Shown one piece after another: positions 1-43,959 of a DNA stretch of 43,959 bases. The stretch is from Muribaculaceae bacterium (GTDB taxonomy: Bacteria > Bacteroidota > Bacteroidia > Bacteroidales > Muribaculaceae). The translations under genes and the position numbers were made by a program. Under the pieces are notes generated by a model. The model was given only the letters and a program-made list of their open reading frames with translations, was not told the origin of the DNA and did no database searches. The stretch lies in contig JAGAYZ010000019.1 of assembly GCA_017940245.1 (NCBI GenBank), positions 1 to 43,959 of the forward strand, read 5' to 3'. Each line of letters starts with the position of its first letter. Position 1 is the first letter of the stretch.

Positions 1-869
1 CGAATGAGAATGCCATGCTCGTGCGCCAGATATGCTTTGAGTTGGGCCGCTGTTGAGGGATGAATGGTACACAAGAAAAAGTTGGTGAGCGTATCACACG
101 CCTCTATGCCTTCTATTTGGTTCAACATCGAGCGTAATCGCATGGTTTCCTGCAGATAAGGTTCTAGTTGGGGAATTGCTTGGAAGGAGTGTTGCACCAA
201 CCATTTACCCGCCACCAGCGAGAGTGCGTTAATGGCCCAGGGACGATATTGACAGCGCAGCTGCTCAATAATTGAGGCCGACGCAGTCACATAACCCAGG
301 CGCAACCCGGGAACGGCATATCGCTTGGTCATGGAGTGCAACACGATGATGTTGTCACAGTCGGCCACATCGGCTGCCCGCAATAGGGGCATCATGGTAT
401 AGTCTTCGTAGGACTGATCCACCACCAGCAAGCGATGCCGGGCAGCCAGTGCCAGGACTGCGGCAGGACTCATCACCGCCCCCGTGGGATTGTTGGGATT
501 ACATAGCCAGCAAAGTGCCCCGTCGTCTTTTTCTTTATAGTCAAAGGTGCGGCAAGCGTCGGCATATTCGCTGAAGGTGGGTTGCACGACGTGGCACGTA
601 CCCCAGTGCCTGTAGGTCTGGGCGATGAGGTAAATGGCATCGACCGCGCCACTGGTAACCAACACACGATTGGCTTCAATGCCCTCTTGCCGGGCAATGA
701 GACACTCCAGCGACTGGGCCATAGGCTCGGGATAGGAGCGCATAGCAGACAGGTGCTTGCTTAAGTGGGTCTCAAGCATGCCAAGGTCGGCACGGGCATA
801 GATATTGGAACTGAAGTTCATCCTAATTCCGCTGTAACGGTACAGGTCATCGCCGTGTCCTTCAATCAT
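1..869 (-). CDS. cobD: L-threonine-O-3-phosphate decarboxylase (CobD-like), 3' end beyond the window
   Basis: A PLP-dependent class I/II aminotransferase-fold enzyme that decarboxylates threonine phosphate to aminopropanol phosphate, the lower-loop linker of cobalamin. About 289 residues are visible; the family is near 330-360, so the C-terminus lies left of base 1. The start ATG (869-867) overlaps the cobQ stop by 8 bases. Residues 1-40 hold the family N-terminus (EGHGDDLYRY, then MNFSSNIY). The motif SMTKRYAVPGLRLGY carries the expected Schiff-base lysine at about residue 182, and NPNNPTG is present. It is the last visible gene of a tightly packed corrinoid operon, which supports the assignment over histidinol-phosphate aminotransferase, its closest relative. 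Confidence 0.9.
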   Translation of the reverse strand, partial: MIEGHGDDLYRYSGIRMNFSSNIYARADLGMLETHLSKHLSAMRSYPEPMAQSLECLIARQEGIEANRVLVTSGAVDAIYLIAQTYRHWGTCHVVQPTFSEYADACRTFDYKEKDDGALCWLCNPNNPTGAVMSPAAVLALAARHRLLVVDQSYEDYTMMPLLRAADVADCDNIIVLHSMTKRYAVPGLRLGYVTASASIIEQLRCQYRPWAINALSLVAGKWLVQHSFQAIPQLEPYLQETMRLRSMLNQIEGIEACDTLTNFFLCTIHPSTAAQLKAYLAHEHGILI

Positions 870-2346
870 GATTGGTCAAGATTTTATAAATATGGTTCAT
901 ATCTACATATTCTCGCACATGGCTCGCCAGACGATCATATTGCTCTTGCTTAAACGCAACATAGTCAAATTCCTGATTACGCTGCGCCATTTTGTCGTGG
1001 TAGGGTTCCAACAGGAAATCAACAAAAGGCGCATTATCTAAAATGCCGTGCACATAGGTTCCCATACATTTCTCATTCACAATGTAGCCATCGTCACGGC
1101 CATCATCAAGATGGAGCAACGGCGACGGTTTAGCATTTCCGAATGGGCGGGTCTCTCCCTGGTGTATTTCGTAACCTGTACCGTACTGGCAAATGACCTG
1201 GCGAGTCTGTTTATCGCCGCTCATCGTAGTAGTAATAGGTAGCAATCCCAGTCCGGGAAGCCGTTCAATGTCGCCCTCCACGTGGTTAGGGTCAAGAACT
1301 TCTACACCAAGCATCTGGTAACCGCCACAGATGCCCAGCACGGTGGCACCATTGCGGTGTGCGCGCACGATAGCTTGGGCACAACCGTTGCGGCGCAACT
1401 CATACAGGTCGTGCAACGTAGACTTCGTGCCGGGCACAATGATGATGTCGGCTTTGCCCAAATCATCTGTGTTGTTGGTGTAAAACAGATGCACACGAGG
1501 GTCACGCTCCAGCGCGTCGAAGTCGGTATAATTCGACAACTGGCGCAGCATCACCACCGCTACATTAATCATTCCACGCTCGGCCTGCATGGATTTTTGC
1601 GCCAACGCCACACTATCTTCTTCCTCAATGTAAATGTCTTTATAATAAGGAACCACACCCAACACAGGCACCCCACAAATATCCTCAAGCAACCGGCGTC
1701 CGTCATCAAACAGACGCAGGTCGCCACGAAACTTGTTGATGATGATGCCCTTAATGAGTTTTCGGTCTTCGGGTGTCTGCAAAGCTATGCTACCATAGAC
1801 CGAAGCAAAAACGCCACCACGGTCTATGTCACCCACCAGAATCACATCGGCACCGGCATGGCGCGCCATGGGCATATTTACCAAATCGGTATCTCGCAAA
1901 TTGATTTCGGAGATGCTGCCGGCTCCTTCCATCACAATGGGATTGAAACGACGGGCCAGCCGGTCATAGGCAGCACACACCTCGGCCCGGAAATCGATGT
2001 CGCTGGTTCCACGACGCCAGTAGTCGTAGGCATTCTTGCTGCCTATGGGCCTCCCATGCAGCACCACCTGCGAAGTGTGGTCACTCTGAGGCTTAAGCAG
2101 CAACGGGTTCATGTCGGTATGGCAAGGCAGACAAGCGGCCTCGGCTTGCACAGCTTGCGCTCGCCCTATTTCTAGCCCATCGGGTGTGGCATAAGAGTTG
2201 AGCGCCATGTTTTGAGCCTTGAATGGTGCTGGAGCATAACCGTCTTGCTTAAAAATGCGGCAAAAGGCAGCAGCCAGCACACTTTTGCCCACGTCACTGC
2301 CCGTTCCGGCCAGCATAATGGGGTGCAATCGTTGTGGCATATTCAT
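862..2346 (-). CDS. cobQ: cobyric acid synthase CobQ
   Basis: Glutamine-dependent amidotransferase that amidates side chains b, d, e and g of adenosylcobyrinic a,c-diamide to give cobyric acid. The 494-residue length is normal. The N-terminal dethiobiotin-synthetase-like ATPase domain begins with LAGTGSDVGKSV (about 12-23). The C-terminal class I glutamine amidotransferase domain has LGICGGYQML with the nucleophile Cys at about 340 and the catalytic His in TYVHGIL at about 433. Its ATG overlaps the stop of the upstream adenosyltransferase by 4 bases (ATGA) and its stop overlaps the start of cobD by 8 bases, so translation is probably coupled. Confidence 0.96.
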   Translation of the reverse strand: MNMPQRLHPIMLAGTGSDVGKSVLAAAFCRIFKQDGYAPAPFKAQNMALNSYATPDGLEIGRAQAVQAEAACLPCHTDMNPLLLKPQSDHTSQVVLHGRPIGSKNAYDYWRRGTSDIDFRAEVCAAYDRLARRFNPIVMEGAGSISEINLRDTDLVNMPMARHAGADVILVGDIDRGGVFASVYGSIALQTPEDRKLIKGIIINKFRGDLRLFDDGRRLLEDICGVPVLGVVPYYKDIYIEEEDSVALAQKSMQAERGMINVAVVMLRQLSNYTDFDALERDPRVHLFYTNNTDDLGKADIIIVPGTKSTLHDLYELRRNGCAQAIVRAHRNGATVLGICGGYQMLGVEVLDPNHVEGDIERLPGLGLLPITTTMSGDKQTRQVICQYGTGYEIHQGETRPFGNAKPSPLLHLDDGRDDGYIVNEKCMGTYVHGILDNAPFVDFLLEPYHDKMAQRNQEFDYVAFKQEQYDRLASHVREYVDMNHIYKILTNHD

Positions 2347-2843
2347 TCTTTTGCGATGGCTAATACAAACAGATAGTCGGATAAGCGGTTCATCATCTCA
2401 AGTATGCTTTTATCGAGCGAGTGACAGGCGTTCAGTTCCCACAGTCGCCGCTCCACCGTGCGAGCCTGGGCGCGAGCCAAATGGATAAACGAGGCCAGTT
2501 GCGCCCCCCCACCCGGCACCACAAATCCTCCGGCATAGCGTGCGGCATCGATGGCTTTCTCCAGTAGCCTGGTGAGTTCAGCCGCATGAAGTGGACGTGG
2601 ATTGGTATAGCCTTCGGGTGTGGCCACATGGCTCATAATGGCCATGAGTTCCTGCTGCACACGGTAGACCAGCTGGCGGTTATCTTCATCGGCGCCCAGC
2701 ATGGAGCGCACCACTCCCAGGCAGGCGTTGAGTTGATCGATCTGGCCATTGGTCTCAATGCGCAGGTCGGTCTTCGGCACTCGCTCACCTTCCCGCAGGC
2801 TTGTCATTCCGGCATCGCCGGTTTTTGTGTAAATCTGTTTCAT
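2343..2843 (-). CDS. pduO: PduO-type ATP:cob(I)alamin adenosyltransferase
   Basis: Transfers the adenosyl group of ATP to cob(I)alamin or cobinamide to form the 5'-deoxyadenosyl cofactor. The 166-residue protein begins with IYTKTGDAGMTSL, the ATP-binding signature of the PduO/MMAB family, followed by the DxL..LNACLG helix. The later RTVERRLWEL segment and LNRLSDYLFVLA-like C-terminus (MNRLSDYLFVLA) also match. It sits between cobB and cobQ with 4-base overlaps on both sides, so it most likely serves corrinoid adenosylation inside this pathway, not a catabolic microcompartment. CobA-type and EutT-type adenosyltransferases have different signatures. Confidence 0.95.
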   Translation of the reverse strand: MKQIYTKTGDAGMTSLREGERVPKTDLRIETNGQIDQLNACLGVVRSMLGADEDNRQLVYRVQQELMAIMSHVATPEGYTNPRPLHAAELTRLLEKAIDAARYAGGFVVPGGGAQLASFIHLARAQARTVERRLWELNACHSLDKSILEMMNRLSDYLFVLAIAKE

Positions 2844-3397
2844 AGTTGATACAAATGAGTGTAACTGGCCAGCACATTTTTATAGCGAATCACAGGAGTC
2901 GCTACCGGCTCGCCTTGGGCATTGAACACTTGCGCCGCCGATGGCGGCATTGTGCCTTGAAACTGGGTGTAATGAAACTCATGCCCGCGATATTCTCGGC
3001 CATCAAGCACAAAACGGCGATAACCCAGCGACAAGTGGCGGTCGGCCTTGCGGGCTGTAATGGCATAGGGCAACACGCCACACATGGGCCACTCGCCCTC
3101 ATCGGTAACTATCTTCTCGCACAGATACATCATGCCGCCGCACTCGGCCACGATGCGGCCGCCACGTTCGGCATAGGCTTTGATGGCCTGGCGTGTGGCT
3201 TGAGCTGCGGCCAAAGCCTCAAGATGCTTCTCGGGATAACCGCCCGGCAAGTAAAGCAGCGCCACGTCGTCGAGGACGGGCACTTGTGTTTCCGGATCGA
3301 AAAACGCCACATTATCCAGTGAATCGATTACTTCTTGATAAAGGAAGGAAAACGACTCATCGTTACGGGCTATCAGAGTTCTAAGAGTTGTTTCCAT
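2840..3397 (-). pseudogene. cobB: cobyrinate a,c-diamide synthase, C-terminal glutamine amidotransferase part in a shifted frame
   Basis: Carries the amidotransferase half of CobB/CbiA: LYLPGGYPE, then AECGGMMYL with the nucleophile Cys, and the closing RGHEFHYT motif with the active-site His. It reads in the -1 frame relative to the ATPase half, with a 25-base overlap (3373-3397). The residues around the junction (LIARNDESFSFLY) match the normal start of this domain in intact family members (IARDEAFxFYY). Either the gene carries a one-base indel, or an ATG at 3397 starts a separate, translationally coupled subunit. The downstream adenosyltransferase overlaps its stop by 4 bases. The two parts joined would give about 395 residues, a little short for CbiA (usually about 430-460). 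Confidence 0.82.
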
Positions 3398-4026
3398 TCC
3401 ACGTGCTGTTCTAATAATTCCACAAGTATGTTGTTCTCGGGTTGATGCGAGAAATCCAGTCCCAGGTAACGCGAGCCCTGTTCCAGTTGCCCATGTTTAG
3501 GCAGATAACCGAGAAAAGGCACTTGCAGGTCATCGCACACCTGTCGCAACATGGCGGCATGACGCAACGAGCCTACCCGGTTGAATATCACACCACCGAA
3601 GCGCACATCATGCCTGAAATTCACAAAACCTGATATGAGCGCAGCCGTCGAATAGGCCGCACTGCGAGCATCCACAATCAGCACCACGGGAAGGTCAAGC
3701 ACAGCCGCTATTTGAGCCGACGAACCCTTGTCACGGTCATAACCATCATAGAGGCCCATCATGCCTTCCACTATGCACAAATCGGCATCATCGCCATAAC
3801 GATGATATAGCTCACGCACATGTTCGGGTGTAGCCATAAATGTGTCTAGGTTAATACTTGGACAACCGCACACTGCGGCATGAAACTTGGTGTCAATATA
3901 ATCGGGGCCGCACTTGAATGGTTGCACCTGGAGACCTTTAAAGCTAAACAATGCCATCAGCCCCCGGGCAATGGTAGTCTTACCCGAGCCACTGGTGGGC
4001 GCTCCTATGAGAAATCCGCGTGTCAT
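3373..4026 (-). pseudogene. cobB: cobyrinate a,c-diamide synthase, N-terminal ATPase part
   Basis: CobB/CbiA amidates carboxylates a and c of cobyrinic acid using glutamine and ATP. This frame holds the P-loop GAPTSGSGKTT at the N-terminus, KCGPDYID, and EGMMGLYDG, all standard for the ATPase domain. It then runs to a UGA directly after VEWKQLLEL, where intact homologues continue into the amidotransferase domain. I chose the ATG at 4026 over a TTG at 4038 because the residues from 4026 (TRGFLIGAP) align with the family start. It is first in the corrinoid operon. If the break is real, the ATPase half would lack its glutaminase unless the downstream ORF is made as a partner. Confidence 0.83.
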
Positions 4027-4035
4027 TTTACGGGA

Positions 4036-4043
4036 CAAAGTTA
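4036..4043 (-). promoter_or_regulatory. possible -7 element for the cobB operon
   Basis: Reads TAACTTTG on the minus strand, a perfect TAnnTTTG. It ends only 9 bases before the cobB ATG, and no clear TTTG lies 19-21 bases upstream. If active, the transcript would have almost no leader. Weak support. Confidence 0.3.
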
Positions 4044-4093
4044 ACTAAAAAGCACCATTCGCCGAGTCTATTTTGGCAGAAAATGCGCATATC

Positions 4094-4125
4094 TTTGAAT
4101 ATTTTAGAGAAAAGCAGTAATTTTG
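4094..4125 (+). promoter_or_regulatory. Bacteroidetes-type promoter for the cysteine desulfidase gene
   Basis: TTTG at 4094-4097 and TAATTTTG at 4118-4125 are separated by 20 bases, matching the primary sigma factor consensus of Bacteroidetes. Transcription would start near 4130, leaving a leader of about 60 bases before the ATG at 4189. Confidence 0.7.
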
Positions 4126-4188
4126 CATTAAATAATGTATTTGCGCACTTTCGGCGCACACCTAACCTTCTAAAAACATCATTACACT

Positions 4189-5499
4189 ATGATGACAGCA
4201 GAAACCAAACAGGCCATCATCGACCTTATCAAGCAACAAGTAGTGCCAGCCATAGGCTGTACAGAACCTATAGCTGTGGCCTTGTGCGTGGCAAAAGCCA
4301 CAGAACTACTAGGTTGCCGACCTGAACACATCGACTTGAGGCTCAGTGCAAATATTCTGAAGAATGCCATGGGCGTGGGTATTCCTGGGACAGGCATGGT
4401 GGGACTTCCCATTGCAATAGCACTGGGAGCACTCATCGGCAAGTCGCAATATGGACTTGAAGTGTTGCGCGACTGCAACCGCGAGGCTGTGGAAGCCGGC
4501 AAAGCATATATTGCCGAAAACCGTATTCACATCGCCCTGGAAGAAGAAGACTGCGACAAACTTTTCATCAACGTCACGGTGAGTGCCGGCGAGCATAAAG
4601 CCGAAGCACGCATCAAGTCGCACCACACCCACTTCGTGCTGCTACGAAAAGACGGCGAACAAATTCCGGTGGAACCGGGCGATGCCAAAACTGTCACCTG
4701 CGATGGACAACAGACCACTGCCCACGAAGAGACACAGGTGGAACTCACACTGCGCATGGTATTTGACTTTGCCACCGAAACCGACGTGGAAGACTTGCGC
4801 TTTATCCTCGAGGCTAAGCGACTCAACGAAGGGGCGGCCGAAGCCGGACTGCGTGAAAACTACGGCCACCAACTGGGAAAAACCATGTGCTCGCCACTGG
4901 GCAAAGGCATCATGGGCGACAGCATTTTTTCTAAGGTGCTGAGCGTGACCAGTTGCGCCTGCGATGCACGCATGGCCGGAGCCATGGTGCCGGTCATGAG
5001 CAACTCGGGCAGCGGCAATCAGGGCATTTGTGCCACACTGCCTGTGGTGGTTTTTGCCAAAGAGAATCATAACACCGAAGAGGAACTCATTCGTGCCCTC
5101 ATCATCAGCAACCTCACGGCCATCTACATCAAGCAGAGTCTAGGTGCCCTTTCGGCTTTGTGCGGCTGCGTGGTAGCCTCAACGGGATCGTCGTGCGGCA
5201 TTACCTACCTCATGGGTGGCACATTTGAGCAAATTTGCTACTCGGTCAAGAACATGGTGGCCAACCTCACCGGTATGATTTGCGATGGCGCGAAGCCATC
5301 GTGTGCACTAAAGCTCACCAGCGGCGTGAGCACCGCTGTGATGAGTGCCATGCTGGCCATGCAACACAAGTATGTCACCTCGGTCGAAGGTATTATCGAC
5401 GACGACGTGGACCGCTGCATCCACAATCTCACGGCCATCGGTTCTAAGGGCATGGATGTAACCGACCGGTTCGTGCTCGACATCATGACCCACAAGTGA
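4189..5499 (+). CDS. L-cysteine desulfidase / UPF0597 (CyuA/YhaM-like) family protein
   Basis: 436 residues, the usual length of this family, whose characterised members break L-cysteine into sulfide, ammonia and pyruvate using an oxygen-sensitive Fe-S cluster, as in the alpha part of L-serine dehydratase. The family N-terminal motif PAIGCTEP carries the conserved Cys at residue 24, and further cysteines lie in the C-terminal half (SALCGCVV, SSCGITY, MICDGAKPSC), as expected for cluster binding. GVGIPGTG and SNSGSGNQG are the other family signatures. It is monocistronic with its own promoter and is convergent to the group II intron and to the cohesin-like gene. Two in-frame ATGs (4189 and 4192) are equally possible. 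Substrate choice, cysteine versus serine, is inference. Confidence 0.88.
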   Translation: MMTAETKQAIIDLIKQQVVPAIGCTEPIAVALCVAKATELLGCRPEHIDLRLSANILKNAMGVGIPGTGMVGLPIAIALGALIGKSQYGLEVLRDCNREAVEAGKAYIAENRIHIALEEEDCDKLFINVTVSAGEHKAEARIKSHHTHFVLLRKDGEQIPVEPGDAKTVTCDGQQTTAHEETQVELTLRMVFDFATETDVEDLRFILEAKRLNEGAAEAGLRENYGHQLGKTMCSPLGKGIMGDSIFSKVLSVTSCACDARMAGAMVPVMSNSGSGNQGICATLPVVVFAKENHNTEEELIRALIISNLTAIYIKQSLGALSALCGCVVASTGSSCGITYLMGGTFEQICYSVKNMVANLTGMICDGAKPSCALKLTSGVSTAVMSAMLAMQHKYVTSVEGIIDDDVDRCIHNLTAIGSKGMDVTDRFVLDIMTHK

Positions 5500-5628
5500 G
5501 TGAGCCATTCGGGAGAGGGAAAGCGAATCGGCCAACTTGATGTGGCCCACCCTTTCCACCCACGATGTTATTCCAATCGAGTAGGTCGGGGAGCGTGAGC
5601 GTTTAGCTTGCGCTCCCTTTCCTCTCAC

Positions 5629-5660
5629 ACCACCGTACGTGCCGTTCGGCATACGGCGGT
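5629..5660 (-). ncRNA. group II intron domain V (with domain VI downstream)
   Basis: A 32-base hairpin on the minus strand: an 8-base-pair lower stem starting ACCGCCGU, a 2-base bulge, then GCC-GAAC-GGC. The CGC catalytic triad and GAAC tetraloop match the Oceanobacillus iheyensis class C intron as I remember it. The RT stop codon directly abuts it. Domain VI follows at 5589-5617 with a GGGAGCG/CGCTCCC outer stem and an unpaired A-rich loop that should hold the branch-point adenosine. Confidence 0.88.
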
Positions 5661-6941
5661 TTAATTTGTTTTCAAAGAGTGTCTAATCTCGTAGTAGTCA
5701 AGCACGCTCACTAATCCTCTGCGTAGCAGGATTTCTTTGGAAATGGCTCTGACAACGCATGTCCTGCGCACCACCCATTCGTAGCGGTCGCCACAATAGG
5801 AGGTGACTTTTGCCAGGTAGTTGTCAATGCCAAGTTTCCGCAGTCCCCACGCACGCTTTCGGGATGTCTTCCATTGCTTCCATATCACTTTACGTACCAT
5901 TGTCCGCACATGGGCGTCTATCTCCGCCATCTTGCCTTTCATGTTGGCTATAGCAAAGTAATTTATCCAGCCACGGATTGTTTGGTTCAGCTTGGTGATA
6001 CGCTTGGTCATGGAGATACTCCAGGAACGTTTGCAGAGTTTCTTCAGTGTTCGTTTAAATTTTGTCACCGAACTTTCATGCGGTCTTGTAGCCCATGTCT
6101 GTGTCTTTGGGTTCTTGTGGAAACCAAATCCGAGGTATTTCAGTTTGCTCGGACGGCACACATGGGTCTTCTCGGCGTTGACTTTCAACCCGAGTTTACG
6201 CTCTATCCATCGGGTGATGGTGTGCATTACTCGGTTGGCGCTCGCACTGCTGCGAACTGCTATCACGCAGTCATCGGCATAGCGAACCCAGTTCAGCCCA
6301 CGTCGCACAAGTTCCTTGTCCAGCTCGTTGAGCATTATATTGCTCAACAATGGCGATAGGTTTCCTCCTTGCGGCGTTCCAACTTCCGTGGCTGAGTATA
6401 TGCCGTTATCCATTACTCCCGATTTCAAATACTTGCGTATAAGGCTCTCGGTGTCCGGGTCACGGATTACTCTGCCGACATAGCTCATGAGCTTGTCTTG
6501 CGGAACGTTGTCAAAGAATTTCTCCAAGTCTATGTCCACTATCCACTCGCAGCCGTCATTGACGTACTCCAACAGTTTCAGCACGGCTTGCTCACAGCTC
6601 CGCTGAGGGCGAAAACCATAGCTGTTCTCTTGAAACTCCGACTCAAATATCGGCGTTAGAACTTGAACAATGGATTGTTGGATAACTCTGTCAACTACAC
6701 TCGGAATGCCAAGTTTACGAACGCCTCCGTTGGGCTTGGGTATCTCCACTCGTCTTACAGGCTTGGGGCGATACTCGCGCGCAAGGATTGACTGCTTGAT
6801 ACTCTCCCAATTCGTGTTCATATAGGCTCGTAGCTCCTCTAAGGACATGCCGTCTATTCCTGGCGCGCCTTTGTTCGAGATTACTCGTTCCAATGCTAAG
6901 CGAACATTGCTCTTGGTCAGTATCTGTTCAATTAGTCTCAT
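5661..6941 (-). CDS. ltrA: group II intron reverse transcriptase/maturase (class C)
   Basis: 426 residues. It binds the intron RNA, helps it splice and copies it into DNA at new sites. RT blocks run from about residue 20 to 300: GAPGIDGM (RT1), RRVEIPKPNGG (RT2), YGFRPQRSC (RT2a), DIDLEKFFDN (RT3), GTPQGGNLSPLLSNI (RT4) and the catalytic YADD at 221-224 (RT5). The maturase/thumb domain X follows (GWINYFAIANMK). The protein ends soon after, with no HNH endonuclease, which is the rule for class C maturases that rely on the lagging strand or terminator hairpins for targeting. All catalytic residues are present. A DGR or retron RT is excluded by the flanking domain V and VI. Confidence 0.96.
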   Translation of the reverse strand: MRLIEQILTKSNVRLALERVISNKGAPGIDGMSLEELRAYMNTNWESIKQSILAREYRPKPVRRVEIPKPNGGVRKLGIPSVVDRVIQQSIVQVLTPIFESEFQENSYGFRPQRSCEQAVLKLLEYVNDGCEWIVDIDLEKFFDNVPQDKLMSYVGRVIRDPDTESLIRKYLKSGVMDNGIYSATEVGTPQGGNLSPLLSNIMLNELDKELVRRGLNWVRYADDCVIAVRSSASANRVMHTITRWIERKLGLKVNAEKTHVCRPSKLKYLGFGFHKNPKTQTWATRPHESSVTKFKRTLKKLCKRSWSISMTKRITKLNQTIRGWINYFAIANMKGKMAEIDAHVRTMVRKVIWKQWKTSRKRAWGLRKLGIDNYLAKVTSYCGDRYEWVVRRTCVVRAISKEILLRRGLVSVLDYYEIRHSLKTN

Positions 6942-7444
6942 CTTCCGTCTTTCTTAATTTCCGCTTCCTTCGCTGCTTGTGCCTACCTCCTTCTATTCCG
7001 CCTCATTTACGTTTCGGCTCCTATTGTTGTCGGCTATCGCTCGGGAACATACATTTTCGATTAACGTTACAAATTATTCGGCCCTTCGCCTTGACTTGCA
7101 CGAAGTCGGCTACTTCGGCCTCTGCTGACTTCTCGGCATTCGTTGTTACTATCCTTGACAGGACTGCCGAGACCTCACGGGATAAGCCATACATCTTTCA
7201 TCGTTTACTCGCCAGATTTACGCATCAAGGTTACGGTCACCTTTGGGAACTTTGTTGTCTGTGGCCAACTTGTCCGCTTGATACGCCTTAGTATCTGATT
7301 TCTGTTCGTCAAGCCACGATTTCGCTATCGCTTCTTCTCTCCCATGCGTCGCCACATGAAACTTGCGAGTCGCTATAGGGTTCGTCGGTGACTACGCCCC
7401 AAGTGGACTTTCACCACAGATGTATAACATGCCCGTCATACCAC

Positions 7445-7477
7445 AAAAAAAGGGCGCTGAATCAGCGTCCTTTTTTT
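7445..7477. terminator. bidirectional intrinsic terminator, also the group IIC intron target
   Basis: An A7 run, a stem made of GGGCGCTGA and its near-complement TCAGCGTCC, then a T7 run, so it is a terminator in both directions. It lies 19 bases after the end of the minus-strand cohesin-like gene. Without the intron it would also lie about 100 bases after the plus-strand desulfidase gene. The intron begins within a few bases of the minus-strand T-tract. Confidence 0.85.
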
Positions 7478-7495
7478 GCATTATCGTGATGTGAA

Positions 7496-8197
7496 TTACT
7501 TCACAACCTTAGCAGTGCTCTGAGTGCCATCGGCATACTTGGTAACCACGATGTTCACACCCTGGAAAGCAGTGTCGCTCACCATACCGGCAGCGTTCAT
7601 GTACTTCACGCTGGCAACAGTCTTGGCAGCATTCACATCGCTAACTGCAGTGCTGGGATCCTCGGGAATATTAATCTTTGCAGCGCAAAGCTTCACGCGC
7701 TCCTCGGAAGTACCTACTAAGTAATCGACATTTTCATAGTCTGTATACTTGCAATATACTTTAAATTCATAATCGCCATTAGCAGCACCTTCTTTGGCTT
7801 TCACATTAAGTACAACAATTTCGCCACCAGGGTTTTCAACTTTACCATTATTAACACCAAAATAAATATAATCAGGCCAGTTTTCTGCATTATTGCAGTT
7901 GTCGCTCCAAGCAACAGTAGGGGTATTTTGACGGCCAGTGGTTACGATATCGGCACCACCATATTGATAAGTTCCATACTCATCCAATGCAGGCTCAAAT
8001 GCCTCTGGATAAGTAAGTTCAATCTGAACGTTAGTAAAGTTTCCACCTTCGGGAAGAGTCAGAGTAAGGGGCATTTCAATAAGCTGGCCAATCTGATCCT
8101 TGCTTGTAATTTCAATGTCAGGAGTGGTCAGTGTCTGTGCACTTGCACCGAGAGCTACGAATGCAGCTGCTGCAAGAAGTAAAGATTTCATCTTCAT
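7496..8197 (-). CDS. secreted protein with cohesin-like domain and C-terminal sorting-like tail
   Basis: 233 residues. A signal peptide (residues 1-20, cleavage near GASAQ) is followed by one beta-rich domain of about 150 residues. Its strand pattern (LIEMPLTLTLP, VQIELTYPEAFEP, DIVTTG, YIYFGVNN, EIVVLNVKAKEGAANGDYEF) resembles cohesin/carbohydrate-binding-2 folds. The last 50 residues (from AVSDVNAAKTVASVKY to STAKVVK) match a short tail common on secreted proteins of Prevotella and Muribaculaceae and thought to be a variant sorting domain. Two dockerin proteins are encoded 18-22 kb away. The gene stands alone, ending at a strong bidirectional terminator. The cohesin call is based on pattern only; another immunoglobulin-like adhesin domain is possible. 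Confidence 0.6.
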   Translation of the reverse strand: MKMKSLLLAAAAFVALGASAQTLTTPDIEITSKDQIGQLIEMPLTLTLPEGGNFTNVQIELTYPEAFEPALDEYGTYQYGGADIVTTGRQNTPTVAWSDNCNNAENWPDYIYFGVNNGKVENPGGEIVVLNVKAKEGAANGDYEFKVYCKYTDYENVDYLVGTSEERVKLCAAKINIPEDPSTAVSDVNAAKTVASVKYMNAAGMVSDTAFQGVNIVVTKYADGTQSTAKVVK

Positions 8198-8497
8198 AAT
8201 TTAAAAATTTTTAAATTGTTAATGATTTTGAATTGTTTATTAATTAATAGTCCGTTATTTCTTTTTAGTAGGCTTTGGTCATGATGCACTTTCATCTTAT
8301 TATCGGCTGTCTTTTAGCACATTAACCAATTAAAAGTGCAATTTTCCTCCACTTTCACCTGCAATATTACAAACAATTTTTTATTTGACAAAAAAAAATC
8401 AATATTTTCGCAACATTTTTTTGCTAATACTACGATTTTCCGTCAAACTGCTCATTATTTGAACTTGCTTCGGTCTATCTGTTACTTAATTCACAGC
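8198..8497. other. AT-rich intergenic region
   Basis: About 300 bases, very AT-rich compared with the neighbouring genes. It should hold the promoter and leader of the cohesin-like gene (minus strand) and the 3' end of the DUF3127 transcript. The 15 bases before the ATG at 8197 are almost all A and T, as is usual for Bacteroidetes start sites. I could not find a full TTTG/TAnnTTTG pair, a structured RNA or a small gene here. Confidence 0.5.
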
Positions 8498-8932
8498 CTA
8501 GAACGGGATATCATCGGTGTCGCCTATTCCTAAAGCGCCAAAGTCGCCAGGTGCGGGAGGTACAGGCATTTGCGGAGCGCCAGGGATGGGGTTAACCACG
8601 GGCTGCTGAGCTGCGGGAGCCTGCGACATGGGAGCTGCAGCTGCAGGTTGTGCTGCGGGATTGTAGGGCTCAGCCTTCCAACCACGTATATCGGTATACC
8701 AGCGACCATTGAACTCGCGGCTTTCGATGTCGAAACTCAGCGTGATCGTGTTTCCCACCTCGCAGAACGCGTCATACTGGTTGATGCGGTCACCAAAGAA
8801 GTCAAACGCCACTTTCTTGGGGTAGGCCTCCATCGTTTCCAGGATATAAACCTGCTTGCTCCAAGCATTGCCGGCTTTTGACGTACCCGACTGCAGAGGT
8901 AACTTCTGTATAATCTTTCCTTGAACTTCCAT
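8498..8932 (-). CDS. DUF3127 protein, SSB-like OB fold with acidic C-terminal tip
   Basis: 144 residues from the ATG at 8932. A longer reading to 9064 is unlikely because the promoter lies inside it at 8963-8993. Residues 1-90 (MEVQGKIIQKLP, SGTSKAGNAWSKQ, then FFGDRI..YDAF..GNTITLSFDIESREFNGRWYTDI) match the Bacteroidetes DUF3127 domain, an OB-fold relative of single-stranded DNA-binding proteins. A disordered linker rich in Pro, Ala and Gln leads to the C-terminus GDTDDIPF. That ending matches the SSB tip that recruits RecQ, PriA, the polymerase chi subunit and other partners. It diverges from rsfS with back-to-back promoters. The exact role is unknown; an accessory SSB is the likeliest reading. 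Confidence 0.85.
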   Translation of the reverse strand: MEVQGKIIQKLPLQSGTSKAGNAWSKQVYILETMEAYPKKVAFDFFGDRINQYDAFCEVGNTITLSFDIESREFNGRWYTDIRGWKAEPYNPAAQPAAAAPMSQAPAAQQPVVNPIPGAPQMPVPPAPGDFGALGIGDTDDIPF

Positions 8933-8962
8933 AATGTTTTCCTTATCGTTAAAAATCGACCA

Positions 8963-8993
8963 CAAAATTACGAATTCTCGGTCAAACAGCAAA
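8963..8993 (-). promoter_or_regulatory. promoter of the DUF3127 gene
   Basis: On the minus strand, TTTG (8993-8990), 19 bases, then TAATTTTG (8970-8963). Transcription would start near 8958, about 25 bases before the ATG at 8932. This supports the shorter gene start. Confidence 0.7.
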
Positions 8994-9021
8994 ATATTTT
9001 TTTCAATTAAAAATTTCGTGT

Positions 9022-9029
9022 TATCTTTG
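9022..9029 (+). promoter_or_regulatory. -7 element of the rsfS-ftsH operon
   Basis: TATCTTTG matches TAnnTTTG. The expected TTTG 20 bases upstream is degenerate (a T-run at 8997-9003). The start would be near 9033, with a leader of about 55 bases. Confidence 0.55.
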
Positions 9030-9088
9030 CATCGTGGGGAGAAAACGACTCCCGCATCGCACACATTTTAAATATAATATACAATATA

Positions 9089-9448
9089 ATGACCGAAAAC
9101 GAAACACTAGTAAAAGCAATTATCGAAGGAGCCCAGGAGAAAAAGGGACGAAGCATCACACACGTCGATTTGAGCGGCATCGAGACGGCTGCCACACAGG
9201 GATTTGTCATCGTCAATGGCAACACCCCCATTCAGGTGGATGCCATTGCCGACAGCATTCGTGAATACGTCGAAAAGACCACCGGCATACGCCCATTCAA
9301 CTACGACGGCTACCAAAACTCGCAATGGATTGTGATTGACTACGGCTATATCTTTGTGCATGTGTTCCTGCCCGACTACCGCGAGCGCTACAACCTGGAG
9401 GAACTCTGGGCCGATGCCGTCATCACTTCCGTGCCCGACCTGGACTGA
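9089..9448 (+). CDS. rsfS: ribosome silencing factor RsfS
   Basis: 119 residues of the RsfS/Iojap family, which binds ribosomal protein uL14 on the 50S subunit and blocks joining of the 30S subunit when nutrients are short. Family features are visible: VDLSGIETAATQGFVIVNGNT in the first half, then WIVIDYGYIFVHVFLPDYRERYNLEELWADA, the conserved C-terminal core. It lies 24 bases upstream of ftsH in the same direction, a gene order often seen in Bacteroidetes. Confidence 0.94.
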   Translation: MTENETLVKAIIEGAQEKKGRSITHVDLSGIETAATQGFVIVNGNTPIQVDAIADSIREYVEKTTGIRPFNYDGYQNSQWIVIDYGYIFVHVFLPDYRERYNLEELWADAVITSVPDLD

Positions 9449-9472
9449 ACATCAATGTAAAAGACATGACTA

Positions 9473-11479
9473 ATGGCTGACAATAATAAAAATAAAGGAT
9501 TCAAGCTGAATCTGTACTGGATGTACGCAATCATCGTGGGCGCACTGGTGGCCACGTTCTGGTTCACCGATAATGCCGCGACCAAGACCATGAGCATGAC
9601 CGAGTTTGAGAAAACGGTCAAAAGTGGCGGTGTGACCAAAATCATTGTCTACACCAACAGCAACGAAGCCGAAGCCGTGCTCACCGACTCACTGGCTCGC
9701 GTCGTGTTCAAAGCACAGAACTACGAGCCACAGCGCGGCATGCAGGCCAAAGTAAAGACCGACATTCCATCGAGCGACAAGTTCACCGAGATGATTGAGA
9801 CTTGGAAACAAGAAGGTGTGTTCCATGGCGAGGTGAGCTACGAAAAAGGAAGCGACTACGGGTCGTGGATTTGGTCGTTCGGCCCCATCATTTTGCTGGT
9901 CGTGTTCTGGGTGCTCATCATGAAGCGCATGGGCAACGGCGGCATGGGCGGCGGTGGCATCTTCAACGTGGGCAAGTCGCGTGCCATGCTATTTGACAAG
10001 GATAATTCCACCAAGGTCACCTTTGAAGACGTGGCCGGCCTGGCCGAGGCCAAGGTGGAAATCGCCGAGATTGTCGATTTCCTCAAGAATCCCGGCCACT
10101 ACACCGAGTTAGGCGGAAAAATACCCAAAGGCGCGTTGCTGGTGGGGCCTCCAGGAACAGGAAAAACACTGCTGGCCAAGGCTGTAGCCGGCGAAGCCAA
10201 CGTGCCGTTCTTCTCCATGTCGGGTTCCGACTTCGTGGAAATGTTCGTCGGTGTGGGTGCAAGCCGCGTACGCGACTTGTTCCGCCAGGCCAAGGAGAAG
10301 GCTCCCTGCATCGTGTTTATCGACGAGATTGATGCCGTGGGACGCGCCCGCGGCAAGAATGCCAGCATGGGAGGCAACGACGAGCGAGAGAATACACTCA
10401 ACCAGTTGCTCACCGAGATGGACGGATTCGGCAGCAACAGCGGTGTGATTATCCTGGCCGCCACCAACCGTGCCGACATTCTGGACAAGGCACTGCTGCG
10501 TGCCGGACGATTCGACCGTCAAATCTATGTGGAACTGCCCGAATTGAGCGACCGCAAAGAAATATTCCAAGTGCATCTGCGCAATGTGAAGACCGACGGC
10601 AGCGTAGACATTGACCTGCTCTCGCGACAGACTCCGGGCTTCTCGGGAGCCGATATTGCCAACGTGTGCAACGAGGCGGCACTTATCGCCGCGCGACGCA
10701 AAAAACAAGCCGTGCAGCGACAAGACTTCATGGATGCCATAGACCGCATCATAGGCGGATTGGAAAAGAAATCAAAAGTCATCACCGAAGACGAGCGGCG
10801 CTCCATCGCCGTGCACGAAGCCGGACACGCCACCGTGAGCTGGCATCTGCAGTATGCCGACCCGCTCATCAAGGTCACCATCGTGCCTCGCGGCAAGGCT
10901 CTGGGTGCCGCATGGTATATGCCCGAAGAACGCCAAATCGAGCCTAAGCAGGCATTGCTCGACAAGATGTGCTCGCTGCTGGCAGGACGCATGGCCGAAG
11001 AGATGTTCTTGGGATTTATCGACACCGGAGCCCTCAACGACCTGGAGCGCGCCACCAAGATGGCCTATGCCATGGTCACCTACTACGGCATGAGCGACAA
11101 GTTGCCCAACATCTCCTACTACGACTCGTCGGGCCAGGCCTATGGATTCACAAAACCCTACAGCGAAGACCGCGCCAAGGCCATCGACGACGAGGTGCAG
11201 GCCATCATCAACAGCCAGTACCTGCGTGCACGACAGATTCTGGAACAATACCAGCGTGGACATCACGAACTGGCCGACCTCCTGGTGCAGCGAGAGGTGA
11301 TTTACACCGAAGATGCCGAGCGCATCTTCGGCAAACGCCAGTGGCTCTCACGCACCGACGAAATCATCAAAGCCAACGAAGAGGCCAAGCGTGCCCGCGG
11401 CGAAGTGCAGGCCGACGACACCGACAATGACACCGACCCGCAGCCCGAAGGCACAACACCTCCACCCTTTAATCAGTAA
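9473..11479 (+). CDS. ftsH: ATP-dependent zinc metalloprotease FtsH
   Basis: 668-residue inner-membrane AAA+ protease that extracts and degrades misfolded or regulatory membrane and cytosolic proteins. Two membrane segments (about 13-32 and 132-150) flank a periplasmic domain. The AAA module has GPPGTGKT (about 224-231), FIDEIDAVG (Walker B), and the second region of homology [20 protein letters not shown]. The zinc site HEAGH is at about 448-452, with the third ligand Asp in ALNDLERAT. The C-terminal tail (about 40 residues) is acidic and Pro-rich. It is co-transcribed with rsfS and with a TerB-like gene that starts 5 bases downstream. Confidence 0.97.
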
Positions 11480-11484
11480 GCGAC

Positions 11485-11838
11485 ATGGCAGAAAGCATCA
11501 CCTACTCCAGCCGACAGAAAGAGGCACTCGTGTCGCTCATCATCGAGATGATTAACTGCGACCGCAACATCACGCTCGAAGAGCTGCACACCTCCAATGT
11601 CATTAATGCCGAGCTGGGCATCACCGACGACATCTTCCGTGTGGGGCTGGCACTAGACGCACGCTATGCGCTGCAAATAGTCAAGGAGATGACCGACGAG
11701 CAGAAACTATACACCGGCCTGCTGCTCACGCGCATCATTGATGCCGATGGCAAAGTGGAAGACGATGAAATCCAGTTACTCAACCACATCTGCAAGGAAA
11801 CGGGCATCGATGTCCTGCTCGCTGGAATAAAAGATTAA
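11485..11838 (+). CDS. TerB-like helical protein of unknown role
   Basis: 117 residues, predicted all-helical. The C-terminal half has the pattern of TerB/TerB-like domains (ADGKVEDDEIQLLNHICKETGID), where acidic residues in a helix-loop-helix may bind metal. There is no signal peptide or membrane segment, so it is cytosolic. It starts 5 bases after the ftsH stop and 30 bases before a lipoprotein gene, so it probably belongs to the ftsH operon. I cannot assign a function; TerB-like domains occur in stress and envelope-associated proteins. Confidence 0.6.
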   Translation: MAESITYSSRQKEALVSLIIEMINCDRNITLEELHTSNVINAELGITDDIFRVGLALDARYALQIVKEMTDEQKLYTGLLLTRIIDADGKVEDDEIQLLNHICKETGIDVLLAGIKD

Positions 11839-11868
11839 TCCACTTATTATCCATTAACTAATAAACTA

Positions 11869-12936
11869 ATGGCAATGAAACATTTAGCACCTTTGGCACT
11901 GATGCTTGTCATGATGGCAGCATGCGGCTCGGCCACCGCCGGCGACTCGGCATCGTCGGCCAGCAACAAAACATTTGCTTTTCTGCGAGAACTGGGCCTG
12001 AATGTGGATCAAATCACACAGTTCAATAACGATGGTCCCATCTGTTTTGACAGTATTGTTGAGCTCAACAAGGAGCAAGAAGAAGAGTTGCTCAAGAAAG
12101 TGGGTGATCCTTTCCGCATGGAAGATGGCGAGATCGAAGGCTCATTCTCACTGTTGGGCATTCGCGCCTTGCCGGCTGGCTACACTTTGATTTTATATAG
12201 CGTGGAATTTGGCGATGGCTCCAGTAGAATCTTCGCCATATACGACAGTGAGGGCAACACCACCGACTACCTGGACACCGGCTACTGGACCGACCAGCAC
12301 GGCATCGAAGCCAGCGACGACTACACCACAGGTGAGTCGTACGGCGATAACACCCAGTGCGTCTTCGACTCGCCCACAACCATGAAACTGGAGCGCAAAT
12401 TCAACCGCTACTCGTGGAAAAGCGACAAAGAGAACTACGAGCAGGAAATGATCAAGGAATTTTGGAAAATCGAGAAAGAATACCTCTACCGCATCACCGA
12501 CAAGGGTACATTTGAATTGGCCGACATCAAAACCCGCCAGTCGGGTCCTGTAGAGCCGGAGATGGCACTGCTGGAAGAAATCAGCGACATGAGCTATTAC
12601 ACCGGCATTTCGGCGCTCGACCACCTGAATGAACTGGCACTGCGACCCGACGTGAAACAGGCTGCTGCCGCACCCGAGGGACAGGCCTCCTACCGCCTGC
12701 AAGGCATCGTGGAAGAGTGGTACCGCACCAAGCCAGAGCAGTTGCTTGAATGGATGAGCCAACACCGCGACTTGAGCAAAAACGCAGTGACAGGCATTCT
12801 GGAACAGTGTTTCTCTACCGGATGGATTAGCAAGGAATCACTCATCAAAATCATCGACAACATGCCCGATGGCGAAACCAAAAAGTATATCGAAGACCTC
12901 ACAGCGCAATGGGGACCGGCCGATGCCGTGGGATGA
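11869..12936 (+). CDS. hypothetical lipoprotein, first of a tandem paralogous pair
   Basis: 355 residues. A signal peptide ends in the lipobox-like MMAAC near residue 19, so the protein is probably lipid-anchored in the envelope. A second ATG at 11875 (MKHL) gives an equally plausible start. After the linker it reads FLRELGLNVDQI, then a central domain with IYDSEGNTTDYLDTGYW and a helical C-terminal region. The next gene encodes a protein of similar length with the same order of motifs (FLRDLGINPDSL; VTYDGDGIATDYLSLG), so the two look like duplicates that have diverged strongly. It follows the TerB-like gene closely and may be part of the ftsH operon. No known domain was recognised. Confidence 0.75.
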   Translation: MAMKHLAPLALMLVMMAACGSATAGDSASSASNKTFAFLRELGLNVDQITQFNNDGPICFDSIVELNKEQEEELLKKVGDPFRMEDGEIEGSFSLLGIRALPAGYTLILYSVEFGDGSSRIFAIYDSEGNTTDYLDTGYWTDQHGIEASDDYTTGESYGDNTQCVFDSPTTMKLERKFNRYSWKSDKENYEQEMIKEFWKIEKEYLYRITDKGTFELADIKTRQSGPVEPEMALLEEISDMSYYTGISALDHLNELALRPDVKQAAAAPEGQASYRLQGIVEEWYRTKPEQLLEWMSQHRDLSKNAVTGILEQCFSTGWISKESLIKIIDNMPDGETKKYIEDLTAQWGPADAVG

Positions 12937-12951
12937 TAAAAGCCTTTTGTA

Positions 12952-13938
12952 ATGAAAATCAAGATTTTTATGGGCATCGTTGTTGCCTTGCTGGTTCTCA
13001 CCGCCTGCACAGGTAGAGGCAACAACGATAGCAACGACCGCACGCACCAGCCCAAGCACGCCCATGAGCTGCGTTTTCTACGTGATTTGGGCATCAACCC
13101 CGACTCATTGCTTGCCGGCGACCGGTGGGTCATGCCCGAGGGCGATGATTGGGAAACCACCCACAACAGGTGGCTCAACATGACTCAGATAACCAGCCTG
13201 GGGCTCGACCAGCTGTGTGATGCAGACACATCCATGTCGCCTATCACGCTACAGGCCGTATATCCCATCGACGAGCGCCTCACCTTGCTCATCTTGCATC
13301 AGTATCTGGGCGACTCGGCTCCAGTGCGCATAGTGACCTACGATGGCGACGGCATTGCCACCGACTACTTGAGCCTGGGCACCTGTCAAGGCGTGAACAC
13401 CATCTACTGGAACGACGGCAAGCACGCCGCAGCAGTGGAAACAGCCTCCATCACCTTCGCCGGTCGCAACATGACCGTGGAGCGGCAGTTGCAGATGCGC
13501 TCGGCGCAGCACGACGTGCTTTGGACCGCCACCGGCAGCGATTCCTACGAGATAGACTCACGCGGATACGTGCTGCACCGTGATGCAAAATCTGATTTGA
13601 GTGAGATGACCGACGACATGCGAGCACACCGATTGCTGGAAGCCGCCGGATGGTACTCCATACAAGACGAGCAGGCCATGGATGCGTTGAGCTCTTGCGC
13701 CGGCGACCCCGGCACTGCAGCATCTACCCTGGGCATTGCCGTGTGGCAACGGCTTCTCAGCTCGCCCTGGACCACAGCGCACTGGCTCTACACACATCAA
13801 GACAGCCCACTGGTGCCCATGCTGGCCAGGGAATCAAAAAGTGTCGTTGATGGCAATGACCTCAAACGACACACACTGGAGGCCGTACACGACCCCGACC
13901 AAAAGTCTTTTATGAAAAAAATTCTGCTCGACAAGTAG
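12952..13938 (+). CDS. hypothetical lipoprotein, second of a tandem paralogous pair
   Basis: 328 residues with a signal peptide and a clear lipobox (LVLTAC, Cys at about 20), followed by a short Gly/Asn/Asp linker typical of surface or periplasmic lipoproteins. Motif order parallels the upstream lipoprotein: a FLRDLGINPDSL segment, a beta-rich middle with DGDGIATDYLSLG, and a helical C-terminus. It begins 15 bases after the previous stop, so the two are co-transcribed. It ends 8 bases before the convergent small membrane protein gene. Function unknown. Confidence 0.75.
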   Translation: MKIKIFMGIVVALLVLTACTGRGNNDSNDRTHQPKHAHELRFLRDLGINPDSLLAGDRWVMPEGDDWETTHNRWLNMTQITSLGLDQLCDADTSMSPITLQAVYPIDERLTLLILHQYLGDSAPVRIVTYDGDGIATDYLSLGTCQGVNTIYWNDGKHAAAVETASITFAGRNMTVERQLQMRSAQHDVLWTATGSDSYEIDSRGYVLHRDAKSDLSEMTDDMRAHRLLEAAGWYSIQDEQAMDALSSCAGDPGTAASTLGIAVWQRLLSSPWTTAHWLYTHQDSPLVPMLARESKSVVDGNDLKRHTLEAVHDPDQKSFMKKILLDK

Positions 13939-13946
13939 CCTCACAT

Positions 13947-14258
13947 TCATTCACGCTGCATGGCGACAGCAATGGATTGCCACAGCAGCACCAGCGACAC
14001 GGCCACCATAGCGGCATATTCGGCAAGGTCGCGCACCGTGAGCACGGTGAGGTCATGGCTATCGATCAACCACCACCAGCACAAGCCACAAATGATTGCG
14101 GCCACGGCGCAGATGCCCCACCACACCCAGCGCAGCGATTGGCTGCGCTCGGGCAGTCGGTTCAGTACGCGCGGCGTGAACCAGCGGTTGTCGTGCGTTT
14201 GGTACCCCTGCTCCTTGAGCAACGCCCCTAACTTGATATCGTCTTCGTTTCGTTCCAT
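13947..14258 (-). CDS. small two-helix membrane protein downstream of the ECF sigma factor
   Basis: 103 residues. An N-terminal soluble segment of about 43 residues (DDIKLGALLKEQGYQ, then WFTPRVLNRLPER) precedes two hydrophobic helices (about 44-65 and 79-97). It starts 3 bases after the sigma factor stop. This position and topology are common for Bacteroidetes proteins that accompany ECF sigma factors, and it may act as a membrane anti-sigma factor. No ZAS/zinc motif (HxxxCxxC) is present, so that role is inference. Confidence 0.65.
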   Translation of the reverse strand: MERNEDDIKLGALLKEQGYQTHDNRWFTPRVLNRLPERSQSLRWVWWGICAVAAIICGLCWWWLIDSHDLTVLTVRDLAEYAAMVAVSLVLLWQSIAVAMQRE

Positions 14259-14261
14259 CGT

Positions 14262-14798
14262 TTACTCGTTTTTTAGAAATTGTGCCATGTGTGCCTTTGC
14301 ACGATGTATATGACTCTTGACTGTGCCCTCGGGCAACTGCATGATGCGGGCCACTCGCTTGATGGGCTGATCTTCGATATAGAACAGAGTCACAGCGGTG
14401 CGCTCATCGTCGGTCAGGTGCCGCATGGCTTCCCGCACCGTTAATCCCGTGTCCCACCTGTCGCCATCTTCCTCGCTCGCTCCCAGGGCACCAGGGGCAA
14501 GGTCGCCTTCCAGTGGTGACTCATGCCTGCGACGGGTGTGAGTGTAAAACTCGTTATAGCCTATGCGATAGAGCCATGTAGCAAACCCCGCAATCCCCTT
14601 AAAGGCACGCAGATTCAAGTATGCCTTGATAAAAGTTTCCTGCGCCAAGTCGTCGCTCAGGGCAGCATCGCCCAGCGTAAGATTGAGAAAAAAGCGGCGC
14701 AATCGCGGCTGATAAGCCTCGACGAGCTGGCCGAATGCTTGCCGGTCGTCGGCAAGCACACAGCGTGTGATGAGAGCCAGTTCGTCGAGTTTTTTCAT
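14262..14798 (-). CDS. ECF-family RNA polymerase sigma factor
   Basis: 178 residues from the ATG at 14798, chosen over a TTG at 14813 because an AAGG lies just upstream of the ATG. Region 2 includes FGQLVEAYQPRLRRFFLNL and the -10 recognition helix with DDLAQETFIKAYLNL. Region 4 contains MRHLTDDERTAVTLFYIEDQPIKRVARIM, then LPEGTVKSHIHRAKA, the helix-turn-helix for -35 binding. It directs RNA polymerase to a small regulon, probably including its own operon. It lies between a DUF6249 membrane protein and a small membrane protein that may regulate it. Confidence 0.93.
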   Translation of the reverse strand: MKKLDELALITRCVLADDRQAFGQLVEAYQPRLRRFFLNLTLGDAALSDDLAQETFIKAYLNLRAFKGIAGFATWLYRIGYNEFYTHTRRRHESPLEGDLAPGALGASEEDGDRWDTGLTVREAMRHLTDDERTAVTLFYIEDQPIKRVARIMQLPEGTVKSHIHRAKAHMAQFLKNE

Positions 14799-14819
14799 CG
14801 CAGGTACCTTCAATTGAGA

Positions 14820-15710
14820 TTATTGTTGAGGCTCGTCGGTGGCACGTGGTTGCTCTGGTTGAGCCTGCTTGGGCTGTTGAGGTTGCTGCGTGCCGAACCA
14901 GGCCTGTTGCTGACGCCAGGCGGCGATGGCCCGCTTTTGGTCCTGATAATTGAGCCACATCTTGCCCAAGCCCAGCAAGAGCATAATGGAGAACATGCAT
15001 GCCAACGGTGTTCCGCCTGCCACCACAAAGAACAGCATCAGTGCAAATCCCACTACGGCCAGCGTGAATCCACCTTTCATCTGCCGCCAGTCAATCTGAT
15101 CGGTCAATACGGGCTGTTGGCCAACGGGAGTTTGGTAAGATTGCGACTGGAATCCTGCCGGTGGCATTTGAGAAGCGTTCTCGGGCTGAGTCTCACCTTC
15201 ACCCGTGCGCAGTGGGGGCGGAGTGGGAGTATACACCACCTTGGGCGACTCTTGTGGAGCACCAAAGATGTAACCGGGCAACGGATAGTTGTTTTCGATA
15301 GCTTTTTCCACCATTTTATATTTGCGACGGCGGTGCAGGTAGTAGAACAGTAACGAGAACAAGACGATGAATGTGATGCCTGTCATCACATAAGACACGA
15401 TATCTCGCACCATATCAGTCATACTTGAATGCATATTCATCTGAGCCTCGTGTAAGCCAATATCGGTTGGTGTTTCGACCGACGAGAGTGCCGTCGAGTC
15501 GCTTTGTTCTTCGGTGCGGTTCAGATTGAGCACCGTGTCGTCGAGCAAGGCGGTGATGCGCTTCGACAGCGCGTTCACGCCTAGAAAGCGTACGGTGTCT
15601 TCACCATTGGTGATAATAGTGGTGTCGCCATGAGTAACGATATTCCTCTCGGCCACGGCGGTTGCGGTGCCCAGCACCGCCACCAGCAATAACAACATTA
15701 ACTTTTTCAT
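14820..15710 (-). CDS. DUF6249 membrane protein, first gene of a sigma factor operon
   Basis: 296 residues from the ATG at 15710 (a TTG at 15719 is less likely). A signal peptide (1-20) is followed by a polar segment. One membrane helix (about 106-128) runs into the DUF6249 signature YYLHRRRKYKMVEKAIENNYPLPGYIFG. A Pro/Gln-rich linker follows, then two more membrane helices (about 212-250) and a Gln/Pro-rich cytosolic tail. DUF6249 is seen almost only in Bacteroidetes beside ECF sigma factors. It precedes the sigma gene by 21 bases and may sense an envelope signal. Confidence 0.8.
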   Translation of the reverse strand: MKKLMLLLLVAVLGTATAVAERNIVTHGDTTIITNGEDTVRFLGVNALSKRITALLDDTVLNLNRTEEQSDSTALSSVETPTDIGLHEAQMNMHSSMTDMVRDIVSYVMTGITFIVLFSLLFYYLHRRRKYKMVEKAIENNYPLPGYIFGAPQESPKVVYTPTPPPLRTGEGETQPENASQMPPAGFQSQSYQTPVGQQPVLTDQIDWRQMKGGFTLAVVGFALMLFFVVAGGTPLACMFSIMLLLGLGKMWLNYQDQKRAIAAWRQQQAWFGTQQPQQPKQAQPEQPRATDEPQQ

Positions 15711-15778
15711 ATCGGTCAATTTTATTATATTTCACAATTTCGCCGCTCTTGCAGCAGCGTTTCATGCATTAGACGCAA

Positions 15779-15810
15779 CAAAGATAGAGAAAAGTTGCAC
15801 TCATGGCAAA
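15779..15810 (-). promoter_or_regulatory. promoter of the DUF6249-sigma factor operon
   Basis: On the minus strand TTTG (15810-15807), 20 bases, then TATCTTTG (15786-15779), a full match to the primary-sigma consensus. The leader to the ATG at 15710 is about 65 bases. So the operon has a housekeeping promoter, whatever its own sigma factor adds. Confidence 0.7.
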
Positions 15811-15907
15811 AAAAATAGCATCGCCACAAGAACTTCTCACAAAACTCGGCTTCAGTCCATTTGATTACTTCCCTTTCTTGAACGTAACACAAAAAGCAAG
15901 CAATTCT

Positions 15908-15938
15908 TTTGCATTTTGCATTCTTATTTGTAACTTTG
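15908..15938 (+). promoter_or_regulatory. promoter of the DUF3791 gene
   Basis: TTTG (15908-15911), 19 bases, TAACTTTG (15931-15938). Transcription would start near 15942, about 15 bases before the ATG. Confidence 0.7.
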
Positions 15939-15956
15939 TAACCTAAACTGTTAACT

Positions 15957-16196
15957 ATGGAAAAGGTTATTGAAATACCACAAATGCAATTAATAATGGC
16001 CTTTGTGTCCACTTGCATAGAATCTACTGCTCGATTGCTGAACACATCATACAAAGAAGTATATCAGCGCATGAACAAGGTGGGAATGATTGAACATTAC
16101 ATTATTCCTCATTATGAAACCTTGCATACTGAAAGTCGCGAAAATGTAGCCAGAGGCATGCTGGAATGTCTTAAAATCTGGGAGGGCAAGAAATGA
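15957..16196 (+). CDS. DUF3791 domain protein
   Basis: 79 residues, close to the normal length of DUF3791 proteins. Signature segments are MAFVSTCIESTARLLNTSYKEVYQRM in the first half and IEHYIIPHYETLHTESRENV in the second. These small proteins are usually encoded directly beside a DUF3990 protein, which has an ADP-ribosyltransferase-like fold, in what looks like a toxin-antitoxin arrangement. The next gene here starts inside its stop codon (ATGA) and begins like a DUF3990 protein, but is cut short. The gene is noticeably more AT-rich than its neighbours and lies alone between two unrelated operons, which suggests transfer. Confidence 0.8.
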   Translation: MEKVIEIPQMQLIMAFVSTCIESTARLLNTSYKEVYQRMNKVGMIEHYIIPHYETLHTESRENVARGMLECLKIWEGKK

Positions 16197-16288
16197 ACAA
16201 GATTATTGTTTTCCACGGCTGTACAGAAATCGTTGAGCATCCTCTGTGCAAATTTGGTCGCCCATATCTTGACTTTGGCCAAGATTAG
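16193..16288 (+). pseudogene. truncated DUF3990-like ADP-ribosyltransferase-fold gene
   Basis: A 31-codon frame overlapping the DUF3791 stop by 4 bases. It reads like the N-terminus of DUF3990 proteins: IIVFHGCTEIVEHP, then RPYLDFGQ, where intact members continue with GFYLT and about 120 more residues. Here it stops at TAG after one extra codon. I see no continuation in the other frames before the next gene at 16355, so the rest was deleted, not frameshifted. The remnant cannot be a working enzyme. Confidence 0.72.
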
Positions 16289-16293
16289 CTTTT

Positions 16294-16325
16294 CTTGCAA
16301 GATTTCTGAAAAGACTATAACTTTG
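16294..16325 (+). promoter_or_regulatory. probable promoter of the AI-2E family transporter gene
   Basis: CTTG (16294-16297, one mismatch to TTTG), 20 bases, TAACTTTG (16318-16325). It gives a leader of about 25 bases to the ATG at 16355. Confidence 0.55.
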
Positions 16326-16354
16326 TGACTTGAACATGTAATCATATCTCGTTA

Positions 16355-17518
16355 ATGATGGAGGAGAACGTAAAGAAATACGATTTTGACCGTGTAGTGC
16401 GATTGGTTATCACGCTGGTAACGGTGGCACTAGGCATTTATGTAATCAACTATCTGTCGCCGGTGTTGCTGCCGTTTGTGATAGGTTTTATTTTAGCCTA
16501 CATCCTCGACCCTTTAGTGGGCTTTTTTCAGAACAAGATGCGCGTACGCAACCGTATGCTCTCGGTCATTCTCACGCTGATGACCGTGGTAGGTGCTGTG
16601 TGGCTGGCGTTGTGGCTACTCATCCCCTACCTCGTGGATGAAATATCTGAAATGGCCAAGATGCTCACCACCTATGCCAAGTCATCATTCAGCGTTCCCT
16701 ACATTCCCGCCGCTGTGCACGATTACATCCGCCAGTATGTAGACGTGCAGCAAATCTACTCGCTGCTCAGCAAGGAGCAATGGATAAAACTGGCCAACCA
16801 GGTGGCCACCGGCACGTGGTCGTTTGTGGGCGGCACGCTCAGCGTGATTCTCAACATTGCCTCGTGGCTCATCGTGCTGCTCTACATGTTCTTTGTGATG
16901 CTCGACTTCGACAAGCTGAGCAAGGGTTTCAAGGGAGCCATACCCAAGAAATACCGCCGCACGGCCTTCAAGGTGATTGGCGACGTGCAGCACACCATGA
17001 GCCGCTACTTCCGCGGCCAGGCCATGGTATCGTTTTTTGTGGGCGTGATTTTTGCCATCGAGTTCTACATCATCGGCCTGCCCATGGCCATCGTGTTCGG
17101 TCTGCTCATCGGCGTGCTCAACATGGTGCCCTATCTGCAACTCATCTCCATCCCTGTGGCGGCATTCCTGTGCCTGGTGGCTTCGGTGGCCACTGGTGGC
17201 AGTTTCTGGGTGCTCTTCGGCTGGTCTTTCGCGGCCTATTGCATCTGCCAGGTGATACAAGACATGGTGCTCATTCCGGCTATCATGAAGTCGGCCATGG
17301 GGCTGAATCCGGCCATTGTGTTCCTCTCGCTCTCGCTGTGGGCCTACGTGCTGGGATTCATCGGCCTGATTATCGCCTTGCCGCTCACCACGCTCATCAT
17401 CAGTTACTACAGCGAATATGTGCTGCATGAGCCTAACCCGTTCAACAAGCCCAAGCCCAAGAAACCGAAAAAGGCTACCATCCCGGCTCAGAACGAAAAC
17501 GCATCTGCCGGCCAGTAG
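16355..17518 (+). CDS. AI-2E family transporter (PerM/YdiK/TqsA-like)
   Basis: 387-residue inner-membrane protein with about eight hydrophobic helices: two near the N-terminus (VIGFILAYILDPLV), a helix around 70-90, a soluble loop of about 60 residues, then a cluster from about 160 to 350. The C-terminal half has the family core (LPMAIVFGLLIGVLNMVPYLQL, then LPLTTLIISYYSEYVL). Members are exporters or cation antiporters; transport of AI-2 has been shown for only some, so the name should not be read as a function here. It has its own promoter and its last 44 bases overlap the convergent pseudouridine synthase gene tail to tail. Confidence 0.9.
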   Translation: MMEENVKKYDFDRVVRLVITLVTVALGIYVINYLSPVLLPFVIGFILAYILDPLVGFFQNKMRVRNRMLSVILTLMTVVGAVWLALWLLIPYLVDEISEMAKMLTTYAKSSFSVPYIPAAVHDYIRQYVDVQQIYSLLSKEQWIKLANQVATGTWSFVGGTLSVILNIASWLIVLLYMFFVMLDFDKLSKGFKGAIPKKYRRTAFKVIGDVQHTMSRYFRGQAMVSFFVGVIFAIEFYIIGLPMAIVFGLLIGVLNMVPYLQLISIPVAAFLCLVASVATGGSFWVLFGWSFAAYCICQVIQDMVLIPAIMKSAMGLNPAIVFLSLSLWAYVLGFIGLIIALPLTTLIISYYSEYVLHEPNPFNKPKPKKPKKATIPAQNENASAGQ

Positions 17519-19130
17519 CCGGATGCACAAAACTGAGACTGGACGCATGCAACATGAGACGCCGCGACGCCGTGCCATAGAGCATGTCGCCCACAATGGG
17601 ACATCCCAGCCCCTGCGGGTGTGAGGCATGCACGCGCAACTGGTGTGTGCGGCCGGTGAGAGGCATGAAAAGCACCCGGGTGATTCCTTCTTCATGATTC
17701 CGGGCCATCACAGCAAAATGGGTCACTGCCCGCTTTCCGTGTTCAACATCTACAACCTGCCGCGGGCGATCTTCGGCGTTAGGCCGCAACGGCAGGTCGA
17801 TGATGCCCCCATCACGATTCACAATACCGGCCAGTTGCGCCACATATTCTTTTCGCACTTCCCGCTCGGCAAATTGCCGTTGCAGTTCTTTGTGAGTGGT
17901 CTTATCTTTGGCAAACACCAGCAACCCTGAGGTTTCCTGGTCGAGCCGGTGCACCAGCATAGGGCCTGCCGCCTCGGGATGAAAGGCCACGAAACGTGTC
18001 AGTGCCGAGTCACTGAGCAACTTCCCCGGTTCCGACAACATTCCCGCCGGCTTGTCCACCACGGTGAGCCACGCATCATCATAGACCTCGACCAATTGTG
18101 CGGTGCACTCATCGGCCAGCACATTCGATTCCACATCCAAGCCCTGCAGCATGAATGAAAGAATGGGCAGACACTTGCTGCGGCATGCCGGATAGTAGTG
18201 TCCGTGATGGCGCACCTCGCCTGCCGGTGATTCGCCCCACCAAAACTCGGCCATGCACACAGGGCGCAGCCGCCTCTCGAAGGCGTACTGCAGCAACTTG
18301 GGCGCGCAGCACTCTCCTGCCCCGCCTGGTGGCACCGCATATCGCGGCTTATTTTCCCGACGGGCATAATCGGCAAATATTTGCGACAACGTCTGACGCT
18401 CGCCACGGGCGTTTTGTACCACGTAGAGGTCAAACAGGCGCTGCTGTAACTGCTCGCTCAGGCGTTTGCGCTGCACTCGCAACTGTGTAATCTCTTCTGT
18501 AGCCGAGGCCAGTCGCTCGTCCAGTACCACCAGCACATCGGCTTGTCGGCGACGCAATCGCTTCATCTCGGCCTTCATGTACTGGCTCTCGCGCACGAGT
18601 GCCTGCTGCTCGGCCGGCGTGAGGACAGACGATTCACGCAGGCTGTGACGGCGTTGGCGCGCTTGCTCGGCCTGTAATTTGAACTGGTCCAGTTCATGTC
18701 GCTGTTGAGCCGCACACTCGTCGCGCTCCTTAATCAAGGCCTGCAGGCCGGGGGCTTGTTGCAGCACGTCGATGCGATGATTGATGGCTGTAATTTCACG
18801 CTCGCCTCGCCTGAACTCGCCTTGCTCATCGAGCAGGTCGTAAATGGGAGGCACAAAGAAGTCATGGCGGTTACTACCGGCCAGATTACCCGAAAACGCC
18901 GCCAGGAAACCCGGTTCGCCACTGCCGTCTTCCACCACCAAGACACCTAGCATCTTGCCCTGTCGCAGTTCGGCAATCCAGTCGACGCGTGAAGCCACAT
19001 ACCGCTTCACTTGCTCGGCGGCTGCTACACTGAGCGGATGGGGCACATAATGGAATGGCCATGTAAACTGCCGGGGCCGCTCAATGGCAGCCACATCCTC
19101 ATCAAACCGATGTAGTTTCTCATCATTCAT
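17475..19130 (-). CDS. RluA-family pseudouridine synthase with long N-terminal extension
   Basis: 551 residues. Residues about 345-545 are the RluA catalytic domain: VVDKPAGMLSEPG, the motif HRLDQETSGLLVFAKD with the catalytic Asp, PLTGRTHQLRVHA and GCPIVGDMLYG. It isomerises uridine to pseudouridine in rRNA or tRNA. The N-terminal 340 residues are not found in E. coli RluA: a domain starting FTWPFHYVPHPLS, a stretch of about 120 residues rich in Arg, Glu and Gln predicted as coiled coil (from about 135 to 255), and a segment with CCAPKLLQYAF. This long form occurs across Bacteroidetes. Start: ATG at 19130, with a -7-like TAATTTTG only 4 bases upstream. Confidence 0.92.
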   Translation of the reverse strand: MNDEKLHRFDEDVAAIERPRQFTWPFHYVPHPLSVAAAEQVKRYVASRVDWIAELRQGKMLGVLVVEDGSGEPGFLAAFSGNLAGSNRHDFFVPPIYDLLDEQGEFRRGEREITAINHRIDVLQQAPGLQALIKERDECAAQQRHELDQFKLQAEQARQRRHSLRESSVLTPAEQQALVRESQYMKAEMKRLRRRQADVLVVLDERLASATEEITQLRVQRKRLSEQLQQRLFDLYVVQNARGERQTLSQIFADYARRENKPRYAVPPGGAGECCAPKLLQYAFERRLRPVCMAEFWWGESPAGEVRHHGHYYPACRSKCLPILSFMLQGLDVESNVLADECTAQLVEVYDDAWLTVVDKPAGMLSEPGKLLSDSALTRFVAFHPEAAGPMLVHRLDQETSGLLVFAKDKTTHKELQRQFAEREVRKEYVAQLAGIVNRDGGIIDLPLRPNAEDRPRQVVDVEHGKRAVTHFAVMARNHEEGITRVLFMPLTGRTHQLRVHASHPQGLGCPIVGDMLYGTASRRLMLHASSLSFVHPATGRQMRFRSEPGW

Positions 19131-19254
19131 CTTGCAAAATTAACGTTTTTTCTTCACTCTTCCACTATCAGTGCTGCATCAAAACAGTCAACTTGTGTTA
19201 ATGTAAACAAATTAAAAAGAGTGTTAATTCTCAAAGGAGGTAAAAGGAGGAATT

Positions 19255-19286
19255 ATTGCATAACAAATCAAAATTGTGTAATTTTG
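19255..19286 (+). promoter_or_regulatory. probable promoter of the Sel1/TonB_C gene
   Basis: ATTG (19255-19258), 20 bases, TAATTTTG (19279-19286). The leader is about 105 bases. Just upstream (19234-19250) lie two AGGAGG copies with no start codon behind them. Confidence 0.55.
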
Positions 19287-19394
19287 TAAAAATCATGTAA
19301 CAGTTTCCATACTATAGCTACATTTTGCAATTTTACCCCCTATAAAATCGCACAGAAGACTAAACACCAATTCATTAACTAAAATATTTTCACT

Positions 19395-20135
19395 ATGAGA
19401 CAGTTTCTACTACCCAAATGGATGGCAACAGAACTGCTGACCCTATTGCTCGCAATGCTGTGCCCACTTGCTGCACAAGCCACCACGGCAACGGTTACTC
19501 ATTTCAGCATTTCCGATGAAGAGAGAATAGACTCGGTGAAAGCAGCAGAATTTAACCAAGTGTTGCTCGACGCGCTTCATGGCGATGCACAGGCGCAATA
19601 CATCGTGGGCTACCGCTACTATTATGGCCGAGGCATTGACCCTGATGCCAGCAAGGCTATCGCTTTTCTTTCGCGAGCTGTCGCACAGGAGCATCAAGCC
19701 GCCAGCGAGCTGCTCAAGCAAGTTCTCGACAAGGCTAACGGCGGTGACCGTACACGGTTCACAGCCGCCGAACTGGAAACAATCGACTCTATCTCGGCAT
19801 CAAGCACACGAAACGACGATGTGCACATATCGGCCGAGGTGATGCCTTGTTACCCTGGAGGACTCAACGAACTGGTTAGGTTTCTTTCAACAAATATCCA
19901 GTATCCCGAAGAAGCCCGACAACGTAAAATTGAGGGCCGTGTGCTGCTAAGAATCGTGATTGACAAAACCGGAAACGTTGAAGACGTGATGGTGATGCAA
20001 CCGGTAGACGAACTACTCGATCAGGAAGCCGTGCGGGTGTGCAAAATGCTGCCTCGCTTTGAGCCGGGCGTAGTGAATGGAAAGGCTGTGAGAGTGTGGT
20101 ACACGCTTCCCATCAGTTTCAAACTGACCGATTGA
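19395..20135 (+). CDS. periplasmic protein with Sel1-type repeat and TonB C-terminal domain
   Basis: 246 residues. A signal peptide or N-terminal membrane anchor (about 10-30) precedes a Sel1-like alpha-helical repeat (AQYIVGYRYYYGRGIDPDASKAIAFLSRA). The last 95 residues are a TonB_C domain: PCYPGGLNELVRFLSTNIQYPEEA, then GRVLLRIVIDKTGNVEDV and FEPGVVNGKAVRVWYTLPI. Classic TonB has a Pro-rich spacer that reaches the outer membrane, and none is present, so this is not an ordinary energy transducer. Many Bacteroidetes TonB_C proteins of this kind are of unknown use and may bind TonB boxes or peptidoglycan. Confidence 0.85.
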   Translation: MRQFLLPKWMATELLTLLLAMLCPLAAQATTATVTHFSISDEERIDSVKAAEFNQVLLDALHGDAQAQYIVGYRYYYGRGIDPDASKAIAFLSRAVAQEHQAASELLKQVLDKANGGDRTRFTAAELETIDSISASSTRNDDVHISAEVMPCYPGGLNELVRFLSTNIQYPEEARQRKIEGRVLLRIVIDKTGNVEDVMVMQPVDELLDQEAVRVCKMLPRFEPGVVNGKAVRVWYTLPISFKLTD

Positions 20136-20209
20136 CACCCCGCGGCGTCGATAGGTGATGTTGCGGCATCGAAAAAAGAGTGACAAAAGAACCGTCACTA
20201 TGTCACACA

Positions 20210-21241
20210 CTAGCGCATGATTTCGCGCAGATTGGTGGTGACGTTGAGCATGAGTGTTGTGGCTCCTGTGTGGGGTTGCGCAAAGGCAACGCCAAAACCG
20301 AACGCCTTGACCTTAATGCCGGCTCCCACCGAAAAACCCGAAAGAAAACTGCGCTGATAAGACGACATGTCGGTGCGCGTCTTGTAGTTATATCCTAGTG
20401 CAATATAGGTGTTCTTGTTAGGCAAGAACTCCAGTCCCAGCACCAAGTGGCGCATGAGATTGCTGCCGAATCCGTTCTTTTTAATCAGAACCGATTCGGC
20501 ATTGTTTTTGTCGGCAGGCACATAATAGGGCAGATACCACTTGGTGAGATGGTGTGCCGTGAGCGATGCACGGAACGGGGTGCCGTTGATGTGCTTGGTC
20601 ACTCCCAGCAGCACATCCACGGGCAACTTGTCGCGATGGTCGGCAAACTTTTTGATTTGTCCGCCCAGATTGGTCACCACCAAAGATGCCGAGATGTCGT
20701 AGACCGGGTCGTAATAGTTCACACCAATATCCACGCCCAGCGCTCCGGCAGTGTAGTCTTCATATTTAGAATAAAGATACTTGGCCGTGATGCCGCCACG
20801 AAAAAACTCGCTGATGTCGTGACTGTAGGTAAAGCCCACAGCTATATCGCTGGCGCTGAACGACCCGGTTTTTACACCGGTGATGTCATAGCCTTCCATG
20901 GAACCATAGCCAAAGTACTGGATGCCGGCCGACCAAGCCCCATGCTCACCCGATTTGTGGGCAAACCGCGCTCCGGCAAAGTTGCTGCCTCCCAAGTAAC
21001 GCATGTAATTCAGGCCTATCTGCCTGTCGTTCTCCGGTCCCAGCAGAGCCGGATTCTGGGTGGTGAGGTTTATGTCGTCGTCAATCACCGACACATTGCA
21101 GCCTCCCAGGGCGTAGGCGTGGGCCGACGGAGTTACGTTCAAGAAATTGTAGGCCTTGGTGCCGTCTTGCGCCGCAACTGCAGGTGCCAGCAGAGCGATG
21201 ATGAATAATAGGATATATGTGGTAAGCCTGTTCACTGTCAT
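20210..21241 (-). CDS. porQ: type IX secretion system protein PorQ
   Basis: 343-residue outer-membrane beta-barrel of the type IX secretion system; in Porphyromonas gingivalis PorQ works with PorU, PorV and PorZ in the attachment complex that cleaves sorting signals and fixes cargo to A-LPS. A signal peptide (1-24) is followed by YNFLNVTPSAHAYALGG, IDDDINLTTQNPALLGPE, LNYMRYLGG, YNYKTRTDMSSYQRSFLSGFS and AQPHTGATTLMLNV, all typical of the PorQ family, and the length is normal. It supports the view that this organism sorts proteins with C-terminal tails such as those encoded at 7496-8197 and 37944-39221. Confidence 0.93.
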   Translation of the reverse strand: MTVNRLTTYILLFIIALLAPAVAAQDGTKAYNFLNVTPSAHAYALGGCNVSVIDDDINLTTQNPALLGPENDRQIGLNYMRYLGGSNFAGARFAHKSGEHGAWSAGIQYFGYGSMEGYDITGVKTGSFSASDIAVGFTYSHDISEFFRGGITAKYLYSKYEDYTAGALGVDIGVNYYDPVYDISASLVVTNLGGQIKKFADHRDKLPVDVLLGVTKHINGTPFRASLTAHHLTKWYLPYYVPADKNNAESVLIKKNGFGSNLMRHLVLGLEFLPNKNTYIALGYNYKTRTDMSSYQRSFLSGFSVGAGIKVKAFGFGVAFAQPHTGATTLMLNVTTNLREIMR

Positions 21242-21381
21242 GACTATATGGGATTGTTATTACAAATAACGCACGAGCCAGCCATTCTAGTATAATCGTT
21301 TACAATTTTTTTTAACTGAAGCATGAAATCGTAAAAATAGATGAAACATTATTAATCATTTACAAATATAAATGCGTTTTT

Positions 21382-21412
21382 ATTGACAATTGCAAATTCT
21401 GATATATATTTG
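21382..21412 (+). promoter_or_regulatory. probable promoter of the TonB_C lipoprotein gene
   Basis: ATTG (21382-21385), 19 bases, TATATTTG (21405-21412), leaving a leader of about 20 bases. A minus-strand TATATTTG (21370-21363) with TTTG at 21396-21393 overlaps it and could serve porQ, so the two genes may share a divergent promoter region. Confidence 0.5.
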
Positions 21413-21435
21413 CGGCAAGTATTGAAATTAGTGCT

Positions 21436-21882
21436 ATGTTAAAGACACGTTTATCCATAACGCTGGTATTTGCCATGTGTGCGGTAATGGCCTGCCTGGG
21501 TCAAGTGCGCCATGTGACCACCATGAGCCCGTCATCGCCAGGAAGGCCCTCGAGCGGCGTGGAAGTCTATGAGTTTGACTACGTAGATGTGCAGCCGCAG
21601 TTTCCGGGCGGTGAGCATGGACTTATCAACTACGTCAACAAGACGCGTGTCTACCCCTATCATGCCTACAAGAACAAGGTGCAGGGACGCGTGCTGTGCA
21701 GTTTCATTGTGGGCACCGACGGTCGTGTGAGCAACGTTCGCGTGATACGCGGTGCTGGCGACGAGGCACTCAACCGCGAGGCCATGCGCGTCATCGCCGA
21801 GATGCCCCGCTGGACAGTGGGCAAAGTGGGCGGCATGGCCGTGCCGGTGCGTGTAGTACTCCCTATCGCATTCAGACTTTAA
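21436..21882 (+). CDS. TonB C-terminal domain protein, probable lipoprotein
   Basis: 148 residues. The N-terminus has a hydrophobic stretch ending in VMAC (Cys at 20), a plausible lipobox. The TonB_C domain fills most of the rest: QPQFPGGEHGLINYVNKTRVYPYHA, then GRVLCSFIVGTDGRVSNVRVI, LNREAMRVIAEMPRW and VPVRVVLPIAF. No Pro-rich spacer is present, so it cannot span the periplasm like TonB. It ends inside the last 11 bases of the convergent rsmD gene. Role unknown; it is one of two such domains flanking porQ. Confidence 0.83.
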   Translation: MLKTRLSITLVFAMCAVMACLGQVRHVTTMSPSSPGRPSSGVEVYEFDYVDVQPQFPGGEHGLINYVNKTRVYPYHAYKNKVQGRVLCSFIVGTDGRVSNVRVIRGAGDEALNREAMRVIAEMPRWTVGKVGGMAVPVRVVLPIAFRL

Positions 21883-22405
21883 AAATCGAGAAATTCACTT
21901 TTCCATATAGGCGATGCTGCAGCAGTTGCGGCATGGCCGTGAAATCGTTGGCTTTGCTGTGCTCAACGATGACCAGTGTGCCCGGTTTCACCATTGCTGA
22001 ATTAAGAATGAGCTCGGGCAGTTGTGGCAATTGCGGCAAGTCGTAGGGGGGGTCGGCAAAGATGACATCAAATTGCTGGCGGCATGAGCCGATGAAACGG
22101 AACACGTCGCCCTTGATAACGGTCATGTTCTCTTCACCGAGCTGTTTTTTCACTTTCTGGATGAAATTGAACTGAGTCGCAGCCTTTTCTACACTGGTGA
22201 CACTGGCACAACCTCGAGAGACAAACTCAAAACTGATGGCTCCCGTACCGGCAAACAAGTCCAGTACAGTGATGTCCTCAAAGTCGATGAGATTGTTCAA
22301 CACGTTAAACAAGTTCTCGCGCGCCATGTCGGTAGTTGGGCGCGCGGTGATATTGGTGGGCACGTCGAAGCGCCGACGGCCATATTTTCCGCTTATGATT
22401 CGCAT
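21872..22405 (-). CDS. rsmD: 16S rRNA (guanine(966)-N2)-methyltransferase RsmD
   Basis: 177-residue SAM-dependent enzyme that methylates N2 of G966 in 16S rRNA during 30S assembly. It begins MRIISGKYGRR, as in the family, then ARPTTDMARENLFNVL, the SAM-binding VLDLFAGTGAISFE and the catalytic DPPY at about residue 122. Its ATG overlaps the stop of the upstream DUF3822 gene by 13 bases, the usual Bacteroidetes pairing. Confidence 0.96.
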   Translation of the reverse strand: MRIISGKYGRRRFDVPTNITARPTTDMARENLFNVLNNLIDFEDITVLDLFAGTGAISFEFVSRGCASVTSVEKAATQFNFIQKVKKQLGEENMTVIKGDVFRFIGSCRQQFDVIFADPPYDLPQLPQLPELILNSAMVKPGTLVIVEHSKANDFTAMPQLLQHRLYGKVNFSIFKV

Positions 22406-23229
22406 GTGGCAAGAAGGATTAAGTCCAATGGAGCCGTCAAGGCCTGGTCGCCCAGCCGCATGGCTGCGGCAGGATAAATGGCTGGCATTACATATCGCAC
22501 ATACTTACGCAGCAATGGTGCCATTTCGTCCTTGAGCTGCTTGTCGCCGGTGAGTTGGATTTCGTCGGTGAGTGGGTCCAGATCAAAGCTATTCCACGTG
22601 TGCAACGCGAGAAAAGCGGCATCGGTAGCATTGCGCAAGGGGAAACTATTGGCCAGCAACGTGTCGCCTTTACGATAGACCACCATGTCCATGTAGTCTT
22701 GATGCAAGTTGATAAACATGCGTGATATGCCCGAACCGTCATTCAGCCGCTTGAAATGTTCACACAAAGGATAGAGATGGTGCACCACCGGAGCCGTGCT
22801 GAACGTGCGCTGCAAAAAACTATACATGCCGCGTGGCAAGCCATAGGTCACTGCCACACCGCATTGCGGCAGCGAGCAGCTGAGCACGTCACAATCATCG
22901 GCAGGATACATGGTGGTGAAAACCTGCTCGGCCTGTTCTTCATCTTGGGCCACAGCCGGCGGAACTACCACAAAATGAGGGGCGGCAGCCACAATGTCCA
23001 CGCGACCGTAATCGTCAAGCAAAACAGGATTATCATACACTGCGTTCTCTAGAGCCGCAATCCAGCTGGTGGCAGGTTTGAGGGGTATTTCGCGAGCGAT
23101 GAGCGAGTTTTCCTGAGCCGGCGTGAAGAGAATAAATTGCAGGCGACGCTCACCCACGGCAAGCATGAGCGTCCACAATTCGGGACGCTTGACCGTGATG
23201 TCGTCAGTGACAGTGGATAGGTTGCTCAT
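22393..23229 (-). CDS. DUF3822 family protein
   Basis: 278 residues from the ATG at 23229, chosen because the 26 extra residues of the longer frame are not family sequence. DUF3822 proteins of Bacteroidetes are predicted to have an actin/hexokinase-like ATPase fold and are encoded directly before rsmD, as here. Visible segments include LWTLMLAVGERRLQFILF near the start, FINLHQDYMDMVVYRKGDTLLANSF in the second half and the C-terminal LPLRKY-like region (LLRKYVRYVMP). No catalytic role is known. Confidence 0.85.
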   Translation of the reverse strand: MSNLSTVTDDITVKRPELWTLMLAVGERRLQFILFTPAQENSLIAREIPLKPATSWIAALENAVYDNPVLLDDYGRVDIVAAAPHFVVVPPAVAQDEEQAEQVFTTMYPADDCDVLSCSLPQCGVAVTYGLPRGMYSFLQRTFSTAPVVHHLYPLCEHFKRLNDGSGISRMFINLHQDYMDMVVYRKGDTLLANSFPLRNATDAAFLALHTWNSFDLDPLTDEIQLTGDKQLKDEMAPLLRKYVRYVMPAIYPAAAMRLGDQALTAPLDLILLATCES

Positions 23230-23292
23230 AGGTGATAACTTTGCTGCAAAGGTAGTGATTTTTGACGTACTGATGAAAAAAAGCGCCAAAAA

Positions 23293-23324
23293 GATGCTCG
23301 CTGACACACAATACAGCGAGCATC
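23293..23324 (-). terminator. intrinsic terminator of glnN
   Basis: A perfect 11-base-pair stem (GATGCTCGCTG and its complement) with a 10-base loop, 28 bases past the glnN stop. On the minus strand it is followed by TTTTTGG and then a T7 run. Confidence 0.85.
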
Positions 23325-23351
23325 CCTATTTATAAACTGAGCGTGAAACAA

Positions 23352-25553
23352 TCAGCGTATAAATAATAATTCGCGGTATTTGGGGAGCGGCCAGCAACTG
23401 TCGTCCACAATGAGTTCCAGTTTGTCAATCTGGTAGCGAATATCGTCCAGCCTCGATGCCACCATATCATGATAGGCTATGGCTCTTTCTCGCTGGTCGT
23501 CGATGACGTTTGCTCGCTTGCGTGCCTCTATGAGTTCTCTGACCTGTTGCTCTATCGTGGCCGTGCGCTGCGCGATTTCCTCAATGAGCATGATATTGCG
23601 CGCCGACAACATCCCGGCTTTGTCCATGGAGAAGATGGCGGCCATATCTTTCACATTATTCAGCAACTGAGCCTGATAGCGCGTAGCTACAGGAATAATG
23701 TGATTCATCGACAGGTCACCCAGCACGCGGGCTTCGATTTGCACCCTTTTAGTGTAGGTTTCCCACTTCACCTCGTTGCGAGCGATGAGTTCTTTGCGGG
23801 TCATCACTCCCATGGTTTCAAACATAGTGATGCTGCTCTCATCGAGATACCGCTCAAAAATCCTGGGACACGAGGTCTCGGTGTCCAGTCCCCGCTGGGC
23901 AGCCTCTCGCGCCCATTGGTCGGTGTAGCTGTTGCCGTCGAAGCGGATGTTCCGGCACGCCTTGATGTCGTCGCGCAGTACCTCGATGATGGCACGCAGT
24001 GTGGCATCGCTGTGCCAATCATCGGCGGCTATGCGCGCATCTACACGCTCCTTAAACCGGACCAAAGCCTCGGCCACAGCAGTGTTCAACGCAATCATTG
24101 CGCAAGCACAGTTGGCTTCGGCCCCCACTGCGCGGAACTCAAATCGGTTGCCGGTGAAAGCAAAGGGCGAGGTGCGGTTGCGGTCGGTATTGTCGATGAG
24201 CAACTCGGGAATTTCAGGAATGTCCAGCTTTAGGCCTTGCTTGCCTGCCATGACCAGCAACTCATCGTTGCCGGCACTCTCGATGCGGTCGAGCAGCTGC
24301 GAGAGTGGCTTGCCCAAGAACGCTGAGATAATAGCCGGTGGGGCCTCGTTGCCACCAAGTCGCAACGCGTTTGACGCACTCATGATTGAGGCTTTGAGCA
24401 GGCCATTGTGACGATAGACGGCCATGAGCGTTTCCACGATGAAGACCGCAAACCGCAAGTTTTGCTGGGGTGTTTTACCTGGAGCATGAAGCAGCACACC
24501 ATTATCGGTCGACAGGCTCCAATTGTTGTGCTTGCCGCTGCCATTGACTCCGGCAAAAGGCTTTTCATGCAGCAAGACACGGAATCCATGTTTGCGCGCC
24601 ACACGGCGCATCACCGACATGAGCAACATGTTGTGGTCTACGGCCAGATTGGTTTCTTCGAAGATGGGAGCCAGTTCAAACTGGTTGGGGGCAACCTCGT
24701 TATGACGTGTCTTGCAAGGTATTCCCAGCTCGAGCGCCACAATTTCCAGTTCTTTCATGAATGCGGCCACTCGCTCGGGAATACTACCAAAGTAGTGATC
24801 GTCCATCTGTTGATTTTTGGCTGAGTCATGCCCCATCAGGGTGCGCCCGGTGAGCAACAGGTCGGGGCGAGCGGCATACAGCCCCTCGTCTACCAAAAAA
24901 TATTCTTGCTCCCACCCCAGATTGGAAGTCACCTTCTTCACTGCGGGATCGAAGTAATGACACACGTCGGTAGCGGCCACATTGATGGCATGCAGTGCCT
25001 TGAGCAATGGTGCTTTGTAGTCGAGCGACTCGCCGCTGAATGAGATAAACACGGTGGGGATGCACAGGGTGTCGTCGATGATGAACACCGGCGACGTGGG
25101 ATCCCAGGCCGAGTAGCCACGCGCCTCAAAAGTGGAGCGGATTCCTCCCGACGGGAACGATGACGCATCGGGCTCTTGCTGAACAAGCAATTTTCCGCTA
25201 AATTCCTCCACAACGCCACCATTACCGTCAAACTCGATAAAGGCATCGTGCTTCTCGGCAGTGCCCTCGGTAAGCGGCTGGAACCAGTGTGTGTAGTGAG
25301 TGACACCTTGCTCGGTAGCCCACTGCTTCATGCCTTGAGCCACAGCATCGGCCACCGTGCGGTCGAGCCGGGATCCACCCAGCATCACATCCATCATCTG
25401 GTCGTAAACATCGGCCGGAAGATAGAGACGCATTTTCTCGCGTGTAAACACTTTGCAACCGAAGTAACTTGCCGGCGACTGAGCCGGCACATTTACGTGG
25501 AGAGGCTTTTTCTTAAACGCCTCACCCACGACTTGAAATCGTAGATTGTTCAT
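23352..25553 (-). CDS. glnN: glutamine synthetase type III (GlnN)
   Basis: 733-residue cytosolic enzyme that makes glutamine from glutamate, ammonia and ATP, the main ammonia-assimilating glutamine synthetase of Bacteroides and Prevotella. The length is normal for GSIII, much longer than GSI (about 470). Catalytic motifs are LGWEQEYFLVD, RHNEVAPNQFELAP and GVNGSGKHNNWSLSTD, followed by NRTSPFAFTGNRFEFRAVG. The helical C-terminal extension after about residue 600 is characteristic. It has a clear terminator downstream, and a strong hairpin lies between it and the upstream dockerin gene only 24 bases before its ATG. Confidence 0.97.
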   Translation of the reverse strand: MNNLRFQVVGEAFKKKPLHVNVPAQSPASYFGCKVFTREKMRLYLPADVYDQMMDVMLGGSRLDRTVADAVAQGMKQWATEQGVTHYTHWFQPLTEGTAEKHDAFIEFDGNGGVVEEFSGKLLVQQEPDASSFPSGGIRSTFEARGYSAWDPTSPVFIIDDTLCIPTVFISFSGESLDYKAPLLKALHAINVAATDVCHYFDPAVKKVTSNLGWEQEYFLVDEGLYAARPDLLLTGRTLMGHDSAKNQQMDDHYFGSIPERVAAFMKELEIVALELGIPCKTRHNEVAPNQFELAPIFEETNLAVDHNMLLMSVMRRVARKHGFRVLLHEKPFAGVNGSGKHNNWSLSTDNGVLLHAPGKTPQQNLRFAVFIVETLMAVYRHNGLLKASIMSASNALRLGGNEAPPAIISAFLGKPLSQLLDRIESAGNDELLVMAGKQGLKLDIPEIPELLIDNTDRNRTSPFAFTGNRFEFRAVGAEANCACAMIALNTAVAEALVRFKERVDARIAADDWHSDATLRAIIEVLRDDIKACRNIRFDGNSYTDQWAREAAQRGLDTETSCPRIFERYLDESSITMFETMGVMTRKELIARNEVKWETYTKRVQIEARVLGDLSMNHIIPVATRYQAQLLNNVKDMAAIFSMDKAGMLSARNIMLIEEIAQRTATIEQQVRELIEARKRANVIDDQRERAIAYHDMVASRLDDIRYQIDKLELIVDDSCWPLPKYRELLFIR

Positions 25554-25577
25554 AAATCATTTAGTCTATAAAAAGGA

Positions 25578-25635
25578 ATGATGCCAAAATCCGGAATCTA
25601 CCATGCGGGTTAGCCATTCAGGATTTTGGCATCAT
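25578..25635 (-). terminator. 15-bp hairpin between the dockerin glycosidase gene and glnN
   Basis: Perfect inverted repeat: ATGATGCCAAAATCC and its complement (25578-25592 and 25621-25635) with a 28-base loop. On the minus strand it is followed by TTCCTTTTTATAG, so it looks like the terminator of the dockerin gene that ends at 25692. However, only 24 bases remain before the glnN ATG and they hold no TAnnTTTG, so glnN transcripts probably begin upstream and carry this hairpin in their leader. It may therefore act as an attenuator. Confidence 0.7.
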
Positions 25636-25691
25636 GATAGTAATCATCAATTATAGAAGAGTCCTGTCCATTACCATGAAACGGAACCCGC

Positions 25692-28094
25692 CTACAATTT
25701 CAGGATGATGTTGATGATGGCGTTCACATCTTCCACATCCACGCGTCCGTCGCCTGTAATATCACTTGTTGCCCGCAACTCGTCACTTGCAGCCAAGCCC
25801 AGGATGATGTTGATGACGCCATTCACATCCTCCACATCCACGCGCCCGTCGCCATTCACGTCACCTCCCACCACAGGGGTTCGCGCAACACCGGCATAAA
25901 TGGTTTCGAGCCTGGAGAAGACGAGATAAAGATTCTGGCCGGCACCGATAGAAGTCATGCCCACGTCTATGCTGGCAAGCGTAACGGGGTAGTTACTCAC
26001 TTCACCGGGATTCATCCACTGCGCCATGGGCAGGTCTATGACCAGGTCTTGCTCTGGAGCAATCACGGGTGGCACTACCGTAGCATAGGTAATGCGGTTA
26101 TTTCCGGCATACAGACCAAACTGCAGCTGCTTGACTGGAGCTGTGCCGGGGTTGAAGTGCAAGCGCAAGGTGTCGGGCATGCTCCAGAAGCGCAATTCCT
26201 TTTCGAGCAGGATGCGAGGTAACCGGCCCGAGGCCGAGGTGTAGTCCCAACGCAGTCCGCCGCCCTCAAGCTCGGTTGCATGGCCACCATTGCCCACGCG
26301 CTGACTGATGGTCCAAGTCGCAGGATTGAAATCATCGGCCAGCATCACGCGAGATACTGGAATTTCCACCTTTACCATGAGGGTATCGGCCACCTGGCCT
26401 AGACGGCCTATCACCATTGCCTCGCCATCGCGCAGCCCACGCAGCGTGCCCGTGTGCTCGTCCACCACGACCACGTCGGGTGCCTCGCTATGCCAGGTGA
26501 GAGCATTGGCACCGATTGGCATCACATGGTCGTTGATTGTGGTTTGCACCTGCACGGTATAGTCGCGCAAGCCGTCGTTAACAATCTGCTTGTGCGTGAT
26601 CTCAATGTCATCTACGGCATTGCTCACCACCACGGGCATCGTCACCGTGGCATCGCCCAGCGTGGCCGTCAGCGCCTGTACGCCGATTCCGGTGACAAAG
26701 AGCGTGGAGTCGTTAACAATCTGGCCCAGCGACTCGGGGCATGAGAGCACCACACCTTTGACATCGGTATCAACAAGCATGCCATACTGGTTATATCCAT
26801 AAAAATGCGGAGTGAACACACCATATTGCGGCAGATTCAGACTAAAATCCTGAAAACGGATAGCAGCCACCACATCGTCGTCGGGCGCACTGCTCACACA
26901 GTAGAACGCATTGCCGTCGGCACGCTCGTTGCCGTCGCTTGGGCGGTTGCGGGTGCCCAAAGTGCTGGTGTAGAGAATCGACGAGCCGCCACCGTCCAGG
27001 TTCATGGCATCGGTGGCACCGGCATATTTCATGATGGCGGCCAGCGCACTGGTGCGCACACCATTAGAGATGGGTGAGCGACCATCCACCACGCAGAAAT
27101 ACACCTTGTCGCCACCGTCACTGTAACCGATGCCGGTGCGCGGGTGCAACTGGTTGGCATCGCCACGGTCGCCCTCGCTGTTAAGAATCTCTCCATCGGC
27201 CAGAATTTTGGGATTCCCCGACACCACCTGGTCAGGCACCACACTCTGGTCGCCGCACGTCCACGTTGCATCCACCTGAATCACATCGCCCTCCTTGAGG
27301 CCCTGGACAAACTCGGCCGCCGAGCCATGCCCGTGAATCACGTAGGCACCGTCGGGGATAGTCATGTCGCCTGCGGTGCTGGGTGTGCCGGTAATGACCA
27401 TGTGGAAAGTTCCCGCCGTCTTGAACGTCTCGCCTGGTGCCACAGTGGCGGTCACCTCACAACCACTGAACTCGTTGGTGCTGCCATAATAAAGGTAGTT
27501 GTAGATGGTAATGGCGTTGCTGTTGTTGCCGGCTTCATTGTTGATGTCACCCAGCGCCGCGGTATCTCCGTCGGGTGACGTAATGGTGCCACTGTAACGG
27601 AAAGGATTGATGTAGAGCGCGCCTGTCTCGTCGACGATAAAGTTTTTGTAGGCCGTTGTGTTGTAACGGGTGCGATATATTTCGCCATCACACACGGTGG
27701 AACCCACCGGCGACCCCACCACCGAAACACCCCTCGCAGTAGTGCCCGCCGTAGCAAAGAAGTCACCGTTAATGCCCACGAAATATCGCCGACCCGGCTG
27801 GCTCTTGCGCTTGGCCATGCTGGAAATGGTCTCATTGCCGGCCAATTTGTCGCGCGCGCTCACTCCATGCAGCGAGATGTAGGGATTGGTCATGTCCATC
27901 GTGGAATAGAACACCCGCAGGTGGTGTAGGTCGTTGTGGAGCCATAGCGAGGTCTGCATGGTACCGGGTCCCACCTGATTATGGAACAGCGTGTCTACCG
28001 TGTAGGTCTCACCATTGAGCACGATGTTGCCACTAGCCATTGCATTGCCCATCGTGGTGCCCGCCAACAAAAGTGTGAGTAAAAAGTTTTTCAT
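25692..28094 (-). CDS. secreted phosphodiester glycosidase (NAGPA/DUF2233-like) with C-terminal dockerin
   Basis: 800 residues from the ATG at 28094, which begins the signal peptide (MKNFLLTLLLAG, cleaved near MASGN). The N-terminal half is a phosphodiester glycosidase domain: VGINGDFF (about 105), HPRTGIGYSDGG (about 317), VVDGR, and MNLDGGGSS (about 364-372), which in human NAGPA and the Bacteroides DUF2233 structure form the active centre that removes N-acetylglucosamine from phosphodiesters. The middle has bacterial Ig-like modules. The last 65 residues are a type I dockerin with two calcium loops (DVNGDGRVDVEDVN and DITGDGRVDVEDVN), each followed by an INIIL helix. It follows another dockerin gene on the same strand, downstream of the Sus genes. 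The substrate is unknown. Confidence 0.88.
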   Translation of the reverse strand: MKNFLLTLLLAGTTMGNAMASGNIVLNGETYTVDTLFHNQVGPGTMQTSLWLHNDLHHLRVFYSTMDMTNPYISLHGVSARDKLAGNETISSMAKRKSQPGRRYFVGINGDFFATAGTTARGVSVVGSPVGSTVCDGEIYRTRYNTTAYKNFIVDETGALYINPFRYSGTITSPDGDTAALGDINNEAGNNSNAITIYNYLYYGSTNEFSGCEVTATVAPGETFKTAGTFHMVITGTPSTAGDMTIPDGAYVIHGHGSAAEFVQGLKEGDVIQVDATWTCGDQSVVPDQVVSGNPKILADGEILNSEGDRGDANQLHPRTGIGYSDGGDKVYFCVVDGRSPISNGVRTSALAAIMKYAGATDAMNLDGGGSSILYTSTLGTRNRPSDGNERADGNAFYCVSSAPDDDVVAAIRFQDFSLNLPQYGVFTPHFYGYNQYGMLVDTDVKGVVLSCPESLGQIVNDSTLFVTGIGVQALTATLGDATVTMPVVVSNAVDDIEITHKQIVNDGLRDYTVQVQTTINDHVMPIGANALTWHSEAPDVVVVDEHTGTLRGLRDGEAMVIGRLGQVADTLMVKVEIPVSRVMLADDFNPATWTISQRVGNGGHATELEGGGLRWDYTSASGRLPRILLEKELRFWSMPDTLRLHFNPGTAPVKQLQFGLYAGNNRITYATVVPPVIAPEQDLVIDLPMAQWMNPGEVSNYPVTLASIDVGMTSIGAGQNLYLVFSRLETIYAGVARTPVVGGDVNGDGRVDVEDVNGVINIILGLAASDELRATSDITGDGRVDVEDVNAIINIILKL

Positions 28095-28116
28095 AACACG
28101 TGTAATTAAATGGTGA

Positions 28117-28150
28117 AGGATGGTGTAAAGCGGCCACTTCACACCATCCT
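28117..28150 (-). terminator. hairpin between the two dockerin genes
   Basis: A 10-base-pair stem (AGGATGGTGT and its complement), one mismatch, three further pairs and a 6-base loop. No strong T-run follows on the minus strand, so it may be a partial terminator or a processing or stability element between the genes. Confidence 0.5.
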
Positions 28151-28191
28151 ACAGAATCTTCAATCTAAGGCATCGGCCTGGGTAATGCCTG

Positions 28192-29664
28192 TTAAACCTT
28201 GAGAATGATATTGATGATGGCGTTCACGTCTTCGACATCCACCTTGCCGTCGCCGGTCACGTCGGCTTTGCCCGGATAATCGCCGGCCTGCTTGGTCTTG
28301 AGGATGATGTTGATCACGGCGTTCACGTCTTCTACGTCAATCTTGCCGTCGCCAGTCACGTCGCCCTTTTGGTAAGTGGGCTCTTGGCCTCCATAAGGCT
28401 TCACATTCTTGCCCATGCGGTAGATACCGAAACCATTCTGGCATTTGTAGGTGAGAATGGTCACATATTCGTTACCATCTTCGTCTACACCAGGGATGGC
28501 CTCAAGGCTGTGGATGCGGATACCACCATCGGTGGTATGACCCAGTGAGTCGGCGGGAATCTGCCAATATTTTTCCATGGAACTGAGTTCCAGGTCGGCA
28601 TTCAGTTCCACAATGTTGGCCTGGCAGCCATGTCCGTCGCCCAGATATTGCTTCATGGAATAGAGCATGAAGTTGCGCCCGTCGAGATGGAACTCGGTCA
28701 AGCCATTGGTTCCGGCTTCGGGCTGGAGTTCCCAGTTCTCCACAGCGTTGAAGGAGTCCCACATGTCACCGTTAACCATATACAAAGCCGGTGCGCTGAA
28801 GAAACCATCAATCCAGAACAGGTCGCCCAGGTAGTAAGTGTCGGGGTCGCTTTCATCGGCACCGAGACACATCTTCACAAAAGGAGCATATCCCCAACTG
28901 GCCACTTCCTCGCTATTGGTACCATTGGCAGCACTCCATCCTCGCGGGAACTGAGTGATTTGAATGTGGTAGTCGGTGCCATCGAATCCGGGCTCCCAAT
29001 CGCTGCCTTGTTCGGCATGCCAGCGATAGATGAGGTCGCTGCTGGCACCGGCACCCATCACATTGCACTGAGCCTCCTCGCGCGTGATGTCGCCCATCAC
29101 GTCGATGTAGTCAATGCGTGCGCACACTTCCTCTTGCGTTTTGGCCTTGATGAGTTCGCCCACCGAGGTGAGCGCGCCAGTCTGGGCATCTACTTGATAG
29201 AGGTGGAATGAGCGTGTTGACTCGCTGGTATACTGTGCCAGCCACAGGTGGCCGAAGTGGTCCACACCGATGTTGTTGGCCAGCAGTGAGGACTGAGCGG
29301 TGCTTGCATAAGGCTCACCATTCAGCGTGAGGGGAGTTGCTCCCAGGTATTCGCCCGTTTTCACATCATAACGGAAGAGCACACACTGCATCTCGGTAGT
29401 TGTATCGTTGATTTGGTGTGTGTACAGTGGCGAGCACGTCTGCGCAATAAGCACCTCACCATTGTAGATAGTGGCTCGGCGGGCATAGTTGTTGGCAAAC
29501 GGGAGCGCATTGTACTCAAGTTCACCGGTGTGAACGCGCGAGATGATCCAGTCATTGACCAGTTTGTAATCGCCTACGGGCTCGTAGGTCTGGCCATCGG
29601 TGCCGGCCATCATTGAGGAGATGGCGAGCAACCCTGTTGCTAGAGTGAGTAAAATTTTTTTCAT
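28192..29664 (-). CDS. secreted dockerin protein with a predicted beta-propeller-like region
   Basis: 490 residues. A signal peptide (1-20) is followed by about 400 residues of repeating beta-strand segments with aromatic and Asp residues, such as GVDHFGHLWLAQYTSE, LYQVDAQTGALTSVGE and LFWIDGFFSAPALYMVNGD, which look like propeller blades but are too divergent for a family call. The C-terminal 60 residues form a type I dockerin with two loops (DVTGDGKIDVEDVN and DVTGDGKVDVEDVN) and INIIL helices. It has no lipobox and no type IX tail, so it would be held on the cell only through the dockerin. It follows the PKD lipoprotein of the Sus locus on the same strand. Confidence 0.8.
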   Translation of the reverse strand: MKKILLTLATGLLAISSMMAGTDGQTYEPVGDYKLVNDWIISRVHTGELEYNALPFANNYARRATIYNGEVLIAQTCSPLYTHQINDTTTEMQCVLFRYDVKTGEYLGATPLTLNGEPYASTAQSSLLANNIGVDHFGHLWLAQYTSESTRSFHLYQVDAQTGALTSVGELIKAKTQEEVCARIDYIDVMGDITREEAQCNVMGAGASSDLIYRWHAEQGSDWEPGFDGTDYHIQITQFPRGWSAANGTNSEEVASWGYAPFVKMCLGADESDPDTYYLGDLFWIDGFFSAPALYMVNGDMWDSFNAVENWELQPEAGTNGLTEFHLDGRNFMLYSMKQYLGDGHGCQANIVELNADLELSSMEKYWQIPADSLGHTTDGGIRIHSLEAIPGVDEDGNEYVTILTYKCQNGFGIYRMGKNVKPYGGQEPTYQKGDVTGDGKIDVEDVNAVINIILKTKQAGDYPGKADVTGDGKVDVEDVNAIINIILKV

Positions 29665-29751
29665 GTCACTTGAATTTAAATGTTAGTATTTTTTTTTGAA
29701 TCCTATTCATCATGGAAGGGAAGCGCAATGTCTCCCCTTCCGTCATTTGAA

Positions 29752-31458
29752 TCAGAACAGATGCGTCAGGCGCGGATTGATGCACACGCCCAGTATCTTG
29801 TCGCTGTTGTCGTTGAATCGCTCAATCTTCCCCGTAGTGGGATTAAAGAACGACAGACCGGTCTGATAATTCTTCTCTGTCGCTGCAGCCCGGAAACCGA
29901 AATAGACGCGATGATCGGCATCATTAAGATCCACAGCCATCTGTGTCGTATAAACGCCCTCGGAATCGGTGGTGTTGATAGGATCGGCATCCATCTCAAT
30001 GAAAGTGAGGTAGTTGGGATATTCAACCGTTGCATCGGCAGCAGGCAGCGCATATTGGGTGAATCCCACGCCAGGCGTTGTGCCCTTGGTCATCCACACG
30101 TAGAGGTAACCCAGTTCCTCGTCGAGGGTGAAGGCACGTGGCTGTGTGGTGGCAAGCACCACGGGATGCGGCACTTTGCCGGTGGTCTTGCCTATGTCGG
30201 CGGTGGAGAAACGGTAGATACCGTAACCCGAGTAGTTCTTTCCCCACCAGAACATACCGTCCTTGTCGATATAGATGCCAGTGTGAATGGCACCATAGGC
30301 GATACCCTGCCCATAATAGGCCAGCTGATTATTGACCACAAAATAGTCGGTGGTGGAGTTGAAGTTAGTAGTTTCCACTGCTCCACGGGTAGAGAGCGGT
30401 AAGCGCCGAATGCCGGTGTTGCGGTCGGTGTAGTAGAGATAGTCGCCGTCGGCTGCTCCCTGGAAGGGGTCGTTGAAGGCCTGCTGGCCCACATTGGTGA
30501 CCATCACGTTCACATTGGTTCCATCGGCACTCATCACGGTGATTTTGCCATCGCCCAGCGTGCTGTTCTCGTCGTTAACGTAGTAGTACTGCTTGCCGCA
30601 GTCCAGGATATAAACGTTGTCCTGCTCGGTGATGCCCTGCTCGGTAGTGGTCTTCTCGGTGGCAAAGACCAGCGTTGTGGGCATATTACCCGAGCTCACG
30701 CCCATGTCGAAGGGCATGTTCTTGGTGCCCGCCGGCAGGTCTTCCTTGTTGATGAGCTTATAGGCCTTGATGTTGCCACCCAGTTCGGCATAATAGAGCG
30801 TAGGAGCAGGTACGTTAGACCCTACTTGAACATTCACATAGGAATCTTCAAGGCGCCGGTTTTCACCATTGACATCGAAGTAGGTTCTCAACTCAATGTG
30901 CTGTGAGCCGATGTTGCGGAACTTGAGCAAGCCCGGATCTTCGCCCTTGTAGGTGGTGATGGGCGTGCCGTCGGCCTTCATCGTGCCCTCGGGGAAGGTC
31001 CACTCGTAGGAACATTCCAGATTCTCAGGATTTGGCAACTCAATGCCCAATCGCACTGTCACATCGTTGATGACTACTGTGGGGGCACTCTGCTCGACAA
31101 CCGAGAGGATGGGAGCGATGTCGTAGATGAGCAACGGATAGGTGCGCGTGCCCACTCCCTCAAGCATGAGCGAGACCTTGTAGAGGCCGGCTTCCTTATA
31201 CTTGTGCTTAGGATTGGACTCGGTTGAAGTCGTCCCGTCGCCAAAGTCCCACGTAACAGCTCCGGTCTTGGCCGAGGTATTGTTGAACTGAATCGTGGAA
31301 ACCACATAGAAGTCGAGCGTGTATTCGTCGCCATCCACATTGTAGGTGAAATCCACATCTTTACCCGGAAAATCACCATAGGTGGGTTCCTTGTCGACAC
31401 ATGCCACCAGCGTGAGCGCCACCAGCGCCATGAGTGCTATATTTCTGATTGATTTCAT
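29752..31458 (-). CDS. PKD-domain lipoprotein of the Sus locus
   Basis: 568 residues. The lipobox LTLVAC (Cys at about 20) points to an outer-membrane, probably surface, lipoprotein. Residues about 50-115 form a PKD domain (WDFGDGTTSTESNPKHKY, then AGLYKVSLML). A second Ig-like unit follows, and the rest looks like a propeller (GDYLYYTDRNTGIRRLP, IYIDKDGMFWWGKNYSGYGIYRFS). PKD-like lipoproteins usually stand last in such susC-susD operons and are thought to bind the glycan. It starts 12 bases downstream of the preceding lipoprotein gene. No catalytic residues were recognised. Confidence 0.85.
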   Translation of the reverse strand: MKSIRNIALMALVALTLVACVDKEPTYGDFPGKDVDFTYNVDGDEYTLDFYVVSTIQFNNTSAKTGAVTWDFGDGTTSTESNPKHKYKEAGLYKVSLMLEGVGTRTYPLLIYDIAPILSVVEQSAPTVVINDVTVRLGIELPNPENLECSYEWTFPEGTMKADGTPITTYKGEDPGLLKFRNIGSQHIELRTYFDVNGENRRLEDSYVNVQVGSNVPAPTLYYAELGGNIKAYKLINKEDLPAGTKNMPFDMGVSSGNMPTTLVFATEKTTTEQGITEQDNVYILDCGKQYYYVNDENSTLGDGKITVMSADGTNVNVMVTNVGQQAFNDPFQGAADGDYLYYTDRNTGIRRLPLSTRGAVETTNFNSTTDYFVVNNQLAYYGQGIAYGAIHTGIYIDKDGMFWWGKNYSGYGIYRFSTADIGKTTGKVPHPVVLATTQPRAFTLDEELGYLYVWMTKGTTPGVGFTQYALPAADATVEYPNYLTFIEMDADPINTTDSEGVYTTQMAVDLNDADHRVYFGFRAAATEKNYQTGLSFFNPTTGKIERFNDNSDKILGVCINPRLTHLF

Positions 31459-31470
31459 AGGTCTAAGAAA

Positions 31471-32523
31471 TTAATTGAGTGAAACTTCCTTGTTGTCGGT
31501 TGTTTTACCGTATTTCCCGTTCTTGTCATAGACCCGGAATTCGGGTATGAGCGAGTAACTACGCGTGAAGTTGATGGCGTAGGTCTTGTCGGCGCTGTTG
31601 TAAATCCAGCCTTCAAACGGGATGGAACTGATGAGCTCTTTCCAGTAGGGCATGTACTGGCGGCGCACATAGGTGAGTTTTCCACCGGTGTCGTCGCTGA
31701 AGCGGCACATGAGCCAGGGCGACGATTTATAGACCTCGAAAATCTTGTCGGGGTCGATGTCGGCCGGCGCGTCGTCGCGAGTGGGGATTTCCACGATGGT
31801 GGTCACGTCGTTCACCACGGTCTCGTAGTAATAGTGATCCACTTCATCGGTGGTGAACCAGGCATCCGACTTGTCGCCCGTTTCGGTCACGGTGGGGAAC
31901 TCCACCCCATACTTGGCATTCAACGCCTGGAATTGCTCGGCGGTGAAATCGTAGTTGATGTAAATGTTGCGCAGGTCGTTGTAGTAAGCACTGTCGCGGG
32001 TGAGGTAAGTGACCATGTGGTCGACAAACTCGGTCTTGAACGACGACGGATAGTACTGATTGAATTTTTCCTCGTCCCAGTCGGCCGGAGCAACCCACGA
32101 TTGCGGCGCCAGCGTGCGCGAGGTGGGGAACGAGTCATTGAGCACATATTCGTGTCCGTCCCACTCGGCTTTGCTGTGTGAGTAGGTCTCTTGCAGTTGC
32201 ATGCTGCGCACAGTGTCGCTACTGGCTATAGACTTGGTGTAGGCCAGCGACGAGGTGAGTTTGCTGGTTGCTTCGGCGGTCTGGTCGCGCTTGATGAGCG
32301 TCCACACCTCGCTGTGGTCAATCTCCAGTCCCTGGGCTGTGTAATACTTGGCCTTGAAGGTGGCATAGGCACCCGCCTTGACCAGCACCGAGTTCTGCTC
32401 CCAGTCAACCGTGGGCAGCACCTGGCCTATCTCCATGTTGTCGGCAAATGGGTCATGCACGGCGCAAGAATTCAATGCCAGAGCGGCTAGTGCCGCGATG
32501 AGTGATATGTTATACCATTTCAT
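31471..32523 (-). CDS. hypothetical lipoprotein of the Sus locus
   Basis: 350 residues from the ATG at 32523 (a GTG at 32532 is possible). The signal peptide ends in the lipobox LALNSC (Cys at about 20). The early region (GQVLPTVDWEQNSVLVKAGAYATFKAKYYTAQG) resembles an Ig-like strand set, and the rest is rich in aromatic and acidic residues with no family I recognise. Its place between susD and the PKD lipoprotein suggests a surface glycan-binding accessory like SusE/SusF, though it has no clear relation to them. Confidence 0.75.
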   Translation of the reverse strand: MKWYNISLIAALAALALNSCAVHDPFADNMEIGQVLPTVDWEQNSVLVKAGAYATFKAKYYTAQGLEIDHSEVWTLIKRDQTAEATSKLTSSLAYTKSIASSDTVRSMQLQETYSHSKAEWDGHEYVLNDSFPTSRTLAPQSWVAPADWDEEKFNQYYPSSFKTEFVDHMVTYLTRDSAYYNDLRNIYINYDFTAEQFQALNAKYGVEFPTVTETGDKSDAWFTTDEVDHYYYETVVNDVTTIVEIPTRDDAPADIDPDKIFEVYKSSPWLMCRFSDDTGGKLTYVRRQYMPYWKELISSIPFEGWIYNSADKTYAINFTRSYSLIPEFRVYDKNGKYGKTTDNKEVSLN

Positions 32524-32563
32524 AATCTTCACAATTTGAAAGTTGTTGATGTAATCATGATGT

Positions 32564-34477
32564 TCATTCCCCGGTGAGTGATGTCACTTCTCCATAGGCA
32601 TGCGCCCAAATCATGGGCTCTTGCAGCCACTTGTAGTTCTTGTAGGCTCCAAGTCGCTGGAGTTCCTTGCGGTTGTATTTCTCCTCGGTTTCGGGGTCGT
32701 AGTTGAGTCGCTGAATCCAAGTGTTCTCTTTCTGAGCCTCGGTGAGCCCGTCGATCCAGTAGGCCGCATAGAGGTTGTAGGGGCGGCGCAGGGTGGGATA
32801 TACGATTTCGTTGTTGTCGCCTATGCCATAACGGTTGCGGTTGTTGCTATAGTGATAGCGGCGCATATCGGTCCACTGCTCGGGCTGCAGATACATGGCT
32901 ATGTATTTCTGTTGCATGAGGTCGCTCAGTGAGAACTCGCTGGGGTTGAAGAACCAGTGCTTGTTGCCTCGCTCGCTGGCCTTGTGCACATAGTAAGTGA
33001 TCACTTCTCGACCGTGAATGGTGGTCACCGTGTATTCCTCATGGTCGTCGAGGAACGACTTGAGTTGCATTTCCCATGCGTCTTTCGACTCGTAACCAGG
33101 TTTGCCTCCAGCCTGTGCATTGCCAGGATAGTTGTACTCCGGATCACTGTTGGGATACTGCTTCTGGAAGAAGTCCAAGTGGCGCTGAATGTTCCACTGA
33201 GTAGCCTCTTTTGCCAGCGCGCAGGCTTCGGCCTTTCGTCCCATCCAATAGAGAGCCTCGGCCTTGATAAAGTAGAGTTCCTCCATGGTGAAAATGGGAT
33301 TATAGCAATTGTTGGCACCGGCATACGCTCCCATGTAGAGATTGGGATAATGGGCAATTTTGTAACTAGATCCCATGCCGATGTTATTCTCCAGATACCG
33401 CATTTTGATGCTTTCTTGCGTGCTGGAAGCGGTAGTGGGACCTGTGCGGGCTATCATGAGCAGGTTGCAACGCGGGTCGTTGGCAAAGCCATCGTTACGA
33501 CCGCCTTCACCATTGAATAGTCCACAGTTCTTCTCATCATCGGGCGAACCCAGTCCCAGCAGATCCACCATGAAGAACTTGGAGGGGATGGCGTTGCCCA
33601 GCAGGTTGCCGCGCGACTCCCATGAGTTGATTACAGGCTGAGCCACACTCCACACAGCGTTTTGGGTGCCGGTGCCTCCATCAAAGTTGTAGCGAGGCTC
33701 ATTGCCGAACCACGCACCGTAGAGCAGGCTGCCCTTGCGCCACTGGTTGATGGCCAGGTCGGCGGCATCAATAATCTTCTGACACATGGCTGGGCTGCGG
33801 TCCACATTGGGAATGTTGCGCAACAACAGGCGTGCCTTTATGGCATAAACCAGCCCTTTCCACTTCTCAAGGTCGCCGCCATAGACGCGGTCTATTGATT
33901 GGGTAATCTCTTGATTTGTTTTAGATTTAGTGAGAGATTCATCTTCATACATGGCAATCAGGTCATCGGCCTCCTTAAACATCCACTCGTAAATGGAAGC
34001 CTGCGTGTCGTATACGGGAGCGTTGACCTGATAGGCCTGGCTGCGCGGCATATCGCCGAAGGCATCGGTGGTGAGCTGGGTAGACATGAGCATGATGGTA
34101 CGCGCTATGAGCTCATAGTTGGGCGAGTTAATAGCGCGAGAATTGTTCACCAGGTTCAGTGAATTCTTACCGATATCGTAGAAATGACGTCGCCACATGG
34201 GATGGCGGTTCATGGTGAGCATTTCCTGCTCGCACTTATAAGAATAGGCACCAATAGAACTTTTGCCGCCGGTGGTGAGCATCTGCGAGAAATAAGCGTA
34301 ATATTCCGAGTGGTCATATACAATCTGCTGTGCATAGAAGACCACAACAGGCAGTCCCACCTTTGCGTCGATGTTATGAGCAGCATCGGGATCGACATTA
34401 TCGTCCAGAATGTCGGTGCATCCCACTGTCAAAAAACTTGCAAAAAGAAGCAAAGCAAGATATTTTATTTTTTTCAT
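32564..34477 (-). CDS. susD: SusD/RagB-family nutrient-binding outer-membrane lipoprotein
   Basis: 637 residues from the ATG at 34477, which begins the signal peptide (lipobox LTVGC, Cys at 20). The longer frame to 34603 overlaps susC and lacks family sequence. The SusD core is visible: ILDDNVDPDAA at the mature N-terminus, AFGDMPRSQAY, WKGLVYAIKARLLL and RNIPNVD in the TPR region, and EELYFIKAEALYWMGRKAEA in the C-terminal half. SusD caps the SusC barrel and binds the glycan. The genes are 13 bases apart. The target glycan cannot be read from sequence. Confidence 0.93.
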   Translation of the reverse strand: MKKIKYLALLLFASFLTVGCTDILDDNVDPDAAHNIDAKVGLPVVVFYAQQIVYDHSEYYAYFSQMLTTGGKSSIGAYSYKCEQEMLTMNRHPMWRRHFYDIGKNSLNLVNNSRAINSPNYELIARTIMLMSTQLTTDAFGDMPRSQAYQVNAPVYDTQASIYEWMFKEADDLIAMYEDESLTKSKTNQEITQSIDRVYGGDLEKWKGLVYAIKARLLLRNIPNVDRSPAMCQKIIDAADLAINQWRKGSLLYGAWFGNEPRYNFDGGTGTQNAVWSVAQPVINSWESRGNLLGNAIPSKFFMVDLLGLGSPDDEKNCGLFNGEGGRNDGFANDPRCNLLMIARTGPTTASSTQESIKMRYLENNIGMGSSYKIAHYPNLYMGAYAGANNCYNPIFTMEELYFIKAEALYWMGRKAEACALAKEATQWNIQRHLDFFQKQYPNSDPEYNYPGNAQAGGKPGYESKDAWEMQLKSFLDDHEEYTVTTIHGREVITYYVHKASERGNKHWFFNPSEFSLSDLMQQKYIAMYLQPEQWTDMRRYHYSNNRNRYGIGDNNEIVYPTLRRPYNLYAAYWIDGLTEAQKENTWIQRLNYDPETEEKYNRKELQRLGAYKNYKWLQEPMIWAHAYGEVTSLTGE

Positions 34478-34490
34478 AGTGGTCGTGGTT

Positions 34491-37400
34491 TTAGAATGTT
34501 GCTTTGATATTGAAATTGAAACTGCGTGACGCAGGCACACCATAATTGTCGATTCCCATGCCTCCAGGTCCACCTGCGGTAGAAGCCAACACAGCAGGAT
34601 CATTGCCGGTATATTTTGTAAGCAGGAATAAATTACGTGCGGTTATGGTGAGGTTTAGACCCTTCACTGCCCAAGTCTTCTTGAAAAGATGAGTGAAGTC
34701 ATAGCCTAGAGTCACATAGCTTAAACGGATATAGGAACCATCTTCAATAAAGTTGGAAGACACTTGATAGTAAGTGTTGATGAAGTTCTGATCCAGCACC
34801 ACGGGAGTACGGTTAGGTTCGTAGGTGACGGTACCGTCGGCTGCCGTCACGGCCTGAACTCCTTTGAAGATAATCTCGCGGTTGCGATACTTATCGTAGA
34901 GGTGGTGCATGCCATTAGTGATGAGTCCTCGACCGGTAATGTTTGCAACATCACCACCGCAACGGCCATCAAGCAGGAACGAAAGCGTGGCGTGCTTGTA
35001 GCGGAAATTTGAACCGACACCTAACAGGAAGTCCGGTTCGCGATTACCGATATAAATTCCCTTCTGCGGACTGATAATGGGATAACCATTAGCATCGCAG
35101 ATTACGTTGCCATTGGGGTCGCGCTCATAATCTTTACCGGAGATACCGGTAGATGAACCATTCAGGCGAGCCACTGGAAAAATGTCGCCATATTGAGTAC
35201 CCTGGATTTCAATCACATCCTCAGGCAAACTTTTAACCCGTCCACGATTAAATGAGTAATTGGCAAATGCTGTCCAATCAAAATCAGCACTCTTGATGAT
35301 GTCCTGTTGCAGTGTCGCTTCTAAACCATGGTTTTCTAGAGCACCTTCGTTGCGAGTTTGCAGGATAGTGCCTGATGCTGGAGATACACGCACGGTAACG
35401 ATTTGGTTAAATACCGTTGTTGAGTAGTAGGCTAAGTCCAAACGTGTGCGGCTGTTAAAAAACCGCAAGTCCGCTCCTATCTCCCATGAACGAGTCATTT
35501 CGGGCTCCAAATCTGTAGCACGTCCTACTGTGGGATCCACGCCATAACCACCATCGGGGAATGTGACCCATTCTTTATAAGTATCGGAGAACTTGTTGGC
35601 AGGACCATCTTTACCCACTTTTGCCCAGTTACCACGAATTTTTCCAAAAGAGAACCAGTCGTTTTTCAGGTTAAATAATTCACTAAAAATCACACCACCG
35701 GTAATGGAAGGATAATCATAGATGGGTCTAGACGCTTGTTTGAATCTAGATGTACCGTCTCTACGATAAGTGGCGGATATTTGAGCCATCCCTTTATAAT
35801 CAAATCTGAGTTCTCCAAAGTATCCAAACTTATTCCATTCTGTGTGATGAATGGAGGGTTTATTGGCTTTTAAGAATTCACCGTCGGAGAAGTTAGTGTT
35901 CTGAAAGCTATAAAACTCACCACCAAGTTGGAATGCCTCATTATAAAGGCTTGCACTTAGGCCGTTATACTCTTTATACTCAAAACCCAGTAACGCATCA
36001 AACCCAAAATCTTCGGCAAAGACTTTGTGGTAGGTGGCAAGTCCTTGTACCACCAGTTGCTCACTGCGTGATGGCGTCAATGAATAAGATCCATATAGAC
36101 TCTGTTTATTACTCAGAGCAGTTTTCACTTCTTCATTCTCCGGATCCATTAAATCACCATCATAGAGTCTGGGGACGGTATAGCCATCGTAGGTGTAATG
36201 CGACTTCTCATAAGAGGTCTTACCCGTAAATATCAAGTCCTTGATAGGTTCGTAAGAAATAGATCCGTTAAGCATGACACGTGTGCTCTCATTGCGTCCC
36301 TTATCTTTATATCTGCTATAGTAAGGCGACACTCCGGCGTTGATGCGCTCAGTGTCGAGCATAGCATCCCAATTATCGTAACGCGCGTTCCAGTTAACAT
36401 GTCCCTCAACGGTTTGGTAATCAGCCATATTTTTGTTGATTCCCCAATTATAAACAGTTGACATCATTCCCCCTGAACCGCGATAAATGGAGTTGACGAT
36501 GTTGGCTTGAAGATTGATCGTGACCTGTTTACTTGGCTTATAAGAACTCTTGAGGAACACTGTGAGTTGTCTTTTGTAATCTTTGGCAATAGTACCTTGA
36601 TTGTCCATAAACGCCACCGACCCATAGGCGTTAAACTTCTCGGTACCACCCGATACCGATGCATCATATTTTTGCATGATACCTGTCTTGAGCCATCCGC
36701 CTAGATTGTCGTAGAGAGTGTCTTCTGCCCTCATGTAGGGTCCCCATCCACCGCTTGCGGAGTTCTCTTTATACATACCCTTAGTGCCTGGCATGAAATG
36801 GGTCTGAATTTTAGGAACTCGCATGGCATTGTTAATTTCCAGCGTGGCAGAGGTGCTCACCTTTACACTACCGTCTTTGCTTCCGCTCTTGGTTGTAATC
36901 ATGATCACACCGTTGGCGGCCTCTTGTCCATATAGGGCCGACGCAGCGGCACCCTTGAGCACTGTCGTACTCTCGATATCGTTCGGATTAATGTCTGAAA
37001 GAGATGATCCTGCACCACGCACAGCCACACCATCCACAACAATTAGAGGCTCATTACTTTGTCCCGTGTTCATGGATGAAATAGCGCGGATAATCACTTG
37101 TGTGTCGCCATTGGGCGAGCCACCGCTGGTACTCACTTGAAGACCGGCCACCTTGCCTTGCAGCGAGTTGGCAAAGTTGGTGGAACCACCGGCCGTTACT
37201 TGGTCGCTGTTGAGCGACTGCACGGCAAAGTTCAGTTTCTTTTTCTCTTGGGTTTGTCCCATGGCGGTGACCACCACCTCACTAAGCACCTGAGAGTTGT
37301 CGGTGAGCTGGATGTTGATGACCGTTTTTCCGCCTGTCACCTTGATGGAAACAGGGTTCATACCCACGTAGGAGACATCGAGCACGTCGCCGTCGCTCGC

Positions 37401-37580
37401 CTCGATGGTGTATTTTCCGTCGATGTCGGTGGCCGTTCCACGCGAGGTGCCGTGCACCTGCACGGTGGCGCCGATGATGGGTTCACCATCAGATGCCTGT
37501 GTCACCACGCCCGTTATTGTGCGAGCATAGCCCAGCACCGCCAGCAAGGAAAATATCAGAAGCAGTAATTGTTTCTTCAT
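34491..37580 (-). CDS. susC: SusC/RagA-family TonB-linked outer-membrane transporter
   Basis: 1029 residues. A signal peptide (1-19) leads into a CarboxypepD_reg-like domain (ITGVVTQASDGEPIIGATVQV, about 22-95), a TonB box-like segment (LSEVVVTAMG), and the plug (VAGLQVSTSGGSPN, LIVVDGVAV, ESTTVLKGAAASALYGQEAANGVIMITT). The remaining 800 residues are the 22-stranded barrel, ending in a terminal Phe (NFNIKATF) as needed for BAM-dependent insertion. It imports the glycan fragment held by SusD, powered by TonB. It is the first gene of the minus-strand locus, with its promoter about 120 bases upstream. Confidence 0.96.
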   Translation of the reverse strand: MKKQLLLLIFSLLAVLGYARTITGVVTQASDGEPIIGATVQVHGTSRGTATDIDGKYTIEASDGDVLDVSYVGMNPVSIKVTGGKTVINIQLTDNSQVLSEVVVTAMGQTQEKKKLNFAVQSLNSDQVTAGGSTNFANSLQGKVAGLQVSTSGGSPNGDTQVIIRAISSMNTGQSNEPLIVVDGVAVRGAGSSLSDINPNDIESTTVLKGAAASALYGQEAANGVIMITTKSGSKDGSVKVSTSATLEINNAMRVPKIQTHFMPGTKGMYKENSASGGWGPYMRAEDTLYDNLGGWLKTGIMQKYDASVSGGTEKFNAYGSVAFMDNQGTIAKDYKRQLTVFLKSSYKPSKQVTINLQANIVNSIYRGSGGMMSTVYNWGINKNMADYQTVEGHVNWNARYDNWDAMLDTERINAGVSPYYSRYKDKGRNESTRVMLNGSISYEPIKDLIFTGKTSYEKSHYTYDGYTVPRLYDGDLMDPENEEVKTALSNKQSLYGSYSLTPSRSEQLVVQGLATYHKVFAEDFGFDALLGFEYKEYNGLSASLYNEAFQLGGEFYSFQNTNFSDGEFLKANKPSIHHTEWNKFGYFGELRFDYKGMAQISATYRRDGTSRFKQASRPIYDYPSITGGVIFSELFNLKNDWFSFGKIRGNWAKVGKDGPANKFSDTYKEWVTFPDGGYGVDPTVGRATDLEPEMTRSWEIGADLRFFNSRTRLDLAYYSTTVFNQIVTVRVSPASGTILQTRNEGALENHGLEATLQQDIIKSADFDWTAFANYSFNRGRVKSLPEDVIEIQGTQYGDIFPVARLNGSSTGISGKDYERDPNGNVICDANGYPIISPQKGIYIGNREPDFLLGVGSNFRYKHATLSFLLDGRCGGDVANITGRGLITNGMHHLYDKYRNREIIFKGVQAVTAADGTVTYEPNRTPVVLDQNFINTYYQVSSNFIEDGSYIRLSYVTLGYDFTHLFKKTWAVKGLNLTITARNLFLLTKYTGNDPAVLASTAGGPGGMGIDNYGVPASRSFNFNIKATF

Positions 37581-37587
37581 ATTGACG

Positions 37588-37671
37588 CTTGGTTATGAGT
37601 TTATTAATTTGTTTTGATTTTTCACTAAAAATGTGGTTATGTCGCATGTAAATTCTGGCCACTTGGTTATG
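37588..37671. repeat. three short direct repeats in the susC leader
   Basis: CTTGGTTATG (37588-37597), TGTGGTTATG (37632-37641) and CTTGGTTATG (37662-37671) share GGTTATG. Spacing is 44 and 30 bases. They lie in the transcribed leader between promoter and ATG, on the minus strand as CATAACC. Possible binding sites for a regulator or small RNA; could be chance. Confidence 0.4.
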
Positions 37672-37700
37672 TGGGAGTTGAATCTTGGCATACAACCTCA

Positions 37701-37733
37701 CAAATTTACAAATACTTTTTGAAATATCGCAAG
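37701..37733 (-). promoter_or_regulatory. probable promoter of the susC operon
   Basis: On the minus strand CTTG (37733-37730, one mismatch), 21 bases, TAAATTTG (37708-37701). The leader to the ATG at 37580 is about 115 bases. Confidence 0.55.
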
Positions 37734-37885
37734 GTTAAAACGAAAATCTGAAATGTTTTAAGATTTTTTAGGTTAACTACGTTTATTTATGGTTTTTAAC
37801 AATTTCGGTCACTTGTTGAGCTCTCCATTTTGCGACTAGATGAGAATCAAATTCCAAATTATTAATCAACTGTGCCTCTGAACGA

Positions 37886-37922
37886 CATCAAGCCCAGCGA
37901 CGCTGAACCGCTGGGCTTGATG
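37886..37922 (-). terminator. strong hairpin after the secreted type IX cargo gene
   Basis: A perfect 14-base-pair stem (CATCAAGCCCAGCG and its complement) with a 9-base loop, 21 bases after the minus-strand stop at 37944. No T-run follows on the minus strand; on the plus strand GGTTTTGTG follows. Probably a terminator or 3' stabiliser. Confidence 0.6.
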
Positions 37923-37943
37923 GGTTTTGTGATATGTTTTTTA

Positions 37944-39221
37944 TCACTTGACGATGAACTTGCGTCCATTCTGCACGTAGATGCCAGCGGGCAACACTGA
38001 AGCATCTCGGCCCATGTTCATGCCCATCACAGAAATGATGTCGGCATCGCTTGCCTTGCTGACGCGCAAGGTCTCAACGCCTGTAGCCGACTGCAACTGC
38101 ACATCGGTGAGCAACATTTCATAACGCATACCATTCCATGTGAAGATTCCGGTCACAGTCACGATGCTACCGTCATCGGGCATCACGAAGTCCTGCGGCA
38201 AGTAACCGAGTTTGTCACGCACATAGAGCTGCTGATCATCGACGGTTATGGTGTGAAAACGCCCAGCGGCAGCCAGTGTAACATTTTCGACCTTAGCCAG
38301 CTTGGAGATATTTTCGTCATTGAGCAGATCGGCCAGCTCGAAGGTGGTGGGCACCAGCACGTTATCACTTGTGACGGAGACGTCATCCATTGAGGTCAGC
38401 GCATCGGGCACGGCTTGCGCACGTTCACGTCCGGGCACATCGTCTTCGGGATCATCATCATAGAAGTATTGTCCGCGCTTTACATAGATGTAGCCATTAA
38501 GCACATCGTTGCGGCTCAGGTCCAGTCCCAGGTCATAAAATTCCACGGCTGCTGTAGCATCTTCCACATAGACGGTGCCGTCGAAGTCCACACCATTGAC
38601 TTGTGCGTTATTAAGCATCAATTTGGCGGCAGTGCCCACTTCCAGGGCTTTGAACTCGGCAATGCTGGCCACTTCGGCATATTCGGTGACTGCGGGCGTG
38701 TAGGTGTCGGCGTTGGCGTCATCGGTCACCACCAAGATTGATTTAATCATCGATTGAGTGCCCCATTCATTGGCGGCGTTCTCGTTGTCGAATGTAATGG
38801 CTGTGGAATTGCCCGTCCACTGATATGTGTCGCTGTTGAGGGTACCATTACCCGCCTGAGCTTCGAGGAAAAACTTATAGTTCTGCACGGTGAATGTGAT
38901 GGCCGTAATGGCTCGGCCCTCGTCGGCTGTAAGCGTGATTTTGCCGCCTATGGTAAGATACTTGCCGGCACTACGCTCCACATACTGGTTAGACTTGCTG
39001 GAACCGTCAACGGCAGTGAGCACAACATCGCCTTGACGGATTGTCTGGCCGCTGATCACGCCCTTCGTAGGGTTATCCCAGTCGGCGTTGGTCGCATACT
39101 CCAAATTGAGATTGTTGTTTACGAAATCATACAGATTCTCTTGTGTCTCAGCTGCAGCGTTCAGGCTCAGCAGGCCACACAACGACAGTGCCACAGCACT
39201 CATTTTTGTAGAAATGTTCAT
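37944..39221 (-). CDS. secreted protein with type IX secretion C-terminal sorting domain
   Basis: 425 residues. A signal peptide (1-24, cleaved near NAAAE) precedes a beta-rich domain with YLTIGGKITLTADEGRAITAITFTVQ, typical of Bacteroidetes extracellular proteins. A segment of about 120 residues (AAKLMLNNAQVNGV, TVYVEDATAAVEFYDLG, DVLNGYIYVKRGQY) resembles OB-fold modules. The C-terminus (ISVMGMNMGR, then LPAGIYVQNGRKFIVK) matches a type A sorting domain recognised by the PorU-V-Q-Z complex. It lies downstream of the DUF6850 barrel, 54 bases apart with no visible promoter, so it is probably the last gene of the second outer-membrane locus. Function unknown. Confidence 0.82.
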   Translation of the reverse strand: MNISTKMSAVALSLCGLLSLNAAAETQENLYDFVNNNLNLEYATNADWDNPTKGVISGQTIRQGDVVLTAVDGSSKSNQYVERSAGKYLTIGGKITLTADEGRAITAITFTVQNYKFFLEAQAGNGTLNSDTYQWTGNSTAITFDNENAANEWGTQSMIKSILVVTDDANADTYTPAVTEYAEVASIAEFKALEVGTAAKLMLNNAQVNGVDFDGTVYVEDATAAVEFYDLGLDLSRNDVLNGYIYVKRGQYFYDDDPEDDVPGRERAQAVPDALTSMDDVSVTSDNVLVPTTFELADLLNDENISKLAKVENVTLAAAGRFHTITVDDQQLYVRDKLGYLPQDFVMPDDGSIVTVTGIFTWNGMRYEMLLTDVQLQSATGVETLRVSKASDADIISVMGMNMGRDASVLPAGIYVQNGRKFIVK

Positions 39222-39275
39222 GTGATTATTAAATTAATTAGATATAATTGTTTCTATCATACTCTTTTTTTGTCA

Positions 39276-40871
39276 TCAGAAAAGACATCCCAGCGACACG
39301 CTTGCCTCATGCCGGTGTGCATCGGCCAAGTGATGTATGTCGTGCCCCCAGCACAACAAGCCCCGAGCCTCGGCATACAATCGACATCGACCCGCAGCCA
39401 GCGGCATTGACCAGCGCACGCCGGCACTGGCGGTAATGCGCCCGGCAGTGAGCCACTCATATTGTTGCATGAGATACTCGTCATGTTCAACAGGAGCTTG
39501 CGAACCCTCGCTGGGCGTGCCATAGGTGCTGTCGCTCTTGGGATTTCCCCCTCCCCCAGCCCAGCGCAATCCGGCCATAAGTGTCCACGTGTGGTCTCGC
39601 GTGCACAACCAGTTGCGCCGCATGCTGGCTTCCACCGTGGTGAGACGCGTGTCCTGGATGCGAAAATAAGGGTAAACGATGGCGGTGACCTCGCCGCGAT
39701 GGTGTCTTACCCCGGCCTCGATCTGCCATGCGGCCAGATGACGGTGAATGTTCCACTGGGCGGTGGCCGTAATCCTATAGTCAATTGCTTGGCGGCGGCC
39801 CATGAGGCGATTATCATAATATATCACATCGGTAACCCCGCCTTGCGTAATCGTACGGTAGGTGCGTTCATAGTCGCGTAGATTTTCATGGTTCCACGCT
39901 ATTTCCAGCCTATAGATAGCTTGGGGCTGAGCGTGCTGGAGCCACAAGGTTGCTTCCCAGCGGTCGCCTTGATGCCGGTTGAAGTCTACCATAGATGGCG
40001 ACTCCAGCCCGTAGTGCCCATGGCGATGTGTCCACGACCACTGCGCCACAGCACTCCACGACCTATGTTCATAACCACCCTGCAAGGCCAGTCCGTGACA
40101 CATGTCCAGCAACGGGTGCTCGCTGTCGGCACTCACATATCCCTTGCCATCGGTCTGCTCATCGCGTCCGTAAAAGGCACCATAGTTCACCAGATAATGA
40201 TACACGCGGTCGGTGCGGCCATAGGTGCGCAGCTGCACGGCCTCGGTATTGCGCCGCAGCAGGTAATTGGCGCCCAGCGTGGCACCGCGCCAGCGCCATG
40301 CGGCACCTGCACTGGCTTCGAGTTGCATCACAGAGTTGGTGTGGCGCGGATCTTTTTGCTTGGTACTGTTGGCCGCAATGTAGGCAAAACGGGCACCCAA
40401 ATCCAGGCCCGGCACTATCGTCACCCCCACTTCTCCATTCAGGCCATATTGCTCGACGCGCATCTTGCCTCTGGTGGAATCTGTATATTCGGTTATGTCG
40501 AAGGGCATGGCATCGGGATTCAACCACACCGAGCCACCGGTATCATCACCCCAACGATTGCGATAATTCATGCCGCCGCGCAACACCACACGATGGCCTA
40601 CGCGATAAATCGAGCGCACAGCGGCACTGGCCTGCCATATTCCGGACGAGGCTCCAGGCTGCGCCAGATGGCCTCGCTCGGTGGCCATAGTCAGTTGGGC
40701 ATCGGCCAGCAGGTGCTGACTGCTGTCGACGGGCACATAAGTCGTAAGCGCGGCCGCATTAAGTGTGCGTAGCCATGTCCAGCGCGACAAGGCCTGGTCA
40801 TAATCCAGCCACGACTGTGCTTGCGCCATCATTGCCAAGCCTGCGCTCAAGATAAAAATAGCCTTTTTCAT
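39276..40871 (-). CDS. DUF6850 outer-membrane beta-barrel protein
   Basis: 531 residues. A signal peptide (1-18, MAQAQS) is followed by alternating strands rich in Trp, Tyr, Arg and His throughout, and the last residue is Phe (SVSLGCLF), as expected of BAM-inserted barrels. Segments such as YRVGHRVVLRGGMNYRNRWGDDTGG and the overall length match the DUF6850 family. Family members are usually found beside DUF4876 proteins and a TonB-dependent receptor, exactly as here. Its ATG overlaps the DUF4876 stop (ATGA). Its role, possibly a partner channel or receptor, is not known. Confidence 0.8.
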   Translation of the reverse strand: MKKAIFILSAGLAMMAQAQSWLDYDQALSRWTWLRTLNAAALTTYVPVDSSQHLLADAQLTMATERGHLAQPGASSGIWQASAAVRSIYRVGHRVVLRGGMNYRNRWGDDTGGSVWLNPDAMPFDITEYTDSTRGKMRVEQYGLNGEVGVTIVPGLDLGARFAYIAANSTKQKDPRHTNSVMQLEASAGAAWRWRGATLGANYLLRRNTEAVQLRTYGRTDRVYHYLVNYGAFYGRDEQTDGKGYVSADSEHPLLDMCHGLALQGGYEHRSWSAVAQWSWTHRHGHYGLESPSMVDFNRHQGDRWEATLWLQHAQPQAIYRLEIAWNHENLRDYERTYRTITQGGVTDVIYYDNRLMGRRQAIDYRITATAQWNIHRHLAAWQIEAGVRHHRGEVTAIVYPYFRIQDTRLTTVEASMRRNWLCTRDHTWTLMAGLRWAGGGGNPKSDSTYGTPSEGSQAPVEHDEYLMQQYEWLTAGRITASAGVRWSMPLAAGRCRLYAEARGLLCWGHDIHHLADAHRHEASVSLGCLF

Positions 40872-42100
40872 TTCACATCGCGCAGCGAGGCGTGGTCGCT
40901 CTCTTCAAAGTCATCACTCGAGTTATTGGTATCTACATATACCGTGTGTCCCTGTCGACGGCTCTCGGCTTCATCCACACGTCGCTGTAGCGAGTGCCCT
41001 TGCCGAGCCGTGAGATAGACATAGCCCACATCTACCGCTGCTGTAAGCCGTTTGGCGGCCTCGTTCCAAGCCGCAGAATATACTTCCACACCATCCAGAA
41101 TGCACTCCACAGGCACCTTACGGCAAGTGTAGGTGGGCAATGCGCGCCCTTCGTCATACCACACATTGCCGGCATCCATGCCAAATTCCAGCGGCGTCAT
41201 GCCCGCCGGCGGCGTAAAGATAAAAAATGCCGGCGAAGTAGGACTTAGGGGCCACGCGGTCTCGTTTTCGTCGCCATAGCGCACCACCTTCAGGTAGTGG
41301 CTGGAAGGAATCTGCTCACTGGGCGAGGGATAATAGCTGGTGCTCGTGTAACGCTCAATGTCGTAGGTACAATAATAGTCGCTATGCGACAAGTCCACGC
41401 TAGCCGTGTAGGTGAGCGTGTGGTTGATGGCGCCATTGAGTGCCACCACTTTTTCTTCCCACGGCTCAAACGTGACTTCACCCTGAAAATACCAGAATCC
41501 GCTGGCCGCCGGCACAAAACCTGCGGTCTCATAGTTCAATTTTCCATCGGCAGTATAATTCTTGTTCTGGCTATAACTATTATAAGGTGTGGCCAGGGCC
41601 AGACATAGTCCCGGCAGGCTCACACGGTCGGCACTGTTGTTGGTCAGTATCACATACTTGTCATGATTGAACCAGCCCGATCCGTCATTTTTGGGGCAAC
41701 CACCCACATAGAGTTCGCGTATGATAATAGCACTGGTGAGGGATTCGCTCACCTGCAGCACCACATGGTGGTCTTCTCCAGCACGAACCACAACATTGCT
41801 CGCCGTTCCGTTGTAAATTGCGCGCCATCCCTGGCGAGGCTGGCTCACGTGCGATACCGACGCTTGGTACACACCCACCGGCACGCCGAAGGTAGCTACT
41901 CCGGCAGCATCGGTTGCCTGTCGATATACGGCACCACGGCTGTCGGTGAGTTTCACTTCGATGCCCTCGCGCTCGTCCAGGTCGCCCTCGACCTGCACAT
42001 ACACAAATTCGGTCTCATAGCCCGTAGGCTCATTGTCGCTGCATGCCACCACCGACATGAGCACAATGATTCCAGTCATTATTAAAGTCAATTTTTTCAT
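40868..42100 (-). CDS. DUF4876 lipoprotein
   Basis: 410 residues from the ATG at 42100, which begins the signal peptide with lipobox MSVVAC (Cys at about 21); the longer frame overlaps the receptor gene. The first domain (EGIEVKLTDSRGAVYRQATDAAGVATFGVPVGVYQASV) is a carboxypeptidase-regulatory-like beta sandwich. The DUF4876 part follows: IIIRELYVGGCPKNDGSGWFNHDKYVILTNNS and later HYLKVVRYGD. Probably an outer-membrane accessory of the receptor that ends 7 bases upstream of it. Confidence 0.85.
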   Translation of the reverse strand: MKKLTLIMTGIIVLMSVVACSDNEPTGYETEFVYVQVEGDLDEREGIEVKLTDSRGAVYRQATDAAGVATFGVPVGVYQASVSHVSQPRQGWRAIYNGTASNVVVRAGEDHHVVLQVSESLTSAIIIRELYVGGCPKNDGSGWFNHDKYVILTNNSADRVSLPGLCLALATPYNSYSQNKNYTADGKLNYETAGFVPAASGFWYFQGEVTFEPWEEKVVALNGAINHTLTYTASVDLSHSDYYCTYDIERYTSTSYYPSPSEQIPSSHYLKVVRYGDENETAWPLSPTSPAFFIFTPPAGMTPLEFGMDAGNVWYDEGRALPTYTCRKVPVECILDGVEVYSAAWNEAAKRLTAAVDVGYVYLTARQGHSLQRRVDEAESRRQGHTVYVDTNNSSDDFEESDHASLRDVK

Positions 42101-42107
42101 ATTCTTT

Positions 42108-43817
42108 TTATAGTTTAACCCGCACCGACAGGCCATAGTAGAACGGCGGAATGTAGCCAGCGTTGTAGATGGTGGTGCGCAGTCCGGTCTGCCGGCTCTT
42201 CACGCGCGCCATCGAGTTCCAGAAGTTGTTGGCCAGGAACGACACACTCACATGGTTGCCTATTTCTTTGGTAATGTTGATATTTCCACTCACGTAGGCC
42301 GAGATGCGGTCGGGATTCAGATTATAATTATAGTTGGTTTTCACCACCATCGCCGCCAGTTCGTTGAAAAGCTGGCTGTCGTGGTCACGAGCCCAGATAA
42401 AACGCTCGGCGAAGGGCACTTTCACATCGGGTTGGTTCCACGTAGTGTAATACTCCGGCCACAGTGCCACATAGCAGTCACGCTCAGCACCAGTGTAGGG
42501 TGTGCCGAAATAGTCGGCGGGGTCGTCGAGCACATATCCTCGCGGTGCGCCACCGGCCCCTTCGCTCAGCGAGCGGCGACTGTCGTAGAGAGTGGACTCC
42601 AGTCGCAGACTGATGACCAGCCTAATGGCCGGTATGTGCGTAATGATGGTCACATTATTGTTCACCACATCGGTTACGCTACCATTGGGCACTGTGGCAT
42701 AGGCCAAGCCTCCTTGCGCGGTGCCCTGGTAGTAGCCCACATATTGATAAGGAGTGATGCCGTCGCTCATGTAGCGGGCACCCGAAGGCATTGAGGCGAT
42801 GAGCGTGTGCTCCACACCATGATAGTGGTAATAGGAACCGTCGATGCGCAAGCTGGTGCGCAAGCACGTCACGGGCTTGAAATCAATCACCCAATCCAGG
42901 CCGCTGCGAGTTATGGCCGAACCGTTTACATAGGTGTAATTAGCGTTGAAAGTGTTGCGCGTCTGATAGTCGAGTGTGAGAGGCGACACCTGGCCTGTGC
43001 GGTCTTCAACGGTCACCACTCCTGTGGTGCGGTCGATACTGTAGAGGCGATCGGCCGAGGCAATGGGGAAATCTCCTTCCAGTGACGCCTGCGAGGTGTA
43101 GCGGTAACTAAATGGGCTATACACGCTCGTACGCAAATAGGGACGGCAAGTCTTGTTATAGAAGGCCGAAAGTGATATACTGGCGAATCGCGCATCCACT
43201 TCGAGCCCCAACTCGGCCTGCTGGGCATACTGCCACTTCAATCCGGGATTATGTAGCGGCTTGAACGGAGTCACACTGTAGGCATAGAACGCTTTGTTGT
43301 CGACCGTTGAGGCAGGAGTGAACGCCATGCGGTCGGCATAGGCCGGAGCGGGATACAGCACCTCAAACGATGGCAATTTCACGCTCTTGCCCCAGCCACC
43401 ATAGACGCTCAGGCGATTCACCACCCAGTCGTCGCGACGCTCCCACACCGTGTATCTCAAGTTGAATCGGGGTGATACCGTGGAGATGGTACCATATTGC
43501 GAGCCGGCGATGTGCGTGATGTCGTCGCGCACACCGGCAGTCAGTTGCAACAGACCTCCATGGTCACCCAGTGCCAAGTGCACGCGTTCTTCGCCATAGA
43601 GGGCCATGTTGTGCATCCAGGGCAAACGGTCGTAGCGGTATTCTCGCCACGTGGGGGCATAGCGCATATCGTTGTAGTAAGTGCCGCGGCCGCCGTTGCC
43701 GGTGGCAGTCCACTCGACTCCGGCCATCAAGCGGCTGGTCAGCTGGCCGGCACGGTGGTTCCACTTGGCCTTGAGTTTGAGCATGGTGCTGCGTGGGCGG
43801 TTGTCGCGAAAACTTTT
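42108..43817 (-). pseudogene. TonB-dependent receptor lacking its N-terminal part
   Basis: About 569 residues of the barrel of a TonB-dependent receptor, ending ...FYYGLSVRVKL. Strand segments such as MLKLKAKWNHRAG, LMAGVEW, NMALYGEER, LQLTAGVRDD and SPRFNLRYTVW are typical. The signal peptide, CarboxypepD_reg domain and plug, about 250-300 residues in relatives, are absent. In-frame coding continues upstream of the first ATG (SFRDNRPRST) and then meets a TAG at 43818-43820, where composition changes abruptly. It is first in the DUF4876-DUF6850 operon. Without the plug the protein cannot work as a gated transporter, so the locus is probably disabled in this strain. Confidence 0.83.
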
Positions 43818-43959
43818 CTATTGGTGTCCGCTAAAACTTAAAAATCGATAAATGACCCGTCCGCAATGCCGATCAACAGGCGTTGCGGATGTTTTTTCAA
43901 AAAAGTAAGCCCCCCTAATTGAAAAAATCGGGAAAAAGTGTGAGTTCCGGTGGCTCCTC
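43818..43959. mobile_element. probable end of an insertion element interrupting the receptor gene
   Basis: At about 43818 the reading frame of the receptor stops and the sequence becomes AT-rich and non-coding on both strands to the window edge. It starts near TTGGTGTCCGCTAAAAC and contains a terminator-like hairpin, CCGCAATGCC-8-GGCGTTGCGG (43861-43888), followed by ATGTTTTTTC on the plus strand, which would block transcription entering from the left. Such inward-facing terminators are common at IS ends. No transposase or second terminal repeat is visible, so the IS family is unknown and a simple rearrangement cannot be excluded. Confidence 0.5.

Follow-up and report, generated by a model that had tools for sequence, protein, structure and literature searches.

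A probable cohesin–dockerin system with mixed cargo in a genus of rumen Muribaculaceae

Do bacteria of the Muribaculaceae, a family that to our knowledge is not known for cellulosome-like assembly, hold secreted proteins together by cohesin–dockerin docking? The question is raised by the 43,959-nt contig JAGAYZ010000019.1 (assembly GCA_017940245.1; the whole stretch analysed, termed the window), which belongs to a Muribaculaceae genome of 2.7 Mb that is 80% complete. An earlier note on this DNA had proposed that a small cohesin-like surface protein (P0001) holds two dockerin proteins (P0002, P0003) near a SusCD transporter, with type IX sorting. All features examined are carried by the minus strand, and the genes for P0001, P0002, P0003 and PorQ are open reading frames, placed as in that note:

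7496–8197, minus strand: P0001, 233 aa, with a signal peptide, an A-type cohesin-like domain and a sorting-like C-terminal tail (by profile comparison)
7499–7660, minus strand: sorting-like tail of P0001 (residues 180–233), common to the C-termini of many proteins of this genome
7664–8137, minus strand: A-type cohesin-like domain of P0001 (residues 21–178; hhalign to the B-type family)
20210–21241, minus strand: PorQ, a type IX secretion system protein (378.9 bits for the NF033711 equivalog; cut-off 220)
25692–28142, minus strand: P0002, 816 aa, with a signal peptide, a NAGPA phosphodiester glycosidase domain (Pfam, 1.4e-29), a sub-threshold Big_2 domain and a C-terminal dockerin
25701–25865, minus strand: dockerin of P0002 (39 bits for PF00404 when the genome was searched)
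28192–29664, minus strand: P0003, 490 aa, with a signal peptide, a region without a family over cut-off and a C-terminal dockerin (Pfam Dockerin_1)
28201–28368, minus strand: dockerin of P0003 (42.7 bits for PF00404 when the genome was searched)
29752–31458, minus strand: PKD-domain gene of the Sus series (PF18911, 4e-12), lipoprotein-like by reading
31471–32532, minus strand: gene of the Sus series, lipoprotein-like by reading, without a family match in Pfam or NCBIfam
32564–34603, minus strand: SusD-like protein (PF12771, 8.8e-21)
34491–37580, minus strand: SusC/RagA family TonB-linked receptor (TIGR04056, 622.5 bits)

The frame of P0002 extends to 28142 from a GTG start and spans 25692–28094 if begun at the ATG that precedes the signal peptide. 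In the Pfam search, P0002 (frame 25692–28142) and P0003 reached 34.1 bits (E 3.1e-8) and 38.3 bits (E 1.5e-9) for Dockerin_1 (PF00404), over its curated cut-off of 22.9 bits, and each dockerin comprises two loops, each followed by an INIIL-type helix, bearing out the reading of both as complete two-loop type I dockerins at the ends of the proteins. Likewise, sequence reading and a crude signal-peptide script found neither a lipobox nor a sorting tail in P0002 or P0003, in agreement with the claim that they carry no other anchor. The SusC/RagA gene opens a same-strand series that P0003 and P0002 close. P0001 lies outside this series, adjoining a group II intron and genes read as ssb and ftsH, the former reading without an NCBIfam match. 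Its distance is about 17 kb to the closer of the two dockerin genes and 24 kb to susCD. The idea that P0001 itself keeps the two dockerin proteins close to the transporter is not supported, as the genes lie so far apart.

P0001 yielded no Pfam match over cut-off, no NCBIfam match and no PDB sequence match. Since the Pfam Cohesin family (PF00963) gave no match at E ≤ 1, let alone at its curated cut-off, we call the domain cohesin-like and not cohesin. Compared by hhalign, the P0001-like (A-type) domains matched a Pfam-linked B-type family at 96.4%, and at 95.8% over 108 columns without the bridging rows, with clean controls (Big_2 and CTD profiles, 0.2–4% overall and 0.2 and 0.8% for the A-type). 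With a strict B profile the P0001 domain scored 9.5 bits, compared with 5.4 bits for the best of 1000 shuffled decoys, a value that 4 of 20 A-type domains did not surpass. The A-type profile, which counts P0001 among its own members, gives it 198.6 bits; in the PDB it found nothing but unrelated weak matches (best E 0.3). The cohesin-like assignment therefore stands at the level of profile comparison, as that of a divergent domain lacking a Pfam or PDB cohesin match.

A similar picture was obtained for the carboxy-terminal tail. Searched against its own genome, P0001 gave 43 matches with E ≤ 1, of which 38 cover the C-terminal part alone, and its tail aligned with ten own-genome TIGR04183 matches at 76.2% (hhalign, E 2.2e-5, 43 columns; controls 0.3–0.4%). 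TIGR04183 itself, the T9SS type A sorting domain, gave no match to P0001 at E ≤ 1 and none at the locus at E ≤ 0.1. The suspected sorting tail thus appears to resemble the genome's own sorting domains but stays below the family cut-off. A contig scan of other genomes with P0001 alone found no relative, and one with six close rows found two loci, both on a single contig of a goat-rumen Muribaculaceae MAG. Together, the profiles support a P0001 made up of a signal peptide, a cohesin-like domain and a sorting-like tail.

A genome-wide search for dockerins and cohesin-like domains, which the earlier note had suggested as a check, came out in favour of a cohesin–dockerin system in this lineage. Of 232 dockerin candidates 150 were scored, giving at least 141 matches with E ≤ 0.001; there are also 14 B-type cohesin-like places, two of them short, and five clear A-type places, with some cohesins truncated by the ends of contigs. 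One B-type place in this genome, C23:17705–18094, passes the Pfam Cohesin cut-off (26.6 bits, cut-off 24.1); across several genomes, 7 of 18 B-type members reach E ≤ 0.1 with this Pfam family, the best of them 1.8e-8. The four top PDB matches of the B-type family were NagJ entries (E 0.0025–0.008), presumably containing the NagJ cohesin module, followed by two chains from scaffoldin or anchoring proteins (E 0.02 and 0.09). The own genome holds up to three B-type domains per protein; multi-cohesin proteins are present in relatives, including one in the sister genome G119 with six tandem cohesins and a dockerin, the layout of a scaffoldin. The sequences thus show a Pfam-linked cohesin family in multi-domain architectures, as well as a division of proteins into those ending in a dockerin and those ending in a tail.

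That the B-type cohesins bind dockerins while P0001 and the other A-type domains are divergent β-sandwiches with another role, not sockets, appears unlikely to us, if still a serious contender. The A-type domain occurs in 4 of 99 family genomes, every one of this genus, it lacks the database matches noted above, and in several proteins it directly precedes a dockerin in the manner of an X-module. Against such a role stand the profile match to the B-type with its clean controls and the recurrence of signal peptide, A-type domain and sorting-like tail as a stand-alone protein in four more members of the genus, as a single-cohesin anchor predicts.

To characterize the dockerin proteins we used 472,002 bases of the own genome, containing 99 such proteins with 100 dockerins. 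The dockerin ends within 10 residues of the C-terminus in 87 of the 100, and none of the 99 proteins bears a sorting-like tail, compared with 15 other proteins that do; for most of the 99, a crude script indicates an ordinary signal peptide and no known outer-membrane export signal. Among the 25 commonest of 51 and the 25 commonest of 47 families on these 99 proteins, LRR_5 (23), Peptidase_M6 (7) and Peptidase_C10 (4) were found, and glycosidases were few. Among the families listed, LRR proteins, peptidases and proteins without assignment make up most of the cargo, next to some glycosidases; on this basis the description as cellulosome-like suits the architecture only.

Within this sample, positions 10, 14, 17 and 18 are occupied by one residue in 93–100% of both repeats. 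Such dominance of one dockerin type would also be expected if dockerins had no partner and were C-terminal caps, stabilised by calcium, that recent duplication had spread. We regard this as very improbable: the 83 first repeats comprise 80 distinct DNA sequences and the 100 second repeats 100, and synonymous codons vary at the invariant positions, on which grounds recent duplication was rejected as the source of the uniformity. Moreover, genome-specificity is higher at the predicted docking positions than in the core. Between six genomes, excluding the dockerins of cohesin proteins (4 of 57 from other genomes), identity at positions 10, 11, 14, 17 and 18 was 0.73 within and 0.37 between genomes, compared with 0.67 and 0.56 at core positions and 0.43 and 0.30 elsewhere. 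The predicted dockerins thus are mostly C-terminal and share a conserved face, whose putative recognition residues hardly vary in the own genome and change from one species to another (T14/Y17 for the G119 type, N14/I17 for the G000 type), the pattern that a common partner predicts.

A second dockerin class was observed in six hand-picked cohesin proteins, with 0.21 identity to the terminal class of the respective genome and 0.51 to each other between genomes. It lies between domains in five proteins and near the C-terminus in one (G099); the proteins of G033 and G138, both among the six, have another dockerin at the terminus as well. A clean two-class rule is weakened by two cargo-class dockerins that precede a cohesin, in a 701-aa frame on own contig C23 (0.84) and at G154, L215 (0.70). 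We also considered a dockerin class proper to dockerin-ended cohesin proteins, which failed, as their terminal dockerins (six proteins) are most similar to the own cargo in four of five genomes, narrowly for G119 (0.66 vs 0.59) and with G138 as the exception (0.57 vs 0.64). A layered anchor–adaptor–cargo specificity is therefore not evident.

Among 99 family genomes, dockerins were found in 38, B-type cohesins in 27 and both in 22 (Fisher p 1e-7; 1e-5 without this genus), and dockerins in 17 of the 20 genomes positive for Pfam Cohesin at E ≤ 0.01 (p 2.6e-6), where the p values ignore phylogeny, members of this genus served as seed of the B profile and many cohesins share a protein with a dockerin. 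Pfam Cohesin matches three of the six genus genomes drawn. One genome, G061, has 31 dockerins yet gave no match to the A-type, the B-type or the Pfam Cohesin profile. This case would suit a C-terminal dockerin acting as a sorting or export signal, or being read by an unrelated receptor, with the cohesin-like domains as non-binding β-sandwich modules of the surface. The mostly C-terminal position and the uniformity look tag-like as well, dockerin and sorting tail never coincide in the 99 sampled proteins, and these proteins need some route across the outer membrane. We nevertheless consider such a tag improbable, because the dockerin profile is unrelated to the tail (hhalign 0.5%) and to the CTD profile (0.1%), dockerins co-occur with cohesins, and a second dockerin class between or beside cohesins would be superfluous for a C-terminal tag.

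Taken together, the dockerin and cohesin-like counts, the multi-cohesin proteins of relatives, the conserved docking face and the co-occurrence make a cohesin–dockerin system in this lineage well supported by sequence, probably a real one of this kind with mixed cargo. We lean towards the view that this rumen Muribaculaceae genus assembles much of its secretome by cohesin–dockerin docking, with cohesin sockets of which some would have the type IX system as their anchor. Some hundred secreted proteins or more, including P0002 and P0003, would carry one uniform C-terminal dockerin and bind, presumably in a calcium-dependent manner, to cohesin-like proteins serving as sockets. Tail-ended sockets, both single ones such as P0001 and larger cohesin proteins, would reach the cell surface via the type IX system, and dockerin-ended proteins with one to six cohesins are possible adaptors. 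The divergent domain of P0001 may bind the same dockerins.

On how dockerin proteins cross the outer membrane the model of the earlier note is silent; in the docking model they would take this step without a sorting signal. Conceivably, they bind tail-bearing cohesin proteins in the periplasm and are co-exported and surface-anchored with them, so that few carriers would serve a hundred-protein secretome under a species-private docking code, a variant to which we give little credence. PorQ is indeed encoded in the window, as had been noted, but neither it nor SprA was retained as a specific link: SprA, a T9SS marker, occurs in 97 of the 99 family genomes with or without dockerins. In the marker search across the family genomes no SprA was found in the own genome, perhaps owing to its 80% completeness.

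Non-cellulosomal cohesin-like and dockerin-like modules are reportedly the subject of Peer et al. 2009, going by its title. We know of no Ruminococcus cellulosome with a T9SS tail. Many dockerins per genome and several scaffoldins are likewise seen in R. flavefaciens (53–223 dockerins in its strains), and most R. champanellensis scaffoldins have their own dockerin (available text of PMC8865330). These cellulosomes differ in belonging to Firmicutes and in their CAZyme cargo, with dockerins on more than half of the R. champanellensis CAZymes (PMC8865330, same text), whereas LRR proteins, peptidases and unassigned proteins prevail among the cargo listed here. For Ca. Stygibacter (Cloacimonadota) a cellulosome-like complex was proposed from MAGs, likewise with C-terminal dockerins on secreted peptidases and glycosidases; it represents another phylum and, in the available text, one 3,755-aa scaffoldin with CBMs in contrast to many smaller cohesin proteins, and five named dockerin-bearing proteins in contrast to at least 141 dockerin matches (PMC8542988). 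Rumen Bacteroidetes bins also contain dockerins and, rarely, cohesins; bin 136 has five dockerins and one cohesin gene and is listed with the bins that have tandem cohesins, but dockerin numbers do not exceed 11 per Bacteroidetes bin in Table 1, and the available text of that source notes no analysis of sorting tails or recognition residues (PMC6071333).

What dockerins do in the PULs of rumen Bacteroidetes was called not defined yet (PMC7480376, available text). Now that one genus offers a cohesin family together with multi-cohesin proteins and a uniform docking face, this question could be put directly to a binding test. The uniform dockerins and socket-like proteins point to cellulosome-like assembly in this group of rumen bacteria. 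If true, a mode of assembly best known from Firmicutes cellulosomes would also organise a mixed secretome, rich in peptidases and LRR proteins, in gut bacteria that are Gram-negative; the type IX system would probably be the anchor, and species-specific docking pairs would be on offer.

The four features of the earlier note (P0001, porQ, P0002 and P0003) were located where it had placed them, all on the minus strand, and its porQ is a genuine PorQ. The C-terminal two-repeat type I dockerins that it read in P0002 and P0003 likewise held, scoring 34.1 and 38.3 bits, respectively, at a Pfam cut-off of 22.9.

Features of the window
5576-7358, minus strand: complete-looking group II intron directly downstream of P0001, with RNA matches at 7186-7358, 7081-7166 and 5576-5661
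5661-6941, minus strand: group II intron reverse transcriptase/maturase
7496-8197, minus strand: P0001, small secreted protein with a cohesin-like domain and a sorting-like C-terminal tail
25692-28142, minus strand: P0002, with an ATG before the signal peptide at 28094, an NAGPA domain (1.4e-29) and a terminal dockerin
28192-29664, minus strand: P0003, with a terminal dockerin and no other family above cut-off
37944-39221, minus strand: secreted protein of 425 residues whose C-terminus resembles a type IX sorting domain (CTD) by eye; a TIGR04183 search of it returned nothing at E <= 1

The two dockerin genes close a same-strand series in the order SusC, SusD, a lipoprotein-like gene, a PKD-domain gene, P0003 and P0002, which we infer to be one operon. 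About 17 kb separate P0001 from the nearer of the two.

P0001 matched no curated family and had no sequence relative in the PDB. Its cohesin-like family (A-type, CohA) was compared with a second family (B-type, CohB) of 18 domains from several genomes, 7 of which match Pfam Cohesin at E <= 0.1. The best PDB matches of the B-type family were four NagJ entries (E 0.0025-0.008), which we take to contain the NagJ cohesin module, followed by a scaffoldin (E 0.02) and an anchoring protein (E 0.09). The hhalign comparison of A-type with B-type yielded 96.4%, and 95.8% over 108 columns once bridging rows were removed, with 0.2-4% for the controls against Big_2 and CTD. Using a strict B profile, P0001 alone scored 9.5 bits, the top of 1000 shuffled decoys reaching 5.4, a level not exceeded by 4 of the 20 A-type domains.

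For the sorting-like tail of P0001, hhalign against 10 TIGR04183 matches from its own genome (9 above cut-off) yielded 76.2%, with controls at 0.3-0.4%; dockerin against tail and dockerin against CTD gave 0.5% and 0.1%, respectively. P0001 itself was absent from the 18 TIGR04183 matches of this genome at E <= 0.1, 10 of which are above cut-off. Two cohesin proteins on contig C23 match the model below cut-off (19.1 and 15.3 bits).

The genome-wide search that the earlier note had proposed gave, in this 2.70 Mb assembly (104 contigs, 80.5% complete), at least 141 PF00404 matches (E <= 0.001; 150 of the 232 candidates were scored), including one marked below cut-off, two with an internal stop and a few sharing a frame with another; PF00963 exceeded its cut-off at one place. 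The family profiles located 14 B-type places, two of them short, and five clear A-type places (four at contig ends), plus three weak ones coinciding with B-type places. As contig ends truncate four P0001-like genes (C72, C50, C97 and C84), this cohesin count is a lower bound.

In a sample of 472,002 bases around part of the PF00404 places, window included, 99 proteins carry 100 dockerins, and 87 of these dockerins reach to within 10 residues of the C-terminus. The P0001-tail profile matched 15 proteins in the same bases, none of which carries a dockerin. A crude script assigned a plain signal peptide to 85 of the 99 dockerin proteins and a possible lipobox to 5; 3 more have a signal peptide in a 5'-cut frame, and the remaining 6, of which 5 are cut, show none. 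Pfam scans in sets of 50 and 49 proteins, considering the 25 commonest families of 51 and of 47, revealed a mixed secretome as dockerin cargo: Dockerin_1 (90), LRR_5 (23), Peptidase_M6 (7), Peptidase_C10 (4), CotH (3), FGE-sulfatase (3), NAGPA (2), alpha-amylase (2), single GH30 and GH53, and others.

The pattern used to extract the repeats constrains the calcium positions and, more loosely, position 8, all of which are thus uninformative. It leaves positions 10, 14, 17 and 18 free, which we take to be exposed and cohesin-contacting in type I dockerins. In first (n=83) and second (n=100) repeats, respectively, V10 occurred in 100% and 98%, N14 in 100% and 99%, I17 in 98% and 93%, and N18 in 100% and 98%. 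Since the valine at position 10 is encoded by all four codons and nearly all repeats are distinct at the DNA level (80/83 first, 100/100 second), this invariance favours selection over recent copying. Comparing 81 own dockerins with 53 from five other genomes of the genus (60 stretches of highest-scoring matches, minus three without a readable pair and four in cohesin proteins; G138 contributing only three), identity at positions 10, 11, 14, 17 and 18 was 0.73 within and 0.37 between genomes, or 0.73 and 0.36 when the four cohesin-protein dockerins were kept. Core positions gave 0.67 and 0.56, and the other positions 0.43 and 0.30. Two broad codes were apparent, N14/I17 in four of the six genomes and T14/Y17 in two.

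The own genome encodes CohA-tail (2), CohB-tail (2), CohB-CohB-Doc, CohB-Doc (2) and Doc-CohB (2) proteins (Doc, dockerin), a 761-residue frame with three CohB, and fragments or single domains. CohA-tail recurs in four relatives (G004, G007, G013 and G021), relatives also show CohB-Doc-CohB, CohB-CohB-Doc and others, and a 919-residue frame of G119 combines six CohB with a dockerin. An A-type cohesin-like domain with dockerin-like repeats was also seen at L094 (own C84, 419-residue frame) and L099 (G004 C90, 759-residue frame), both, by reading only, with a formylglycine-generating-enzyme-like domain.

A second dockerin class appears in six cohesin proteins, hand-picked from five genomes; it lies between domains in five of them and near the end in the sixth (G099). 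The identity of this class is 0.21 with the terminal dockerins found in the same genome and 0.51 across genomes, a comparison in which terminal dockerins give 0.36. A clean two-class rule is contradicted by two dockerins that precede a cohesin and are of the terminal class (own C23, 701-residue frame, 0.84; G154, L215, 0.70), and by the second-class proteins of G033 and G138 (L213), which additionally end in a terminal dockerin. The terminal dockerins of cohesin proteins are closest to their own genome's cargo in four of five genomes. The data thus do not establish a strict hierarchy.

Among 99 family genomes, 38 contain dockerins, 27 B-type cohesins, 22 both and 56 neither; this co-occurrence (Fisher p 1e-7; 1e-5 with the genus left out) is uncorrected for phylogeny, and many cohesins sit in the same protein as a dockerin. 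Dockerins are also present in 17 of the 20 genomes that match Pfam Cohesin at E <= 0.01 (p 2.6e-6, likewise uncorrected); this model is above cut-off in 13 genomes and positive in only three of the six genus genomes. All six of the latter have at least 58 dockerins. All but one of the 16 dockerin-only genomes have a single dockerin. The remaining one, G061 (same family, genus g26; L182, L183), is the main counter-example to the pairing, having 31 dockerins and no cohesin by three models. Its dockerins that were read carry another code, such as DGNDVSILLEMVL, and it may have a cohesin that escapes these models or a different receptor. SprA is present in 97 of the 99 genomes, and the type IX secretion system is therefore family background rather than a specific link; in the 80.5% complete own genome, SprA was not found.

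The search results from the mainly open-access literature covered named no cohesin-dockerin system in Muribaculaceae. In published work, dockerin function in polysaccharide utilization loci of rumen Bacteroidetes is called undefined (PMC7480376), Bacteroidetes bins are tabulated with at most 11 dockerins each, one combining five with one cohesin gene, and cellulosome use by Bacteroidetes is discussed as known (PMC6071333), and a few cockroach Bacteroidales have dockerins and no cohesin (PMC10266427). A similar CTD-anchored complex has been proposed for Cloacimonadota (PMC8542988). Judged from sequence, the most economical account would be a cohesin-dockerin assembly with putative type IX-anchored sockets.
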